Source: an uncultured Bacteroidota bacterium (lineage in GTDB: Bacteria; Bacteroidota; Bacteroidia; NS11-12g; UBA9320). From it: a stretch of DNA of 64,000 nt. Position 1 is the stretch's first letter. Each line of letters starts with the position of its first letter. Positions 1 through 64,000 of the stretch are shown here, one piece after another. A model generated the notes under the pieces. The model saw only the letters and a list, made by a program, of their open reading frames with translations, searched no databases and was not told the DNA's origin. Both the position numbers and the translations under genes were made by a program. The stretch is taken from the NCBI GenBank assembly GCA_937124965.1, contig CAKZLB010000005.1:62001-126000 (forward strand). Reading direction: 5' to 3'.

Positions 1-1
1 C

Positions 2-2878
2 TGCTTTGCACTTATTGGTGCAATGATTCTTTGCTTCACGTATGTTCCAGTAATGGTATCGCTATTTATTAAACCAACTAATCCTAAAAAGAACACTCTA
101 TCTAAAAGGCTAAATTCATTATTAGAAAAATCGTATAACCCAATAATCGTTAAGGCATTGCGCAGAAAAAAAACAGTACTAACATTTGCTGTTTTGCTGT
201 TGCTGTTTTCTGGTTTTATTTTTTCACGAATGGGTGGTGAGTTTGTCCCAACTCTTGATGAAGGAGATTTTGTAATTCAGCCTGTACTTAAGACTGGTAC
301 TAGTTTGAGCAATACAGTACAAGCAACCACACAGATAGAATCTATTCTTAAACGATTTCCAGAAGTGGAACAAGTGGTCAGTAGAATTGGCGCTGCTGAG
401 GTACCAACAGACCCAATGTCGATGGAGGAAAGTGATGTCATGATTAAACTTCTTCCCAAAAAATATTGGATATCTGCTGATACCAAAGATGCACTTGCCG
501 ATACATTTAAACGCGCACTGTCGGAGATACCGGGCGTTGAGTTCGAATTTACTCAACCCATTGAAATGCGGTTCAATGAACTCATTACAGGCGTCCGAGC
601 AGACCTGGCAATAAAAGTTTTTGGAGAGGATTTGACGATTTTAACTCAAAAAGCTTTACAGATTGAAAGCGCCATTAGGCATATTGACGGTGCCGCTGAC
701 ATTACCGTTGAAAAAATTGAGGGTTTACCACAAATGTCAGTTGTTTATAATCGACAACTTATCGCAAAATATGGAATTAATGTAGAGGAGCTAAACGATT
801 TGATTACAATGGGGTTTGCAGGAAAAACAGCAGGGACAGTCTTGGAAGGTGAAAAGCAATTTGATTTAGTAATTCGATACGAAAATCAGCACCGTCAAAA
901 CATTGAAGACCTTGAAAGCATGACAATTCGACTTCCAAATGGGAATCAATTACCACTAAGAGAATGCGCCACAATCAGCTATACCAAAGGACCAGCTAAA
1001 ATATCGCGAGACAATACCAAACGACGCATTGTGGTTGGTGTTAATGTTCGGAATAGAGACTTAGAATCGGTAGTAAACGACGTGCAAAAAACTATCAACG
1101 CTAACATAAAATTGCCGGTGGGATATACCATCGAATACGGTGGACAATTTGAAAATTTGAGAACGGCGCGACAACGGTTGATAGTTGCCGTTCCGATAGC
1201 CCTGCTTCTCATTTTCATCCTATTATATTTTGCTTTTAAATCCGTCAAACAAGCTTTACTAATTTACAGCGCTATTCCAATGTCAGCCATTGGGGGAATT
1301 ATATTATTGAATTTGCGAGATCTACCGTTTAGTATATCAGCGGGTGTTGGGTTTATCGCTCTTTTCGGAATCGCAGTATTGAATGGAATTGTACTTATTG
1401 AAGAGTTTAACGAATTAAAAGCTGATGGCGTGAGGAATATTCATAAGAGAATTTTACTTGGGACCAGAAACAGGTTGCGCCCCGTGCTTCTTACAGCATC
1501 CGCTGCCGCATTGGGTTTCTTGCCAATGGCTGTTTCTACTTCTGCAGGAGCGGAAGTACAGAAACCATTGGCAACTGTTGTAGTAGGTGGATTGATATCC
1601 GCATCGATATTAACCTTAATCGTTTTGCCTATTTTATACGTACTTTTTGAACAGAAAGATAACACTAAGCTCAAACTAAAAGGAAAACGAGTGATGAGTT
1701 TGTTGCTTTTATTTATTCCGTTGTTGAGCTTTAGTCAGACCAACACCATAACCCAAGAACAAGCCGTTGAAATTGCACTACGCAACAATCAAACTTTGAG
1801 AGCATCGGCACTTAGAATTGATCAACGAAATCAATTGGTTAAAACCTCTTTCGATATTGACAAAACAGAAATATATTTTAATAAAGACGAAAACAACATT
1901 GCACCAAACAATATTGCACTAAACGTGTGGGGCGTTAATCAATCCATTCCATTTCCAACTATTTATGGCGCCAATCGAGATGTGCTTCGGTCGAAATATA
2001 AATTGGCAACCGACCAATATGACTTGAATAAACTTCAAGTGACCAAAGAAGTCATGAAAAGTTATCATGAAATTATTTATTGGCAGAATATGCTGCACAA
2101 GTATGATTATCTCGATAGTTTATACGCCCAATTTGAGTTTGTTGCAACACGTAAATTTGAAGAAGGTGAATCTAATTATTTAGAAAAACTAACCGCTGAA
2201 TCAAAACGAAAAGAAGTCACTTTAAAACGTTCTGAAATTGCACAAAATAAGGAACGTGCTTTAGCTGCATTAAATAGTTGGTTGCAATCGGATACCATTT
2301 ATGAAGTGCCAGAAAATGACATGATTCAGCTAACGTTGGTTCCGTTCGATACACTTCAGCATCCAGGATTAAATTACTATTCAAACAACCTAGTAATGAA
2401 GCAGCAACAACTTTCGCTTGAAAAACAAAAACTATTACCTGATATCAATACATCAATTTTTCAAGGAACCAACAATGGAACTGGAGATCAGACGTTTTTA
2501 GGATTTCAACTGGGTATATCCGTGCCATTATTATATGGAAGTCAGAAAGCGACCATCCAATCGACCAAAACAGAAATGGAAATTGTAGCTTCAGAGAGAA
2601 ATAATTATATATCCCATTTGTTAGCCCAAAACCAAGCCCTTCAATCCAACTTAACAAACTATCAAAACACCTTAGACTATTATAAAAACACGGGTAAAAA
2701 ACTTTCGGAGCAGCTATTATTTCACTCCGAATCTGCCTTTAAAAATGGAGAAATTAATTTTATACAATACACTCAAATAATGGACAATGCAGTACAAATT
2801 GAACTGAATTACATGGAGGCACTTTTTGAATACAACATCACTGTTTTAGATATACATTATTTATCAAACGCTAACTAG
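2..2878 (+). CDS. CusA/CzcA-type heavy-metal efflux RND pump fused to a TolC-like outer-membrane factor (5' partial)
   Basis: The reading frame is open at the left edge, so only the C-terminal part is present (958 codons). The first ~550 residues match the second half of a CusA/CzcA proton-driven metal pump: the GGEFVPTLDEGDF segment, the periplasmic porter domain and the last transmembrane block with FGIAVLNGIVLIEEFNE. From about residue 575 (counting from the ATG at 23) to the end the sequence is an outer-membrane efflux protein with long helical segments (TQEQAVEIALRNNQ onward). Such fusions are common in Bacteroidota. At the junction an in-frame ATG at 1694 opens a signal-peptide-like stretch (MSLLLLFIPLLSFSQ), so the outer-membrane part might also be made separately. 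The adaptor gene follows 5 bp later. The metal specificity (Cu, Zn, Co, Cd) cannot be read from this part. Confidence 0.93.
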   Translation, partial: CFALIGAMILCFTYVPVMVSLFIKPTNPKKNTLSKRLNSLLEKSYNPIIVKALRRKKTVLTFAVLLLLFSGFIFSRMGGEFVPTLDEGDFVIQPVLKTGTSLSNTVQATTQIESILKRFPEVEQVVSRIGAAEVPTDPMSMEESDVMIKLLPKKYWISADTKDALADTFKRALSEIPGVEFEFTQPIEMRFNELITGVRADLAIKVFGEDLTILTQKALQIESAIRHIDGAADITVEKIEGLPQMSVVYNRQLIAKYGINVEELNDLITMGFAGKTAGTVLEGEKQFDLVIRYENQHRQNIEDLESMTIRLPNGNQLPLRECATISYTKGPAKISRDNTKRRIVVGVNVRNRDLESVVNDVQKTINANIKLPVGYTIEYGGQFENLRTARQRLIVAVPIALLLIFILLYFAFKSVKQALLIYSAIPMSAIGGIILLNLRDLPFSISAGVGFIALFGIAVLNGIVLIEEFNELKADGVRNIHKRILLGTRNRLRPVLLTASAAALGFLPMAVSTSAGAEVQKPLATVVVGGLISASILTLIVLPILYVLFEQKDNTKLKLKGKRVMSLLLLFIPLLSFSQTNTITQEQAVEIALRNNQTLRASALRIDQRNQLVKTSFDIDKTEIYFNKDENNIAPNNIALNVWGVNQSIPFPTIYGANRDVLRSKYKLATDQYDLNKLQVTKEVMKSYHEIIYWQNMLHKYDYLDSLYAQFEFVATRKFEEGESNYLEKLTAESKRKEVTLKRSEIAQNKERALAALNSWLQSDTIYEVPENDMIQLTLVPFDTLQHPGLNYYSNNLVMKQQQLSLEKQKLLPDINTSIFQGTNNGTGDQTFLGFQLGISVPLLYGSQKATIQSTKTEMEIVASERNNYISHLLAQNQALQSNLTNYQNTLDYYKNTGKKLSEQLLFHSESAFKNGEINFIQYTQIMDNAVQIELNYMEALFEYNITVLDIHYLSNAN

Positions 2879-2883
2879 AGATT

Positions 2884-4029
2884 ATGAAAAACAAACAGAT
2901 TATCAGTATCGTCTTATTTGTATTCACACTGCATTCGTGTACTTCAAACAATGAAATTGATAGAACAGACATAGTGTCAGAAAGTTTAGGTAATGATCAA
3001 TATACTCTGACGGATACCCAATTTAAGTCCGCAGGAATGAAGCTAGGAAAGCTTCTTACCTCTAAATTTAATGATGTAATAGAAGCAAACGGAATCATCG
3101 ATGTACAACCGAATTATCAGGCGTCGGTTAGTTCTTATTTTGGTGGAACCGTAATAGAAATTCGACTTATTACTGGCCAAAAGGTGCAAAAAGGGCAAAC
3201 ACTGTTTGTGCTAGAAAACCCAGAATTTGTAGAGATTCAGCAAGAATACTTAGAAACCAAAAGCAAGTTGACGTATTTAAAAGTCGATTTTGAACGTCAA
3301 GAGCGTTTGGCTAAGGACAAGGCTTCCTCTCAAAAAAAATACCTTAAAGCTGAAACAGAGTATCAAATGAACTTGGTTACATTAAAATCAATTCATCAGA
3401 AACTGTTATTGATGAATATTAATCCAGACAAGCTCACTATAGACAATATACAAACGAGCATACATATTAAATCTCCGATTTCAGGTTATGTTTCGAAAAT
3501 CAATATCAACAAAGGTGCTTTTGTAAACTCTTCTCAACCAGCAATGCATATTGTAAACATGGATAAACTGCATGTAGAATTAAATATTTATGAAAAAGAC
3601 TTACCATTTGTAAAAGAGAAACAACACATTCAGTTTAAAATTCAAGGACAGCCAAGCGATGATTTTAGTGCAAGAGTTGAACAGATTAACAAATCCATAG
3701 ATCCAGAAAATCGGACTATTCGTGTACATGGTAAAATAGAAAAATCAAACTACAACGCAAATTTAACTCCTGGCATGTATGTATCTGCCAAAATATTTAC
3801 CACTGCTGTTACTAAAAAATGTTTACCTCAGGATGCCATCGTTGAAATAAATAAAAAGTACTACGTATTGGTTGCAGGTAATTCTTTAAACTCCACGTAT
3901 GTTTTTAGTCAAAAGGAAGTTACGGTTGGAGCAACACAAAACGAATTAACAGAAATTTTAAATGTTTCTGATTTTGAGAAAGACGCTACATTTCTGGTAA
4001 AAGGAAGTTTTAATTTGATAGCTGAATAA
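2884..4029 (+). CDS. Efflux RND periplasmic adaptor lipoprotein (CusB/HlyD family)
   Basis: This membrane-fusion subunit joins the inner-membrane RND pump to the outer-membrane factor. A lipoprotein signal ends in LHSC, with the lipidated Cys at residue 19. It is followed by a lipoyl-like half motif (GTVIEIRLITGQKVQKGQTL), a helical hairpin at about residues 110-175, the second lipoyl half (SPISGYVSKININKGAFV), a beta-barrel segment, and the family's NRTIRVHGKI...LTPGMYV stretch. The length of 381 aa is normal. The start lies 5 bp after the pump gene, so the two are almost certainly one operon forming a tripartite metal exporter. No metal-binding His/Met-rich extension is seen. Confidence 0.93.
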   Translation: MKNKQIISIVLFVFTLHSCTSNNEIDRTDIVSESLGNDQYTLTDTQFKSAGMKLGKLLTSKFNDVIEANGIIDVQPNYQASVSSYFGGTVIEIRLITGQKVQKGQTLFVLENPEFVEIQQEYLETKSKLTYLKVDFERQERLAKDKASSQKKYLKAETEYQMNLVTLKSIHQKLLLMNINPDKLTIDNIQTSIHIKSPISGYVSKININKGAFVNSSQPAMHIVNMDKLHVELNIYEKDLPFVKEKQHIQFKIQGQPSDDFSARVEQINKSIDPENRTIRVHGKIEKSNYNANLTPGMYVSAKIFTTAVTKKCLPQDAIVEINKKYYVLVAGNSLNSTYVFSQKEVTVGATQNELTEILNVSDFEKDATFLVKGSFNLIAE

Positions 4030-4077
4030 TGTTATTGGAGATTAGTACGTGGTTTCAAAAGTGTACACTAATCGACA

Positions 4078-5835
4078 TTATTGATAGACAAGTAGTTTTG
4101 TATACGTTGTTTTATGTGTAGTCGAACATTTAACATAATACGTTCCTGATGATAGCCCTTCTGTGTTAAAAGAAAGTATTGTTTCTCTAGTCGAGAATAC
4201 TTCTTCTAAAACAGATGCTACTGTTCTCCCCATTCCATCAACCAATTCGATAGTTACGAGATCATTGTTAGGAGTTGATAGAGCAATCTTAAAAATACCT
4301 TTTGTAGGGTTTGGATAAACGTTGAGGTTGTTTAACCGCACATGTTGTAATCTATTACTGACAGTGGATTTGTTCTTTAACCTAAAGTCGGCAATCACAG
4401 GCAAATGATCCGAAGCTGTGACCACGTCGTTTGAGGCAAGGTTATATTTCTTTAAACTATCGGATGGAAGAGCGTTTGTAAACAATGTTAATGTGTTTTT
4501 TAGGCTTAAATTAGAACCCGTATACAGCATATAGTCTAACCTTCCAGGACTAAATGAACTGCTTTCTGAATACCATGTAAAAGAAAAAGGAACGTCGTTG
4601 GTGAACGGCTTACAATCCAGCAAATCATTACCATCCCAATCAGGTGTAAAATCAGAACCATATGTTGCTTCATCAACAATATCACCGGTTAATAAGGTAG
4701 TAAGCTGCTGATGATCGCCAACAAAATTCATGTCTCCTAGAATTACAATTGGTGCTTTATCTTTTAAAGGTATTGAACCATTGCCTGCTTTCGCCTCTCT
4801 CACAAACTTCATTATTTCATCGACTTCTATTTGCCTACCAGCATTATTGGTGCAACAAGGTGGATGCGCAACAATTAAAAGCATGTCTACCTCTGAGTTT
4901 GGAATATCTACTAAAAATGCACCATTCCCTGAACCATTTGATCCTGGAATTTGAGCACTTTTTAGAATAGGATATTTACTTATCGCATGACAATCTGGTT
5001 CAGCCATTGCATGATACCACTGTTCGCCAATTCCTGATGGCAACATAGACTCTACCTTATCTGCAACTTCTTTAGATGTATGATTATAAATTTCTTGAAA
5101 CCCGATAATATCAGGTTGTAACGCCTTAAAAATCCTACTGTATTCGGACGCTCGACTGCTTTCAAAGAGGCCGTCACGTTCAACGTTGTAAGACATGATA
5201 CGAAAATCAGAAGTTGTTACTTTTTCAATTGAATAGGTCGGAAGAGGTTCCAATGTATTGTTCACAAACGAATAGTTTAAACCTCCAGAAGTCGAAGGAA
5301 AAACATCTCCGTTGGACGAATTGTCTTTATAAACTATCTTTATTGAGCCATCTAAATTTATAGTATTTCCATTGATTTCAAATTGACGTTTGATACCAAT
5401 TTCAAAGCGGTCGGATGTAACTGTAGGTGCAGTTATCAAACTAATATCTCGGTGTCTTATGGAAGTAGATCCACCTGCGTTTGAATGAAATGTCCCTGAA
5501 CGATCTCCAAAATTATAAACAAGTTCAGCTCCAATACCATTTTCAGAGTTACCAGTTGAAGAATTATTGTCAATATCTATGTAAACTGCAACATCATTTA
5601 AGTCTTGAAGGTTAATTTCGGAGCCAGTTTCTATGTATAGAAACAAGTACTCTTCATCATTCGAAATTTGTGCTTTCTTAAAATCTACTCCTGAATTACC
5701 ACCATCACCAGCAGCATCTGTAAAAACAGATGATTGTTTCGTCCACTCACTAAAATCACCGTCAACTATGACTCGGTTTTGGGCATTAACGAACAGAGAA
5801 CAAATTAAAAACGATGCAAATATTAGGTACTTCAT
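4078..5835 (-). CDS. Secreted endonuclease/exonuclease/phosphatase-family protein with T9SS sorting domain
   Basis: A signal peptide (ending FVNAQ) precedes a ~180-residue beta-rich domain starting VDGDFSEW, which resembles the CBM9/DOMON-like modules placed ahead of many Bacteroidota enzymes. The middle (about 205-480) is an EEP-fold Mg-dependent phosphodiesterase domain: SYNVERDG, DIIGFQEIYN, ILGDMNF and the terminal SDHLPVIADF supply the expected Asn, Glu, Asp/Asn and Asp-His residues. The last ~80 residues are a type A T9SS C-terminal domain (YPNPTKGIFKI). It should therefore be exported and surface-bound or released. The substrate could be DNA, a phospholipid or another phosphodiester. 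It converges on the efflux adaptor gene. Confidence 0.85.
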   Translation of the reverse strand: MKYLIFASFLICSLFVNAQNRVIVDGDFSEWTKQSSVFTDAAGDGGNSGVDFKKAQISNDEEYLFLYIETGSEINLQDLNDVAVYIDIDNNSSTGNSENGIGAELVYNFGDRSGTFHSNAGGSTSIRHRDISLITAPTVTSDRFEIGIKRQFEINGNTINLDGSIKIVYKDNSSNGDVFPSTSGGLNYSFVNNTLEPLPTYSIEKVTTSDFRIMSYNVERDGLFESSRASEYSRIFKALQPDIIGFQEIYNHTSKEVADKVESMLPSGIGEQWYHAMAEPDCHAISKYPILKSAQIPGSNGSGNGAFLVDIPNSEVDMLLIVAHPPCCTNNAGRQIEVDEIMKFVREAKAGNGSIPLKDKAPIVILGDMNFVGDHQQLTTLLTGDIVDEATYGSDFTPDWDGNDLLDCKPFTNDVPFSFTWYSESSSFSPGRLDYMLYTGSNLSLKNTLTLFTNALPSDSLKKYNLASNDVVTASDHLPVIADFRLKNKSTVSNRLQHVRLNNLNVYPNPTKGIFKIALSTPNNDLVTIELVDGMGRTVASVLEEVFSTRETILSFNTEGLSSGTYYVKCSTTHKTTYTKLLVYQ

Positions 5836-5888
5836 GAGATGCGAATCTACAGAAAAGCAACTTGAGTGTATAAGGCTTTAACGACTTC

Positions 5889-7463
5889 TTAATCCTCAAA
5901 AAATAACTCACCCGTTTTTTTAGCATAACCCAAAAATCGCAAGTCCTTATCATACAATTCAACATAGGTATTTCCATTGACATAACCGTATCCTAATGGA
6001 ATGTAATCGTGAATAGCCGGTATTTGAGTTAGCCGACTGTAAAAACCATATTTTCCATTTTTCTGAGTGATTACACATTCAACATGTGATGCAAACGGAA
6101 TAAGTGAATCATAACCCGATAGAAGAGTTTCTCCGTCCCACCGCACCAGCGATTCATTTCCTCCATTTTTAACAAAAAAGCCAAAAGTATATGGACGATA
6201 AACCTCTCTATAATTTTGATTAAATATATACGGCCTGATTGCATCAGCAGCAACTGGTATCAACCAAGTGCTATCTGCCTTGACTAATCCGTACTTCAAC
6301 GGGGAACTTTTAGCTGAACGGATACCAACGATGTAATATGGCAACTGTTCTTGTAACGGAGCATATGAAATAATGGAATCGAATTGAGCTGGAATCGTAC
6401 CAAATTCATTTATAATTCCATGCTTATTCTTTACAGTAAATTCTATGTAGTTTATTGGTCTTACAGGGTTTCTTCTAGACCAGTAGTGATTTGTTCTTAT
6501 GGTATAGTATTGCTTTTCAATTGGACCAAAAGCATGCTCATATTCCATTAACCAACGCTTTTTCTTTGAAATACTCCCTGAAGAAAGAGTATCTATTTTA
6601 TAGATTGGTTGTGCTGATTTATTTCTCACTTCACGTTCGTTGCTCAATGTTTTTTTTGTGATGAAATACGTTTTTTTATCCAACAAGCATTGAATGCGAC
6701 CATTTTGAAGATCTAACTGTGCTAAACCATCGCCTTCTTCAAAATCTATCAATTCATCGACTTCTACCATTTCATCTTCGTAGTACTCATCAATTTCCGC
6801 ATCTACTTGTTTGGATTGAACTTGGTTTAACGGTATTGCAGTAACGTCGGTTCGGTTTTTAATATGAACTTTATAGGTATCATAACCTCCGCTTTTAGTT
6901 CTGCATTTAAGAATGTATTTATTATTCAGTTTCATAGGATAGATACTGCGATATCCTTTTACCAACCATTGTGAAATTCGATAGCTGCTGTCGTCGTAAA
7001 CCACAACACCCGTGTCTCCATTTGGTAAGATTATTTCGTAGAGCGATGCTTCCTCAACTTGATAAATTTTGTGTACGTTTCGAATAGTGTCTGTTAACGC
7101 TAAGTTTCCTTTGAGTGAATAAATCTGGGCTACTCGCTGATAGTTATTGACCGGAATACTGAAATAGTTAAAAATAAAATCGTTGCGAAATGTTACATAT
7201 TCTAAACTTGGTTCGACAATCACCTTTTGGCGGGTTATAACTCCTTTTTTTCCATTACGTTCAACCACATAATACCCTTTGGGGTAACGATAACTCGTAA
7301 TTATCGAGTCATATGCAGGAACAACAACAACATTAACATTGGTATCAGCCAACCCCCAAAGTTCTCCCTTACGATATGGAACCAAGGTTTCATTTTGGGC
7401 AAAACCGACAGTCGAAATTGAACTTAACAAAACCAGACAAGCACTATACAAGCACACTCTCAT
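5889..7463 (-). CDS. WG-repeat-containing exported protein
   Basis: The protein has 524 aa with an N-terminal signal peptide (cleavage near VGFAQ). WG-type repeats of the form 'G-x-W/Y-G-hydrophobic ... P-x-x-(F/Y)-D-S-I' are visible: KGELWGLADTN...VVPAYDSII, NGKKGVITRQK, KHGIINEFGTIPAQFDSII, KYGLVKADSTWLIPV, NGKYGFYSR...IPAIHDYI. This repeat fold is known from many bacterial exported proteins, but its biochemical role is unsettled. No enzyme motif was recognised. An acidic stretch (DAEIDEYYEDEMVEVDELID) lies mid-protein. The gene is divergent from the unknown exported protein that follows, with only about 20-90 bp between them depending on the start chosen for that protein. Confidence 0.75.
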   Translation of the reverse strand: MRVCLYSACLVLLSSISTVGFAQNETLVPYRKGELWGLADTNVNVVVVPAYDSIITSYRYPKGYYVVERNGKKGVITRQKVIVEPSLEYVTFRNDFIFNYFSIPVNNYQRVAQIYSLKGNLALTDTIRNVHKIYQVEEASLYEIILPNGDTGVVVYDDSSYRISQWLVKGYRSIYPMKLNNKYILKCRTKSGGYDTYKVHIKNRTDVTAIPLNQVQSKQVDAEIDEYYEDEMVEVDELIDFEEGDGLAQLDLQNGRIQCLLDKKTYFITKKTLSNEREVRNKSAQPIYKIDTLSSGSISKKKRWLMEYEHAFGPIEKQYYTIRTNHYWSRRNPVRPINYIEFTVKNKHGIINEFGTIPAQFDSIISYAPLQEQLPYYIVGIRSAKSSPLKYGLVKADSTWLIPVAADAIRPYIFNQNYREVYRPYTFGFFVKNGGNESLVRWDGETLLSGYDSLIPFASHVECVITQKNGKYGFYSRLTQIPAIHDYIPLGYGYVNGNTYVELYDKDLRFLGYAKKTGELFFED

Positions 7464-7555
7464 AAGCCGTCAAAAGTAGTAACGTGAGTTTGATTATTCT
7501 TTATATCAATTTCATTTGTGACATTCACTATTCTTCCATGTTATATATTTGTTCC

Positions 7556-8698
7556 ATGTCTTCAAACGAAATAACCTTTGCTAAATCGTTGTTAGTAATA
7601 ACATTCATGGCTACTTGTTTTTGCAGTGTTTCTGCACAAAGTCAAACAAAGTATTTACGGATTTATGAACCCAACTACTTCGTTCAGTTACCAACCACTG
7701 ATAACAAGCAGTTTTATAAAGACAATGGAATTGCATATTTGGAGTACAGAACTTTTAGAATAAAAAAGAATGGTAAAGAAATCAAACACAAACATCAAAA
7801 CACGTTTACCATCGATAGTGATGGAAACGTAATAAAAATTAACAATACTAAAAATTCAAAGCCTAGTCATATTACTTCTTACGTATATGATGAAAATGGT
7901 AAAATTACCTCAATGATTATAGTCGATAACGAAAATAATTTCGTCGAGGAGAAGCACCAACGAATGAACGAAAACGGTGTCATGGTGGAATATGTTGAGT
8001 TATCCGAGAATCAAGACACCTTAGAACACTTGCTTAAGTATGTTCCAACAGGCGGTAATACCAAAAGTGATTATTATTACAAAAAAGGAAAACTAAAACA
8101 GCGTTGGGTATCAGAATATGATGATGCAGGAACGAAGTTAAAAACTACTCTTTATAAACCGAATGGAAAAGTTAAGTACATATGGGATTACAGGTGTAAC
8201 GAGGAAGGGGTTGAACTTAACAAGCACAAAGACACTACGACTATTTGCAAAACCAAAACCCAAGACGAAGACGGCATCACGACCCTAGTGTATCAGTATT
8301 CCAATGAAAAAGGAGAAATCTATAAGAATATTTCAAGATATAATAAGGCAGAAAAGCTGATATATCTAAAATCCGTTAAAGGTGTTGAAGAAACTATGTT
8401 ACGTGAATTCGATTATGAATATGCTGGAGACGATTCAACCCTGTTAAGCGCAATTTCTAAGTATTACCATAAGGGGGAATTGAGAAACATTTACACTACA
8501 CAGTACGACAAATACGGTCTGCAAACATCAAAAGATATTACACGATTTAAGAATGGTTTGATTGACTCTCAGTCTGTAGAAACATATGAATACAATGAAG
8601 CTGACCTTCCACTTCTTCGAAAGATTATTAACACAAAAACAGGTGTGGGTCAAAAATCAACGTATAAATATGTCAAGGACGAAAACATAACAAACTAA
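7556..8698 (+). CDS. Exported protein of unknown function with repetitive beta-strand-like segments
   Basis: The ATG at 7556 was chosen over the upstream ATG at 7484 because it gives a short N-region followed by a signal peptide (cleavage near CSVSAQ). The mature ~350 residues carry imperfect repeats rich in Tyr, Lys, Asn and Gly (YVYDENGKITSM, YKPNGKVKYIWDY, YDKYGLQTSK, YEYNEADLPL). These recall antitoxin-YwqK or RHS/YD-type strand repeats but do not match cleanly. No catalytic motif or sorting domain was recognised. The gene stands alone ahead of an AT-rich regulatory region. Confidence 0.6.
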   Translation: MSSNEITFAKSLLVITFMATCFCSVSAQSQTKYLRIYEPNYFVQLPTTDNKQFYKDNGIAYLEYRTFRIKKNGKEIKHKHQNTFTIDSDGNVIKINNTKNSKPSHITSYVYDENGKITSMIIVDNENNFVEEKHQRMNENGVMVEYVELSENQDTLEHLLKYVPTGGNTKSDYYYKKGKLKQRWVSEYDDAGTKLKTTLYKPNGKVKYIWDYRCNEEGVELNKHKDTTTICKTKTQDEDGITTLVYQYSNEKGEIYKNISRYNKAEKLIYLKSVKGVEETMLREFDYEYAGDDSTLLSAISKYYHKGELRNIYTTQYDKYGLQTSKDITRFKNGLIDSQSVETYEYNEADLPLLRKIINTKTGVGQKSTYKYVKDENITN

Positions 8699-8741
8699 CT
8701 ATCAAATACTTAAACGCTACATTTTCCCATTCCATGCATAA

Positions 8742-8792
8742 ATGATAATTATCATGATAAAAATATAAGTTTTTATTTTAAATCAGTCTAAA
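8742..8792 (+). promoter_or_regulatory. Two palindromes upstream of the porin gene, resembling metal-regulator (Fur/DtxR-type) sites
   Basis: A perfect 14-bp palindrome, ATGATAATTATCAT, lies at 8742-8755 and has the GATAAT/ATTATC character of Fur boxes. A second, imperfect inverted repeat (TTTAAATCAGTCTAAA, 8777-8792) ends 6 bp before the predicted -7 element. Both are in the right place to control the porin/FMN-protein pair. The identity of the regulator is inferred from resemblance only. Confidence 0.45.
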
Positions 8793-8798
8793 TAAAAA

Positions 8799-8806
8799 TA
8801 ATTTTG
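8799..8806 (+). promoter_or_regulatory. Predicted -7 promoter element for the porin/FMN-protein operon
   Basis: TAATTTTG matches the Bacteroidota -7 consensus TAnnTTTG exactly and lies 17 bp before the ATG at 8824. The 14-bp and 16-bp palindromes sit directly upstream, a usual arrangement for repression. Confidence 0.5.
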
Positions 8807-8823
8807 CTGCAAGATAAAGACGT

Positions 8824-10020
8824 ATGAAAAAGTACCTGATCATTCTCGCAGTTTTAACGACAAACATCAGCGTTTTGGGGCAAGATTTAGATAGTGTATA
8901 TAATAACTATAACTCCGCTCAAACACTTAGAACTTCAAAAGGTGGTAAGTTATTAATGGCTGCCTATGGTGAAGCACATTACAATCAAGGGTTTGGCAAC
9001 AACACGATTCAAAATGGTGTGGTTGACGTACACAGGCAAGTGATGCTTTTTGGGTACAAGTTTGACAACCGAACGTCGTTTATTACCGAAATCGAAGTAG
9101 AGCATATTAATGAATGGTTTTTAGAGCAAGCTTTTTTGAATTACGAAGCAAAGCCATGGTTAAATATTCAAGCAGGACTGGTTCTAATTCCAATGGGAAT
9201 TGTCAACGAATACCACGAACCAACTACCTTTAACGGTGTTGAGCGTCCATTAATTGACAAAGTAATGGTACCAAGTACGTGGAGAGAGCTTGGAGCTGGA
9301 ATTGTTGGAAATGTGCCAAGTAAAAGTTTCAGATATCAACTATTTGCAGTAAACGGTCCATTAGGGTGGGATCCGAATGATGATAGCAAAAGACTTACAG
9401 GAAAAGCTCCAATTAGAGCTGGTCGACAAAAAGGATCTCAAACGGCAATGCGAACACCCGATTTATCTGCGAAAATTAATTATTACGGTATAAAAGGATT
9501 AAACATCGGGGCTGCCTTATACATGGGTGTTACCGAATCTTTAGCATTTGGTTCGGTAAACCGTGATAGCACAGCAGCTGTTGCATCTGCTGATAGTTCA
9601 GTAGTTGGTGTAAGTATGATTGGTTTAGATTTTAGATATCAAAACAAAAACTTTGAGGCTCGCGGACAAATGATTTACGGTAACTATTCAAACACAAATC
9701 AGTACAACGAATTTGCTGACGCAGACTTAGGAACAAAAGCGTACGGTTACTATTTAGAGTGTGGTTATAACATTGGTAAAATGTTAAAGCTGAAACGTAA
9801 AGTTGTTCCATTTGTACGTTACTCTCAGTTCGATACGCATTACGAAACGAACGATGAGTTGCAAAAAAATAACACCTACGTACAAGACATTGTTACGACT
9901 GGAATATCCTGGTTTGTAAGTGAAAGTTTTGTTGCAAAGGGAGACTATCAATACATTGTAAACGGCAATGACGTAAAATCTCATACAGCAAACTTTGGTG
10001 TAGGTTATTGGTTTAGATAA
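8824..10020 (+). CDS. Outer-membrane porin (OprO/OprP-like beta-barrel)
   Basis: The 398-aa protein has a signal peptide (cleavage near SVLGQ), then alternating amphipathic strands and a C-terminus ending in an aromatic (GVGYWFR), as expected for an outer-membrane barrel. Segments such as EVEHINEWFLEQAFLNYEAKPWLNIQAGLVLIPMGIVNEYHEP resemble the phosphate-selective-porin-like proteins of Bacteroidota (strand, 'Q-A-G', 'P-x-G-x-x-N-E-x-H'). The substrate is not shown by the sequence. The FMN-binding gene starts 6 bp after the stop, so they are co-transcribed, and the promoter region has metal-regulator-like palindromes. Together these suggest a role in iron or another regulated metal rather than phosphate, but this is inference. 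Confidence 0.75.
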   Translation: MKKYLIILAVLTTNISVLGQDLDSVYNNYNSAQTLRTSKGGKLLMAAYGEAHYNQGFGNNTIQNGVVDVHRQVMLFGYKFDNRTSFITEIEVEHINEWFLEQAFLNYEAKPWLNIQAGLVLIPMGIVNEYHEPTTFNGVERPLIDKVMVPSTWRELGAGIVGNVPSKSFRYQLFAVNGPLGWDPNDDSKRLTGKAPIRAGRQKGSQTAMRTPDLSAKINYYGIKGLNIGAALYMGVTESLAFGSVNRDSTAAVASADSSVVGVSMIGLDFRYQNKNFEARGQMIYGNYSNTNQYNEFADADLGTKAYGYYLECGYNIGKMLKLKRKVVPFVRYSQFDTHYETNDELQKNNTYVQDIVTTGISWFVSESFVAKGDYQYIVNGNDVKSHTANFGVGYWFR

Positions 10021-10025
10021 GTTTT

Positions 10026-10571
10026 ATGAAGCGTTTAGGATACGTTCTATTAATTAGTCTTACTTGCTTAGCATTTACATCGGTAGCTCATTTGAGTTAT
10101 TTGCCTCAGCATTTATGTAAAAAAATGGACCGGCATATCAAAAAAGCGTTTAGCAAAACTGCGGTATGCACTGAAATAGAAACACCCGACGAATACAAAA
10201 TCAACCATCAATTTTTTAAGGTAAGTGATTCGGATACCTCTGCAGGCTATGTAATAATTACTAGAGCTCTCGGTTGTCAGTCTGGTGGATGTGATAAGCC
10301 TAAGCAACAAACTGATTCTGTAGCTTTTGAGCAGTTTTTCTTTATGACTGCATTCGATAAACAGAAACAAATTAAACAAGTTAGAGTGCTGGAGTACACC
10401 TCCAATCACGGGTATGAAATTGCCAGTAAATCGTGGCTTAAACAGTTTACCAAAAACGAACCGTTTACCGTTGGTAAAAATATTGATGGAATTTCAGGAG
10501 CTACAATCTCTGTAAAGTCGATCACGAAAAATGTAAACCTCCAACGAGAAATTATTCAAGAGGTTGAATAA
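10026..10571 (+). CDS. Exported FMN-binding (covalently flavinylated) domain protein
   Basis: This small protein (181 aa) has an N-terminal signal or anchor and a C-terminal FMN-binding domain like that of RnfG/NqrC. The flavinylation motif is intact: DGISGATIS at residues 154-162, with Thr160 as the expected site for FMN transfer by ApbE. Cys84 and Cys89 (CQSGGC) form an extra possible redox or metal pair. The start is 6 bp after the porin stop. Such periplasmic flavoproteins act as electron carriers. No ApbE, PepSY or NqrF-like partner is in the window, so the electron donor must be encoded elsewhere. Confidence 0.85.
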   Translation: MKRLGYVLLISLTCLAFTSVAHLSYLPQHLCKKMDRHIKKAFSKTAVCTEIETPDEYKINHQFFKVSDSDTSAGYVIITRALGCQSGGCDKPKQQTDSVAFEQFFFMTAFDKQKQIKQVRVLEYTSNHGYEIASKSWLKQFTKNEPFTVGKNIDGISGATISVKSITKNVNLQREIIQEVE

Positions 10572-10585
10572 TTAAGAACTATCCC

Positions 10586-12052
10586 CTATTTCCATAGTTG
10601 TTTGATATTTCCAATTTCGTCAGAAATTTGAATCAAAATATCTTCGTGGATGACTGCTTTTTTTAGTGTTTGATCATATGCATCAAAGAGTCGTCGAATA
10701 TGTTTTTCAGGAACACCACATTTTGCTTGAAACTTTTGTCTAAACTCCTCTCCTAATTCATGCGTTACTAAACCATAACGATTTCGAACTTCAAACAAGA
10801 ACATCTTCATTTTTTGTTCTGCCATTCGTTTATGATTTGGATTTAACCAATACAATCGGGCAATCGTTTTTGTGAATTCAATCGAACTATTTGTAACCGG
10901 ATCCACCACCTCAATTGTGTTGTACTTTCGTTTAATTCCAACAATCAAAAAGATTAATATTCCAGTTAAACAGAAGTAAAAGGCTGTTTTTAAAGCCTTG
11001 TTTTTATAAATATACTGAAAATAACTTTGGTCTTCCATGGTTTGACCATTAGCTCCTGTGTTGTTTAAAAACTGAAACCTTAGTCTGTCCCAATACACAT
11101 GTTGATAATCAATATCATTGAATAAACGCTGTAAATAACCAAACACTTCGGGCTTGTCCAATTGGTAATTCGTAAACAATCCTGGAGTACAATGTAGATA
11201 GATATATCCTTTTCCGTACTTTATTTTTAGAGCGTTGTTACCGTTGCGTTTCGTTTTTCCGATCACTTCAATCGTCACATCCACAGGTGTGGTAAAGTCA
11301 AGCGCTGTCTCGTCAAGTTCTATTTCAGTGACTTCATGATTCTCATCGTCAAATTCTCCAAATGCTTCATCAGAAGAGTAGGACTCTTCATCATTATCCG
11401 AATAATAGTCTTCATCATCTATATAGTCGTCCTCATCATATTCTATTTCATACACTTCAGTTGGTTTTTGAGCATAATAATCATCAGAAATATCATTGGT
11501 ATCAACTAAAAACTGGATGTTAAACGGATTAGCATAACCAAAAACTGTAAAATCAATTGGTACATTTTTATTAGTAAATAATGTCACCGACTCGTTGATG
11601 TATCGTGCAGAATCATATGGATAATTAATAGTGTTGTGAACGACGGTATCATACTTAATCTGAACGCCTCTCAAGGATTTAAACAATTCTCGGGAAAACT
11701 CTTCAGCTATAATTACAGCCGAATTCCCTTCCTTCACAAAATCCATTAATGCATCTGTCTCTGTTTTGTCAATGCTGAATGATTGATTATAGTACAAATA
11801 CAGGCTATTAGAATCCAACTCATCTTGCCTGCTCAATCGTTCGTCAAGCTTTTCAAAGTTCGATGGCCCAACGTCTGTCTTTATAAAATCAATAAAAAAG
11901 TCGCGATCATACGCCAATTTTTGATTGTCATATTCGTAATTAAACTGCCATTTCACGTAGTCGTTTTTCTTCTTACTCGACGATGAAAAATATAGTAAAA
12001 CTCCGAGTAACAAAACAATTAGAAAGACTGCAATTGTAGTAGTTCTATTCAT
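10586..12052 (-). CDS. DUF4350 domain-containing membrane protein
   Basis: One transmembrane helix at the N-terminus (IAVFLIVLLLGVLLYF) precedes a GATase-like DUF4350 region (DRDFFIDFIKTDVGPSNF...ALMDFVKEGNSAVIIAEEF). A second helix near residue 360 (FYFCLTGILIFLIVGI) and a cytoplasmic C-terminal tail follow. Residues ~198-250 hold a very acidic low-complexity insert (DEDDYIDDEDYYSDNDEE) that is unusual for the family. The gene overlaps the DUF4129 gene by 8 bp and is the last of a three-gene run. In Bacteroidota this set normally continues into a MoxR ATPase and a DUF58 protein, but neither follows here. A role in cell-envelope or stress biology is assumed for the set, not proven. Confidence 0.8.
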   Translation of the reverse strand: MNRTTTIAVFLIVLLLGVLLYFSSSSKKKNDYVKWQFNYEYDNQKLAYDRDFFIDFIKTDVGPSNFEKLDERLSRQDELDSNSLYLYYNQSFSIDKTETDALMDFVKEGNSAVIIAEEFSRELFKSLRGVQIKYDTVVHNTINYPYDSARYINESVTLFTNKNVPIDFTVFGYANPFNIQFLVDTNDISDDYYAQKPTEVYEIEYDEDDYIDDEDYYSDNDEESYSSDEAFGEFDDENHEVTEIELDETALDFTTPVDVTIEVIGKTKRNGNNALKIKYGKGYIYLHCTPGLFTNYQLDKPEVFGYLQRLFNDIDYQHVYWDRLRFQFLNNTGANGQTMEDQSYFQYIYKNKALKTAFYFCLTGILIFLIVGIKRKYNTIEVVDPVTNSSIEFTKTIARLYWLNPNHKRMAEQKMKMFLFEVRNRYGLVTHELGEEFRQKFQAKCGVPEKHIRRLFDAYDQTLKKAVIHEDILIQISDEIGNIKQLWK

Positions 12053-12740
12053 TACCTACCTCCATTCTAAGTTGTTCAAAAACTATAGACAGTTTAGTGT
12101 AATCTTCCAGCGACAACGTGTGTTCTCCGTACCAATAATATTCGTAAATAACCGTAACCGTTCGAATGCGTTTGTGGAGTTTATAATTAATGAGTTGATT
12201 TAGATAATCACCATTAGTGTTGTATTTGTGCCAACGAATACGTCCTAAAGATTGCAACTTTTCGAGCAATAACAAAAACTCGTATCGCAGACATCGGTTA
12301 TAATTATTATTGGCCTCTGCTTCTTGCAACTCACGTTGAAGTTCTGTCAGAACCAGCTCTTCAGGGTTTTCAACATCATATGTAGTTTTTAATTCGGGTG
12401 ATCTGCCTTTGCCGATTTTTATTACATCCGCGCGAATTAGCACTACAATCAGCAACCCAAAAAGCACTGCTATTCCAGCATATAATAATACGCTTGGCAA
12501 CTTCGATCCATTAAAAAAGGAAAACGGATTAGAGTTCTTTTTTTTCTCCTTCTTGGTGTCAGTTTTCTCCTCTTTTTCTTTTTTCTCAGGTTTTTTATCT
12601 GGAGGAACTGGAGGTGGATAATCGTACTTTTCAGACATTTTTTGCCACTTCGCAGAATCCAACGATCGTGCATTTGATATGGCAGGAGTGACCAGTGTAA
12701 AGCTTAGTACAAGTACTATAAGACGAACCAATTTTTTCAT
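12045..12740 (-). CDS. DUF4129 domain-containing membrane protein
   Basis: The 231-aa protein has a signal peptide (cleavage near ISNARS), a Pro/Lys/Glu-rich linker (residues ~42-72), one transmembrane segment (VLLYAGIAVLFGLLIVVLI) and a C-terminal cytoplasmic domain of the DUF4129 type. That domain includes ALxxEFLLLLEKLQSLGRIRWHKYNTNGDY and the YEYYWYGEHTLSLEDYTKL block typical of these proteins. It starts 1 bp after the SpoIIM-like gene and overlaps the DUF4350 gene, so the three are co-translated. Confidence 0.8.
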   Translation of the reverse strand: MKKLVRLIVLVLSFTLVTPAISNARSLDSAKWQKMSEKYDYPPPVPPDKKPEKKEKEEKTDTKKEKKKNSNPFSFFNGSKLPSVLLYAGIAVLFGLLIVVLIRADVIKIGKGRSPELKTTYDVENPEELVLTELQRELQEAEANNNYNRCLRYEFLLLLEKLQSLGRIRWHKYNTNGDYLNQLINYKLHKRIRTVTVIYEYYWYGEHTLSLEDYTKLSIVFEQLRMEVGNE

Positions 12741-14588
12741 TTACTTGGTTTCAAAATTTAAGCGTTGAACTTCTTCTTTGACGTGAACACCATGATATTT
12801 TTCGATGTTTGAAAGAACAAAAAATCGCGAAGCGTACATAAAAAACGGAATAGAACCAATCATTACTGTCATGTAAAGGAATAATTGCACACCCGTTAAT
12901 ATCTTACCTTTCACTTCGGCTCCAAACGGTAGCAAGTCATTTAACGCTAACTGAACGAACATGGCTAAAAAAGAATTGACCAATAACTGAATAAAAAATA
13001 TCACAACAGACGCCGCCAACCACAGCAAAGAAATATGCAATAATTTACTAAAAAAGGTTTTCGTTAAGCCAGAAACACCTGACTTATAATAATGAGCTTG
13101 CAGTAAAATCATATTTGCTAGAGCAATAAGTCCGAAAAAAGCAAAACTCGCTGCATGATCTAATGGAAAGCCAAAATCTCTGTTAATATATAAATACGAA
13201 GCAGTTAACAAGCTTACAGCAATCAGCAAGTATTGAGGAATAGCTTTTACATGAAGTTTGAATTGGTAGACCCATTTTGCATTAACAAAAAACAACATGA
13301 GAATCCAGAATCCAACGTATAAAAACCTGAATAGCTTAAAGTTGAAGGTTTCAGGAACGAACTGAAAAAAACTGTTGTTGCCAACTAATTCTTGAAAAAA
13401 GGCAATAATTGATGAAACTGAATTTGTGAAATGTTCACTGAAATAAATTTCAAATTTAAAGTAAACGATTACTGGGTACAGTAAACCTGCCAACGCGCAG
13501 ATCAAGATGTTTTTACCAAAATTTTCCTTGTACGTTGCAAAAGACTCAACGATTATTTGCCCAGTATTTTTAACCTCGGTCAATGAAATAGGAATTGGAG
13601 GATGTTCTTTTCGCAAACGTTCATGTAATGGATTTACGCCATGTTTCTTATGAACTAATCTTGGATAGACAAAAAAATAGATGACAACCAATGCCAGAGA
13701 TATAAGAATGAATACCCCCTTTAAGAAGTCTGGCAGATGCGTCATTCTTGTAATAAAACCTTCAATAACTGCAGCGATAAATGTAAAAGGTAGAACCATC
13801 AGTAGCAATTTCCCTGCGTTACCTGCACTTAAACGAAACGACTGGTAACGAGTGTAAGTTCCCGGAAAAAGTAAGCCTTTACCAGCCAACAGCGCTACCC
13901 CTCCCATTAAAGCTATTGTTGTTATCTCTATGGTGCCATGCAGCCAAATTGTGAGTAAAGAGTCTTTAAATCCGCCATTCTGAAAAAAGAAAAACTGAAA
14001 AACTCCGACCATAATGCCGTTTCGAACAAGAACCCAAATGGCTCCAAAACTAAAAAACACACCAACTCCCAACATCATTATGTCAATACGTGCATTGTTT
14101 TCTAAAATGCGTAAAAAACCTTCCATCCCACTGCCACCAGTATACACGTCCATTGCTTCACCTTTAGAGATGTTTTCTTGGGTCATTTGCACATATGATT
14201 CGCCCAGTACAATAGAAGCGAATTCAGGATTTTGAATAGAAGAGTAAATTCCGATGCCCATCGAAAGAATAAAAATGACAAATGAAATAAGCATTTCTCT
14301 TCTTGCCAGATACATTAATTGTGGTACCTCAATGGTGTAAAAATCCTTAATTACACCAAAATCTAATTTCTTTCGCTTTCCTAACTTGTCAAATATTTTA
14401 CTCGCTAAATCATTTAAATATACCCGAACGGACCGATTGGGGTACTGAGACCGACTGTGACTCAGGTCGTCCGTCACTTGAATAAAGACATCGCTCAACT
14501 CGTCTGGATCATTCTCAGTTTGCTTAATTATTTTTTCATAATGAAGCCACTTATTCTTATTTTGGTCGATGAATTCGGATTCTTTCAT
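12741..14588 (-). CDS. Stage II sporulation protein M-like (SpoIIM/DUF95) membrane protein with long C-terminal membrane extension
   Basis: The N-terminal ~330 residues are a SpoIIM-type domain: a soluble helical head, then MLISFVIFILSMGIGIYSS, the FGAIWVLVRNGIMVGVFQFFF loop, and WLHGTIEITTIALMGGVALLAGKGL, a signature of the family. The protein is 615 aa, about twice the length I expect for the Bacteroidota homologue. Residues ~340-610 form a second block of about six transmembrane helices with no recognised domain. The organism is not inferred to sporulate; the name is historical. It is the first gene of a minus-strand operon divergent from the RDD gene, a standard neighbourhood. Confidence 0.82.
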   Translation of the reverse strand: MKESEFIDQNKNKWLHYEKIIKQTENDPDELSDVFIQVTDDLSHSRSQYPNRSVRVYLNDLASKIFDKLGKRKKLDFGVIKDFYTIEVPQLMYLARREMLISFVIFILSMGIGIYSSIQNPEFASIVLGESYVQMTQENISKGEAMDVYTGGSGMEGFLRILENNARIDIMMLGVGVFFSFGAIWVLVRNGIMVGVFQFFFFQNGGFKDSLLTIWLHGTIEITTIALMGGVALLAGKGLLFPGTYTRYQSFRLSAGNAGKLLLMVLPFTFIAAVIEGFITRMTHLPDFLKGVFILISLALVVIYFFVYPRLVHKKHGVNPLHERLRKEHPPIPISLTEVKNTGQIIVESFATYKENFGKNILICALAGLLYPVIVYFKFEIYFSEHFTNSVSSIIAFFQELVGNNSFFQFVPETFNFKLFRFLYVGFWILMLFFVNAKWVYQFKLHVKAIPQYLLIAVSLLTASYLYINRDFGFPLDHAASFAFFGLIALANMILLQAHYYKSGVSGLTKTFFSKLLHISLLWLAASVVIFFIQLLVNSFLAMFVQLALNDLLPFGAEVKGKILTGVQLFLYMTVMIGSIPFFMYASRFFVLSNIEKYHGVHVKEEVQRLNFETK

Positions 14589-14618
14589 TTGAGTCTGAAA
14601 AAGTAGAGAAAAAAATTA

Positions 14619-15350
14619 ATGCGAACAATAGAAATTACCACCACACAAAACGTGGTTATACAAGTTAAGCTAGCTACACTGATTGATCGCATTGTTGGTT
14701 TCGTCTTGGACTTAATCATTTTTTACCTGTTATATTTATTGCTTTATGCGCTTCTAATTCCCTTAATAATTGGTTCTCGAGATCTTTATTGGGTAATGAT
14801 TGCCGTTGGAATTGTGATGTCGTTTTACACCTTAATCTTTGAAGTAATAATGCGTGGACAAACACCTGGCAAATCAATAATGGGCATTAAAGTGATAAAG
14901 GTAGACGGTACACAACCAGAGTTTGTTGATTATTTCAGAAGATGGGCGCTGCGATGGATTGACATTTTAGGCAGTTTTGGAGCGGTTGCCATTACGTCAA
15001 TTAGTACCTCAGACAAAGGACAACGTTTAGGTGATAAAATTGCAGATACAATTGTAGTTAAGAAAAAACAGATTTCTGGATACGAGTTAAAAGACATATT
15101 GAGCATAACCAGTTCAAAAACATATGAACCGGTTTATCCAGAAGTGCGAGCGCTAAATGAAGACAATATGCTTACGCTAAAGCGATTACTTAACAGAAAA
15201 CAAAAATTCCCAAATATCTCTGTGTATAATCACTTAATGATTGAGGCAGGACAAAAAATTGAAAAGCATTTATCCGTTTCTAAAAAGGAGAAGTCGTACA
15301 ATGATTTTATTCGACAACTTTTAAAGGACTATGTTATTTTAACCAGATAA
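14619..15350 (+). CDS. RDD family membrane protein
   Basis: The RDD domain fills residues ~18-150. LATLIDRIVGFVLDLIIFYLLY carries the first conserved Arg-Asp pair, then two further hydrophobic segments, GQTPGKSIMGIKVIKVDG, and RRWALRWID and QRLGDKIADTIVVKK. The C-terminal ~90 residues are soluble and helical. The gene is divergent from the SpoIIM-like gene with 30 bp between starts, the usual Bacteroidota arrangement. The stop codon abuts the next ATG. RDD proteins have been proposed as transporters in other bacteria; the role here is unknown. Confidence 0.88.
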   Translation: MRTIEITTTQNVVIQVKLATLIDRIVGFVLDLIIFYLLYLLLYALLIPLIIGSRDLYWVMIAVGIVMSFYTLIFEVIMRGQTPGKSIMGIKVIKVDGTQPEFVDYFRRWALRWIDILGSFGAVAITSISTSDKGQRLGDKIADTIVVKKKQISGYELKDILSITSSKTYEPVYPEVRALNEDNMLTLKRLLNRKQKFPNISVYNHLMIEAGQKIEKHLSVSKKEKSYNDFIRQLLKDYVILTR

Positions 15351-16070
15351 ATGAAACATCTATCACTGATCATACTAACGATATGTGCGCTAACTATAAA
15401 AGTTTACAGTGCCAGCTCCGACTCTTCAGTAAGAAAACATGAATTAGGTATTTCTGTTTTTTCTGCACATTTTTCTAATAACACCTATCATAACTATTTA
15501 TATAATTCGAAGCTTTTCGCGCGATCGTTTCAAGCCATTCAGTATCGTAAACAGTTAAACGACAAATTAAAATTCAGGGTTTTGTTAGACCTTCAACGCT
15601 ACAGATTGAATCGTGGAAACCTTCCTTCTTACTACGGGAACTATGATTTCTATTATGGAGGTAGTACAATTATCCAAGACCCTATTTATCGAGAAACATC
15701 CGTTAGGCTTTCTTTAGGCATCCAACGCACTTTTTCAGAAAACCGCAAAGGAAGTAAATACGTGTTTTTCGACATTCTTGAGAAATACGGGACATACAGT
15801 CAAGTAGGCTTGATCGAACGCTATAACTATAACTATCAAGAACCTAACAATGTTATTGACTTGAAAGCTCGAGGTAATCTTCAAGAAATCGGAGGATCCT
15901 TAGGATTTGGCGTCGAAAAAAACATTTCAGATCAATGGAGTTTTAATTTTGAATTAAGCTTTGATGCCACCTATACTCGACGTGAGAACACCATAACCAA
16001 TCAGATTGACTACCTAAGCAACGCTTTGATGCAACCGATTAATCGCTTTGTATTTTCGTATAAACTATAG
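15351..16070 (+). CDS. Predicted outer-membrane beta-barrel protein of unknown function
   Basis: The 239-aa protein has a signal peptide (cleavage near IKVYSAS), then repeated amphipathic strands with Tyr/Phe-rich turns (KFRVLLDLQRYRLN, ETSVRLSLGIQRTFS, GSLGFGVEKNISDQWSFNFELSFDATY) and a terminal strand ending RFVFSYKL. This matches a small outer-membrane barrel, but no family was recognised. It begins immediately after the RDD stop codon, so it is likely co-transcribed with it. Confidence 0.6.
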   Translation: MKHLSLIILTICALTIKVYSASSDSSVRKHELGISVFSAHFSNNTYHNYLYNSKLFARSFQAIQYRKQLNDKLKFRVLLDLQRYRLNRGNLPSYYGNYDFYYGGSTIIQDPIYRETSVRLSLGIQRTFSENRKGSKYVFFDILEKYGTYSQVGLIERYNYNYQEPNNVIDLKARGNLQEIGGSLGFGVEKNISDQWSFNFELSFDATYTRRENTITNQIDYLSNALMQPINRFVFSYKL

Positions 16071-16072
16071 TC

Positions 16073-16414
16073 ATGAATCTAGACCAATTTTATTTAGATC
16101 AACAAGAGCCTATTAAAAGCTGCCTGCTTGCCATGCGTGAAATTCTACTGTCATCTAACGAGGATGTTACAGAAACGATAAAGTATGGAATGCCTTGCTT
16201 TTGTTATAATGGTAAAATGTTCTGTTATTTATGGAAAGATAAAAAGACCAATGAGCCCTACTTTTTATTGGTGGAAGGTAAACAAATCAATCACCCTAGC
16301 TTGGAGTCAGGAAACAGAAAACGTATGAAAACTTTACCTGTAAGAGCTGATAGAGACTTGCCCATAGCTACTATCAATGAAGTGTTGGAAATGGCTTTAG
16401 CCCTGTACCAGTAG
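16073..16414 (+). CDS. DUF1801 domain-containing protein (YdhG-like)
   Basis: The whole 113-aa protein is a DUF1801 domain: an N-terminal helix with QQEPIKSCLLAMREILLS, the characteristic ETIKYGMPCFCYNGKMFCYLWKD core, and a C-terminal helix. These small cytoplasmic frataxin-like-fold proteins have no settled function. It starts 2 bp after the stop of the barrel gene and closes the RDD-barrel-DUF1801 run. Confidence 0.85.
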   Translation: MNLDQFYLDQQEPIKSCLLAMREILLSSNEDVTETIKYGMPCFCYNGKMFCYLWKDKKTNEPYFLLVEGKQINHPSLESGNRKRMKTLPVRADRDLPIATINEVLEMALALYQ

Positions 16415-16415
16415 A

Positions 16416-16463
16416 AAGTTTAAGTCTAAATCTAAGTTTAAGTATAGAATTTAGCTTACGCTT
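16416..16463. repeat. Simple TTAAG-type repeat in the intergenic gap
   Basis: AGTTTAAG-like units recur around TCTAAATCTAAG. The same kind of sequence (TTTAAGGTTAAGATTAAG...) occurs inside the neighbouring lipoprotein gene at 16706-16733, where it encodes the run NLQLNLNLK. Confidence 0.4.
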
Positions 16464-16471
16464 AAAACATG

Positions 16472-17242
16472 CTACTTTACGATTACATCTATTTCAGTTT
16501 TAAGCAACCATGATTTTACAAAACGCATGTTAGTTGACAATGGTGCTATGTGGTAGTTGTGACTTTCGAATGCTTGTGAGTCATCTACACACTCAATTGT
16601 CACCCCACTATCTCCGTAATAGTTGGAATGAATAAAATAATTTCCAGTCTCATTGTGCCATAAAAAGCCAACATGGCTGTCTAAGCCCACGAAGTAAAGA
16701 CCCTGTTTAAGGTTAAGATTAAGTTGAAGATTAGTCGAAGATGCTTCAGTTGCAGTGAACATTCGAACAGAATCATTGAGTGCCAACGTTCGTGCCTCAT
16801 TTAGAGGATTTTGTTGAGCAAGCTTGTACCGGTTTATGTTTAGTCCAGCGTGTTTCAAGGTTGTTGAAACGAAATAGCCACAGGCAACTTTCCCTTTATT
16901 TGGGATATTTGTATACCCATTAAAATCCCAAGGTGTTCCGTACCAAAATGGAAATACCTCTCGTATCATAACATCCTCAAACATGTGGGAAGCCTGATTT
17001 AATACCTCAGTTCTTATAGAATCATTGTTTGTCGATTCAAAACGACGTCTTAGATTACTCTTGCGAACGCGAATGCTATCTAAAACTGCTGTATATTCTC
17101 CCAACGGTCGAACATACAAAGTAGTGTCAACCATACATTGTATGATTAGGCTTAACTCTGGCTCAGTTTTTTCCTCACTTGCTCCAGATTCAACACAACT
17201 AATTAGAACAATAAGTAAACTACAAGCTATGACACTTCGCAT
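16472..17242 (-). CDS. Lipoprotein with an NlpC/P60-like (papain-fold) domain
   Basis: A lipoprotein signal (LLIVLISC, Cys16) precedes ~240 residues. The segment PFWYGTPWDFNGYTN...GKVACGYFVSTTLKHAGLNI resembles the catalytic Cys region of NlpC/P60 peptidases (YG..WD..G....CGYFVS), and GLDSHVGFLWHN fits the conserved His strand. The match is partial: the usual DCSGF reads ACGYF. Substrate and activity are therefore uncertain; it could be a cell-wall peptidase or an inactive relative. Part of residues ~170-180 (NLQLNLNLK) is encoded by a simple TTAAG repeat. Confidence 0.6.
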   Translation of the reverse strand: MRSVIACSLLIVLISCVESGASEEKTEPELSLIIQCMVDTTLYVRPLGEYTAVLDSIRVRKSNLRRRFESTNNDSIRTEVLNQASHMFEDVMIREVFPFWYGTPWDFNGYTNIPNKGKVACGYFVSTTLKHAGLNINRYKLAQQNPLNEARTLALNDSVRMFTATEASSTNLQLNLNLKQGLYFVGLDSHVGFLWHNETGNYFIHSNYYGDSGVTIECVDDSQAFESHNYHIAPLSTNMRFVKSWLLKTEIDVIVK

Positions 17243-17304
17243 GAGTTAGTAACGGATTCACTACTCTTAGCGTATTCAAAAACAAATAATTTATGTCTAT
17301 ACGC

Positions 17305-17336
17305 ACGAAAGAGAAAAGCTAACTTTCCTCTTTCGT
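17305..17336. terminator. Strong hairpin downstream of clpB
   Basis: A 14-bp stem (ACGAAAGAGAAAAG / CTTTCCTCTTTCGT, one mismatch) closes a CTAA loop. It lies ~95 bp past the clpB stop and ~60 bp upstream of the lipoprotein start. No T-run follows on either strand, so its role as a terminator is uncertain. Confidence 0.4.
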
Positions 17337-17428
17337 AATATCTGAATCATTCTTGCATCTATGCACTATCGTATATTGTTTCAACCGACGTTGGGTTAAG
17401 CCGTAATCTTTATGCAACATAATTTGGT

Positions 17429-20029
17429 CTATGCATTCTTAAAAACAAACTGCTTATTTTCATCGATGTCAACAACAATCGAATCGGTGGCTGTAATCTT
17501 GCCAGCTAATATATCTTTCGATAATTTGTTAAGCACCTCCCGTTGGATTGCACGTTTCAATGGTCGAGCACCAAAGCTTGGATCATAACCAATTTCACCA
17601 AGCCAATCCATTGCAGCTTCCGTTGCAGAGATTTGAATCCCCTGTTCATTTAACATTTGCTTTAAGATAGAAAACTGGATATCAACAATGCCTCTAATTT
17701 CGTTTCTGCCAAGTGGTTTAAACATTATCAATTCATCAATTCTATTTAAAAACTCTGGTCGTATAGTTCGTTTTAATAAATCAAAGACTTCCGATTTTGT
17801 TTTGGCTTCAATCTCTCCTTCATTGTCGCTTGTCAATTCAAGGAACCGCTCTTGTATCAAGTGCGCACCAATATTCGAAGTCATAATTACAATTGTATTT
17901 CTAAAGTTTGCCGTTCGTCCTTTGTTGTCCGTAAGTCTACCATCATCCAGAACTTGAAGTAAAATATTAAACACATCTGGATGCGCTTTTTCAATCTCAT
18001 CCAACAGTATCACAGAATACGGTTTGCGTCGTACGGCTTCGGTAAGCTGACCACCTTCATCGTACCCAACGTATCCTGGAGGCGCTCCTATCAGCCTTGA
18101 CACGGTGTGTTTTTCTTGATATTCACTCATATCAATTCGAACCATCGAATCTTCTTTGTTAAATAGATACGAAGCAAGTGCTTTGGCTAACTCCGTCTTT
18201 CCGACCCCTGTTGTCCCTAAAAATATGAAACTTCCTATAGGTTTCTTTGGATCTGACAAACCAGCTCTACTTCTTCGGATAGCATCCGAAATTGCTGAAA
18301 TAGCTTCATCTTGTCCGACCACACGTTTGTGCAATTCATCCTCAAGATTTAAAAGCTTTTCGCGTTCACTTTGAAGCATACTTTGTACAGGAATTCCCGT
18401 CCAACGACTCACAACTTCAGCGATGTCCTCATTTCCTACTTCCTCTTTCACCAAACTAGATTCTCGTTGTTTGTCACCAAGTTCTTCTTTTAACCGATTA
18501 AGTTCATCTTGAACTTCCACGATTTTACCGTATCGAATTTCAGCAACCTTGCCAAAGTCTCCAGCACGCTCTGCCTGCTCCGCTTCAAGTCTCAAGTCTT
18601 CAATACGTTTTTTGCTTGATTGGATTCCGTCAACGATAACTTTTTCGCTTTGCCACTTTGCCTTCAAACCATCGCGTTCTTCAGACAAGTTTGCAATTTC
18701 CTCATTCAATGAACTTAGTTTCTTTTTATCGTTTTCACGTTTTATTGCCTCGCGCTCTATCTCGAGTTGGCGAATTTTTCGATCTAATTCATCCAATTCC
18801 TCTGGTACAGAATCAATCTCCAATCGCAACTTTGCGGCAGCTTCATCTATTAAGTCAATAGCCTTATCTGGTAAGAATCGATCCGAAATATATCGCTGAG
18901 ATAATTCAACCGCTGAGATAATAGCTTCGTCTTTTATCCTTACTTTATGGTGTACTTCGTATTTTTCTTTTAACCCACGTAAGATTGAAATTGCATCTGC
19001 CGTATCAGGCTCGTCTACCAATATCGTCTGGAAACGACGCTCTAAGGCCTTATCCTTTTCTATATATTTTTGATATTCTGCAAGTGTGGTTGCACCAATA
19101 GCTCGAAGTTCACCACGTGCCAAGGCTGGTTTAAGAATATTTGCCGCATCCATAGCTCCTTCTCCACTTCCTCCGGCACCAACCAATGTGTGAATCTCAT
19201 CAATAAACAATACTAGTTCTCCATCACTGTCAACCACTTCTTTAATCACTGCTTTTAACCGTTCCTCAAACTCTCCTTTGTATTTTGCTCCAGCAACCAG
19301 CGACCCCATGTCTAATGAAAATATTCGCTTACTTCTTAAATTTTCGGGAACGTCCTCAGAGATAATTCTATGTGCCAGACCTTCAGCGATAGCTGTTTTA
19401 CCCACACCTGGTTCACCAATTAGAATTGGATTATTTTTGGTCCGACGAGATAAAATTTGCAGTAAACGGCGAATCTCTTCATCTCGACCAATCACTGGGT
19501 CAAGTTTACCATTTCGTGCTAACTCGTTTAAATCTTTGGCATATTTTTTAAGCGCATTGTACTGATTTTCTGCACTTTGACTATTTACTTTATTTCCTCC
19601 TCGTAGTTCAACAAACGCCTTTTTGATATCTTTAAGCGAGACGCCTGCGTCTTTTAATAAGTTTCCGATTTGATCTTTAGAGTCAACCAATGCCATAAAC
19701 ATATGTTCGATGCTGACAAAGTCATCATCCAATTCCTTTTTGAATTTTTCTGCTTGGTTCATTACTCTATCGGCATCATTGGTTATGTACGATTTCGTAG
19801 TACCCGATACTTTGGAGTACGACCCTAGTACAGCATTGAGTGCTTGTTCGATTCGTGGGAAATTCGCATTTACTTTTTTTATTGCATATTCAACGATGTC
19901 CTCATCTACCAGTAAAACACCCTTTAACAAGTGTCCCGTTTCTATGGCTTGATTTTCAGCATTTACAGCAATCTCTTGTGCTTTTTGTACGGCTTCTTGA
20001 GCCTTTATGGTGAAGTTATTTATATTCAT
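17429..20029 (-). CDS. clpB: ATP-dependent disaggregase ClpB
   Basis: A complete ClpB (866 aa from the ATG at 20029; an upstream in-frame ATG would add 16 unconserved residues ahead of MNINNFT). Domains in order: N-terminal Clp repeat domain (~1-145), first AAA+ module with Walker A GEPGVGKTA and Walker B LFIDEIHTLVGAG, the coiled-coil middle domain that sets ClpB apart from ClpA/ClpC (~400-525), the second AAA+ module with GTTGVGKTE, and the D2-small domain. It rescues aggregated proteins together with DnaK after heat stress. It stands alone, with a long upstream region holding TCTGACAG/TGTCAGA half-sites. Confidence 0.98.
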   Translation of the reverse strand: MNINNFTIKAQEAVQKAQEIAVNAENQAIETGHLLKGVLLVDEDIVEYAIKKVNANFPRIEQALNAVLGSYSKVSGTTKSYITNDADRVMNQAEKFKKELDDDFVSIEHMFMALVDSKDQIGNLLKDAGVSLKDIKKAFVELRGGNKVNSQSAENQYNALKKYAKDLNELARNGKLDPVIGRDEEIRRLLQILSRRTKNNPILIGEPGVGKTAIAEGLAHRIISEDVPENLRSKRIFSLDMGSLVAGAKYKGEFEERLKAVIKEVVDSDGELVLFIDEIHTLVGAGGSGEGAMDAANILKPALARGELRAIGATTLAEYQKYIEKDKALERRFQTILVDEPDTADAISILRGLKEKYEVHHKVRIKDEAIISAVELSQRYISDRFLPDKAIDLIDEAAAKLRLEIDSVPEELDELDRKIRQLEIEREAIKRENDKKKLSSLNEEIANLSEERDGLKAKWQSEKVIVDGIQSSKKRIEDLRLEAEQAERAGDFGKVAEIRYGKIVEVQDELNRLKEELGDKQRESSLVKEEVGNEDIAEVVSRWTGIPVQSMLQSEREKLLNLEDELHKRVVGQDEAISAISDAIRRSRAGLSDPKKPIGSFIFLGTTGVGKTELAKALASYLFNKEDSMVRIDMSEYQEKHTVSRLIGAPPGYVGYDEGGQLTEAVRRKPYSVILLDEIEKAHPDVFNILLQVLDDGRLTDNKGRTANFRNTIVIMTSNIGAHLIQERFLELTSDNEGEIEAKTKSEVFDLLKRTIRPEFLNRIDELIMFKPLGRNEIRGIVDIQFSILKQMLNEQGIQISATEAAMDWLGEIGYDPSFGARPLKRAIQREVLNKLSKDILAGKITATDSIVVDIDENKQFVFKNA

Positions 20030-20205
20030 GTTTCTAGTTTTACGGATAGTGAATATCAAAAAACGTGAAGTTTTCAATTATCTGACAGAATTGCGTAAAT
20101 TCTAAAAATCACGCTACATTATCAGACAAAAATTCAGTACAACGTATTGATTTACAATATTTTAAAGACAATTTGTCAGAAATAATTAAAAACTAGTCTA
20201 ACTAA
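20030..20205 (-). promoter_or_regulatory. clpB upstream region with TCTGACA / TGTCAGA half-sites
   Basis: Related heptamers occur at 20081-20087 (TCTGACA), 20122-20128 (TCAGACA) and 20174-20180 (TGTCAGA, the exact inverse of the first). No exact TAnnTTTG box was seen on the minus strand. A heat-shock regulatory role is only a suggestion. Confidence 0.25.
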
Positions 20206-20478
20206 AAACAGGACATCGCTGGATTTAAATCACCTAAACATATTGAAATTACAGAATTAGAAATTGACGACAAACCTATACAAAAACTTGCTTGGGAACG
20301 TCAATTCAGGGTTTCTGTCAATAGGCCGGCCAGGCAATCGAATGGAAGAAACGAAGAATCTGTTGATTATAGCGGAATTATTTAAACCTCATCTATTACT
20401 TATCTTAACAACTCAAGCAATATCTCCGTTGAATTTCAGTTAGACCATTATATTCGAAACAATGAAGGTCCACATCAA
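20206..20478 (+). pseudogene. Possible decayed reading frame ahead of the anchored protein gene
   Basis: This gap reads in one frame for 91 codons with a single internal TAA at 20383-20385 and no usable start. The text is protein-like (KHIEITELEIDDKPIQ, WERQFRVSVNR, ISVEFQLDHYIRNNEG). It ends inside the start of the next gene in another frame. No family was recognised. It could be a chance open stretch, so this is only a candidate remnant. Confidence 0.25.
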
Positions 20479-21505
20479 TGAGCCATGCAATGAAAATTGG
20501 GGTCAGATGACACCCAAAGAACAAGGTCGTCATTGCGATAAGTGCGAAAAAGTGGTCGTTGATTTCACGCAATTATCCGATGCAGAAGTAATTCAGTATT
20601 TACACGCTAATAAAAATACCTGCGGACGATTCAACAATTGGCAATTAGAAAAAGAGCTTACACTACCCAAACTTCAAAATCCGTGGACTAATTGGATTTC
20701 AAAATTTGCCTGGAGTTCTTTTTTGTTTGGAACAAGTATTACTGCAAAATCTCAGAGCGAGCAGGACTCTATTACACCCGCAGATTCTATAGAAACTGTT
20801 TCACCCATTATCTACAGCTTAGACAGCTCTAAATCCGTTCTTGGACACATTATTCAGCCAGAAGATAGCAGTTTGCATTGCATTTCGCTGCGTTTTAGTA
20901 TTGACTCAACAGTTATGACCGTATTTGTCGCAGACAACTCATTTGCGTTTCAAGTGCCAGATAGCCTATCCATGCAAAATTTAAACGTGGAAATTAAAAC
21001 GAAGTCTGACACAACAGTTCTACAGTTAACGGATAGCTCATTTGATCACAATAATCTTGTTTTTTTGTATGAAAACGGTTGGAAATTAAAAACGCACAAC
21101 AATGAAGATTCTCTCTCTAGTATTGACTTAAATAAACCTGAAGAATTTACGGTAACTTTAGGTGACACGTGGGTTGAAATTGTTACATCAGGATTTGCGA
21201 CAACTGGGGTTATTATGGTAGACCAACCATCTGGTAACTTTGAACCATTCCCAAATGATGAAATACCTTGTGAGGGCTCTAAAACACTTGACATTCCAAA
21301 CATTTCCGGTATTAAACCTCCGAAATCAAGTGATACGAATCATCAACAATTAAACGAATCGAACAAACTATCTAAAGAACTAGTCGTGTATAAAAAACGA
21401 AACTCTTCCGTTTGGTGGTGGTTGTTGCCGATACCGTTAATTCTTTTAATCTCAGGTTACTATATCAAAAAGAGAGCAAAAACGGTTGACAATGAAACCG
21501 ACTAA
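20462..21505 (+). CDS. Membrane-anchored protein with Bacteroidota N-terminal CxxC domain
   Basis: The first ~55 residues are a domain widespread in Bacteroidota proteins: a Pro-Cys-x-x-x-W start followed by MTPKEQGRHCDKCEKVVVDFTQLSD, with a CxxC pair that may bind zinc. The middle (residues ~60-310) is beta-rich and of unknown type; an Ig or regulatory-like fold is possible. A transmembrane segment near the C-terminus (VWWWLLPIPLILLISGYYI) is followed by a basic tail. Relatives often carry a carboxypeptidase-regulatory-like or TonB-related domain, which I cannot confirm here. It converges, with a 4-bp overlap, on the barrel paralogue gene. Confidence 0.65.
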   Translation: MKVHINEPCNENWGQMTPKEQGRHCDKCEKVVVDFTQLSDAEVIQYLHANKNTCGRFNNWQLEKELTLPKLQNPWTNWISKFAWSSFLFGTSITAKSQSEQDSITPADSIETVSPIIYSLDSSKSVLGHIIQPEDSSLHCISLRFSIDSTVMTVFVADNSFAFQVPDSLSMQNLNVEIKTKSDTTVLQLTDSSFDHNNLVFLYENGWKLKTHNNEDSLSSIDLNKPEEFTVTLGDTWVEIVTSGFATTGVIMVDQPSGNFEPFPNDEIPCEGSKTLDIPNISGIKPPKSSDTNHQQLNESNKLSKELVVYKKRNSSVWWWLLPIPLILLISGYYIKKRAKTVDNETD

Positions 21506-23064
21506 AACAAGCTATACGTAATCCGAATGTTTGTACTAAACGCATTATTTTTCTCATTAAATGTAAATAATTGATTCACATCATTAGCGACGGCTGTATT
21601 ACTTACATCCAAATAATACGTGGGCACTAAAACCTCCTCTATGTATGTTGGTGCCACGCCTCGTCCAGTTATTATAACACTTCTTGGAACTCTGGCGTGT
21701 TCATAATTTAGATTAACGTTCAGACGAAAACGAGGAGAAATATAATAATTGTAATTTGCATTAAGTTGATATCGAATAGTTCGAAAACTGAAAGGTTGTT
21801 CGTCTAAATACCATTGCCCAAATGAACTTTCGCGTTCTATTTGATACTTTGGTAGATCCACAACGCTAAATGATTGTTTGACAGTAAACCATGTACGTGT
21901 AGTCGGATAAAACCCAAAGGTTTGTTCGAGGTGAACTTGTGAACCAGGCAGTAGTGTTCTGCTTTTACTTTCTTGAAATAATAATTTAGAGAAGTTGGTT
22001 GTAGTGCTCTTGCCACTATAAACCCGAAGATTTGTTGTTGATTGCCATGACTCTGAAATTGGTTTATCAATCACATACTCTATCCCAGCAAATACTTGAT
22101 TTAAAATGTAGGTATTATTTATTCTAAAATAACTAATTGAACCAGTTTCAAGTGGGCTGTAGTGTTGTTTACTCCTAAATGGATAAATCGCTGCGCATAT
22201 TCTGGAACCATTATTTCGAATCGGTGTGCCACCAAACATCCAATAATCCATAGTACTTGTAAAGTATGTTGCATCAGTTTTCTCCACGAAGTCATTCGCT
22301 TGATAAAACGAATCAATCATTTTTAGTTGAAAGATGCGTTGTAATCGGTCATCAAAAAAGCGTCTATTCCTTAGTTTGGAAATATATTTAGAAAGTTGGA
22401 GCATGTCTTCTTTTGTCAGATTTCGTGATAGCCTTTTTGAATTACGCAGCTGCTTTACAAGAAACAGTGCTTGTCTAGCATCTTCAACGCGCTCTAGTCT
22501 TCCGTATCCAACTTTAATTGGCAGCCCTCCTGAGAAGGTTGGAGTATTTTCAGTTCTTCGATAAACCTCAGGACTTACAGTATTGCGTCGATAAAGATTA
22601 GACTGAAAAAAAGAATATTTTATCCGAGGTTCTACCTCAATGAAAAACAATCCTTTCACATAGTTTCTCAAATTATAACTTCCACTCGCATGTAATGCCC
22701 AATGGTAACTTTGTTCGGACTGGTTTACATTTGGGAACCAATTTGACCGCGACCCATCACTACTGAGGTTAACATCCAACGTTGACTGAAATTTCCTAGT
22801 ATTTTGATAGACAGTCATATTAGCAAAAAGACCACCGTCTGATTTATTTTGAGTGCTGTAAACTGTGTCGGCACTTAGGTTTTTGTCATTACTACCATTG
22901 GAATTAAGGTTAAACGAGTTATTAAAAGACTGAAATTTCACATCAGTCAATTGGTAGTCCTGAAGTTTGAAGTCGATGTTCTGCGCGTTTACGTGTGACG
23001 CTAAAACGGGGCAAATCACCGCAAGTATTAATAGTTTACTTATTAAACTACTAGCTAAAACCAT
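21502..23064 (-). CDS. Predicted outer-membrane protein, paralogue 2 of a tandem pair
   Basis: The ATG at 23064 was chosen because it places a proper signal peptide at the N-terminus (MVLASSLISKLL...HVNAQ). The longer frame from 23142 would overlap the upstream paralogue. The mature ~490 residues open with NIDFKLQDYQLTDVKF, continue with strand-rich sequence, and contain a helical core (GYGRLERVEDARQALFLVKQL) and a highly conserved MDYWMFGGTPIRNNGSR block. The last third is barrel-like and ends RITYSLF. It is clearly homologous along its full length to the gene at 23087-24613. No known family was recognised. Confidence 0.6.
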   Translation of the reverse strand: MVLASSLISKLLILAVICPVLASHVNAQNIDFKLQDYQLTDVKFQSFNNSFNLNSNGSNDKNLSADTVYSTQNKSDGGLFANMTVYQNTRKFQSTLDVNLSSDGSRSNWFPNVNQSEQSYHWALHASGSYNLRNYVKGLFFIEVEPRIKYSFFQSNLYRRNTVSPEVYRRTENTPTFSGGLPIKVGYGRLERVEDARQALFLVKQLRNSKRLSRNLTKEDMLQLSKYISKLRNRRFFDDRLQRIFQLKMIDSFYQANDFVEKTDATYFTSTMDYWMFGGTPIRNNGSRICAAIYPFRSKQHYSPLETGSISYFRINNTYILNQVFAGIEYVIDKPISESWQSTTNLRVYSGKSTTTNFSKLLFQESKSRTLLPGSQVHLEQTFGFYPTTRTWFTVKQSFSVVDLPKYQIERESSFGQWYLDEQPFSFRTIRYQLNANYNYYISPRFRLNVNLNYEHARVPRSVIITGRGVAPTYIEEVLVPTYYLDVSNTAVANDVNQLFTFNEKNNAFSTNIRITYSLF

Positions 23065-23086
23065 TGTGTGGTCAAACCGTATCACT

Positions 23087-24613
23087 TTAGAATAGAGCAT
23101 AGGTAATACGTAGCGAAAGATTAAATTGATTATTTTTTCCATTTAACCGGTAATAGTTTAGCACTGGATTTAAGTCACCACTACCGTCCAATACTGACTC
23201 AGGAATCGCTCTACCCGTTACATATCTTTTTATAAATTCATCTGAACGCAGGTCAGGAATTCGTTCGTGGGTATAATTCATATTGAAGTTAAAGCGAAAT
23301 CGAGGGGATATATAATAGTTATAGTCTACGTCGATGGTATACACAGAGTGTTGAAAAGGACTGTCATCGAGCACCTTAAACGGTGGTTCAATTAAGCCAT
23401 GTTCAATTGCATCCACTTTCAACCTCGAAACACTAAACTGCTGGGTAATTCGTAACCACGTTCGCGTGGTGGGATAATATCCAATCGTTTGCGATAGGTG
23501 CAACTGACTGCCTTTAATATTAAGCGTATCGTACGAATCGTATCCTAAAAAAGTTGACACATTATTCGTACTTCGGTCACCTTTGTATACACGGATACTG
23601 GTAGTTGATTGCCACGCTTCTGAAATAGGTTTATCGACAATATATTCAGGTCCAAAGAACATCTGATTTATAGATGCAGCTGTAGATCGTTTGAAGTAGG
23701 TACTTGTCCCAGACTCTGTTCTGTCTTGTTTTTCTTGACCTATTCCGCGATAAACAGCTAAAGATACTCGTGCACCATTATTGCGTATTGGGGTGCCTCC
23801 AAACATCCAATAATCCATGGTTGTTGTGTAATACGTTGCATCCAAGACTTCAGAATAATTATTGGCTCGATAGAACGAATCAATCATTTTCAACTGATAA
23901 ATCCGCTGCAATCGATCGTCAAAAAATCGTTTGTTGCGCAGTTTAGAAACAAAGGAACTCAATTCAATCATGTCTTGCTTTGATAAATCGCGTGACAGCC
24001 GTTTAGACTTTTTTAATTGTTGGACCAGAAACAAAGCTTGTCGAGCGTCTTCCACGCGTTCGAGTCGCCCGTAACCAATTTTTAGCGGAAGTCGAAAATC
24101 ATAGTACGGTCGATTTTCTGTGTACTGTTCTTTGATATCGCCAGATTTTGACTGACTTAATGTATTGTTTTGATAAAAGGTATACAAAAACGTTGGTTCC
24201 AATTCAATAAAAAGAAGTGGCCTCACGTAGAATCTATTATTATAACTTGCTGACGACGATATGTTCCAAGTATATTGTCGAGTTTTGACCGTTTTGTCCA
24301 ATTGGTCGTTATTAAGTCGATGTCCATAGGTTTGTCCGTTTACCAACAACAGTGATTGTCGTTGACGGGTATTGGTATACATTTTAACATTGGCTGAATA
24401 GTTAAAACTTGTATGACTTGATGAATTTAGTAATGTATCGGCAGATAAGTTACTATTACTTTCTCCAATTGAGTAAGCGCTTAATGAATTGTTGAAGGAA
24501 CGAAATTTTACGTCTGTCAATTGGTAGTCTTGCAACTTAAAATCGATTTTTTGAGCAGAAGACTTAAACGTCGCGAACACACAAAAAAAGAGAACTAAAA
24601 CACTTCGCAACAT
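23087..24613 (-). CDS. Predicted outer-membrane protein, paralogue 1 of a tandem pair
   Basis: The ATG at 24613 gives a signal peptide ending SSAQ; the longer frame would need a TTG start. The layout matches its neighbour: KIDFKLQDYQLTDVKFRSFNN, an N-terminal strand region, GYGRLERVEDARQALFLVQQL, helices with KLRNKRFFDDRLQRIYQLKMID, the block MDYWMFGGTPIRNNGAR, VDKPISEAWQSTTSIRVY and a barrel-like C-terminus ending RITYALF. The function is unknown. With a 22-bp gap to the next start, the pair is likely one operon created by duplication. Confidence 0.6.
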   Translation of the reverse strand: MLRSVLVLFFCVFATFKSSAQKIDFKLQDYQLTDVKFRSFNNSLSAYSIGESNSNLSADTLLNSSSHTSFNYSANVKMYTNTRQRQSLLLVNGQTYGHRLNNDQLDKTVKTRQYTWNISSSASYNNRFYVRPLLFIELEPTFLYTFYQNNTLSQSKSGDIKEQYTENRPYYDFRLPLKIGYGRLERVEDARQALFLVQQLKKSKRLSRDLSKQDMIELSSFVSKLRNKRFFDDRLQRIYQLKMIDSFYRANNYSEVLDATYYTTTMDYWMFGGTPIRNNGARVSLAVYRGIGQEKQDRTESGTSTYFKRSTAASINQMFFGPEYIVDKPISEAWQSTTSIRVYKGDRSTNNVSTFLGYDSYDTLNIKGSQLHLSQTIGYYPTTRTWLRITQQFSVSRLKVDAIEHGLIEPPFKVLDDSPFQHSVYTIDVDYNYYISPRFRFNFNMNYTHERIPDLRSDEFIKRYVTGRAIPESVLDGSGDLNPVLNYYRLNGKNNQFNLSLRITYALF

Positions 24614-24790
24614 GAATCTTAAGTTTTTTCGTTTGATAAATAGCAAGTTAATGCTTTAGCAAATATAAACGGCAATTTGAAGGTTCAATTGTATTCAGAC
24701 AAGCAACATTCGGAAATCGATATAGATATTAAAAAAAGTATCTTTAAAAGAAATTCACTTTAAAATGAAAACATCTTAATTTCGCCACAT

Positions 24791-25981
24791 ATGGAAGTAT
24801 CCAAGCGACTGCAAGCTGTAACAGAGTCTCAAACCTTAGTCATGACTAAGATGGCTCGCGAATTAGCCGCCACTGGCGTTAGTGTCATCAATTTAAGTAT
24901 TGGTGAACCTGATTTCGGGACACCCCAGTTTATCAATGATGCTGCAAAGCAAGCTATTGATGACGGATGGTCGCATTACCCCCCTGTACCTGGTTATCCT
25001 GAGCTGCGAAAGGCTATCTCAGAAAAATTCAAAACTCAAAACAACTTAGACTATGCGCCTGAACAAATTATTGTTAGCGGTGGAGCTAAGCACTCAATTA
25101 CGAATGTTATATTTTCGGTAATTAATGAGGGTGATGAGGTAATTATTCCAGCACCTTTTTGGGTGAGTTACCCTGAAATGGTAAAACTTGCAGGAGGTGT
25201 TCCAGTGTTTTTAAATTCTTCAATCGATACGGATTATTGTTTTGATATTGACGACTTAAAAACAGCTATTACCCCGAATACCAAAATGATGTTGTTCAGT
25301 TCTCCATGTAATCCAAGTGGTACTGTTTATTCTGAGCCATTTCTACGACAAATTGCTGAAGTACTTGACAAACACGAAGACATTTTAGTTATTTCTGATG
25401 AGATATATGAACATATTCAGTACGGCGACAAACATACCAGTATTGGATCACTAGGGTTGTTAAAAGACCGAGTTGTAACAGTAAATGGATTGAGTAAAGG
25501 TTTTGCCATGACTGGTTGGAGAATCGGTTATATCGGTGCCCCATTATGGTTAGCTAAAGCGGTTGACAAACTTCAAGGACAATTTACGTCAGGAACAAAT
25601 TCTATAGCTCAACGAGCTGCAATTACCGCCATATCTGGTAGTTTGGACGAAACATATAAAATGAGAGACGTTTTCCATAAACGCCGCCAACTTGTGTATG
25701 ATGGTCTGTCTGAGATTGAAGGAATAAAACCTAATTTACCAAGAGGTGCATTTTATGTTTTCCCAGATATAAGCTCATTCTTTGGAAAATCATATAACGG
25801 AAAAACAATAAACAACTCTACAGACTTGTGTCTTTACTTATTAGAAGACGCACATGTGTCGCTCGTTGGAGGTGATTCGTTTGGAAACCCAGAATGTGTC
25901 AGAATATCTTATGCTGCATCTGAGGCCGACTTGAAAAAAGCATTAGAAAACATAAAAACATCGCTTAACAAATTACAGTAA
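24791..25981 (+). CDS. aspC: Class I pyridoxal-phosphate aminotransferase (aspartate aminotransferase type)
   Basis: The 396-aa protein is a fold-type I aminotransferase of the AspC/aspartate (or prephenate) subgroup: INLSIGEPDFGTP, HYPPVPGYPELRKAI, SSPCNPSGTVYS, ISDEIYEHIQYG, and the cofactor lysine in VNGLSKGFAMTGWRIGY. The terminal Arg that binds the substrate carboxylate is in CVRISYA. It transfers an amino group between aspartate/glutamate and 2-oxo acids in the cytoplasm. The stop codon is 1 bp from the TTG start of the next gene, so the two are co-transcribed. Confidence 0.92.
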   Translation: MEVSKRLQAVTESQTLVMTKMARELAATGVSVINLSIGEPDFGTPQFINDAAKQAIDDGWSHYPPVPGYPELRKAISEKFKTQNNLDYAPEQIIVSGGAKHSITNVIFSVINEGDEVIIPAPFWVSYPEMVKLAGGVPVFLNSSIDTDYCFDIDDLKTAITPNTKMMLFSSPCNPSGTVYSEPFLRQIAEVLDKHEDILVISDEIYEHIQYGDKHTSIGSLGLLKDRVVTVNGLSKGFAMTGWRIGYIGAPLWLAKAVDKLQGQFTSGTNSIAQRAAITAISGSLDETYKMRDVFHKRRQLVYDGLSEIEGIKPNLPRGAFYVFPDISSFFGKSYNGKTINNSTDLCLYLLEDAHVSLVGGDSFGNPECVRISYAASEADLKKALENIKTSLNKLQ

Positions 25982-25982
25982 G

Positions 25983-26972
25983 TTGGAAGTAAACTTTAAC
26001 AACGTATTTGATAATTTCAAGAACCTCAACGTCCTGATTATTGGGGACGTAATGGTGGATGAATATTATGTCGGTGATGTAAATAGAATTAGTCCTGAAG
26101 CGCCGGTCCCTGTGGTTTCTGTAACCAAACGAGACAGACGATTGGGCGGGGCAGCAAACGTTGCATTAAATATCAAAGAACTTGGAGCAAATCCAATACT
26201 ATGCTCGATTCGAGGCAATGACATATCAGGGGAATGGATTCATTCTACCTTAAACGAGTTGGGGTTAGATAATGCAGGAATTCTGATTGATCACAACAGA
26301 CCGACAACGATAAAGACACGTATCATTGGCAACAAGTTGCAACTATTGCGCGTAGATCAAGAAGATTGCTCCGAAGTTTCAACCTCCATTGAAAAAAATG
26401 TACTTGACTTTGTTAAATCCCAAATATCGAAAGTGGATGTTGTTATTTTTCAAGATTACAACAAAGGACTTTTAACTAAAAAAGTCATTTCTTCTGGGAT
26501 AAAAATATGCCAAAAACATGATGTCCCAACGTTAGTTGACCCAAAGAAAGATCACTTTTTGGACTACAAAGGTGTCAGCCTTTTCAAACCAAATCGAAAA
26601 GAAATTAGTGATGGTTTAAAGCTAAAAGGGGAACTCGATACTCAAGTCGAAATCGAGAAAGCGATGCGTTTACTAGCGTCAAAGCTAGGCACAAAGCGTG
26701 TGTTACTGACTCTTTCTGAAATGGGTGTCGCTATATTAGACAACGACAACATTCATTTCATGGACGCTCATCCTCGTAAGATAATTGATGTCAGTGGCGC
26801 CGGAGATTCCGTAATAAGTGTTGCCGCATTAGCAGTGGCCTCCTCACTATCATGGAAAGCCGTAGCTGAGTTAAGTAATCTAGCTGGAGGTTTGGTATGC
26901 GAACAAGTCGGAGTTGTTGCGATAGACAAAACAAGGCTGTTAGAAGAAGCGTCCAAGCTGTCTTTGTCTTAG
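25983..26972 (+). CDS. PfkB-family carbohydrate kinase, heptose-7-phosphate kinase (RfaE/HldE domain I) type
   Basis: The motif set is that of the kinase half of HldE: LIIGDVMVDEYYVGDVNRISPEAPVPVV, RLGGAANVALNI, DPKKDHFLDYKG...KPNRKE, and the catalytic DVSGAGDSVISV. The 329-aa length covers the kinase only; the adenylyltransferase domain of bifunctional HldE is absent. The likely reaction is phosphorylation of D-glycero-D-manno-heptose-7-phosphate for LPS core synthesis, but other sugar phosphates are possible. A TTG start is inferred because the conserved N-terminus begins before any ATG. Confidence 0.88.
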   Translation: MEVNFNNVFDNFKNLNVLIIGDVMVDEYYVGDVNRISPEAPVPVVSVTKRDRRLGGAANVALNIKELGANPILCSIRGNDISGEWIHSTLNELGLDNAGILIDHNRPTTIKTRIIGNKLQLLRVDQEDCSEVSTSIEKNVLDFVKSQISKVDVVIFQDYNKGLLTKKVISSGIKICQKHDVPTLVDPKKDHFLDYKGVSLFKPNRKEISDGLKLKGELDTQVEIEKAMRLLASKLGTKRVLLTLSEMGVAILDNDNIHFMDAHPRKIIDVSGAGDSVISVAALAVASSLSWKAVAELSNLAGGLVCEQVGVVAIDKTRLLEEASKLSLS

Positions 26973-27080
26973 GTGTTTCTTACGATTTACAACGTCTTTT
27001 GTATACTGTTTTTACCTTTCATATAAACGAGTAAACCTCAAAGTTATTCAAGTTCCATTAGAGCTTTGGTCGATTTTAGC

Positions 27081-27302
27081 TTAGCTCCAATGTGGCGAAT
27101 GAGAAAAACCCAGTTCCGTTTTTGTAGGTTTTTTCTTGTAATAAATATACTGTTGAATATCCCTAGCTACAATGTCTTCTGTTGACTTTGTAGCATAATT
27201 ATCGAAGGCAAATAAGCTTAATTTGTCGCTTAGGCTTATAAGCCCATAACCGACATGCCAGACAGCCTTTAGGTTTGTAAAGTTATTAAATAGATTATGA
27301 CG
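27081..27302 (-). pseudogene. Candidate gene remnant in the gap before the glucan locus
   Basis: The 355-bp gap between the PfkB kinase and the GH16-like gene holds one minus-strand frame open for 73 codons, bounded by stops at 27303-27305 and 27081-27083 and lacking a usable ATG at its head. The translation is protein-like (LKAVWHVGYGLISLSDKL, KSTEDIVARDIQQYIYY, LGFSHSPHW). The tail vaguely recalls the C-terminus of IS3-type DDE transposases (YI-x-YY ... LG-x-SP), but the match is too weak to call. Nothing else was recognised in this gap. Confidence 0.25.
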
Positions 27303-27327
27303 TTAAGGACGCTATTGATTAGCTAAC

Positions 27328-28191
27328 TTACTCCGGTATGTATTCAAAGTTTCGAATAATGACTTCCTGTTCTTTGTTATCTGAAGGACCAGCTCCCGAC
27401 CAAGTAGTAACCCATAAGTTTATACGCGCATTGGTTTCTGAACCTGGAGCAGGAATAACAACAGGAACAGACTTGTTTCCTCCTTCTTCTTTCACCCTAC
27501 CAGGAAAGCTTTTGTCAAACTCCCACTCACCAAGAACTTCACCTGAACCATACGTGTCTCCGGCATAACTTACCCATGAAATCTTTTCTTCCGTCCATGT
27601 AAAAGCGTGTGTTGTTACGCCTTTCATTTTGCCTAAGTCATACTCAGGTCTATACATTCGTTCTTCGTACAACGTACCAAAATTAATAGGCTGAACACCA
27701 TATTGAAGCGTCCAGGGGTCATTTTTATTTCCCCACTTACTTATTTCAATATCGACCTCAGAATTTGCATCTGTTTTAAACGTATTATTATCCCAGGTAA
27801 ATAACCCCAATACAATATTCTCAGGAATGTCTTCAAGGTTGCCTTCTATGGTAAAGATATACGTTCCGTAACCCATTGCCTTATCAGTTACAACTTCTGT
27901 ACTGTACCATTTGTCACCTCGATTAACAATCTTCATATGTAAAAAACCATTACTGTCGATTGTGATGTCATTCTCATTTCCAGAAAAGAAATTTGGCCCT
28001 GGTCCCCACATTTGATTTTCATGTACTTTTACAGTCCAATCTAATCCAGCAAATCGAATGCTATCTCCTACTCTACCTGACGTTTCAGTATTTACTGATG
28101 ATACCGAAGGAGGATCACCAATTTTACATCCATTAATTAAAAAAAATACACAAATTGAAGCCGCAACCGCCGTTATGTTTTTTACGTTCAT
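27328..28191 (-). CDS. GH16-like surface lipoprotein (concanavalin-type beta-glucan hydrolase or binder)
   Basis: A lipoprotein signal ends LINGC. The ~260-residue mature domain has the lectin/glucanase fold pattern: WTVKVHENQMWGPGPNFF, MGYGTYIFTIEG and SEVDIEISKWG. The last has the E-x-D-x-E spacing of GH16 catalytic strands (lichenase type). Its overall match to GH16 is weaker than that of the enzyme at 39579, so it may be an endo-glucanase or a binding protein. It is the last gene of the minus-strand operon and abuts the CBM9 lipoprotein gene. Confidence 0.65.
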   Translation of the reverse strand: MNVKNITAVAASICVFFLINGCKIGDPPSVSSVNTETSGRVGDSIRFAGLDWTVKVHENQMWGPGPNFFSGNENDITIDSNGFLHMKIVNRGDKWYSTEVVTDKAMGYGTYIFTIEGNLEDIPENIVLGLFTWDNNTFKTDANSEVDIEISKWGNKNDPWTLQYGVQPINFGTLYEERMYRPEYDLGKMKGVTTHAFTWTEEKISWVSYAGDTYGSGEVLGEWEFDKSFPGRVKEEGGNKSVPVVIPAPGSETNARINLWVTTWSGAGPSDNKEQEVIIRNFEYIPE

Positions 28192-29418
28192 TTATTCCGT
28201 TTCGATAAAATTAATAATTCCCCAGGTTGCTGGTTTTTTACCAAACTCAGGGCTTTTACTATTCCATATAAATTGTTCGTCGCGTTTTGCATTGGTTCCT
28301 TTGTTAACTGCCACTTCGAGGTTGTAGTTTGTATTCGATTTTAAATCACCAACCTCAAAATATGAATACGGTATCACCGCTTCGAATGAGTATCCACTAC
28401 CCGATTTTACAGTAACTATCTTTACTCCTGCAACGTCGATTTTTTTGTGTTTGCGCCAATCCCAAATAAATGGTTCTGCTCCCATAACCAAACAAAAATG
28501 TTGATCTGAAAAAAGCATGGCTTTCCTTTTAAGAAAAGCCTCTGGATTCGTACTAATACCAATTTCAACACCATCTCCATTCCATACCTCATCCCCAGTT
28601 TTGCTATTTTGCAATGGCGTTTCATCCATTACTTTTCCTCCAATGTATAGGAAATCAGCATTTCCTTGGACCTGGATAGCATCAGTTGTGGTCATAATTA
28701 ATGGAACATTCTGCCATTCACTAGCTTCAAGATTTCCATCAATATTTATCGATTCGTTTGACGTATATACAGATTCCACGTTTTTAGTTTCAATGCCTTT
28801 ATACGGAACAACTTTTAATTCATCAAATATCACATCGCCATCAGCTTCAAACTGAATAATAAATTGTTTCACATTACTCAAATCTGCCCCAAACTGATCC
28901 CAACCAAAGTCTTCTATTGGAAGTGTAATAGTAGACCATGAATCACCTGGTTTTGTGGTAATGTATTTGGAATCAAATCCAATCCAAGCAGACTTCCCTC
29001 CATAGTCTTCAAACGATGCTGCCAACGGAAGCGACTTAATTGGGTTACCGCCATTGTATGCTTTAATTTGGACAGCTGCTTTATTAATAACCATACTAAA
29101 GTCTTTAGATGCCCAACCATCCCAGCCAATTCCCATACCAATCCAATCGCAACCACCTTCTTGCTTATTCCATTTTAGATGAATTGCTCCATCACCTGAA
29201 TAAACAGCTTTGGTTGTATTTTCAACTTCAATACATTTTACATTTTCAGTAAACCAAACCTCAGAGTTTAAGTTATCTTTTAGGATATTGATCGCGTAAA
29301 AATCCTCAATATGTTCTGGTTCGGGATTCGGTGAAACTTCGTCAAAAAGTGCCGATGGCTGAAGAGCCATACAACCTGATATCAAAAAGCTAATTCCTAC
29401 TAAATAGAGTAACTTCAT
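28192..29418 (-). CDS. Surface lipoprotein with jelly-roll and CBM9-type carbohydrate-binding domains
   Basis: The ATG at 29418 gives a lipoprotein signal (MKLLYLVGISFLISGC). Residues ~25-225 form a galactose-binding-like/CBM11-like jelly roll (SGDGAIHLKWN, SFEDYGGKSAWIGFD, DVIFDELKVVPY). Residues ~235-408 form a CBM9-like module (SINIDGNLEASEWQNVP, DEVWNGDGVEIGI, GYSFEAVIPYSYFEV). No catalytic motif was seen. In this operon it is best read as a surface glycan-binding protein that holds beta-glucan near the outer-membrane barrels, taking a SusD/SusE-like job without homology to them. Confidence 0.75.
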   Translation of the reverse strand: MKLLYLVGISFLISGCMALQPSALFDEVSPNPEPEHIEDFYAINILKDNLNSEVWFTENVKCIEVENTTKAVYSGDGAIHLKWNKQEGGCDWIGMGIGWDGWASKDFSMVINKAAVQIKAYNGGNPIKSLPLAASFEDYGGKSAWIGFDSKYITTKPGDSWSTITLPIEDFGWDQFGADLSNVKQFIIQFEADGDVIFDELKVVPYKGIETKNVESVYTSNESINIDGNLEASEWQNVPLIMTTTDAIQVQGNADFLYIGGKVMDETPLQNSKTGDEVWNGDGVEIGISTNPEAFLKRKAMLFSDQHFCLVMGAEPFIWDWRKHKKIDVAGVKIVTVKSGSGYSFEAVIPYSYFEVGDLKSNTNYNLEVAVNKGTNAKRDEQFIWNSKSPEFGKKPATWGIINFIETE

Positions 29419-29420
29419 GA

Positions 29421-30449
29421 TTATAATTTTAGAGGTCCATCCGTTGTAAATATCATGTAATCCATTAACGTTTGCGAATACCCTGTAGCTGGGTTTGCTA
29501 AAAATAAGCACGAAACCATATTCAATTTATCTGGATTATGTTGGTTGTTCCCTTTTGGTGTAGTTGGTTGCCCGTTCTCTAATGCTACTAGGTCGGAATA
29601 CTTCACAGAAACAATTTGCCACCCTTCTTCCAAATCGGTGAGTTCAACTGCATATTGATCTTCGTTGGCTTCAGTAAAGGTTCCGTCGCCGTTTTCATCT
29701 TCACTAAATCTGAATAACACAATGCCATTTGTAATTCCTTCGGGTCGATATAATGCGACATTAAAATATATATTATCAGGGTTACTTGGCAACTCAAACC
29801 CATTTGGACCGACAGACGTACCTGGAAAATCAACCAAACCGATAAGGTAATCCCAATCGACAGCACCACCCATATCAAAGTAATTATCACCTTGAGGCAC
29901 TACCTCTGTGTTTCCAATAGTGAACGTCATGTTTGCTCCACTCTGTGCAAAAACGGTCCAATCTGGATTAATACCATTTTCAAAATCAGCAACTACAACA
30001 CCAGAAGGTGTCCGCAAGCCACTAACAGTAACCTTTGTTGTTTGAATTGAGCTATCCGCTTCAGTCCAAAGTTCAGCAGTACAACTTCCTATTCCAAACG
30101 TAGGGAACAATGTTGTTGTTCCGTCCCAACTTGCAGTTTCTTCATCTAAAATGTTTGAGCGACCTTCGATAATTTTTATCGCATCCGAATTATCGCTTGA
30201 TATTGTTATTCTCCATGAAGTTATGGTTGAAAATCTTGCTTTGAAGTGCATTGACTCTTGAGAAGAAAAATCAACTGTTTCTTGATTTGCTTCAAAATCT
30301 TGTAAAACCGTAAAGTCTCCATATAAGTCATTTAAACTTGGACCTTCTGCCTCTGTATTTCTCTCGCAGCCAACTAAAAATGAGGATGCAACCAATACAA
30401 TGATGCCTAAGGCAATCGAAATATTTTTATTCATTAATACTCTTTTCAT
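29421..30449 (-). CDS. Surface lipoprotein, probable glycan-binding protein
   Basis: The protein is ~342 aa from the ATG at 30449 (another ATG lies at 30434; a TTG further up is less likely). The lipoprotein signal ends FLVGC. Two beta domains follow: residues ~35-140 are Ig/PKD-like (VTVSGLRTPSG at the edge), and residues ~145-340 are a jelly roll beginning VVVADFENGINPDW and ending with DYMIF. It resembles surface glycan-binding proteins of polysaccharide loci in layout, but no named family was recognised. It lies between the second barrel gene and the CBM9 lipoprotein gene, with gaps of a few bases. Confidence 0.6.
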   Translation of the reverse strand: MKRVLMNKNISIALGIIVLVASSFLVGCERNTEAEGPSLNDLYGDFTVLQDFEANQETVDFSSQESMHFKARFSTITSWRITISSDNSDAIKIIEGRSNILDEETASWDGTTTLFPTFGIGSCTAELWTEADSSIQTTKVTVSGLRTPSGVVVADFENGINPDWTVFAQSGANMTFTIGNTEVVPQGDNYFDMGGAVDWDYLIGLVDFPGTSVGPNGFELPSNPDNIYFNVALYRPEGITNGIVLFRFSEDENGDGTFTEANEDQYAVELTDLEEGWQIVSVKYSDLVALENGQPTTPKGNNQHNPDKLNMVSCLFLANPATGYSQTLMDYMIFTTDGPLKL

Positions 30450-30460
30450 TTTCAATATTT

Positions 30461-32173
30461 TTAAAAGTGCATACTATAAACAATACCAAACTGATTCAGA
30501 TCAAATTTTGATAATGCTTCATCTGCTGAATCTTCAAAGCTTATTTGTTGCCAAACCACATTAATATGGTTTTTAGCATCAAACTTATAACGAAGGGCAA
30601 TCAGTAATTGGTTTTGCTTCATATCTGTGGTAAACGGTTGAAAGTCGATTATCTCACCACTTGTTTCACGTACGTTCATTAACTCATTTCCCTGAGCATT
30701 GATGATTCGATAGTTTCCAAGGATTGCAAAATCTTTTGAAACTCCAATCTTTAACCCTACATCTAATAACAATGATTTTAAATCAATGTTTCCCTGTGGA
30801 ATCGTTGTCGATCTTTCTGTTTGTTGATTTGTTAAACCAAAACTCAGCTCTAATTCATTTTTATAGGAAGGTATTAATGTATCGATATATAATGTTCCGT
30901 TTGCATTCAATACCGAAAACGATCTTAACTCATCGCTGCCTTGGCCAACAATTTCACTCAACATTCTGTACGTCGCTTCGATATCAAATACTTTCTTTTT
31001 TGACATATATCCGGCTGTTACAGAAATTCCTTGTCTGTTAGGTGTTGCTTTTCCGTATGGCTGCACATTGTCATATTGAGGAGCAAATGTTTGCAGTGTA
31101 GTTGATAATTGAGATTGGTACAATGAAGCATCCTGTAACATATCAAGTTGAGTCACTGGTCTTGGAACTTGTTCGTTTCCATATCGTGTATACATTAAGT
31201 TTTGGGTTCCAAAATCTATGCGTCGACTTTGTGCGCCAACACTTCTGAATTGTGGACCTACATTTATATAATTAAGTTTTAAAGCTGGCAGATTTTTTTT
31301 ACTGCTTAACTCCAAATTCAAATCATAAAAGTAGTCACGCAACACGGAAACTGATGGATCGTTCAAGGTATATCGTTCAGAAATACCACTTTCAGAATTA
31401 AATCCAAGTTCAAATTTCTTTATGTCAAATCTAAAGTCTGTAGTTCCTGTTATAACCGGATTATGAAAAGCAGTATTCGAGCGCGACGTTCCTTTAATGT
31501 CCATCATGTCGACATAGTTAAGCCCTACATTGACTTTCTTACTTTGTACTAAGGTCGCATTACCTCCAAAGAAGATGCGTTCGCTTTGTTGACCAAAATC
31601 TGTCGGTCTATTCCTGAACATGAATGAGTTTACCTCAATTTCCTCAATAAATTTTGAAAACTCCAGTGTAAAGTCAACCGATGCACCTTGCTGACGCCAT
31701 GTATTATCGTCTGTATAAAACATGTCGTACCGCATTATATCTCGATAAATATTTAGAGCTTCTGATTGATGCTGACTTAGTTCTTCTTGGTTATTGAAAA
31801 AGGTATAAGGTGTCAAACGGTAGTTGATATCACCAAGTTGGTATCGGACGGCATTTTTCACTAAACCTTTTAAGTAAAGTTGTCGCATATCGAACGTCAC
31901 ACCTGAACCCCAAAAACCGCCAAAGTCGTTTCGAACCCGAACCATAGCATGAAGAAATGTTTGATCATTTGGTCTAGCGTTAATAGCGATGTCGACTAAA
32001 GCATGACCACTATTCAACTGTTTAGGCGTAACCGTATCTCCATCTGTTTTTAAATTGTTTTGTTGGAAAACACTTCGTGCGGCTCCTGATGCCCACACTT
32101 TTTTATTTTGAGCGTTTGCAGTAAAACTGATTACTGAAAGTGCTCCTATTATTAGGTAATTCTTTAAACTCAT
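30461..32173 (-). CDS. Predicted outer-membrane beta-barrel protein of the glucan locus (second barrel)
   Basis: The 570-aa protein has a signal peptide (cleavage near FTANAQ). Alternating strands fill the mature region (HALVDIAINARPND, VTFDMRQLYLKGLVKNAVRYQLGDINYRLTPY, LLIALRYKFDAKNHINVVWQQISF), and it ends in a Phe (FGIVYSMHF), the usual outer-membrane signature. No TonB box or plug domain is visible, so it is not a SusC. The start overlaps the stop of the first barrel gene (TAATG), implying coupled translation. A partner role in passing oligosaccharides, or in anchoring the lipoproteins, is inferred from position. Confidence 0.65.
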   Translation of the reverse strand: MSLKNYLIIGALSVISFTANAQNKKVWASGAARSVFQQNNLKTDGDTVTPKQLNSGHALVDIAINARPNDQTFLHAMVRVRNDFGGFWGSGVTFDMRQLYLKGLVKNAVRYQLGDINYRLTPYTFFNNQEELSQHQSEALNIYRDIMRYDMFYTDDNTWRQQGASVDFTLEFSKFIEEIEVNSFMFRNRPTDFGQQSERIFFGGNATLVQSKKVNVGLNYVDMMDIKGTSRSNTAFHNPVITGTTDFRFDIKKFELGFNSESGISERYTLNDPSVSVLRDYFYDLNLELSSKKNLPALKLNYINVGPQFRSVGAQSRRIDFGTQNLMYTRYGNEQVPRPVTQLDMLQDASLYQSQLSTTLQTFAPQYDNVQPYGKATPNRQGISVTAGYMSKKKVFDIEATYRMLSEIVGQGSDELRSFSVLNANGTLYIDTLIPSYKNELELSFGLTNQQTERSTTIPQGNIDLKSLLLDVGLKIGVSKDFAILGNYRIINAQGNELMNVRETSGEIIDFQPFTTDMKQNQLLIALRYKFDAKNHINVVWQQISFEDSADEALSKFDLNQFGIVYSMHF

Positions 32174-34194
32174 TAGAAAGATAATTTAAGTTCTACAACT
32201 GTTTCTGTTCCACTAAAGGCATCTTTAGAAAAACTACGATCTTCATAACTGAACCATCGATGTCTTATAAAAAGTGCTGTATTTTTTGATAAATCGTAAT
32301 CGATACCGAGGCCTATTCCGTAACCTTCTTGGTCTCTGGGTCTTAGACTAACTTGATCGACATCCGTTTGATAATTTGCAAGTATTCTTTCATATCCGAG
32401 GTATGATGCAAACACGCATCGCTCTGTGAACTCATAGTACATTTCAACTTCGTTTGTATAATGTCTTAAGAATGCTTTGTCCGAAAAAACAGTTACGGCG
32501 GATGTAAAATCTTGAACTGAGGAATACCGATTCAACATAAACGCATAAAAACGCTTTAAGCCGATTCTACCTTCGTATTTGGCTTGAACTTCAATTACGT
32601 TAAAATCCTTTGCAACAAACGAATCTTTTAACTCTACAACTTCATAAACGTCTCTAAAGATTACGTTGTATCGACCATAAGCTCCAACGTCTGTTGGAAA
32701 ATTCCAACGCCAGAATCTAGATCGCGTTAGTTGGTTAACTGGGTGACCGTAACTAATTCTATTGCTAATACCTTCAAGTTCTTTTGAAATTCCGTTTGCA
32801 ACGGAAAGCTTTAATTTCTTAAAAGGAATATCTGCGTTAATGTTAATTCCTTGTCTATTATTTGTGAATTGACCAATACCAGTCAATGAACTAGCAAATG
32901 GTGCGAGTACCGCACTACTTCCGACACTTCCAGCTGCTAAATTATTATTACTCGCTTCGCGAATTGCAGAATTCCAGAATATCGCATTGTTATTAATTAC
33001 GTTTGGACTTACGCGGAAATAATGAAATTCAATTGGGTATTTAATAATCTTTTCGTTGAAGTTTATCTTTACATTAATTGCTTCACCCCATGGTAAATCG
33101 TGTATTGGGCTGTAATAATGACCAGCACCAATTTCAGATTTTAAGACTATTCCTTTTCCTAAATTCGCTTGAAACTGTGTAGTTGTGATATCAAAACCAA
33201 TACTCTCTGTGTTTAAGCTATCTGAGTACGTTTGATTGTGAAATGTGTTTACTGCAATAAAACCCCATTTCATATCACGTTTTAGTTGACCTCCATACGA
33301 TAGATTAGGAATAGTAAGGAAACCACCGTTTAATTCTGTTTTACCATAAAGCGCTTTTAAGCTTAGTTTGCCTGGTAATTGCGTTGCTTCAACGACAGTT
33401 CCTGTGAATGCACGCTCGCCCCATCGAGTATCTTGATTAATATTACCCTGTGAATAAAAGCTTTTGTATCGATCAGATGTTTTTCCTCCGACAGGATCCC
33501 ATGGATTGCGTTCAAATAAAATAAATCGATTGTAACCTGTAAAAGCAGAAAGCGTAAAATCACTCAATGAAACCCAGTGTATTCCACCCGTTTTCACATT
33601 AAATGCACCAAAATCTGTTTTAAAACTACCGTATAAATTAATCCCTAAGAGTAATCCAAGGTTTGAACCAAATCGTTCTCCTGTTAACGGACTATAAACC
33701 GTTGGCTGCTGCGATTGACTGATCTGACCATTCCCATATGTAGGTCCAATTTGACCGTCTAAAAACTGAAATGCATACAAGTCAAAGCCCCAAGAAGTTC
33801 GTTCAGATGGTCTTCCAGAGAAATTTAAGGTTAGGTTTGGCAACTGAGCGTCGTCACCAATAAATACTTGTTTCGATAATGCTGTATCGTTCGTTGCTTC
33901 ATTCAAAATCAACGCTTCCTTTTGAACGGTATACGTTGAAAAGAATCGATAATTCCCCTTTACTTTAAACGTGTACAAAGCGTCGTCTGCTTTTTTAGGA
34001 AAAACACCGACATTATTTCTAGGAGTTTGAATATCAGGTTGATAATCAAGGGGAGGTGGGATGTGAATTTCGGGTCGAGTTATTACTCTTGCTGTAGTGT
34101 CACTTTTGTTCCCTTCCCCATTCACTTGAGCACTTACCGGACCGAAGCAGGCCGAGAATGCACAAAGTATGGATATGTAATAACGTTTCTTCAT
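32173..34194 (-). CDS. Predicted outer-membrane beta-barrel protein of the glucan locus (first barrel)
   Basis: The 673-aa protein has a signal peptide (cleavage near GPVSAQ), a Pro-rich leader (HIPPPLDYQPDIQTP), then strand-rich sequence with aromatic girdles (TSWGFDLYAFQFLDG, KTGGIHWVSLSDFTLSAF, KRFYAFMLNRYSS, YGIGLGIDYDLSKNTALFIRHRWFSY) and a terminal Phe (VVELKLSF). No plug domain, TonB box or SusC signature was seen. The start overlaps the symporter stop by the ATGA arrangement and the stop overlaps the next barrel start, so symporter and both barrels are tightly coupled. This is the best candidate for the oligosaccharide channel of a SusC-free system. Confidence 0.65.
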   Translation of the reverse strand: MKKRYYISILCAFSACFGPVSAQVNGEGNKSDTTARVITRPEIHIPPPLDYQPDIQTPRNNVGVFPKKADDALYTFKVKGNYRFFSTYTVQKEALILNEATNDTALSKQVFIGDDAQLPNLTLNFSGRPSERTSWGFDLYAFQFLDGQIGPTYGNGQISQSQQPTVYSPLTGERFGSNLGLLLGINLYGSFKTDFGAFNVKTGGIHWVSLSDFTLSAFTGYNRFILFERNPWDPVGGKTSDRYKSFYSQGNINQDTRWGERAFTGTVVEATQLPGKLSLKALYGKTELNGGFLTIPNLSYGGQLKRDMKWGFIAVNTFHNQTYSDSLNTESIGFDITTTQFQANLGKGIVLKSEIGAGHYYSPIHDLPWGEAINVKINFNEKIIKYPIEFHYFRVSPNVINNNAIFWNSAIREASNNNLAAGSVGSSAVLAPFASSLTGIGQFTNNRQGININADIPFKKLKLSVANGISKELEGISNRISYGHPVNQLTRSRFWRWNFPTDVGAYGRYNVIFRDVYEVVELKDSFVAKDFNVIEVQAKYEGRIGLKRFYAFMLNRYSSVQDFTSAVTVFSDKAFLRHYTNEVEMYYEFTERCVFASYLGYERILANYQTDVDQVSLRPRDQEGYGIGLGIDYDLSKNTALFIRHRWFSYEDRSFSKDAFSGTETVVELKLSF

Positions 34195-35828
34195 TTAAAT
34201 ACGTACCATAGGGTTAAAACTGAAAAAATTAATAATATGGTTAAGACTAAATTGATTTTAGATTTTTGAATATTTACACTTCCTCGGCTATAGGTGATTA
34301 AATCGATATCCGAACCAGTAGGAGCTTCTTTTGGGTTTGAGGCAACACGAAGAACAATGGAACAAACCACAAATAGAAAAAATGCAAAGTGCAAGAAATT
34401 AATTTCTGTAAACGCAAGTAGTGGCCCAGACAAATGATCTTGACCAATCTCAAGAGCCAGACGCGAAACGCCAATAACTGCTCCAGTTAACAAGGTAATT
34501 TTCGCTGCTTTCGCAGTAATCTTTTTGCTTAAAATTCCAAACAAGAAAACTGCTGCAATTGGAGGTGCAATATATGCTTGGATACTTTGTAATTTTTGAA
34601 ACAAACCTCCTTTGATAACTTGCATTAATGGAATCCAAGCAAGTCCAAGCACAACAAGAATAACTGTCACAATTTGACCAACATACACTAAACGTTTCTG
34701 CGATGCTTCAGGATTTATTTTCTGATAAATATCCATAGTAAACAATGTCGAACACGAATTAAATACAGAAGACAATGAACTCATTAAAGCGGCTAAAAGT
34801 CCTGCGATTACTAGACCTTTAAAGCCACTTGGCAAAACTGCTAAACTCAGAAGAGGAAGAGCTGCGTCATAATCTACATCTCCATTAGTTTTTAATGGAA
34901 ATTCTATTATTGCACCATCACCCGTTGAAAGTGCCAAGGCAATTACACCTGGAATTACAAATAGAAATAACGGTAATAATTTAAGGAATCCACCAAAAAT
35001 GGTTCCCTTACGTGCGTGATCTAAATTTTTTGCTGCAAGAACTCGTTGAACGATAAATTGGTCTGTACACCAATACCAAACTCCTAAGATTGGAGCTCCT
35101 AAAAGTATTCCGGTCCACGGAAAATCTTTATCATTCATATCTCTCCACAAGCTCAATGAACCTTCAGGTGCTTTTTGGGTTAAACCTTCCCATCCGTTTA
35201 ATGCTTCTAAACCGTAATACGTTAGCGCAATTGACCCGCCGATTAAGACAATCATTTGTAGAAAATCCGTATACACTACGACTTTCAAGCCACCAATTAC
35301 CGTATAGATGCCAGTAAATAGAACAATTAAAATTGCGCCGGTCCAAAAATCAATGCCTAATAGAGCCGTGAAAACAATGCCTCCTGCAGCAATAGTTACC
35401 GAAATTTTGGTCATTACATAAGCAGCAATAGAAATCCAACTGAGGTAGTTTCTTGCCCACGTGTTATATCTACGCTCAAGAAATTCTGGCATGGTAAAGA
35501 CGCCACTTTTCATGTAAAATGGAACAAAGAACCATCCTAACAAAAGCAACATTAACGCTGCCAAAATCTCCATGTGACCAGCTGCAAAGTCTCCTTTAGC
35601 GCCGGCACCAGCCAATCCTATTAAATGTTCTGAGCCAATATTTGATGCAAACAAGGACGCACCAACAACCCACCAACCTAAATTTCGTCCACCTAAAAAA
35701 TACGATTCAGCACCTCGTGACTTTGCGCGTCTTTTACGTTGAATGTAAAAAAACAAGGCAATACCAAAAACTGCTAGGAAGTATATTCCTATTACAGTTA
35801 AATCGAGTGCTGACAGTTTAGCGAACAT
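34191..35828 (-). CDS. SLC5-type sodium/solute symporter (SGLT-like)
   Basis: The 545-aa membrane protein has a sodium:solute symporter core: SYFLGGRNLGWWVVGASLFASNIGSEHLIGLAGAGAKGDFA matches the SGLT N-terminal signature, with W(F/Y)WCTDQFIVQRVLAAKN further on and ~14 hydrophobic segments. The family imports sugars with Na+, consistent with a marine-type setting. Relatives in Bacteroidota sugar loci carry glucose or other monosaccharides; here the intracellular phosphorylase implies that some transporter admits oligosaccharides. The start shares one base with the stop of the upstream glucanase gene (TAATG). Confidence 0.93.
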   Translation of the reverse strand: MFAKLSALDLTVIGIYFLAVFGIALFFYIQRKRRAKSRGAESYFLGGRNLGWWVVGASLFASNIGSEHLIGLAGAGAKGDFAAGHMEILAALMLLLLGWFFVPFYMKSGVFTMPEFLERRYNTWARNYLSWISIAAYVMTKISVTIAAGGIVFTALLGIDFWTGAILIVLFTGIYTVIGGLKVVVYTDFLQMIVLIGGSIALTYYGLEALNGWEGLTQKAPEGSLSLWRDMNDKDFPWTGILLGAPILGVWYWCTDQFIVQRVLAAKNLDHARKGTIFGGFLKLLPLFLFVIPGVIALALSTGDGAIIEFPLKTNGDVDYDAALPLLSLAVLPSGFKGLVIAGLLAALMSSLSSVFNSCSTLFTMDIYQKINPEASQKRLVYVGQIVTVILVVLGLAWIPLMQVIKGGLFQKLQSIQAYIAPPIAAVFLFGILSKKITAKAAKITLLTGAVIGVSRLALEIGQDHLSGPLLAFTEINFLHFAFFLFVVCSIVLRVASNPKEAPTGSDIDLITYSRGSVNIQKSKINLVLTILLIFSVLTLWYVFK

Positions 35829-37171
35829 TAGTATTCAAATTCCAAGCTGCGTTTTTTCAATTGAACATTGGTCTTCTGTTCGGGATTAGGCCTTACATAG
35901 AACGGAATATTAAAGTAGGCCATATTGCCTTTTTTGTCGTAAGCAAAAGCAAACAACCTATAAGCACCTTCGTCTTTAGGTGTTTGAAACTTCATGGTGC
36001 TATTTGATTTTGACTTTATTAAACCAGGAATAGACGGTGGAGCATCTTCTTTATCGCCACCTGCTTTAATGTCTGTACTTTCAGAGACAACCTGCCAGTC
36101 GACTATAATCTTATCTCCGTCAATATCAGTAAAGTTAGCAGAGACATCGTATCGCTCACCAGCAACTAGAATATTGCCTGGAATCTCTTTTTCATTCTTG
36201 GTAATTTTAAAACTTCCGACCTGAGGACTGCTATTTTTGGGAGGAGCATTTCTCCATGCTTTGTGCAATTCGTCAACAGACTCTGTACTTTCACCATCGG
36301 CACTAAACATTCCATACCAGGTTGCGGTGGTCTCTTGCTTTTGTCCCCATAGAAACACATACGAACCAATACATGTATTGCTATCGGCTCTAAGATATTG
36401 ATAACGATGAGCGTAGCTAATTGCTTTTTCTGAAGAAGTTTGTTCAATTGGAGCTCCCCACGAAGTTTTCTCAACCTCCCAATGTCCGTTTGGTCCCCAT
36501 TCAGCAATAAAGTACGGGCCATTCCAACCAAATTTATGCATGTTGTCAACAACATCTTCTAATTCGCCATAGGTATTAATTCCGTAGATATCGATATCTG
36601 GAGCTTTCTCTAAAATGAGTGCAGTTTCCGAAGAATCTAACCCAGCAGTTACTGTTGTAGTTGGGTGATTTGGATCCACTTGATGAATCATCGCGGCGAT
36701 GTCTTGAATGGCATCCCAGACTTTGGTATTACTATAAAATAAATCAACCTCGTTACCAATTCCCCACATTAAAAGAGCAGGATGGTCTTTGAGTTCTGTA
36801 ACTTTTCTGGTGAAGTATTCTAATTGTTTTGCTACGGCTTTCTCATTGTTGTAATCAAAACCATGGCGTTCATGCTGAGCCCAAAGACCCATAGTAACCG
36901 TTAAGCCGCGAGCGTGAGCAGCATCAAGATACTCCTTTGCACGCTCCAAACTCCATGTACGAATGCTGTTCGCCCCTACTTCTACCGCTTTGTCTAAGTA
37001 CACTTGTCCGCCTACACCTTTTATGTAATAAGCTTCTCCACCTCTAAATAACTGCCAGTTACCGTCTACTTGTTTCACTTCAACTTTAATGGCTTGAGCA
37101 CTCGAGAATAGTGAACTTAAAGTCAAAAACAGACAGACTATGATGGCTTTAAAGTTCAAAGGTGATTTCAT
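35828..37171 (-). CDS. Exported clan GH-A glycoside hydrolase (GH2-barrel/GH158-like), probable beta-glucanase
   Basis: The ATG at 37171 gives a signal peptide (cleavage near FSSAQ); longer starts run into the regulator gene. Residues ~30-330 are a TIM barrel with both clan GH-A glutamates in place: GIGNEVD (acid/base Glu141) and FIAEWGPNGHW (nucleophile Glu224). Conserved LWAQHERHGFDY and YVFLWGQKQE also flank the active site. Residues ~350-440 form an Ig-like domain. Profile-wise it looks like the 'GH2 TIM-barrel' proteins, yet it lacks the GH2 N-terminal sandwich; GH158 endo-beta-1,3-glucanases have this barrel plus Ig layout. The family is not settled from reading alone. Confidence 0.8.
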   Translation of the reverse strand: MKSPLNFKAIIVCLFLTLSSLFSSAQAIKVEVKQVDGNWQLFRGGEAYYIKGVGGQVYLDKAVEVGANSIRTWSLERAKEYLDAAHARGLTVTMGLWAQHERHGFDYNNEKAVAKQLEYFTRKVTELKDHPALLMWGIGNEVDLFYSNTKVWDAIQDIAAMIHQVDPNHPTTTVTAGLDSSETALILEKAPDIDIYGINTYGELEDVVDNMHKFGWNGPYFIAEWGPNGHWEVEKTSWGAPIEQTSSEKAISYAHRYQYLRADSNTCIGSYVFLWGQKQETTATWYGMFSADGESTESVDELHKAWRNAPPKNSSPQVGSFKITKNEKEIPGNILVAGERYDVSANFTDIDGDKIIVDWQVVSESTDIKAGGDKEDAPPSIPGLIKSKSNSTMKFQTPKDEGAYRLFAFAYDKKGNMAYFNIPFYVRPNPEQKTNVQLKKRSLEFEY

Positions 37172-37880
37172 TGTTTTTAAGTTCGTCATACCGTTTTTTA
37201 TCAAAGTTGAAAAGCTTAGCTGGTCTGTGAGCAACATTTGTTTCTACCTCGTTTAAAGGCGTAATTACATTCATGCTCAATATTTTTTTTCTAAAATTGG
37301 GTTTATCAAAACGTTCGCTTAGTAGTGCTTCATAAACGCCTTGCAATTCAAGAAGGGTGAATTTCTCTGGCAACAATTCAAAGCCAACAGGTTCTGTTCG
37401 AACCTTCTTGCGCAAATTCAATATTGCCTTATTAATAATTTCTGAATGGTCGAAGGCAAGTTTTGGCAAATCTTCTATATCAAACCACTTAACATTCTTC
37501 GCCCACATGGATGCTACAGGCTGGTAGTTTTCACTTCGCACTAAAGAATAATACCCTATTGTAATTACCCGTCCGACAGGATGTCGATCAACGCTACCAA
37601 AGGCATGAAACTGTTCGAAATAAATATTTTTCAAACCTGTAAGGTGCGTTAAGATTCTGTTTGCAGAGTTGTTTAAATCTTCATCTGGATAGACTAAATC
37701 TCCTGGAATTGCCCATGAATCTTTGAATGGTTCCGCTCCCCGCTGAATGAGTAAGACCCTCAAGGATCCACTATGATAACCAAAGATTACACAATCAACA
37801 GAAAGTCCAAAATGAAGAAAATCTGCGAATGGTAAATTATTTTCTGATAAAAAGTACCGATCTGGATTATTTTGTCCCAT
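37149..37880 (-). CDS. Nudix-domain transcriptional regulator (NrtR/AraR-like) of the glucan locus
   Basis: Residues ~20-150 form a Nudix fold: LSVDCVIFGYHSGSLRVLLIQRG, WAIPGDLVYPDEDL. The Nudix box is degenerate, with NRILTHLTG where active hydrolases have REVxEE, so the catalytic glutamates are lost and the domain should serve as a ligand sensor. Residues ~165-243 are the winged-helix DNA-binding region typical of this family (FTLLELQGVYEALLSERFDKPNFRKKIL...HRPAKLF). Bacteroidota use such proteins as sugar-responsive regulators. It leads the minus-strand operon, and a 23-bp palindrome lies directly upstream, suggesting autoregulation. Its ligand is probably a glucan breakdown product or glucose-1-phosphate (inference). 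Confidence 0.88.
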   Translation of the reverse strand: MGQNNPDRYFLSENNLPFADFLHFGLSVDCVIFGYHSGSLRVLLIQRGAEPFKDSWAIPGDLVYPDEDLNNSANRILTHLTGLKNIYFEQFHAFGSVDRHPVGRVITIGYYSLVRSENYQPVASMWAKNVKWFDIEDLPKLAFDHSEIINKAILNLRKKVRTEPVGFELLPEKFTLLELQGVYEALLSERFDKPNFRKKILSMNVITPLNEVETNVAHRPAKLFNFDKKRYDELKNNEITFEL

Positions 37881-37901
37881 ATTTGAGTTACTACTTCCCT
37901 A

Positions 37902-37909
37902 CAAACATA
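37902..37909 (-). promoter_or_regulatory. Predicted -7 promoter element of the minus-strand glucan operon
   Basis: On the minus strand the sequence reads TATGTTTG, an exact TAnnTTTG match, 21 bp upstream of the regulator ATG. The palindrome at 37919-37941 covers the -33 region relative to it. Confidence 0.5.
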
Positions 37910-37918
37910 TTAAAAAAA

Positions 37919-37941
37919 CTTATAGTACTTTTTACTTTAAG
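37919..37941. promoter_or_regulatory. Operator-like 23-bp palindrome between the divergent glucan operons
   Basis: The structure is CTTATAGTA - N5 - TACTTTAAG: 9-bp arms matching at 8 of 9 positions. It lies between the Nudix regulator start (37880) and the MFS porter start (37997) and can control both. A close relative occurs at 47417-47439, where one arm is identical (CTTATAGTA). Confidence 0.65.
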
Positions 37942-37996
37942 AAAAAAAGTCGTATTTCGGCAATGATTTGGTAACAAACCTTAACGTAAAAATGAT

Positions 37997-39565
37997 ATGA
38001 AATCAAAAAATCCAGTAATAATGATGATTGCATTAATAGTTGCCTTGGGCGGACTATTAATGGGATTTGATGCTTCCGTAATATCAGGAGTTGTAAAATT
38101 CATCGAGCCAGAATTTAATCTGTCTAAATTAGAATTAGGTTGGTCAGTAGCTTCGCTTACCTTAACCGCAACTCTAGCTATGATGTTTGCTGGGCCAATA
38201 AGTGACCGAGTTGGAAGAAGAACTGTTTTACGCTTTGCAGCAATACTTTATGCAGTATCAGCAGTAGCATCTGCGGTGGCACCTACATTTATCTTTTTAG
38301 TAATTGCACGAATGATCGGTGGATTTGGTGTTGGCGCATCCTTAATTCTTGCACCAATGTATATCGCCGAAATGGCACCACCAGCTATACGGGGACGATT
38401 GGTATCTTTTAATCAATTAAATATTGTAATCGGTATCTCGCTTGCCTTTTTCACCAACTATATGATTCTACAATTTGGTAAGAGCGATGCCAGCTGGGCC
38501 ATAAATTTAAAATTCGATGAGTACAATTGGCGTTGGATGTTGGGATTAGAAGCAGTTCCAGCAATCCTATATTTCTTGGGCCTGTTCTTCGTACCAACGA
38601 GTCCACGGTGGCTTATTCTAAAAGGTCGATACGATGAAGCAGCTAAAGTACTGGGAAAATACTCCAGTCAGGAGGCCGCAGAAAATCAAGTTGCGGAAAT
38701 CAAAAAAGCTATAGAACAAGAAGAAAACAAAGAAGAGGTGTCTGTAAAAGAATTGCTAAAACCTGGACTAAAGCTCGTGTTGTCGATCGGTATTGTGGTT
38801 GCTGTACTACAGCAAATAACAGGTATCAATTCAGTATTCTTTTATGCTCCAATGATTTTTGAGCAATCAGGTATTGGTACAGATGCTTCCTTTATTCAAG
38901 CGATACTCGTGGGTATTACCAATTTAGTTTTTACCATTTTAGCTTTGCTATTAATCGACAAACTAGGACGAAAACCATTGCTCGCTATCGGCGTTTCAGG
39001 AATGGCAATATGTCTTTTTGTTCTATCTTACGGATTTCACTCCGCTTCGTATAAACTACTTCCCGAAAACATTTCAGCGATGACTATAGACATTGACAAA
39101 GAAGCTCTTAATTCGATAGCAAATCAAAACTATGATTCCGATTTAGCATTTAATGCTGCTTTGGAAAGTGTATTACCCAAAGAAGAAGTTGCAAAAAATA
39201 GATCTGAGATTATCAAAGCGGCGATTACTATGAACCCGATGTTAATACTCGTTGGAATTTTAGGTTTCGTTGCATCATTTGCAATGTCTATTGGACCAGT
39301 TATGTGGGTTCTTTTCTCGGAATTGTTTCCAAACAGAATTCGGGGAATTGCCATTTCATTTGTTGGTTTAATAAATTCTGCGGTCAGTTTTATTGTTCAA
39401 TGGATTTTCCCGTGGGAACTAGAAGCTATCGGAAATGCTGGAACCTTTATGATTTATGGAATTTTTGCAGTTATAGGATTGGTTTTTATCGTTCGAGTTA
39501 TTCCAGAAACGAAAGGAAAATCTTTGGAAGAATTAGAAGCAATTTTAGTTAAATCTGACACTTAA
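37997..39565 (+). CDS. Sugar porter family MFS transporter (sugar:H+ symporter type)
   Basis: The 522-aa protein has twelve predicted transmembrane helices and sugar-porter signatures: GFDASVISGVV in the first helix region, SDRVGRR, QQITGINSVFFYAP, DKLGRKPLL and the terminal PETKGKSLEELE. It is ~50 residues longer than typical members because of a polar insert around residues 350-410, between the halves of the C-terminal bundle. It imports glucose or short glucans released outside the inner membrane. It heads the plus-strand operon, opposite the Nudix regulator and next to the shared operator. The GH16 lipoprotein gene follows after 13 bp. Confidence 0.93.
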   Translation: MKSKNPVIMMIALIVALGGLLMGFDASVISGVVKFIEPEFNLSKLELGWSVASLTLTATLAMMFAGPISDRVGRRTVLRFAAILYAVSAVASAVAPTFIFLVIARMIGGFGVGASLILAPMYIAEMAPPAIRGRLVSFNQLNIVIGISLAFFTNYMILQFGKSDASWAINLKFDEYNWRWMLGLEAVPAILYFLGLFFVPTSPRWLILKGRYDEAAKVLGKYSSQEAAENQVAEIKKAIEQEENKEEVSVKELLKPGLKLVLSIGIVVAVLQQITGINSVFFYAPMIFEQSGIGTDASFIQAILVGITNLVFTILALLLIDKLGRKPLLAIGVSGMAICLFVLSYGFHSASYKLLPENISAMTIDIDKEALNSIANQNYDSDLAFNAALESVLPKEEVAKNRSEIIKAAITMNPMLILVGILGFVASFAMSIGPVMWVLFSELFPNRIRGIAISFVGLINSAVSFIVQWIFPWELEAIGNAGTFMIYGIFAVIGLVFIVRVIPETKGKSLEELEAILVKSDT

Positions 39566-39578
39566 AAAATCCTCCTCG

Positions 39579-40832
39579 ATGAATATTACGAATAAAATAA
39601 AGGCACAACTTCGGTTGTGTCTTATGTTGTTTATACCCTTCCTCGTTGGGTGTAAACTTGAACCTACAACGACTGACATTAACACTGGCACACTGCTAGA
39701 AGCTGAAGATTATAAGTTTGCTGTCGACTCAGTATTAAAATCTAAACAAGGAATAACTATCCCAAAAGATGGTGTTGCTGAATATCTTATATCAATTCCA
39801 ATAACTGGAAGGTATACGATTGATGTTGTCGGAAGTTCAGATTCTGGCAGTATTTGGATTGAGGACTATATCTTTAATCAAGACGATCGCACGTACAATA
39901 TCACCGGAAACATTTCCATGGCAAATTCTAAAAAGTCTGATATCAGTACTGTTGATGGTTCGCCAATGGCTAAGGGTGAGCATTCTATTCGAATTCATGT
40001 GGTTAATGACGATGTCTTTATTGACAAGTTAACTTTTAAACCTTTATTGATTCACGATTCTGTAACGACAGTTCTAAAGCAAGAAATGAGCGGCAACGAA
40101 TGGTCACTTGTGTGGTCTGATGAATTTGATCAGGGATCAGTCCCCGATTCTACAAAATGGTCGTACAACCTTGGTAATTGGGGTTGGGGGAATAACGAAC
40201 TTCAATATTATACGAATCAACCAGAAAACGCTAGAATTGAAAACGGACAATTAATAATTAAAGCCATTAAAAATAATCACAATGAAAAGTGGACCTCTGC
40301 CAGACTAACTACTCAAGGGCAAGTTGCGTTGCAATATGGCAAGATTGAATTTAGAGCAAAAGTTCCTTATGGACGCGGAACGTGGTCAGCAGGGTGGTTG
40401 TTAGGCGAATCATATCAAGATGAGTTATCTTGGCCTTACTGTGGTGAGATTGATATTTTGGAGTGCGTTGGTTACGAAATTAACGACACGACTAAAAATG
40501 GCTTAAACCATGCAACCTGTCATACCCGAGCATACTATTTCAAACAAGGGAACCAAATAGGCAGCGATACAACATTGGAGGACATGACTAATACCTTTCA
40601 CACCTACAGCGTCGAATGGTATCCTGACGTTATTTATGGTTTGGTTGATGGAGTTCGTTACTACACCTACGATAAGAATACTAATGAACTAGAGTGGCCA
40701 TTTAATAATCCTCAAAATATTATATTAAACTTAGCTATTGGTGGCGGTTGGGGTGGTGCAAAAGGTATCGACCCACAGTTTAACGAACATGAATTTATTA
40801 TTGATTATGTTAGAGTTTATCAAAAAAAATAA
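39579..40832 (+). CDS. GH16 laminarinase (endo-beta-1,3-glucanase) lipoprotein with N-terminal CBM6-like module
   Basis: A lipoprotein signal ends FLVGC (Cys25). Residues ~40-160 form a CBM6-like jelly roll (LLEAEDYKFAVDS...FIDKLTF). Residues ~172-417 are GH16 with WSDEFDQGSVPDSTKWSYNLG, GNNELQYYTNQPENARIENGQ, GKIEFRAKVPYGRGTWSAGW and the catalytic ExDxxE: Glu290, Asp292, Glu295 in GEIDILE. This beta-bulge form is that of laminarinases, so beta-1,3-glucan is the expected substrate, cut at the cell surface or in the periplasm. The next gene starts inside its last 26 bp. Confidence 0.93.
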   Translation: MNITNKIKAQLRLCLMLFIPFLVGCKLEPTTTDINTGTLLEAEDYKFAVDSVLKSKQGITIPKDGVAEYLISIPITGRYTIDVVGSSDSGSIWIEDYIFNQDDRTYNITGNISMANSKKSDISTVDGSPMAKGEHSIRIHVVNDDVFIDKLTFKPLLIHDSVTTVLKQEMSGNEWSLVWSDEFDQGSVPDSTKWSYNLGNWGWGNNELQYYTNQPENARIENGQLIIKAIKNNHNEKWTSARLTTQGQVALQYGKIEFRAKVPYGRGTWSAGWLLGESYQDELSWPYCGEIDILECVGYEINDTTKNGLNHATCHTRAYYFKQGNQIGSDTTLEDMTNTFHTYSVEWYPDVIYGLVDGVRYYTYDKNTNELEWPFNNPQNIILNLAIGGGWGGAKGIDPQFNEHEFIIDYVRVYQKK

Positions 40833-42327
40833 CAGAAGCCTTTGGCTACTTGGCTTATTATTCTTGATGGTAACTGCATGTAAACAAACGCAAGACAACA
40901 CTGCGGCGTCTAACGTAAAAGTTTACCAAACTGCTTCGAACGGAGACAAGTTAAAAGAAGTAGGTTTAAGCAACGACGACCAGCCGGCAACGATTACCAT
41001 TTCAATCAATGCTGAAGAGCTGCATCAGACGATAACTGGCTTTGGTGGTGCCTTCACTGAGTCTAGCGCATACTTATATCATAAACTTGGATCAGACAAT
41101 AAACAAAAACTGTTAGACGCATATTTTAGTGATTCAGGCGCTAATTATAGCTTGATGAGAACACATATGAATAGTTGTGATTTTTCAATTGACCACTATT
41201 CGTATGCTCCAGTTGCTAATGATACATTCTTGGATTCGTTCTCTATTCAAGAAGATGTAATGGATTTAATCCCATTAATCAAAGACGCTCAAAAAACGTC
41301 TACAAATGGATTTAAAATAATTGCTTCTCCATGGACTGCACCACCATGGATGAAAGACAACAATGATTGGTATGGGGGAAAATTGCTTGAAGAATTTTAT
41401 CCAACTTGGGCTAATTTCTTTGTTAAATACACCAAAGAGTATCAAAAACTTGGAATACCAATTTGGGCATTCACAGTAGAAAATGAACCTCTTGGAAATA
41501 ATGCTAATTGGGAAAGCATGCATTATTCACCAGAAGAAATGGTGGACTTTGTAAAAAATCATTTGAGCCCAACACTCCAACAAAATGAGATCAACGGACG
41601 ATTGCTCATGTATGATCAAAATCGAGGTAAAGAGTTAAACGAATGGACAGATGTTTATCTTAAAGACACTGCACTACTTTCAATGATTTACGGGACGGCA
41701 GTACATTGGTATAATTCGACGTATGATTGGTATCCAGAGTCGTTGGAAGAAACACACAATAAAGCACCAAACAAACACATAATCGAAACCGAGGGCTGCA
41801 TTGATGCAGAAGTTCCACACTGGAATGACGACGCTTGGTATTGGTCGAAAGAGGCAACTGATTGGGGTTGGGATTGGGCATCTGAAGAAGATAAAAAATA
41901 CCACCCTAAATATGTTCCAACGTTTCGTTATGCTCGTGACATTATTGGCTGCTTAAACTCACATGTTGAAGGCTGGGTAGATTGGAATATTCTGTTGGAT
42001 GAAAAAGGCGGACCAAACTTAGCACAAAATTGGTGCATCGCTCCTGTCCTTGCAAACGTTGAAAAAGACGAATTGTATTTTACTCCTTTGTATTATGTGC
42101 TTTCACATTTTAGCAAGTTTATTCGTCCGGAAGCGAAGCGTATTTCCATTGAAACGAGTAACGACAAGCTGATGGCAACAGCAGTAAAAAACAATGATGG
42201 TTCTATTGCTGTACAGGTATTAAACACGTCAGATACACCAGTTGTCTTTGAACTTAACGGCATAAACGTTACCACAAAAATTACCATCGCAAAACAAGCA
42301 ATTCAAACGGTACTAATTACACAATAA
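40807..42327 (+). CDS. GH30 family beta-glucosidase/beta-1,6-glucanase lipoprotein
   Basis: The ATG at 40807 overlaps the GH16 gene by 26 bp and yields a lipoprotein signal ending VTAC (Cys25). GH30 motifs are complete: ITGFGGAFTESSAYL, RTHMNSCDFSIDHYSY, ASPWTAPPWMK, TVENEPL (acid/base Glu227) and HIIETEGC (nucleophile Glu329, or Glu327 if aligned differently). HVEGWVDWNILLDEKGGPN and a C-terminal beta domain follow. In a laminarin locus the likely tasks are removal of beta-1,6 branches (GH30_3) or exo-action on beta-1,3 chains (GH30_1); the subfamily cannot be fixed by eye. Confidence 0.92.
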   Translation: MLEFIKKNNRSLWLLGLLFLMVTACKQTQDNTAASNVKVYQTASNGDKLKEVGLSNDDQPATITISINAEELHQTITGFGGAFTESSAYLYHKLGSDNKQKLLDAYFSDSGANYSLMRTHMNSCDFSIDHYSYAPVANDTFLDSFSIQEDVMDLIPLIKDAQKTSTNGFKIIASPWTAPPWMKDNNDWYGGKLLEEFYPTWANFFVKYTKEYQKLGIPIWAFTVENEPLGNNANWESMHYSPEEMVDFVKNHLSPTLQQNEINGRLLMYDQNRGKELNEWTDVYLKDTALLSMIYGTAVHWYNSTYDWYPESLEETHNKAPNKHIIETEGCIDAEVPHWNDDAWYWSKEATDWGWDWASEEDKKYHPKYVPTFRYARDIIGCLNSHVEGWVDWNILLDEKGGPNLAQNWCIAPVLANVEKDELYFTPLYYVLSHFSKFIRPEAKRISIETSNDKLMATAVKNNDGSIAVQVLNTSDTPVVFELNGINVTTKITIAKQAIQTVLITQ

Positions 42328-42363
42328 ATTGTTGCATCGCTCACATCGAAGCAATTATAAGTT

Positions 42364-45300
42364 ATGACACAAAAAGCGCAAGAAAATACAGGACACTACG
42401 TAAAGATTGATGGTGAATCCTTTTATAAAATAGAAAATGTAGAAACCATGCGTCCGTTTTTTATGACGTTGGTTAGCCCATCAGACCATTGGTTATTTAT
42501 AGCAAGTAACGGTGGACTTACAGCAGGTAGAAAGAACCCAGAGTCGTCTTTGTTTCCATATTACACAGACGATAAAATTATTGATTTTGCCGAAGTAACG
42601 GGAAGTAAGTCAATCGTTAAGTTAAATCACGACGGAAAAACAACCAATTGGGAACCGTTCTCAAATCGCGACCTTCAGCATCGTAGCTTTCGTCGAAATC
42701 TTTATAAAAACACTACGGGCAATAAACTCATTTTTGAGGAAGTACAAAGCGATTACAAGCTTACTTTTAGGTATATGTGGTCTTTCTCGGAAAAATTTGG
42801 GTTTGTAAAGCGATCAGAAATAATAAACGATGGAGAGCAAGAGGTTAACATCGAAATTTTAGATGGATTGCAAAACATCTTACCTTCTGGAGTTAACAGT
42901 GACCTCCAAAGTGGTAGAAGTACGTTGGTGGATGCTTATAAGAAAAGTGAGTTGGATGCCTCTACTGGGCTTGGTATTATATCGTTAAGTTCAATGATCG
43001 TAGACCGCGCGGAACCAAGCGAAGCACTCAAGGCGACAAGCGTTTGGACAACTGGTCAAAAAGTAAAAACTACCCTCCTATCTACATTGCAATTAGACGC
43101 ATATAGACGCGGGGAAGTTATACATACAGAGATTGACGTTCGTGCGGAAAAAGGCGCTTACCTGGCTGAATTCTCGTTTATTCTTAAACCAAGTTTATCA
43201 GAAAACTGGCTAATAGTTTCAGAGGTTAATCAGGATCACTCCAACCTTATTTATCTTCAAGAAGAATTAACGAATAATGAAGATCAGCTATATTGGGATG
43301 TTCTAGAAGATTTGGAACGGGGTACACGTGATTTACGATTATTGGTAGGAACTGCCGACGGTATTCAAAAGTCGAATGATGCGCTGAGCGCCAATCGTCA
43401 CTTTTCAAATGTTTTGTTTAATATCATGCGTGGAGGTATTTTTTGCGATGACTATTCAGTTGACGTAAAAGATTTCTTAAACCATTTGAAGATCATGAAC
43501 GTAGATGTATGGTCTACCTATGTTTCGATGATTGATTCTGTTGGAGAAAACATAACGTATTCTGATTTAATCAAGCTGGCAAAAACCACCAATAACTCAG
43601 ATTTCACAAGGTTATGCTATGAGTATTTGCCGCTGTTTTTTAGTCGTAGGCATGGAGACCCAAGCAGACCTTGGAATTATTTTTCAATCGAAACTACTGA
43701 CGAATCTGATAATAAGATCTTAAACTTTGAGGGTAATTGGAGAGACATTTTTCAGAACTGGGAAGCTCTTGGTTTATCCTTTCCTCTGTTTATTGAATCG
43801 TTTATAGCAAAATTTGTAAATGCCTCGACCATAGATGGTTATAACCCATATCGTATTTCGCGCAGCGGTATTGATTGGGAAGTTGAAGAAGAACATGACC
43901 CTTGGTCGTATATTGGGTATTGGGGAGATCATCAAATAATCTATTTGCTTAAACTATTGGAATTATCTAAAAAGCACCATCCAGCAGTTTTAAATGAATT
44001 ACTCAACAAGGCGGACTACGTTTATGCAAATGTGCCTTATCGCATTAAATCCTTCGCAGATATTAAAAGAGACCCTCAAAATACTGTCGTATTTGATGCA
44101 GGCTTAGATACACAAATTCGGAAAAAAGCTGAAGTTTTTGGAGCGGATGCAAAATTGTGCTTTACTGATAAAAATGGTCTGTTACGAGCAACTTTAGCAG
44201 AAAAAATATTAGTCACAGTTTGTACAAAATTGTACAACTTCGTTCCTTCAGCAGGTATTTGGTTAAATACACAAAGACCAGAGTGGAATGATGCCAACAA
44301 TGCTTTAGTTGGCAACGGAGTGTCCATGGTAACAGTTTATTATTTGCGACGTTTTCTTGCATTTGGTATAGACTTATTTGAGGAAAACAGCGACGCAAAA
44401 ATGCCAATCAACAAGGCCGTGGGTGAACTTGTTGAAGCTTTAGCAAACGTTTTTGAAGAAAATATTGACGCTATTTCGAAAACCTTAAGCGATTCGGATA
44501 GAAATACATTTACCGAAAAACTTGGATTAATTGGTGAGTCATATCGTTCGAAAGCGTATGCTCAAGAATATTTTGTAAAAACGGAGATTTTTGTAAAACG
44601 TGTCATTGACTTATTTACAGTTGCTCTGAAAGCGTTAGACACTACAATCGCAAACAACAAACGCGAGGATGGTTTATACCATGCCTACAACCTGATTGAA
44701 TTCAAAGAAGACAACCTTGAAATAGAACATCTTTATGAAATGCTTGAAGGCCAAGTAGCTGCAATTAGTTCGGGGTATCTAAAACCAAGCGAATCATTAA
44801 AAGTGTTAGACGCACTCAAACGCAGTGCAATGTTTCGAGAAGATCAATACAGCTATTTATTGTATCCAAATAGGGAGTTACCAAGGTTCCTTGACAAGAA
44901 CATCATATCAAAAGATGTCATTGCTTCCTCCCCTCTTCTTAAAGCATTGGCTGAGCACAACGATAAATCATTGTTTGTCCGAGACATAAAAGGAGTGGGA
45001 CATTTCAACGGTACCATTAACAACGCAGACGATGTAGAAGAAAAGTTAGCTGTGTTAGAAGAGATTCCAGTATTTCAGGATTTAGTCAAAAAAGAGCGCC
45101 ACTTTGTTTTGGATTTGTTTGAATCACTATTCAATCACAAGGCATTCACTGGAAGGTCAGGAACCTTTTATGGTTATGAAGGACTTGGGTCAATTTATTG
45201 GCATATGGTTTCAAAACTGCTACTTGCCGTTCAAGAAAATATATTGGCTGGATACGAACAGCAAATATCTAAAGAAGAGCTTGGACGTTTGATTAGTCAT

Positions 45301-45798
45301 TATTACGAAATACGAGCTGGCATTGGTGTTAATAAATCACCTGGATTGTATGGCGCTTTCCCAACAGACGCATATTCACATACGCCAGGGAATGCAGGAG
45401 CTCAGCAACCTGGAATGACAGGACAAGTGAAGGAAGATATCATTAGCAGATGGGCTGAGTTAGGCGTTATTGTTGAAAATGGTTCATTGAACTTTAAACC
45501 ATTGTTGTTGCGACAGTCTGAGTTCTATGAGCGAGATTATGAATTTGTATTCTTTGATGTTTTGGATGAACGTCAAACCTTAGAATTGCCTTCAGGAAGC
45601 ATAGCCTTTACATATTGTCAAGTTCCAATTATATATACGTTGGCAGATCGACAACAAATAAGCATTTATTATAAATACAACCCAAACCCTAAAGTGATTG
45701 AAGGGCATACATTGAGCACTGAAGATTCTGCATCAGTTTTTGGCCGAAATGGTGCGATTGAGCGAATAGAATTCGATTGTGTACCGCTATTGAATTAA
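42364..45798 (+). CDS. Cytoplasmic beta-1,3-oligoglucan phosphorylase candidate (GH149/GH161/GH94-like, clan GH-Q)
   Basis: The 1144-aa protein has no signal peptide. The N-terminal ~300 residues are a beta-sandwich (RPFFMTLVSPSDHWLFIASNGGLTAGR). The centre and C-terminal half are an (alpha/alpha)6-barrel-like region with NTQRPEWNDANNALVGNGVSM, where Asp643 matches the catalytic Asp of clan GH-Q phosphorylases. GYGxEG-type segments and PGLYGAFPTDAYSHTPGNAGAQQPGMTGQVKED also fit. The length suits GH149 (about 1100 aa), a family shown to phosphorolyse beta-1,3-glucans; GH161 is similar in size. It should split imported oligosaccharides with phosphate to glucose-1-phosphate. It closes the plus-strand operon and is followed by a terminator. 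Confidence 0.8.
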   Translation: MTQKAQENTGHYVKIDGESFYKIENVETMRPFFMTLVSPSDHWLFIASNGGLTAGRKNPESSLFPYYTDDKIIDFAEVTGSKSIVKLNHDGKTTNWEPFSNRDLQHRSFRRNLYKNTTGNKLIFEEVQSDYKLTFRYMWSFSEKFGFVKRSEIINDGEQEVNIEILDGLQNILPSGVNSDLQSGRSTLVDAYKKSELDASTGLGIISLSSMIVDRAEPSEALKATSVWTTGQKVKTTLLSTLQLDAYRRGEVIHTEIDVRAEKGAYLAEFSFILKPSLSENWLIVSEVNQDHSNLIYLQEELTNNEDQLYWDVLEDLERGTRDLRLLVGTADGIQKSNDALSANRHFSNVLFNIMRGGIFCDDYSVDVKDFLNHLKIMNVDVWSTYVSMIDSVGENITYSDLIKLAKTTNNSDFTRLCYEYLPLFFSRRHGDPSRPWNYFSIETTDESDNKILNFEGNWRDIFQNWEALGLSFPLFIESFIAKFVNASTIDGYNPYRISRSGIDWEVEEEHDPWSYIGYWGDHQIIYLLKLLELSKKHHPAVLNELLNKADYVYANVPYRIKSFADIKRDPQNTVVFDAGLDTQIRKKAEVFGADAKLCFTDKNGLLRATLAEKILVTVCTKLYNFVPSAGIWLNTQRPEWNDANNALVGNGVSMVTVYYLRRFLAFGIDLFEENSDAKMPINKAVGELVEALANVFEENIDAISKTLSDSDRNTFTEKLGLIGESYRSKAYAQEYFVKTEIFVKRVIDLFTVALKALDTTIANNKREDGLYHAYNLIEFKEDNLEIEHLYEMLEGQVAAISSGYLKPSESLKVLDALKRSAMFREDQYSYLLYPNRELPRFLDKNIISKDVIASSPLLKALAEHNDKSLFVRDIKGVGHFNGTINNADDVEEKLAVLEEIPVFQDLVKKERHFVLDLFESLFNHKAFTGRSGTFYGYEGLGSIYWHMVSKLLLAVQENILAGYEQQISKEELGRLISHYYEIRAGIGVNKSPGLYGAFPTDAYSHTPGNAGAQQPGMTGQVKEDIISRWAELGVIVENGSLNFKPLLLRQSEFYERDYEFVFFDVLDERQTLELPSGSIAFTYCQVPIIYTLADRQQISIYYKYNPNPKVIEGHTLSTEDSASVFGRNGAIERIEFDCVPLLN

Positions 45799-45829
45799 TT
45801 ACTGCAACGAGATTAAGAAGTAACAAACA

Positions 45830-45861
45830 AGCCTTGTGATTTACTGTCACAGGGCTTTTTT
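45830..45861 (+). terminator. Rho-independent terminator of the MFS-GH16-GH30-phosphorylase operon
   Basis: A 10-bp stem (AGCCTTGTGA / TCACAGGGCT, one G-T pair) around a 7-nt loop is followed by a run of six T. It lies 31 bp past the phosphorylase stop. Confidence 0.8.
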
Positions 45862-45924
45862 CATTTAATAAAACCTGATTAGTTTGGTGAAAAGGTTGCA
45901 CTACTTTACAAAGCCCATTTACAC

Positions 45925-45961
45925 AAAAAAAGCCACCAAGACTATTTAATCTTAATGGCTT
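45925..45961 (-). terminator. Rho-independent terminator of the T9SS repeat-protein gene
   Basis: On the minus strand a 12-bp stem (two weak positions) formed by 45950-45961 and 45930-45941 is followed by seven T. It lies ~30 bp past the stop of the gene at 45991-47337. Confidence 0.7.
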
Positions 45962-45990
45962 CTAAAAAAAAGTTAAACTATATTAAGTTC

Positions 45991-47337
45991 TTATTCTTTG
46001 ATGGTTCTGAAACTATAGTTGTTTCCTTCAACCTCAATAATGAATGTATAAACACCTGGTTTCAACGCTGTCATGTCAACCGCAACTGCATTTGAACCAC
46101 CAGCAACTTCCATTACTTGTTGTCCAACTGTTGAGTACACTTTTACGTTTGAAATATTTTGAATTGTATTGATGTTTACGATGTCTTTTGTTGGATTTGG
46201 ATAAACAGTAAGACCTTCTAACTCAGTATTAACAACATTTACCATAGAATTGTCGCCAAAACTTAAGTCGTCCCAGTAGTATGTTTTTTCACCAGCATCA
46301 GCACCTGTTACACCGAAGTTAAAAAACAATGACGCTTTTTTGTAATCAATTGTGTCGCTCCACTTTGGAGAGGTAGAAACAGGATTGTCGAAGTCAAACA
46401 CTAAGTATTCCCATTCGTTTGCTTTAGTTGTCTTCATGTCAGCTTCTACAAACAAGTTTCCTCTAGTAGCATCCTCAACTTTTAATCGCACAGTGATATC
46501 AGCATCTGGAGAGTACACCTTAACGGTCATTCTTTTTTCTGATGCAGTAAATGGAATAGGGTCTTTAAATCCAAATGGAGTACTTGCAGTAACTCCAGCC
46601 CACTCTGGACTAGACATTGGTTTAGTAGACATTGCAACTCTGTTCATTGCATCCTTAGGGTCATCTACAATTGTAGTAACCATGTCTCCAAAACTAGTAA
46701 CGGTTAAATCAACCATTGTGTCTTCGAATGTTACAGGAAGATTCATTTGCTCCTTTTTAGGACCAGCATTTAAACCACCGAACTTTACATCGTCCCAGTA
46801 GTAAACTTTACCTGTACCCTTAGAATCAAAATCGAAGAACATAGAACCTTTGTTGTAAGTTGCAGCTAAATCAAGAGTTGCTGTTCCTGCACGTTGTTTA
46901 GAAAAATCAAATTCTAACGTTTCCCACTCCCCTGCTTTTGTAGTCATTGCAATTGTCTCAACTGACTTACCTGCATTGTTCGAGTCTTCTACTTTGAAAT
47001 TCACAGGAATGTTTGCGTCTGGCGACCAAACTCTCACCGTCATTTTCGTTTCCGACACAGTGAATGGTAATTTAGTTTTAAAACTAACCACTTTAGCATC
47101 TACCTCGATTCCTATCGTTGTACCCGCCCAAGTTTCTGAATTGTCTCCTTTTGTAGTTTTAACTACTTTGTTTGATGCGTCAGTTGGGTCAGCAACAATC
47201 TCTGAACCATTACCACCAAAATCTACAACACCATACGTTACAGATGTCTCATCAAATGTAACTGGTAAATCGTATCCCTGCGAAAAGCCCATAAATGAAG
47301 CTAGTAGTAGGAATGAAAATGTAAAATTCTTAATCAT
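45991..47337 (-). CDS. T9SS-secreted protein with two repeated carbohydrate-binding-like domains
   Basis: A signal peptide (cleavage near MGFSQ) precedes two tandem homologous ~170-residue beta domains. Each starts LPVTFE/DE-T and ends YYWDDVKFG or YYWDDLSFG, with shared MTVRVWSPDANIPVNFKVEDS / MTVKVYSPDADITVRLKVEDA strands. A type A T9SS sorting domain (VYPNPTKDIVNI...TFIIEVEGNNYSFRTIKE) closes the protein. The domains look like jelly-roll carbohydrate-binding modules and no catalytic motif is present. A predicted -7 box overlapped by the glucan-locus palindrome lies upstream, so the protein is expected to be co-regulated with that locus and to bind glucan at the cell surface or outside. Confidence 0.8.
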   Translation of the reverse strand: MIKNFTFSFLLLASFMGFSQGYDLPVTFDETSVTYGVVDFGGNGSEIVADPTDASNKVVKTTKGDNSETWAGTTIGIEVDAKVVSFKTKLPFTVSETKMTVRVWSPDANIPVNFKVEDSNNAGKSVETIAMTTKAGEWETLEFDFSKQRAGTATLDLAATYNKGSMFFDFDSKGTGKVYYWDDVKFGGLNAGPKKEQMNLPVTFEDTMVDLTVTSFGDMVTTIVDDPKDAMNRVAMSTKPMSSPEWAGVTASTPFGFKDPIPFTASEKRMTVKVYSPDADITVRLKVEDATRGNLFVEADMKTTKANEWEYLVFDFDNPVSTSPKWSDTIDYKKASLFFNFGVTGADAGEKTYYWDDLSFGDNSMVNVVNTELEGLTVYPNPTKDIVNINTIQNISNVKVYSTVGQQVMEVAGGSNAVAVDMTALKPGVYTFIIEVEGNNYSFRTIKE

Positions 47338-47412
47338 AATTTTTTTTTAAAATTCTTTTTTGTCTAATCAATCTTTAGTCGGTATTCCGACTAATAACGG
47401 TACGAAATAAAG

Positions 47413-47420
47413 CAAACTTA
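47413..47420 (-). promoter_or_regulatory. Predicted -7 promoter element of the T9SS repeat-protein gene
   Basis: The minus strand reads TAAGTTTG (exact TAnnTTTG). Its first four bases are the end of the palindrome at 47417-47439, so a bound repressor would block the promoter. It lies ~75 bp upstream of the ATG at 47337. Confidence 0.55.
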
Positions 47421-47439
47421 AGGTAAATATTACTATAAG
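47417..47439. promoter_or_regulatory. Second copy of the glucan-locus operator-like palindrome
   Basis: The structure is CTTAAGGTA - N5 - TACTATAAG, with the same arm length and spacer as the copy at 37919-37941. The inverse of its right arm (CTTATAGTA) equals the left arm of that copy exactly. It overlaps the -7 element of the T9SS gene. Confidence 0.65.
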
Positions 47440-47582
47440 ATAAAAAAAATGTTACTTTTGGGTAATTATTTAAACATAACAACCTATTAAACAAGATATT
47501 AGAATTATGGTTAAATGTTATGTTAGAATGTTAAATAGAATTTAAAACAACAAATTAACGCCTAATTAACTATTGATTAGCG

Positions 47583-47590
47583 TATGTTTG
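47583..47590 (+). promoter_or_regulatory. Predicted -7 promoter element of the BadF-type kinase gene
   Basis: TATGTTTG is an exact TAnnTTTG match 20 bp before the ATG at 47611; a purine-rich AAGAAGAA immediately precedes the start. Confidence 0.45.
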
Positions 47591-47610
47591 TCATGTAGAA
47601 AAAAGAAGAA

Positions 47611-48471
47611 ATGATATTAATTGCAGACAGCGGATCTACTAAATGTGATTGGATGATAGTGAGTGATCAAAGCAGGACAATTGCTAAGACCATGGGATTC
47701 AATCCGTTTTTTCATTCTGAAGAATTGGTTACGTCAAAACTGGCAGAAAACGAAGTCTTAATGAACCATGCAAATGCTATTGATTCAATATTTTACTACG
47801 GTGCGGGTTGCTCCAGTGAATCTCGAAATGAAATTTTAAGGAAGGCCTTAGCATCAAAGTTTCCTAATGCCTCTGTAATAATGGTTGCACAGGATTTAGA
47901 TGGTGCTGCATACGCAACTATTGGTCATGGTTCTGGAATCGCTTGTATTATTGGTACGGGGTCTAACTCATGTTACTTTGACGGTACAGTCGTTCACGAC
48001 AAAATTCCAGCGTTAGGATATGTTATGGGCGATGAAGGTAGTGGCTCTTATTTTGGAAAAATTCTGTTGTCAAACTTTTTATATGAACGTTTACCTTCAG
48101 AATTAGCTAAAGAACTTCAACAAACCTATGATTTAACCCGTGAAGGTATTTTAAGTGCGGTCTACAACCAACCAAACGCCAATGTTTACCTAGCTTCATT
48201 TATGCGATTTGTATCTAGTCACAAGACGCATCCTTATTTCCATAAAATGATCTACGACGGATTATATCATTTTGCAAGCATACATATTGCATGCTACGAT
48301 AACTATAAAGAAACAGAGGTACATTTTGTAGGATCTATCGCTCATTACTTTAGAGACGAATTGGATCAAGTAGCGAGTGAGCTTGGATTTACAATAGGAA
48401 ACATAGTCAAAAAGCCGATTGATGCGCTTGCAGATTATCACATTAAGCTACAGGAGAATATCACTCAATAA
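47611..48471 (+). CDS. BadF/BadG/BcrA/BcrD-type ATPase, N-acetylglucosamine-kinase-like
   Basis: The 286-aa protein has an ASKHA sugar-kinase-like fold: phosphate-1 motif LIADSGSTKCDWMI, YGAGCSS, AQDLDGAAYATIGHGSGIACIIGTGSNSC (phosphate-2) and GYVMGDEGSGSYFGK, the signature of the GlcNAc-kinase-like branch. It probably phosphorylates an amino sugar in wall recycling. It has its own promoter and is likely not part of the glucan regulon, although a glucose-kinase-like role is not excluded. Confidence 0.85.
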   Translation: MILIADSGSTKCDWMIVSDQSRTIAKTMGFNPFFHSEELVTSKLAENEVLMNHANAIDSIFYYGAGCSSESRNEILRKALASKFPNASVIMVAQDLDGAAYATIGHGSGIACIIGTGSNSCYFDGTVVHDKIPALGYVMGDEGSGSYFGKILLSNFLYERLPSELAKELQQTYDLTREGILSAVYNQPNANVYLASFMRFVSSHKTHPYFHKMIYDGLYHFASIHIACYDNYKETEVHFVGSIAHYFRDELDQVASELGFTIGNIVKKPIDALADYHIKLQENITQ

Positions 48472-48570
48472 CGTTTAATTATACCTCACACTTTTCGTCG
48501 TTTTCCTCGTATACATCAGTGGTCTTTGGTCAAAAATGGTATTTTCGTATTTTACAATAGATACCACTCT

Positions 48571-50862
48571 ATGAGACATGCCATTTCCTTTTTTGTAGGA
48601 CTTTCACTTTTAACAACCACATCCGTTTTTTCTCAATCTGTAATTTATGTCGATGCAAATGCATCGGGCAAAAACGATGGCACATCTTGGACAGACGCTT
48701 ATACAGTGTTGGAAGATGGTTTTACCAATTCTCAACTGGAAGACTCTATTTGGGTCGCAAGCGGAACATACAAACCTAAAGACGGAAAAAGTAGTTCTAA
48801 TTTTAGTTTGCCAAATGGTCGATTAATTTTTGGTGGATTTGCTGGCACAGAAACCGAGTTTAGTCAGCGAGATGTTCAAAAAAATAGAACCTATTTAGAC
48901 GCTGATGTAGGAACAGTTGGCCAGACAACGGATAATTGCAAAATGGTTGTTTCCTGTTATAAGTTAAATGTGGAAACAACAATAGACGGCTTTTTTATTC
49001 AAAACGGTTATAGTTACACAGTTGGATCAACAGGTATTACGTCAGGAGGTGGAGCATTTCGCATCTTAGATAGTAAAGTTACTATTCGAAATTGTACTGT
49101 TCGTTATAACTATGCATACGTTCGAGGTGGTGCAATTTATTCACAAGATGCCAGCAGCATTATCATTGATAATTGTGACTTTTATGGTAATTCTACAGGA
49201 ACCAATACACAGAGTTTAGGCGGTGCCATTTATATGTCGTCTGGAAGTTTAAAAATCTATGGTAGTCACTTTCATGAAAATGAGAGTCGAAAAGGTGGAG
49301 CAATCGCAACGTATAGCCCAGTTCTTTTGATAGACAGAACCATTTTTTCTGGGAATGAGTCAACGAACTCGTATGGCGGCGCCATTTATATAGGTGACGA
49401 GTGCAATTCAAATATTTATAATTCCTTATTTGTAGGAAACTATGCCGAGACAACAGGTTCGGCCATTTACATGAACAGCGTTTACAACGGCGACTATCAC
49501 TATTACGTTAACAACACTTTTACAAATAACTATTCAAAAAGTGCAAGTGGGTATACTGTTTACGCGAATGAAAATCGAACGAATGTGCGTAATTGTATTA
49601 TTTATGGCAACAGAGACAAAGCACCATTAAATGCCTTTTCTACAGTCATTGAGCCTGTTGTAAAAAACTGTGTTTTAGAGGGTGGATATGCAAAAGGTAC
49701 GGATGTTACGAGTAATGATCCAAGTTTTGTAAAACCCGGAACAACGGCAGACGCTCCATTTACCTACGATGCTACAAAACATGATTATTCAATCGATAAA
49801 AACTCGTCTGCTATAAACGCTGGTGATAGCTTATTAACCAATTTGAAAAACTATGGTTTGGACTTGCTTCTGAATGACCGTGTTCAAGGAGGTCAAATAG
49901 ATGCAGGAGCCTTCGAGTCTCCATACGAATCGTATAAAGTGTCGATAAATGTCGAAGATACAAGTGTTGCAAATGTTTCAGGAGCTGGAAATTACAGCAA
50001 AGATGCTAAGGTGACGATCGCATACGTTTTAAAAGATGATTGTATGCACTTCAAGCATTGGACCGAATCTGATACGTTGTACACAACAGATTCAAGTTTT
50101 TCTATAAATGCAAATAGGAATTTTTCTTTTAAACCAATATTCGAGCGTAACCGTTACGATGTGATTGTAAAGACAAATCCACCAGAAGCGGCAATTACGA
50201 CGGGTTCTGGAAACTATCCGTGTCACCCAGATTCAGCATATACATTTAATACGACTCCAAAGAAGTGTTATAATTTCATCAATTGGACCATCAACGGAAA
50301 TGAGTTTGATACAGAGCTTAGTTTTAACGCTACCATTGGATCAGATGTAGAGTTGGTGGCCAACTATAGTCGGACATTTTATCAAGTGACCATTACCCCA
50401 AATCCATTTCCAGGCGGAACATCTTCTGGATCAGGTTACTTCGCTTGTGATTCTACAATCACTGTTAAGGCAACACCACGTAGTGGATACACCTTCGATA
50501 GCTGGAAGCTTGGATCTACAGTTATTTCGCGAGATGCGAACTTTACATTTAAAATAATTCAACCAATGGGACTTACAGCGGAGTTTAAAAAAGTTGTTGG
50601 TATTGAAAACGTTAACCAGCACACGGTTACTCTTTATCCCAATCCAGGATCAGGTAATTTTACGTTGAATACTGGAAATGTAAGCCCGACACAGGTAGTG
50701 ATTACAAATCATTTGGGTCAGGAAGTTGCAAATGTTCCACTTGAAAAAAACCAAACTCAGATAACGAGCAGTCACTTAACTACTGAGGAATCTGGGTTGT
50801 ATTTCATCACGTTGTTTTTCGATGACGGAGAAACGACGTTACGCTATATGAATTGCCATTAG
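48571..50862 (+). CDS. Secreted right-handed beta-helix protein with InlB-type repeats and T9SS sorting domain
   Basis: The ATG at 48571 gives a signal peptide ending VFSQS; the longer frame needs a TTG. Residues ~20-440 are a parallel beta-helix starting YVDANASGKNDGTSWTDAY, with GGA-rich coils (GGAIYSQDAS, GGAIYMSSGS, GGAIATYSP, GGAIYIGDE) as in polymorphic outer-membrane/DUF1565 proteins. Three divergent InlB-type repeats follow (GAGNYSKDAKVTI, GSGNYPCHPDSAYTF, GSGYFACDSTITVKA ... GYTFDSWKLG). The C-terminus is a T9SS domain (LYPNPGSGNFTLNTG). It is probably a surface or released adhesin- or lyase-like protein; no catalytic residues could be assigned. Confidence 0.85.
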   Translation: MRHAISFFVGLSLLTTTSVFSQSVIYVDANASGKNDGTSWTDAYTVLEDGFTNSQLEDSIWVASGTYKPKDGKSSSNFSLPNGRLIFGGFAGTETEFSQRDVQKNRTYLDADVGTVGQTTDNCKMVVSCYKLNVETTIDGFFIQNGYSYTVGSTGITSGGGAFRILDSKVTIRNCTVRYNYAYVRGGAIYSQDASSIIIDNCDFYGNSTGTNTQSLGGAIYMSSGSLKIYGSHFHENESRKGGAIATYSPVLLIDRTIFSGNESTNSYGGAIYIGDECNSNIYNSLFVGNYAETTGSAIYMNSVYNGDYHYYVNNTFTNNYSKSASGYTVYANENRTNVRNCIIYGNRDKAPLNAFSTVIEPVVKNCVLEGGYAKGTDVTSNDPSFVKPGTTADAPFTYDATKHDYSIDKNSSAINAGDSLLTNLKNYGLDLLLNDRVQGGQIDAGAFESPYESYKVSINVEDTSVANVSGAGNYSKDAKVTIAYVLKDDCMHFKHWTESDTLYTTDSSFSINANRNFSFKPIFERNRYDVIVKTNPPEAAITTGSGNYPCHPDSAYTFNTTPKKCYNFINWTINGNEFDTELSFNATIGSDVELVANYSRTFYQVTITPNPFPGGTSSGSGYFACDSTITVKATPRSGYTFDSWKLGSTVISRDANFTFKIIQPMGLTAEFKKVVGIENVNQHTVTLYPNPGSGNFTLNTGNVSPTQVVITNHLGQEVANVPLEKNQTQITSSHLTTEESGLYFITLFFDDGETTLRYMNCH

Positions 50863-50926
50863 TAGGTCTTCACAAACAACAACAAATTTTGCAGTAATTG
50901 AATAAGACATTATTCAGTTAAAATTA

Positions 50927-50934
50927 TACCTTTG
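50927..50934 (+). promoter_or_regulatory. Predicted -7 promoter element of queA
   Basis: TACCTTTG is an exact TAnnTTTG match 32 bp upstream of the queA ATG. Confidence 0.5.
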
Positions 50935-50966
50935 CAGGCTTTAAAATTCGTCACAAAAGAATCTTC

Positions 50967-52016
50967 ATGAAATTATCAAAATTCAAATTCGAACTTCCTG
51001 AAAAATTAATTGCTCAACGTCCAGCTGGTTATAGAGGTGACTCTCGCCTAATGGTGGTAGATCGCAAGGATGGCAGTATTGTTCACAAAGAGTTCAAAGA
51101 ATTACTTGACATTTTTGATGAAGGAGATGTAATTGTGTTGAATGATGCAAAGGTTTTTCCTGCCCGTTTATTCGGAAATAAAGAAAAAACTGGAGCAAGA
51201 ATTGAGGTTTTTCTGTTGAGAGAATTGAACCCGGAGTTGCGTTTGTGGGATGTATTAGTGGATCCTGCTCGTAAGATTCGTGTTGGAAACAAACTATTTT
51301 TTGGTGACGATGATTTAGTTGCTGAAGTGATTGACAATACAACGTCAAGAGGTAGAACCATACGTTTTTTATTTGATGGGTCATCTGACGACTTTAAAGC
51401 AGTTGTGGATCGCATCGGAGAAACTCCATTACCAAAATACATTGATCGTCCAATTGAAGAAGACGACAAAGAACGATACCAAACGATTTTTGCAGAAACA
51501 GAAGGTGCTATTGCTCCGCCAGCCTCAGGATTGCACTTTACACGGGAACTTATGATGCGATTAGAAATCAAAGGAATTGATTTCGCTAAAATGAACTTAA
51601 ACATTGGCTTAGGATCTTCTCGAACTGTAGAAGTTGAGGACTTAACCAAACATAAAATGGATTCTGAGAAATTCAGTATTTCGGATGATGTTGCTGCTCG
51701 TGTTAACCGTGCCAAAGAAGAGAAAAAGCGAGTTTGCGCTGTTGGATCAAGTGTAATGAGAGGATTAGAATCTTCGGTATCAGCGTTTGGCAACTTAAAC
51801 GGTGCAGATGGTTGGACAGATAAATTTTTATTCCCACCACACAACTTCAAAATTGCGAATTCATACCTTACAGGCTTCCATCAGCCAGAATCTACGTTAA
51901 TGATGCTTACAAGTGCGTTTTTGGATGACGTCGACTTGACTCATAAAATCTATCAAGAAGCCATCAAAGAAGAATATAACTTCTTGTGTTATGGTGATGC
52001 GTTGTTGATTATATAA
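50967..52016 (+). CDS. queA: S-adenosylmethionine:tRNA ribosyltransferase-isomerase QueA
   Basis: The complete 349-aa enzyme transfers and isomerises the ribosyl group of SAM onto 7-aminomethyl-7-deazaguanine in tRNA, the penultimate step of queuosine synthesis. Visible signatures include [59 protein letters not shown]-type sequence ([17 protein letters not shown]), [26 protein letters not shown] and [32 protein letters not shown]. The last 25 codons are duplicated 9.5 kb downstream (61474-61548), suggesting that the 3' end was a target of insertion. A strong terminator follows. Confidence 0.98.
51942..52016 (+). repeat. 75-bp direct repeat, copy 1 (3' end of queA)
   Basis: The copy ends exactly at the queA stop codon. 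It matches 61474-61548 at 73 of 75 positions; the differences are T51987/C61519 (Cys to Arg) and A52013/C61545 (silent). Similarity stops sharply after the TAA and just before the CATAAA start. Confidence 0.93.
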
Positions 52017-52073
52017 TTGTTAGTGAAGAATTGTCAGTTAATAATTGACAATTTTGAAATAAAATTATTCAAA

Positions 52074-52112
52074 AAGGTAGATGCAAGGCAGTCTTGTATC
52101 TACCTTTTTTTT
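52074..52112 (+). terminator. Rho-independent terminator of queA
   Basis: A 14-bp stem (AAGGTAGATGCAAG / CTTGTATCTACCTT, one G-T pair) with a 5-nt loop runs into eight T, 58 bp past the queA stop. A smaller hairpin (AATTGTCA / TGACAATT, 52029-52053) lies between. Confidence 0.88.
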
Positions 52113-52260
52113 ATGAACACAAATTCTAATTAAGTAGGATTATTTTTCGCTGCCAGTTAAAGGACTGTTAGTGAAATTAACAAAATAGTTGCCAAAGGAA
52201 AGACTGAAATTAATTAAATAAATTATATCTTGCCAAACGTATTCACCGAACCTTTCTAAT

Positions 52261-55200
52261 ATGTTCAAGAGCCTGACTACCATACTTCTATATATTTTAT
52301 TATTTAACCCTAGCCTGTCATTTGCTCAATGCACTTGGAATCATGACTCTACATTTCACGCGTCAGATTCACTTGATCATTTTGGAAAATCCGTCGTGTT
52401 ATCTAAAAATGGGAACATCATGGCTGTTGGGCTACCATTCAACGATGACAATGGTCTAGATGCAGGCAGGGTAACCATTTACGAAAAAGATACGAATGGT
52501 TGGTCTCAGCTAGGTAATCATATTTTAGGAGATTCAGCTGGTGATTATTTTGGGTGGTCGGTTGATTTTTCAAGCAGTGGAGACACAATAATAGTCGGTG
52601 CAATTGGTAGTGATGTTAATGGCGATAGCTCAGGGATGGTCAAGATTCTTCATTTTAAAGACACATCTTGGGTGCAAGTAGGAAAATCACTTTACGGTAC
52701 GAATCGTGCCGACTTATTCGGTTTCTCAGTTTCTATGAACGGTGCAGGAAATGCTGTTGCAATTGGTGCTCCTTGGAATGGTTATAGCACAGTTAACAAA
52801 GTTGGGGTAGTTTACATTTATTATTTAACTAAAAATAATTGGTCGGTTTATGAAACTTTTAGAAACAATAATCGTGATTCTTGGTTTGGCTTCGACTTAG
52901 CGCTTTCAAAGAACATGAACCCGAACATTTTCAGTAGTTTGCGATTAATAGTTGGAGCACCTCATGATAAAAGATATTCTAATACAGAATCAGGATCTGT
53001 GACCATTATATATGTGGAGATGTCCAAATATATCGAACAACTCATGTTTCCTAATCCTAAAGCCTACGCTCATGCTGGAACCTCTGTCGATATATCAGAT
53101 GATGGTCTCACAGTAATTGTTTCAACTCCAGACAACGATGTTGGGTATGTTGATGCATTTTATTCTCCCATAGGACATGGCTATACTTACCGTGGTAAAA
53201 AGATTAGTGGTACAAATTCCGCATCACCAATAGGCAACGAAATTGCATTATCTGGTGATGGCAATACGATTGCTATCTCTTCTCCTAAGCAATTGTCAGA
53301 TAGTGGAGTGACTAAACAGTACCGTTTTGATGAAAGAAATGGTTGGATATTGGTAATGGATAGCATTAAAGGAAAAACAAAAGGTAGTAATTTTGGAGCA
53401 GCACTTGATTTATCGTTTAGAGGCAAACGGATTGCTATTGGCGCTCCACTTGGTAATCAGTTTGCAAATAAATCTGGTAATGTACAGGTACATGACTTCA
53501 ACGGGCTATTAAATAATATTACCTCCGCAGATACAGTTTCCTTTAAATCATATTGTTTTCCGTATAAAACTAGCGGTGGTAAGACTTTAGACTCCTCCGG
53601 ATGGTATCTGGATACTCTTGTTACTTCAGGAGGTTGCGATCGCGTAACGTGGATTGATTTCGTTCGATATCGTGACACAATATTGCCAACAATAAATACA
53701 AAATTTTACGGCATTTCTATGTACGACAGCGTTAACGAAGTAACGTTAGATGTAAACAGAATCAATAACGTTTCACGAGACGATTGTGGAATTGACACTA
53801 TGTATTTTAGTCAAGAGACGGTGACTTGTGATGATGTAGATTCAAACAATATTTTTTTTTATGTTAAAGACATTTCCGGAAATGTTGATTCGGTGAAAGC
53901 AAATATTTTAGTCGGTGATTACCAACCTCCAATAGTAAAAAGTAGAGACATCACCATTTATCTTGACACATCAGGAAATGCGGTTGCTAACCCAGATTCA
54001 GTGGACATAGGCACTTATGATAATTGCACCTTAACATCTGTAGAATTAGAAAAATCTATTTATGGATGTAAAGATCTTGGCGACAACTACACATACCTTT
54101 ATGGCATTGATCGATTTGGGAATAAAGGTATTTCAACGGTCAAAATAACTGTAGCAGATACATTTATGTCAGTCGATACGGTTAAAGTTTTAGAATGTGA
54201 TCATTTTATTTCTCCTAGTGGTAAATATTTTGAAGATCCAACTACTTTTAACGACACCATAATAGGATCAACTGGTTGTGATAGTGTTGTCTATTTTGAT
54301 CTTTCATTAATTAATAAAATTGTTTATGACTCAACTACGATTTTTGCTCCTAAGCCTCATGGTAATTTTGGTGAAGCATTATCCATAAATCACGACGGTT
54401 CAATTATCGCTATAGGCTCGCCGCGAGAACCTTTTAATACATACAAGGCAGGTGTAGTTCGCATATATCAAAAAACAAAAGGCTATTGGCATCAATTAGG
54501 AAATGAAATAGAAGGAGAACATCGGTTTGACGAATCTGGAAAACATTTAGACTTATCAAATGATGGAAAAACAATAGCAATTGGTTCTGAAAAAAATGAT
54601 GATGGAGGAACAGATGCTGGGCACGTAAGAACGTATACGTTTACAAAAGGAAATTGGGTTCAACACGGGTCAGATCTCGATGGAAATCCTGGTGAATACT
54701 CAGGATTTTCAGTTGCATTAAGCGGAAACGGAAGGAGAATGATCGTCGGAGCGCCTAGAGCCACGGTTGGCGGTGCAGCAAGTGCAGGGATTGCAAGAGT
54801 ATATGAATACATAGGTAGTGATTGGAAGCAAATTGGAAGTGACATAAAAGGAGTTAATTCAGACGATAATTTGGGGTATTCCGTAGCGATGTCATCTAAC
54901 GGGACGATTATTTCAGTAGTTGCACCTGGATATAAAAGTACAAAAACTCAGGTTTATAAATTTAGTTCTGGAGATTGGGTTCAGGTTGGCAAAGACATTC
55001 CGTTTACTGGTTATTCGTCCGACATGTCTTCTGATGGATCAAACATCGTTATCGCTACAAGGCATACTACTAAAGCGTTTAATTACAACGGAACGACATG
55101 GGAACAACTTGGACAGGAGCTAAAAATAAAATCAACAGATCACCAAATTGGTTTGAGTGTCGCATGTTCTGGAAAAGGAGACCGATTGATCATTGGTGCT

Positions 55201-56871
55201 GGTAAAGAAAGTATAGACACACCAGCAGATGGACAAGTTCTGACTTATCAACTTATAGCTAAAAAATGGATTCCAATTACAAGACCTAGTACTGGAGATT
55301 CTATAGGACATCATTTTGGTACTACTGTAACAATGTCTGCAGATGGTAAAACATTTGCGGGGTCCTCTCCTATTGCTCGAAGAAGTGATGGACAGCCCAG
55401 CGGTAAAGTTAAGATATTCACAAAAGCTGCCAAAGTTATTCATGACCCCGACACAGTTAATGTGAGTCTTTGTAATGGCTTATTTGTTAGCCCATGGGGC
55501 AAAAAATACCGGTCTATGGGTTATTTTCAAGAAAAATATAGAACCAGTGACCAATGTGACAGCATCATCACTTTTGGCATTATAGACAGTATCGATTATC
55601 GGTTTACAATTGACACTATAGTATGCGACCGATTCACAACACTTAAAGGAAAATCCATTGATAGTTCTGGTATTTACACTGAAGTGTTTCCTGACACTAC
55701 CTTTGGTGGTTGCGACACCATCTACACGTACCGAGTAAATGTGGGTCGAACACTTTATGACACCACGTCTGAAATAGTGTGTAACCAATACGTTACCAAG
55801 TCAGGAAAACAATGGAACAAAACAGGTATTTATTACGACACTCTTGTCAATAGGTTTGCTTGCGATAGTTTCTTGACAATAGATTTAACCGTTAATCATA
55901 ATAGTTTTGACACTATTTGGCCAAGTGCATGTGAGCGTTATGTTTCACAAGCTGGTAAGTCATATTTGGAAGATGGAATCTACCACGAATTCTTTAAAAA
56001 TCAATATGGTTGCGACAGCACATTGACGATAAACTTAAATATTAGGAGTCGGACATCAGACACACTTGTAATCACCAGTTGCGACACCTTTGTGTCTGCA
56101 TCAGGGACTTCATATTTCAAAACAGGAGTTTATAAGGATATCGTTACCAACGCTGCTGGATGCGACAGTTCAATCTATTATTTTCTAACTATATTAAATT
56201 CTACACATTTTACAATGGATACGCAGAGTTGTAAACCATTTATTTCCTCAACCGGAAAAGTTTGGAGCACTTCAGGAAGCTATAAAGACACATTATTTAA
56301 TTCAAAAGGTTGTGATAGTATTATAACCTACCAGTACAAAAATCTTGGAACAGCTATTCAACGTCACCCACTAGACACCATTGTAAAAAAGGGAAATGAT
56401 GGTTACTTTTCAATATCCGTTAAATCCCCATTAAGTTTTCAATGGCAGAAAAGTGAAGGTCTGGAATTTAGCAATCTACAAACCCAATCAAATTACGATG
56501 GAATTAATAGCGACACTTTATGGGTTAGGCAGGTTTCAACCTCAGACCATCTGGACATTTTTAGGTGTATTGTTTCAAATAATACATGTTCAGACACATC
56601 CAACAGCGGTCAATTATTAATAAATTTAAACATCACATCTCTTCCCATTGAAATCAACATCTACCCCAACCCGGTTAGAGACAAATTATTTATTGAAGTT
56701 ACCCCAAATTGGTTTGGCAGAGCGGTGGTAATTCTTGATAGTAAAGGCAAAAAGGTGCATGATTTGGTTATCCGTGGATCTCTTGAAACAATTGATATAT
56801 CGAATTTATCAAAAGGTGTTTATTATCTAAATATTGACCAATCTTCAATGACTAAACTGATTAAATATTAA
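52261..56871 (+). CDS. Giant secreted repeat protein A (FG-GAP-like propellers, HYR-like and GCDS repeats, T9SS domain)
   Basis: The 1536-aa protein has a signal peptide (cleavage near LSFAQ). In order: a first beta-propeller-like region of FG-GAP type units ('GxSVxxSxxGxxxxIGAP', residues ~25-415); one 'DT-x-x-x-C...SGK...SG-Y-x-DTL...GCD' repeat; two HYR-like modules (~475-640, e.g. GNVDSVKANILVGD); a second GCDS repeat; a second propeller (~690-1060); six more GCDS repeats (~1065-1365); an Ig-like domain (FQWQKSEG...FRCIVSNNTCSD); and a T9SS sorting domain (IYPNPVRDKLFIEV). It has eight GCDS-type repeats in total and no enzyme motif. It is likely a surface adhesin or matrix protein. The next paralogue starts 7 bp later. 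Confidence 0.82.
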   Translation: MFKSLTTILLYILLFNPSLSFAQCTWNHDSTFHASDSLDHFGKSVVLSKNGNIMAVGLPFNDDNGLDAGRVTIYEKDTNGWSQLGNHILGDSAGDYFGWSVDFSSSGDTIIVGAIGSDVNGDSSGMVKILHFKDTSWVQVGKSLYGTNRADLFGFSVSMNGAGNAVAIGAPWNGYSTVNKVGVVYIYYLTKNNWSVYETFRNNNRDSWFGFDLALSKNMNPNIFSSLRLIVGAPHDKRYSNTESGSVTIIYVEMSKYIEQLMFPNPKAYAHAGTSVDISDDGLTVIVSTPDNDVGYVDAFYSPIGHGYTYRGKKISGTNSASPIGNEIALSGDGNTIAISSPKQLSDSGVTKQYRFDERNGWILVMDSIKGKTKGSNFGAALDLSFRGKRIAIGAPLGNQFANKSGNVQVHDFNGLLNNITSADTVSFKSYCFPYKTSGGKTLDSSGWYLDTLVTSGGCDRVTWIDFVRYRDTILPTINTKFYGISMYDSVNEVTLDVNRINNVSRDDCGIDTMYFSQETVTCDDVDSNNIFFYVKDISGNVDSVKANILVGDYQPPIVKSRDITIYLDTSGNAVANPDSVDIGTYDNCTLTSVELEKSIYGCKDLGDNYTYLYGIDRFGNKGISTVKITVADTFMSVDTVKVLECDHFISPSGKYFEDPTTFNDTIIGSTGCDSVVYFDLSLINKIVYDSTTIFAPKPHGNFGEALSINHDGSIIAIGSPREPFNTYKAGVVRIYQKTKGYWHQLGNEIEGEHRFDESGKHLDLSNDGKTIAIGSEKNDDGGTDAGHVRTYTFTKGNWVQHGSDLDGNPGEYSGFSVALSGNGRRMIVGAPRATVGGAASAGIARVYEYIGSDWKQIGSDIKGVNSDDNLGYSVAMSSNGTIISVVAPGYKSTKTQVYKFSSGDWVQVGKDIPFTGYSSDMSSDGSNIVIATRHTTKAFNYNGTTWEQLGQELKIKSTDHQIGLSVACSGKGDRLIIGAGKESIDTPADGQVLTYQLIAKKWIPITRPSTGDSIGHHFGTTVTMSADGKTFAGSSPIARRSDGQPSGKVKIFTKAAKVIHDPDTVNVSLCNGLFVSPWGKKYRSMGYFQEKYRTSDQCDSIITFGIIDSIDYRFTIDTIVCDRFTTLKGKSIDSSGIYTEVFPDTTFGGCDTIYTYRVNVGRTLYDTTSEIVCNQYVTKSGKQWNKTGIYYDTLVNRFACDSFLTIDLTVNHNSFDTIWPSACERYVSQAGKSYLEDGIYHEFFKNQYGCDSTLTINLNIRSRTSDTLVITSCDTFVSASGTSYFKTGVYKDIVTNAAGCDSSIYYFLTILNSTHFTMDTQSCKPFISSTGKVWSTSGSYKDTLFNSKGCDSIITYQYKNLGTAIQRHPLDTIVKKGNDGYFSISVKSPLSFQWQKSEGLEFSNLQTQSNYDGINSDTLWVRQVSTSDHLDIFRCIVSNNTCSDTSNSGQLLINLNITSLPIEINIYPNPVRDKLFIEVTPNWFGRAVVILDSKGKKVHDLVIRGSLETIDISNLSKGVYYLNIDQSSMTKLIKY

Positions 56872-56878
56872 CCCTACA

Positions 56879-59800
56879 ATGCTCAAGAATATTTTAAAAA
56901 TTGCGGCACTTTTTGTAACAATAACTACCAGCGGTAAGACTTATGGCCAATGTCAATGGAAATTGGTCGGTGACACCATATTTGGCTCTGCAAATAATCA
57001 AAACTTAGGTATTAATACTTCATTATCTGGGGATGGCAAGGTAGTCGCTTTTGCTAGTGACAAATCAGACACGTCAAAAGGAATTGTAAAAGTTTATTAT
57101 CAAGATTCGTCGGGTTGGAAACAAAAAGGCAACACATTGTATGGTCAAAAAAATTACGAATACTTTGGGTCATCTATCTCACTATCTCACAGCGGCGACA
57201 CTATGGCAATTGGTGCAGAACATAATTCTACTCTTTATAGTGGAAATGGGAAAATCGAAGTTTACTATGATTCGGCTGGCAAATGGGTGTTAATTGGTAA
57301 TCCAATTTATGGTAAATCTTTTGGCTACAACTTTGGTTTTTCAGTTGACATAACACCCGACGGAAATACCATTGTAGGTGGTTCAATTCGCGAACGGCAT
57401 CCAAGAACTCGTTATTATGTTGGTCAAGTACGAGTATACACTCTTGATACAATATGGAAACAGGTCGGTGGTGATATCGATGGCGACAGTAATATAACCC
57501 TCTCTGAATTTGGACATTCTGTAGCGATATCCGATGATTCTAAGACATTAATGATAGGTTCTAGACGGCAGGATATCAGCACAAGTTATGGGGCAATGTT
57601 TGTTTACCAGTTTGACTCATCTGGTTGGAAAAGAAAACAGAAACTAGATCTTGCAAGAACTTCTTTAAAAGACTCATACTATGGCACCGACGTAGACATA
57701 AGTTCCTCGGGAGATTATGCCGTTATGAGTGGAAAGCTCGGGGTCGTAGCCTTCAAAAAAGACACTAAAGGCATTTACCAACAACACGGCTCAATATTGG
57801 GTGACACAACAGGTGATACACGTTATACTTCTATTGCCATGTCAGGTGATGGATTAACGATTGCAGCTAACATTTATGTCAAACCCACTGGTTGGACGAA
57901 GTATACCCGTGCTTTGCAGACTTTTGAATTTGATCGAAATGATTGGGCTATGAAAGGATCCCCTTTCACATTCCCAGCGAATAACTCATCATACGGATAC
58001 TCCGTTGATATGTCAACCGATGGTAAAAGAATTGCTGTTGGACTGCCTTTAGCTCCGGTTATAACAAGAGAAGGAACCTTGTTCGTACTTGAGTATGACA
58101 ACATTGCAAACTCCACACCTGACACAATACGTGTTACTACTTGCAAACCTTTTAAAACAAGAAGTGGAAAAACCTTGCTAAAATCTGGGGTCTACATTGA
58201 CACTTTAGATAAGGGATTTGATTGCGACAGTCTCTTTCGTATTGAATACCAGCGAACTCTCGACACAACAAAACCGTTGATAAAAGCCAAAAACATATCA
58301 GCTTATATTAATAGCAGTGGAAAAGTTGAAGTCTTCACTGCCGATGTGTTGGACAGTGCTTGGGATAATTGCGAAATTGCTAAAATTGAATTAGCCAAAA
58401 GTGTTTTTAAGTGCGATGAACTTGGCATCAACAAAACTTATCTTCGAGCCTCAGATATCATTGGAAATGTTGACTCAGCACTAGTTACAATTACCATAAA
58501 AGACACTTCAGCTCCTGTGACCAAATTTTCGTCAACAATAATCTATTTAAACTCTTCTGGTAGGGCTAGTATTAGTGATTCTCTAGCAGCTATTAACTCA
58601 TTTGACAACTGTGGTATAAGCAAAATTTCATTATCCAAAAAAACATTCAGTTGTGATGAACTCGGTAAGCATATAGTTATGATGACTTTGATTGACAAAC
58701 AAGGCAAATCAGATTCAACAGAAATTGAAGTTATTGTAGGTGACACCCTTCAAAAAATTGACACAACTATCATAAATAGTTGCCTAACCTACATTTCTCC
58801 AACTTCGAAATACATAACTAAACAAGGACATTATTATGATACCCTGCTGAATACAAGTGGGTGCGACAGTGTGTTTAATTTAGACGTCCAGCTGCAAAAC
58901 GAACTTAAAGAAACTCAAGACACTGTAAGAAGAAATAGCAACTCATTCGGCTATGACTTAGATTTTTCGGAATCAGGTAGATTAGTAGCTATATCCTCAT
59001 ATCGTGAAAACCTCTCTGCTGGAGTAACTCGAATATATCAATATGACACACAATGGTCTCAATTAGGCTCAGAAATAACAGGGGAAAAACGATCAGATTA
59101 TAGCGGCTGGGCTTTAGCTGTATCTGATTTTGGCAAAACCGTTGCAATTGGAGCAAAATACAACGATGATGGAGGAAATTTCGCAGGTCACGTAAGAGTA
59201 TACAATTATCAGGGTAAAACGCAATGGGTCCAACTTGGTCAAGATATTGATGGCAAAAACATAGATGAATTAAGTGGGTGGTCTGTAGACGTATCAAGCA
59301 CAGGTCTGACGGTTGCCGTTGGAGCCCCATTTGCTTTTACTCGAAGAGGGGTTGTACGTGTATATGATTACAGTTTCATCAAGAATTTATGGACTATGCG
59401 TGGTAATGAAATACAAGGTGACACGTCCTACGACCTTTGTGGTTCTGTTGTTAAACTATCTGCTGATGGAAAGAGAGTTGCTGTATCATCACCTGATTAT
59501 AATAGTTATGTGGATAGAAGAGGTCAAACCAAAGTTTTCGAATGGACAGGCTCTAAATGGAGTCAAATTGGAGGAAATATTGAAGGTGATTCTGGACAGC
59601 ATCTAGGCTCTTCAATGGCATTTTCTCAAGATGGAAAAACTATCGCTGTAGGCAGTGGAGAAACAGCTGATGGAGGAATTGTTAAAACGTATACACTTAA
59701 ATCTGGTAAATGGGTGTTAAAAGGTCAAGTTCTGCGTAGACCATCCCCCAGTCGCTTTGGAACATCGATTGATCTCGCAAAAAACGGTGAAACATTAATT

Positions 59801-61471
59801 GTAGGAGATCCTGCCTTTGATACTGAAAAAGGACAAATAACCCAGTTTGCATATAATGACAGTGTCTGGCTGATTACAGGTTCACAGATTACAGGTACAT
59901 ACCCAAGGATAGACTTGGCAAATAAAGTCTCAATTTCAGAAAATGGAAGGACTTATGGCTCCGGGGCGCCAAGTGCTTCAATATATGGAAACTTGGCCCT
60001 TATAAATAGATCCGAAATCAAAATAAATCAAGAACCTGACACAATTAGAGTGTCTCTGTGTAATGGAGAATTTAAAACCCCAAGGGGGAAAACTTTTCGT
60101 TCACTTGGAACTCACAATGACACCTTTCAAACCACTTTAGGGTGCGACAGTTTAATTACTTACATAATAGATAGCAACTCCCAACATGAAGCTTATTTAA
60201 GAAAAGAAACATGTGATTCATTCATTTCTCCACTTGGAAACAAATTTGTTAACTCAAAACAAATTGTTGAGAGACTGCCACTTACAGGCAAACCATGTGA
60301 CAGCATAATCACGATAGATTTAAAAGTTTTTTATAGCAATCATGATTCTTTGACTATCAAAAGTTGCGGTCCGTATATGAGTGAATCAGGTAAAACGTAT
60401 TCTAAAAGTGGTGATTATATTGAAATGTATACGAATCAATATGGTTGTGATAGTTCGATTTCAATGGACTTAACTATCAATCCTACAAGCTCCGATACAT
60501 TAACAGTTCACACTTGCTCTTATTACATAACTCCTTCGGGTAGATTATTAATAAAGTCTGGATTATACTTAGATTCTTTGATTACAAAGGCGGGCTGCGA
60601 TAGCACGTATCTAATCAACTTAACGGTGGGACGCCCTTCTCTTGACACGTTAATTTTGACTACCTGCAATAGCTTCACGAGTCCTAGTGGGAAATATATT
60701 ACCGAAACTTCCGTGTTTTTAGATACCATTGTGAATAATAGTGGTTGTGACAGTGTAACGCTTTTTGCTGTTACTGTTAACCATCCTAGCCAAGACTCAT
60801 TTAAAATTGAAACTTGTGATGAATTTGTATCACCATCTGGAAAAAGATGGACAACTAGTGGTAATTTTGCTGACACGTTGACGAACCATGGTGGTTGTGA
60901 TAGTATTGTGAATTTTGACTTAAAAATTCAAAATTTAGAAATTAAAACAAATCCAAATGACACCTTCACTCAAACAGGAACCAATGTATTCTTTGCAATA
61001 AAAGCAATTGCCAATGACTCAATAAAGTATCAATGGCAACATAGTCGAGGAGGAAGCTTCCAAGACATAACAAATCAAAATCAATTTTTAGGTGTAAACA
61101 CTGATACACTTTGGGTTAGCGAAACAACCAATAAAAATCATGGAGAGTCGTTTAGGTGCCTTGTTTCTACAGACAATTGCAGTTTAGCTTCCGAAAGTGC
61201 AAATATTGTTGTTGTTTTAGGTTTAAAGGAGTTAAGGTTTGGCATTAAATATTATCCAAATCCTACAACAAGTAAATTGAACATTGATATCCCTTCACAA
61301 ATGGTTGGATTAGATTATACAATATACGATCTTCAAGGAAGGTTAGTCATGAAAGGAAATCTTCTTAAATCCAACAACATTATTGACACTAATAAAATAA
61401 TTTCAGGAAGTTATATTCTAAAAATAAATAAAGGAAAAATATATCTACCTTTTATTAAAATATCGGAATAA
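56879..61471 (+). CDS. Giant secreted repeat protein B, colinear paralogue of protein A
   Basis: The 1530-aa protein has a signal peptide (cleavage near KTYGQ) and the same module order as protein A: FG-GAP-like propeller (~25-415), one GCDS-type repeat (VTTCKPFKTRSGKTL...DCDS), two HYR-like modules (WDNCEIAKIELAKSVFKCDELG and FDNCGISKISLSKKTFSCDELG), a second GCDS repeat, second propeller (~685-1055), six more GCDS repeats, an Ig-like domain (YQWQHSRGGSFQDITNQNQF...FRCLVSTDNCS) and a T9SS domain (YYPNPTTSKLNIDI). It diverges from protein A throughout, so the duplication is not recent. The stop codon ends 2 bp before the duplicated queA end. Confidence 0.82.
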   Translation: MLKNILKIAALFVTITTSGKTYGQCQWKLVGDTIFGSANNQNLGINTSLSGDGKVVAFASDKSDTSKGIVKVYYQDSSGWKQKGNTLYGQKNYEYFGSSISLSHSGDTMAIGAEHNSTLYSGNGKIEVYYDSAGKWVLIGNPIYGKSFGYNFGFSVDITPDGNTIVGGSIRERHPRTRYYVGQVRVYTLDTIWKQVGGDIDGDSNITLSEFGHSVAISDDSKTLMIGSRRQDISTSYGAMFVYQFDSSGWKRKQKLDLARTSLKDSYYGTDVDISSSGDYAVMSGKLGVVAFKKDTKGIYQQHGSILGDTTGDTRYTSIAMSGDGLTIAANIYVKPTGWTKYTRALQTFEFDRNDWAMKGSPFTFPANNSSYGYSVDMSTDGKRIAVGLPLAPVITREGTLFVLEYDNIANSTPDTIRVTTCKPFKTRSGKTLLKSGVYIDTLDKGFDCDSLFRIEYQRTLDTTKPLIKAKNISAYINSSGKVEVFTADVLDSAWDNCEIAKIELAKSVFKCDELGINKTYLRASDIIGNVDSALVTITIKDTSAPVTKFSSTIIYLNSSGRASISDSLAAINSFDNCGISKISLSKKTFSCDELGKHIVMMTLIDKQGKSDSTEIEVIVGDTLQKIDTTIINSCLTYISPTSKYITKQGHYYDTLLNTSGCDSVFNLDVQLQNELKETQDTVRRNSNSFGYDLDFSESGRLVAISSYRENLSAGVTRIYQYDTQWSQLGSEITGEKRSDYSGWALAVSDFGKTVAIGAKYNDDGGNFAGHVRVYNYQGKTQWVQLGQDIDGKNIDELSGWSVDVSSTGLTVAVGAPFAFTRRGVVRVYDYSFIKNLWTMRGNEIQGDTSYDLCGSVVKLSADGKRVAVSSPDYNSYVDRRGQTKVFEWTGSKWSQIGGNIEGDSGQHLGSSMAFSQDGKTIAVGSGETADGGIVKTYTLKSGKWVLKGQVLRRPSPSRFGTSIDLAKNGETLIVGDPAFDTEKGQITQFAYNDSVWLITGSQITGTYPRIDLANKVSISENGRTYGSGAPSASIYGNLALINRSEIKINQEPDTIRVSLCNGEFKTPRGKTFRSLGTHNDTFQTTLGCDSLITYIIDSNSQHEAYLRKETCDSFISPLGNKFVNSKQIVERLPLTGKPCDSIITIDLKVFYSNHDSLTIKSCGPYMSESGKTYSKSGDYIEMYTNQYGCDSSISMDLTINPTSSDTLTVHTCSYYITPSGRLLIKSGLYLDSLITKAGCDSTYLINLTVGRPSLDTLILTTCNSFTSPSGKYITETSVFLDTIVNNSGCDSVTLFAVTVNHPSQDSFKIETCDEFVSPSGKRWTTSGNFADTLTNHGGCDSIVNFDLKIQNLEIKTNPNDTFTQTGTNVFFAIKAIANDSIKYQWQHSRGGSFQDITNQNQFLGVNTDTLWVSETTNKNHGESFRCLVSTDNCSLASESANIVVVLGLKELRFGIKYYPNPTTSKLNIDIPSQMVGLDYTIYDLQGRLVMKGNLLKSNNIIDTNKIISGSYILKINKGKIYLPFIKISE

Positions 61472-61473
61472 CA

Positions 61474-61548
61474 CATAAAATCTATCAAGAAGCCATCAAA
61501 GAAGAATATAACTTCTTGCGTTATGGTGATGCGTTGTTGATTATCTAA
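61474..61548 (+). pseudogene. 75-bp direct repeat, copy 2: orphan duplicate of the last 25 codons of queA
   Basis: The copy encodes [24 protein letters not shown] and a stop, identical to the QueA tail except Cys to Arg. There is no start or body of queA here. It is the right-hand partner of 51942-52016 and brackets the two giant genes. Confidence 0.93.
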
Positions 61549-61803
61549 CCAGACAATGCTGCAATGAGTTAATGCGACAGGTGCGTTAATCTTACATATG
61601 CGCCCCAAAACGTAAGATTCTTCGGTTTGTTCATGTCTTCTGACAGGCAAGCCCATCGTAGAAACCTCTGAAAGACGTTTTGAGGAAATATTCGATCAAA
61701 AATCCTGAATCTGAAAACATCAATCTGAAATCCGAACTCACTTCTCCGTTCAAACTTCTGACTTCAAACTTCCGACTTCTCCCTTCTGACTTCAAACTTC
61801 TCC
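61549..61803. repeat. Gap with an inverted repeat and low-complexity direct repeats
   Basis: An 8-bp inverted repeat (AATCTTAC at 61588-61595, GTAAGATT at 61612-61619) lacks a T-run. Further on, CTTCTGACTTCAAACTTC occurs twice (61755-61772 and 61783-61800) amid related CTTCCGACTTCTC units. The minus strand therefore reads as a spurious RSxKFEVRSL-like peptide. No gene is supported here. Confidence 0.7.
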
Positions 61804-63276
61804 TTACGTTCGTGCCCAAAAACCAGGAAGGAAAAGCAGTAGAATGGTGAAGAGCTCTAATCGTCCTAGGACCATTAAAAAACTGAGAAACACTTTAGCT
61901 GATTCTGGGAAGGCAGCAAAGTTATGCGCTGGTCCTACCCCACCAATACCAGGACCTATATTACCTAAAGATGAAATGGTGGCACCAGCTGCCGTTAGCA
62001 AATCGTATCCATAAAATGTCATTACCACTGTCCCGACAATAAACACAGTCAAGTAAATAAAGAAAAATGCTAAGATGTTATAGATAATCTTTTGTTCAAC
62101 TGCGCGGCCATTATAGCGAACTGGGATAATAGCACTTGGGTGTAATAGTCTCTTAAGTTCGGCCATACCGTTTTTCGCAATTAATACATGTCGAACGATT
62201 TTAATTCCACCCGATGTTGAACCGGCAGATGCCCCAAAAAACATTAACATAAAAAACGCTAAAGTTAAAAAGTATCCCCAGGTTGTATAATCGGCGGTGG
62301 CGAAACCAGTAGTTGTTACTATGCTAATAACCATAAATAACGACTCACGAAATGATTTTTCGAATGGTCCTAAATCTAGATATAGTAAAGATAGAGTTGT
62401 TGCAATGGTTGTGATGACTACCAAACCAGCATAGAATCTAAATTCTTCGTTTTTTACGATTTCAGCAAACTTGAACTTGATAATCAAATAAAACAGGGTG
62501 AAGTTTATTCCCCCAAAAAACATAAATAAACTTATGACATATTCGATGGCTGGAGAATTGTACGCCATTATACTTGCATTTCTCGTAGAAAACCCTCCTG
62601 TTGAAACCGTTGCAAACGAATGATTAACAGCGTCATACCATTCCATTCCAGCGAGTTTTAACGCAAACACCTCTACCAACGTAATAGACGCATAAATATA
62701 CCAAAGTCGTTTAGCCGTTTCCGTTATTCTTGGGTGGAGTTTACTGGTTGACGGTCCAGGAGATTCTGCCATAAAAAGTTGCATCCCTCCTACTCCTAAA
62801 ATAGGTAAGATTGCAACTGTTAATACGATAATTCCCATTCCTCCAATCCATTGCGTCAAACTACGCCAAAGCAAAATTCCTTTGTGAACTCCTTCGATAT
62901 CATTTAATACCGAACTTCCAGTTGTTGTATACCCAGAAACTGTTTCAAATAATGCAGAAGTAAACTCGGGTATTGCGCCACTTAGCATATACGGCAGGCT
63001 CCCACTGATTGACAAAGCCGTCCAACCCAAAGCAACAATCAGATAACCATCCTTTTGTCGAAGTTTCTTTTCGTGGTTTCGGGTAAAATACCATAACATA
63101 AAACCTATGTTTAGGTTAATTGCCGAACTAATTAATATGGGATACGTATCTCCTTCGGAATAATATAAACTGGTAGGTAAGCACAATAGAACGAATAGTC
63201 CATTGAGCATTAACAATAACCCAATCACATTGGATATTAGTTTCCAGTTGATGTACGAATTAGAAGAATTTTTCAA
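61804..63276 (-). CDS. trkH: TrkH family potassium uptake protein
   Basis: The 490-aa membrane subunit forms the ion-conducting part of the Trk K+ uptake system. All four pore-loop segments with the filter glycine are visible: TVSGYTTTGSS, ATVSTGGFSTRN, VTTTGFATADYTTWG and ISSLGNIGPGIGG. The SLTQWIGGMGIIVL and GASAGSTSGGIKIVR segments are also typical. The start lies inside the last 17 bp of trkA, so channel and regulatory subunit are co-translated. Confidence 0.96.
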   Translation of the reverse strand: MKNSSNSYINWKLISNVIGLLLMLNGLFVLLCLPTSLYYSEGDTYPILISSAINLNIGFMLWYFTRNHEKKLRQKDGYLIVALGWTALSISGSLPYMLSGAIPEFTSALFETVSGYTTTGSSVLNDIEGVHKGILLWRSLTQWIGGMGIIVLTVAILPILGVGGMQLFMAESPGPSTSKLHPRITETAKRLWYIYASITLVEVFALKLAGMEWYDAVNHSFATVSTGGFSTRNASIMAYNSPAIEYVISLFMFFGGINFTLFYLIIKFKFAEIVKNEEFRFYAGLVVITTIATTLSLLYLDLGPFEKSFRESLFMVISIVTTTGFATADYTTWGYFLTLAFFMLMFFGASAGSTSGGIKIVRHVLIAKNGMAELKRLLHPSAIIPVRYNGRAVEQKIIYNILAFFFIYLTVFIVGTVVMTFYGYDLLTAAGATISSLGNIGPGIGGVGPAHNFAAFPESAKVFLSFLMVLGRLELFTILLLFLPGFWART

Positions 63277-64000
63277 CCTCTTTTATTACTGAGTATTCTG
63301 ATAAGACAACAACTTTGTCATTCGCTTCAATTTGATCATCTCCAGAAATCATGCGTGCTACTCCTTTTCGGAGAATACCACCGATGATTGCTTTTTTCGG
63401 AAATTTGAGATCCTTAACTTTTAGTTTCGTGATTTTTGAGTTTTCCTTTGCATTAAATTCTAAAATTTCTGCGTCTAACCCATGAACCGCTGCGATACTG
63501 ATCACGTCACCTTGTCGTACATAACGGAAAATGTTATTGGCAGCAATTAGCTTTTTATTGATAAGTGTATCAATACCTATCGTTTGAGATAAGTTTATGT
63601 AATCCATGTTCTCTACGAGAGCAATAGTTTTTTTCACCCCGTGTGCCTTTGCCATTAAGCAAGACATAATATTCGTTTCCGAATTACCAGTAACGGCAAT
63701 GTAGGCATCCATATCGCCTATATTTTCTTGTTCCAAAACTCGAACATCATGTCCGTCGCTATTGATAACAAGTATATCGGAATACTCATCTGCAATAGCC
63801 ATACAACGTTCACGGTTTTGTTCGATTAATTTGATTTTACGCTTTCTGCGAATCTTTTCAATTGCGTTTAATCCAACTTTCCCACCGCCTAACATCATTA
63901 CATTTTTAATACGATGTTCTTGTTTGCCGGTTAGCGTTATTATTTCATCAAGACCAGCGGGTAGCGACAAGAAGTAAATGTGATCGTGCAAATGAAACTT
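63260..64000 (-). CDS. trkA: Trk potassium uptake system NAD-binding protein TrkA (5' partial)
   Basis: The frame is open at the right window edge; about the C-terminal 246 residues are present, roughly half of a normal TrkA. It covers the second RCK_N domain (NVMMLGGGKVGLNAIEKI, a Rossmann GGGxxG motif; ILVINSDGHDVRVLEQENI; AVTGNSETNIMSCLMAK) and the RCK_C domain (residues ~165-243, ending DKVVVLSEYSVIKEVEKFF). TrkA gates TrkH in response to nucleotides. The two genes overlap by 17 bp. Confidence 0.95.
   Translation of the reverse strand, partial: KFHLHDHIYFLSLPAGLDEIITLTGKQEHRIKNVMMLGGGKVGLNAIEKIRRKRKIKLIEQNRERCMAIADEYSDILVINSDGHDVRVLEQENIGDMDAYIAVTGNSETNIMSCLMAKAHGVKKTIALVENMDYINLSQTIGIDTLINKKLIAANNIFRYVRQGDVISIAAVHGLDAEILEFNAKENSKITKLKVKDLKFPKKAIIGGILRKGVARMISGDDQIEANDKVVVLSEYSVIKEVEKFF

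Follow-up and report, generated by a model that had tools for sequence, protein, structure and literature searches.

In Bacteroidota, SusCD is regarded as the machine that defines glycan uptake over the outer membrane, and programs for finding PULs search for it. GH149-containing "CAZyme clusters" of Bacteroidetes lacking susCD have been published, according to passages of PMC5827456. The locus studied here (positions 27328-47337 of the window, the whole stretch of 64,000 nucleotides that was analysed) answers to the description of such a cluster, having co-located CAZymes and other transporters. The original prediction of a SusCD-free "alternative design" retains two outer-membrane barrels as candidates for a sugar passage, which would be their putative role, and needs amending in that susCD-less GH149 clusters were already on record; what is newly described here is the barrel module, its spread, the regulator and the palindrome. 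We consider it fairly probable that this is a beta-1,3-glucan (laminarin-like) locus in which SusCD is replaced by the barrel module and which ends in cytoplasmic phosphorolysis.

The genes form two divergent, tightly packed rows, as had been predicted, and their spacing suggests that both rows are operons. By its NCBIfam profile, the product of 42364..45798 (plus strand, 1144 amino acids, no signal peptide by eye), foreseen as a GH-Q-type phosphorylase without signal peptide, is a GH149 beta-1,3-glucan phosphorylase (NF058639, 1625.6 bits; equivalog cut-off 1150). The closest solved structure is Pro_7066 (6hq6), and the WND catalytic loop and RD motif named for Pro_7066 in passages of PMC6771811 are kept (EWNDANNALVGNG and GNWRDIFQNWEAL, aligned with 6hq6). 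The predicted clan GH-A glucanase is encoded at 35828..37165 (minus strand), with a signal peptide by eye and a mechanical ORF that reaches 37237, the start being probably later. It aligns along its entire domain with GH158 enzymes of solved structure (9oro, which carries the name GH158(Pro), 2.5e-94; 6pal, which we take to be BuGH158, 3e-63). The N-E and E positions, residues named in passages of PMC7157763, are kept, and on these alignments the enzyme is a GH158 member.

Pfam also bore out the predicted GH16 lipoprotein (39579..40832, plus strand; PF00722 9.4e-21, EIDILE motif), GH30 lipoprotein (40807..42327, plus strand; PF02055 5.3e-74; mechanical ORF from 40738, start probably later), sodium:solute symporter of the SSF family (34191..35828, minus strand; PF00474 5.7e-85), MFS sugar transporter (37997..39565, plus strand; PF00083, Sugar_tr, 8.9e-115) and CBM9 lipoprotein (28192..29418, minus strand; PF06452 1.5e-10; mechanical ORF to 29511, true start probably the later ATG at 29418). 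The product of 27328..28191 (minus strand) has no family match of its own in the Pfam or NCBIfam searches, and a PDB profile search with its family gave nothing convincing; of 22 proteins of that family, three match PF00722 (best 8.7e-4), and E145, D147 and E149 are invariant in 22/22. Judged by its family, it is a remote GH16-like lipoprotein keeping the ExDxE motif, a distant form of the relation first proposed. Beyond the plus-strand row, 45991..47337 (minus strand) encodes a secreted protein with a T9SS tail (PF18962 4.8e-10) and a CBM_4_9-like domain (PF02018, 19.9 bits, under its cut-off of 25.9).

The GH158 and GH16 enzymes that have been characterised accept several beta-glucans (passages of PMC7157763), so that a beta-1,3-linked glucan other than laminarin (mixed-linkage, fungal or callose-like) could be the substrate. 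We regard this as unlikely, given that passages of PMC5827456 describe the two characterised members of GH149 as beta-1,3-glucan phosphorylases and that GH16, GH30, MFS and GH149 co-occur in a laminarin locus (passages of PMC13188888).

The Nudix regulator of the original prediction (37149..37880, minus strand) is, on its Pfam domains, of the NrtR/AraR type, with matches to Nudix (PF00293, 42.8 bits), the NrtR winged helix (PF21906, 87.5 bits), which comes after the Nudix domain, and AraR_C (PF19368). Between both gene rows, in the divergent promoter, lies an operator-like palindrome (37919..37941, CTTATAGTA-CTTTT-TACTTTAAG), and a second copy with one mismatch (47417..47439) precedes the T9SS-tail gene, which makes this gene a putative member of the same regulon. 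The search pattern, CTTAWAGTA-N5-TACTWTAAG, was derived from the 37919..37941 site itself, beside which the window holds one further copy, with 0.20 expected in all. Identical copies occur in three other genomes (G396, G398 and G399), and palindrome-like sites are found before SusC in G404 and before another T9SS-tail protein in the window's own genome. The core GTAN5TAC stands upstream of 27/44 NrtR genes versus 114/737 other ORFs; scoring of the exact palindrome upstream of NrtR genes gave a weak signal (8/9 matched arms in 12/45 regions, several of which are other palindromes, versus 12/225 simple shuffles), and at up to three mismatches the palindrome is absent from 8/16 scanned loci, including those of distant Bacteroidota. 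The regulator is a candidate for binding this palindrome.

The outer-membrane barrels, barrel1 (30461..32173) and barrel2 (32173..34194), both on the minus strand, belong to unnamed families; neither protein exceeds the cut-off of any Pfam or NCBIfam profile, PF00593, PF07715 and TIGR04056 all being without a match. Their identification as SusC/SusD was rejected, and a SusC/SusD HMM match to either protein, named beforehand as the refuting result, did not appear. By E-value only, curated cut-offs aside, a few barrel-family members weakly match OMP_b-brl (4/55, best 2e-5, and 4/49, best 1.3e-4), DUF3575 (5/55) or DUF2490 (3/49). The AlphaFold models are plugless, with 22 strands in barrel1 (pLDDT 92.1, pTM 0.86) and about 22-23 long strands in barrel2 (pLDDT 76.4, pTM 0.74). 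Fold comparison assigned neither barrel to one particular known fold: the matches at Z 13.0-16.6 range over porins, ushers, TonB receptors and AlgE, a tie that makes import, export and structural roles indistinguishable by fold. Profile comparison of barrel1 with barrel2 gives a 27.7% probability for common origin, and PDB profile searches with the barrel families and the family of the neighbouring lipoprotein LP yielded nothing convincing. LP (29421..30455, minus strand) is a putative surface glycan-binding protein; its Cys25 is invariant in the family, of which 6/30 members, the window's LP not among them, match CBM_11 (PF03425, best 1.8e-4). A crude lipobox pattern fits 58/65 LP versus 27/65 CBM9-type proteins, so a second surface lipoprotein is not a general feature of the module.

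The order barrel2-barrel1-LP-CBM9 protein, beside GH158, hardly varies, both among the 80 relatives that were retrieved and in distant Bacteroidota, including families f41, f43, f45 and f55. Counting those of the 80 loci with enough contig, barrel2 is followed by barrel1 in 77/78, barrel1 by LP in 66/67 and LP by a CBM9-type gene in 64/64, with GH158 at most three ORFs upstream of barrel2 in 66/67; the exceptions (L106 and L107) stem from long antisense ORFs picked by the longest-ORF filter. The relatives are mostly MAGs, many on short contigs and some close kin, so these counts are not independent; the recurrence across distant genomes is, on gene order, more than chance. Among 395 Bacteroidota, six genomes carry barrel2 and five of these also GH149, the two lying on one contig and at most 15 kb apart in four of the five. 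Barrel2 is absent from 27/39 nearest relatives, and within the fetched flanks GH3 accompanies the module in 40/80 loci and GH149 in 3/80. Pfam placed a GH30 in the locus of one relative (L172), GH30 being left unlabelled outside the Pfam-checked loci.

Pfam and NCBIfam found neither SusC nor SusD in the locus, as the original prediction had held. The genome as a whole has no match to PF14322 or PF07980 (a Bacteroides control is positive for both), and its 13 matches to the SusC model TIGR04056 all fall below cut-off. Its 15 TonB-receptor matches could import the sugar, and these, or porins, would be the route of entry if the barrels instead display or export their partner proteins or surface enzymes. 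Wherever the contig is long enough, the barrels are followed without exception by LP and the CBM9-type gene, and the fold matches include usher and exporter barrels, as such a role would have it; the TonB receptors, however, all lie outside the window, in a genome without a SusD match, and the module goes together with GH158 and in many cases also with GH3 and a regulator of the sugar type, which places display or export on the unlikely side.

Across 17 module-bearing genomes, PF14322 is missing from eight, the window's genome and three distant families among them, and SusD occurs somewhere in nine. In G399, of the same family, a SusC-SusD-lipoprotein trio adjoins the same locus (Pfam), and G395 carries a comparable trio on a contig of 7.7 kb. 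The SusCD design and the barrel-module design can therefore coexist, as they do in G399. The module, moreover, occurs with GH3 more often than with GH149. These trios, together with the site before SusC in G404, would fit an accessory system beside SusCD, the window's species having lost the trio and using the glucan less well. We find this distinctly improbable in view of the eight genomes without PF14322, in seven of which barrel2 reads intact.

Whether GH149 loci normally centre on SusCD was examined at 69 such loci, the window's own left aside, over +/-8.2 kb or as far as the contig reached, using home-made profiles for SusC, SusD and TonB receptors (eight seeds each). SusC or SusD was found in 6/69 and a TonB receptor in 5/69, figures that come from uncalibrated profiles and too narrow a stretch; SusD lies within 20 kb of GH149 in at least 9/69 genomes (G226, G304, G053, G103, G355, G296, G111, G123 and G104) and somewhere in 55, the other 14 having none. 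The same +/-8.2 kb contained no barrels; those of G340, G231 and G179 are farther away and that of G219 is on another contig.

Replacement of SusCD by the barrel module, with phosphorolysis as the end, thus has for it the palindrome, the GH149, GH158, GH16 and GH30 identities, the absence of SusD, the gene order and the plugless models, and against it the coexistence in G399, the relatives without barrel2, the TonB receptors and the excess of GH3 over GH149 at module loci. The glucan would be held by LP, the CBM9 protein and the T9SS-secreted CBM protein and cut by the GH16-type lipoproteins and GH158; GH30 would remove side branches, the oligosaccharides would cross the outer membrane through the barrels, SSF and MFS would carry the products over the inner membrane, and GH149 would phosphorolyse these to glucose 1-phosphate in the cytoplasm, the regulator controlling both rows and the T9SS gene via the palindrome. 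Here we infer transport by the barrels, its direction, the substrate size, the localisation of the proteins and the binding of the palindrome by the regulator. The two barrels and their partners probably do the work of the standard uptake pump. It is possible, with the balance slightly against it, that the quartet barrel2-barrel1-LP-CBM9 is a self-contained uptake system without SusC or SusD, and the sole such route where SusCD was lost; we are equally tentative that it would carry beta-1,3-gluco-oligosaccharides over the outer membrane without a TonB-dependent SusC. If true, this conserved unnamed gene set, found with beta-1,3-glucan enzymes also in SusD-less genomes, would leave part of beta-1,3-glucan turnover hidden from SusCD-based surveys. 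The two barrel families, the regulator and the candidate operator are each testable, and the SusD-less genome makes a clean test ground.

A literature search for SusCD-independent outer-membrane glycan routes found nothing on these barrels. The GH149 PULs and CAZyme clusters of PMC5827456 resemble the locus in combining GH149 with GH16/GH17, GH30_1/GH3 and transporters, some lacking susCD, whereas the passages on them name no outer-membrane barrel pair such as the window's. As far as passages of PMC7157763 describe it, the Bacteroides uniformis 1,3-beta-glucan PUL shares GH16, GH158 and a non-SusD surface glycan-binding protein, and finishes with GH3, as do many module relatives; it has SusC, SusD and an HTCS regulator, where the window encodes a pair of barrels without plug and a regulator of the Nudix type. 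The laminarin PULs of Formosa (PMC6246565) and Muricauda (PMC13188888), in the passages describing them, share GH16, GH30 and GH149, that of Muricauda also MFS, but both carry GH17 enzymes, by which they differ from this locus, and those of Formosa have TonB receptors and SusD nearby, in contrast to a locus without SusC/SusD. BtAraR, an NrtR-family regulator, according to passages of PMC4666351 likewise joins a Nudix-like domain to a winged helix, in keeping with the AraR_C match, but controls arabinose genes.

Two divergent gene rows make up the locus. The leftward row, starting from 37880, encodes a Nudix regulator, a GH158 enzyme, an SSF symporter, the barrel proteins barrel2 (32173 product) and barrel1 (30461 product), a putative surface glycan-binding lipoprotein (LP, 29421..30455), a CBM9 lipoprotein and a GH16-like lipoprotein (27328 product), and the rightward row, from 37997, encodes an MFS transporter, GH16, GH30 and GH149. 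A leftward gene for a protein with a T9SS tail (45991-47337; CBM_4_9 match below the cut-off) is located beside these rows, and directly beyond it lies a BadF/hexokinase-like kinase gene (47611-48471; Pfam matches below cut-off), whose position is kept in the genome G396. The 42364 product scored 1625.6 bits with the NCBIfam GH149 equivalog (cut-off 1150), and has no signal peptide discernible by eye. Its alignment with Pro_7066 (6hq6) spans residues 11-1138 and takes in the WND and RD motifs that PMC6771811 names. The clan GH-A enzyme was assigned to GH158 (matches to 9oro and 6pal). The 27328 product, searched alone, matched no family; Glu145, Asp147 and Glu149 are invariant in all 22 members of its protein family, three of which reach PF00722. 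For GH3 the window's genome has a single match, within a frame of 976 aa on contig C39.

No Pfam or NCBIfam family was found above cut-off for either barrel protein of the window, and a few members among their relatives gave weak matches to OMP_b-brl, DUF3575 or DUF2490. The AlphaFold model of barrel1 is a 22-strand barrel (pLDDT 92.1), in which a confidently predicted stretch with little regular structure (residues ~306-379), holding the conserved motifs FRSxGAQSxR and ATxNRxG, could be a constriction. The barrel2 model, less certain, has about 22-23 long strands (pLDDT 76.4). Since PF07715 has no match in either protein and, in both predicted models, the strands begin close to the N-terminus of the mature protein or follow a disordered segment, neither barrel appears to contain a plug domain; the fold matches of both are generic. 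Barrel2 is split into several frames in G398 (contig C9, loci L085 and L180, with stops inside the matches) and in G428 (contig C35, L084), reflecting either decay or assembly error.

The SusD profiles PF14322 and PF07980 have no match in the window's genome, with a positive Bacteroides control, and the SusC model TIGR04056 gave 13 matches there, the best (103.9 bits) below the cut-off of 368.25. The same genome has 15 TonB-receptor matches (PF00593), none within the window. SusD is matched in nine of the 17 genomes bearing the module (barrel2, barrel1, LP and CBM9-type protein) and has no match in the window's own (G000), G396, G398, G426, G427, G219, G231 and G340. Immediately past the GH149 and T9SS-type genes of the syntenic locus, G399, of the same family, carries SusC, SusD and a PKD/CBM11 lipoprotein, a trio absent at the corresponding place in G396 and in the window; a similar trio occupies a 7.7-kb contig in G395, and G428 has SusD (Pfam) and a 969-aa SusC-size ORF near GH158, together with the split barrel2. 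These arrangements indicate that module and SusCD coexist in some relatives, the window species having the barrels only. Another cluster of beta-glucan type, noticed in G404 (L174), combines SusCD with two GH16, GH3, SSF and a Nudix regulator related to that of the window.

Scanning GTDB genomes with a barrel2 alignment gave 204 relatives, the best 80 of which were kept; their titles name Bacteroidota groups, most commonly Flavobacteriales, with one exception (Euryarchaeota, L150). Within these best 80, counting loci whose contig has room, barrel2 precedes barrel1 in 77/78, barrel1 precedes LP in 66/67, LP precedes the CBM9-type gene in 64/64, and GH158 lies at most three ORFs upstream of barrel2 in 66/67, with median gaps along the module of -1, 3 and -1 bases. 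Among the same 80 loci, 44 contain genes of the Nudix-type NrtR family, 30 GH16-like, 40 GH3 (three checked with Pfam) and three GH149; SusD and a TonB receptor occur once each, both confirmed by Pfam, as counted with uncalibrated profiles and many short loci. A lipobox-like pattern is present in 58 of 65 LP and 27 of 65 CBM9-type proteins, so that, by this test, the CBM9-type partner is a lipoprotein in some loci but not in all. Sequence and profile searches agree in placing barrel2 in 6 of 395 Bacteroidota, five of these six also having GH149, and both genes lie on one contig within 15 kb in four genomes (G000, G340, G231 and G179). The module is patchy: in a set of the 39 nearest relatives that counts the window's genome, barrel2 is present in 12 and absent from 27.

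A palindrome, CTTATAGTA-CTTTT-TACTTTAAG (37919-37941; 8/9 arm positions complementary), is identical in G396, G398 and G399, and the pattern drawn from it identified one other copy in the window, at 47417-47439, in front of the T9SS gene. The pattern is expected 0.20 times in the window and gave two matches in 1 of 100 shuffles, statistics that rest on one independent site, as the other supplied the pattern. At up to three mismatches, 8 of 16 loci scanned have no match; a GTAN5TAC core lies upstream of 27/44 NrtR genes versus 114/737 other ORFs, a contrast inflated by relatedness. In the whole genome, a slightly widened pattern with two mismatches gave 12 strand rows at seven places versus two control rows. 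These places comprise both window sites, the two described next and three that carry two mismatches. Outside the window, copies precede genes for a 265-aa T9SS-tail protein (L256:8229-9026, contig C76), which along 145 aa is 28% identical with the 45991 product, and for a legume-lectin-domain T9SS protein (L255:8606-10681, C46), both possible further regulon members. Sites in G404 precede the SusC-size gene and the NrtR gene of the L174 SusCD-GH16-GH3-SSF-NrtR cluster. TAnnTTTG is a Bacteroidota -7 element; on the leftward strand such boxes overlap or adjoin both window sites, and two more, rightward, lie in the second region, an arrangement that would fit a repressor.

We propose that the glucan would be cut at the surface by the GH16 lipoproteins and GH158, captured by LP, CBM9 and T9SS proteins, passed through the barrels, debranched by GH30, taken up via SSF/MFS and finally phosphorolysed by GH149 in the cytoplasm. 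On balance we favour, with some reserve, a beta-1,3-glucan locus in which the barrel module replaces the SusCD pair and which ends in cytoplasmic phosphorolysis. More tentatively, the quartet may be a self-contained uptake system for beta-1,3-gluco-oligosaccharides, without TonB-dependent SusC/SusD, and the only such route in SusCD-less species. Two points slightly lower our confidence in both readings: many CBM9-type partners have no lipobox, and a single independent window site underlies the statistics on the palindrome.

In 26 of 69 GH149 loci of other Bacteroidota we observed a protein of about 1010-1080 aa (for instance L181:14602-17769 and L188:13935-17078, both on the minus strand, plus 24 further loci), which has a GH2_C/GH158-like TIM barrel at its N-terminal end and whose C-terminal half, with no Pfam match, looks by eye like an outer-membrane barrel. 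Here a single gene may correspond to GH158 and a barrel together, and its product is perhaps the 'GH0' that PMC10108472 leaves unassigned next to GH149. Literature searches covering an open-licence library found no paper on the barrel pair. Both Bacteroidetes PULs with GH149 and GH149-containing CAZyme clusters without susCD are already in print (PMC5827456); new here are the gene set, its spread, its occurrence in SusD-less genomes and the palindrome.
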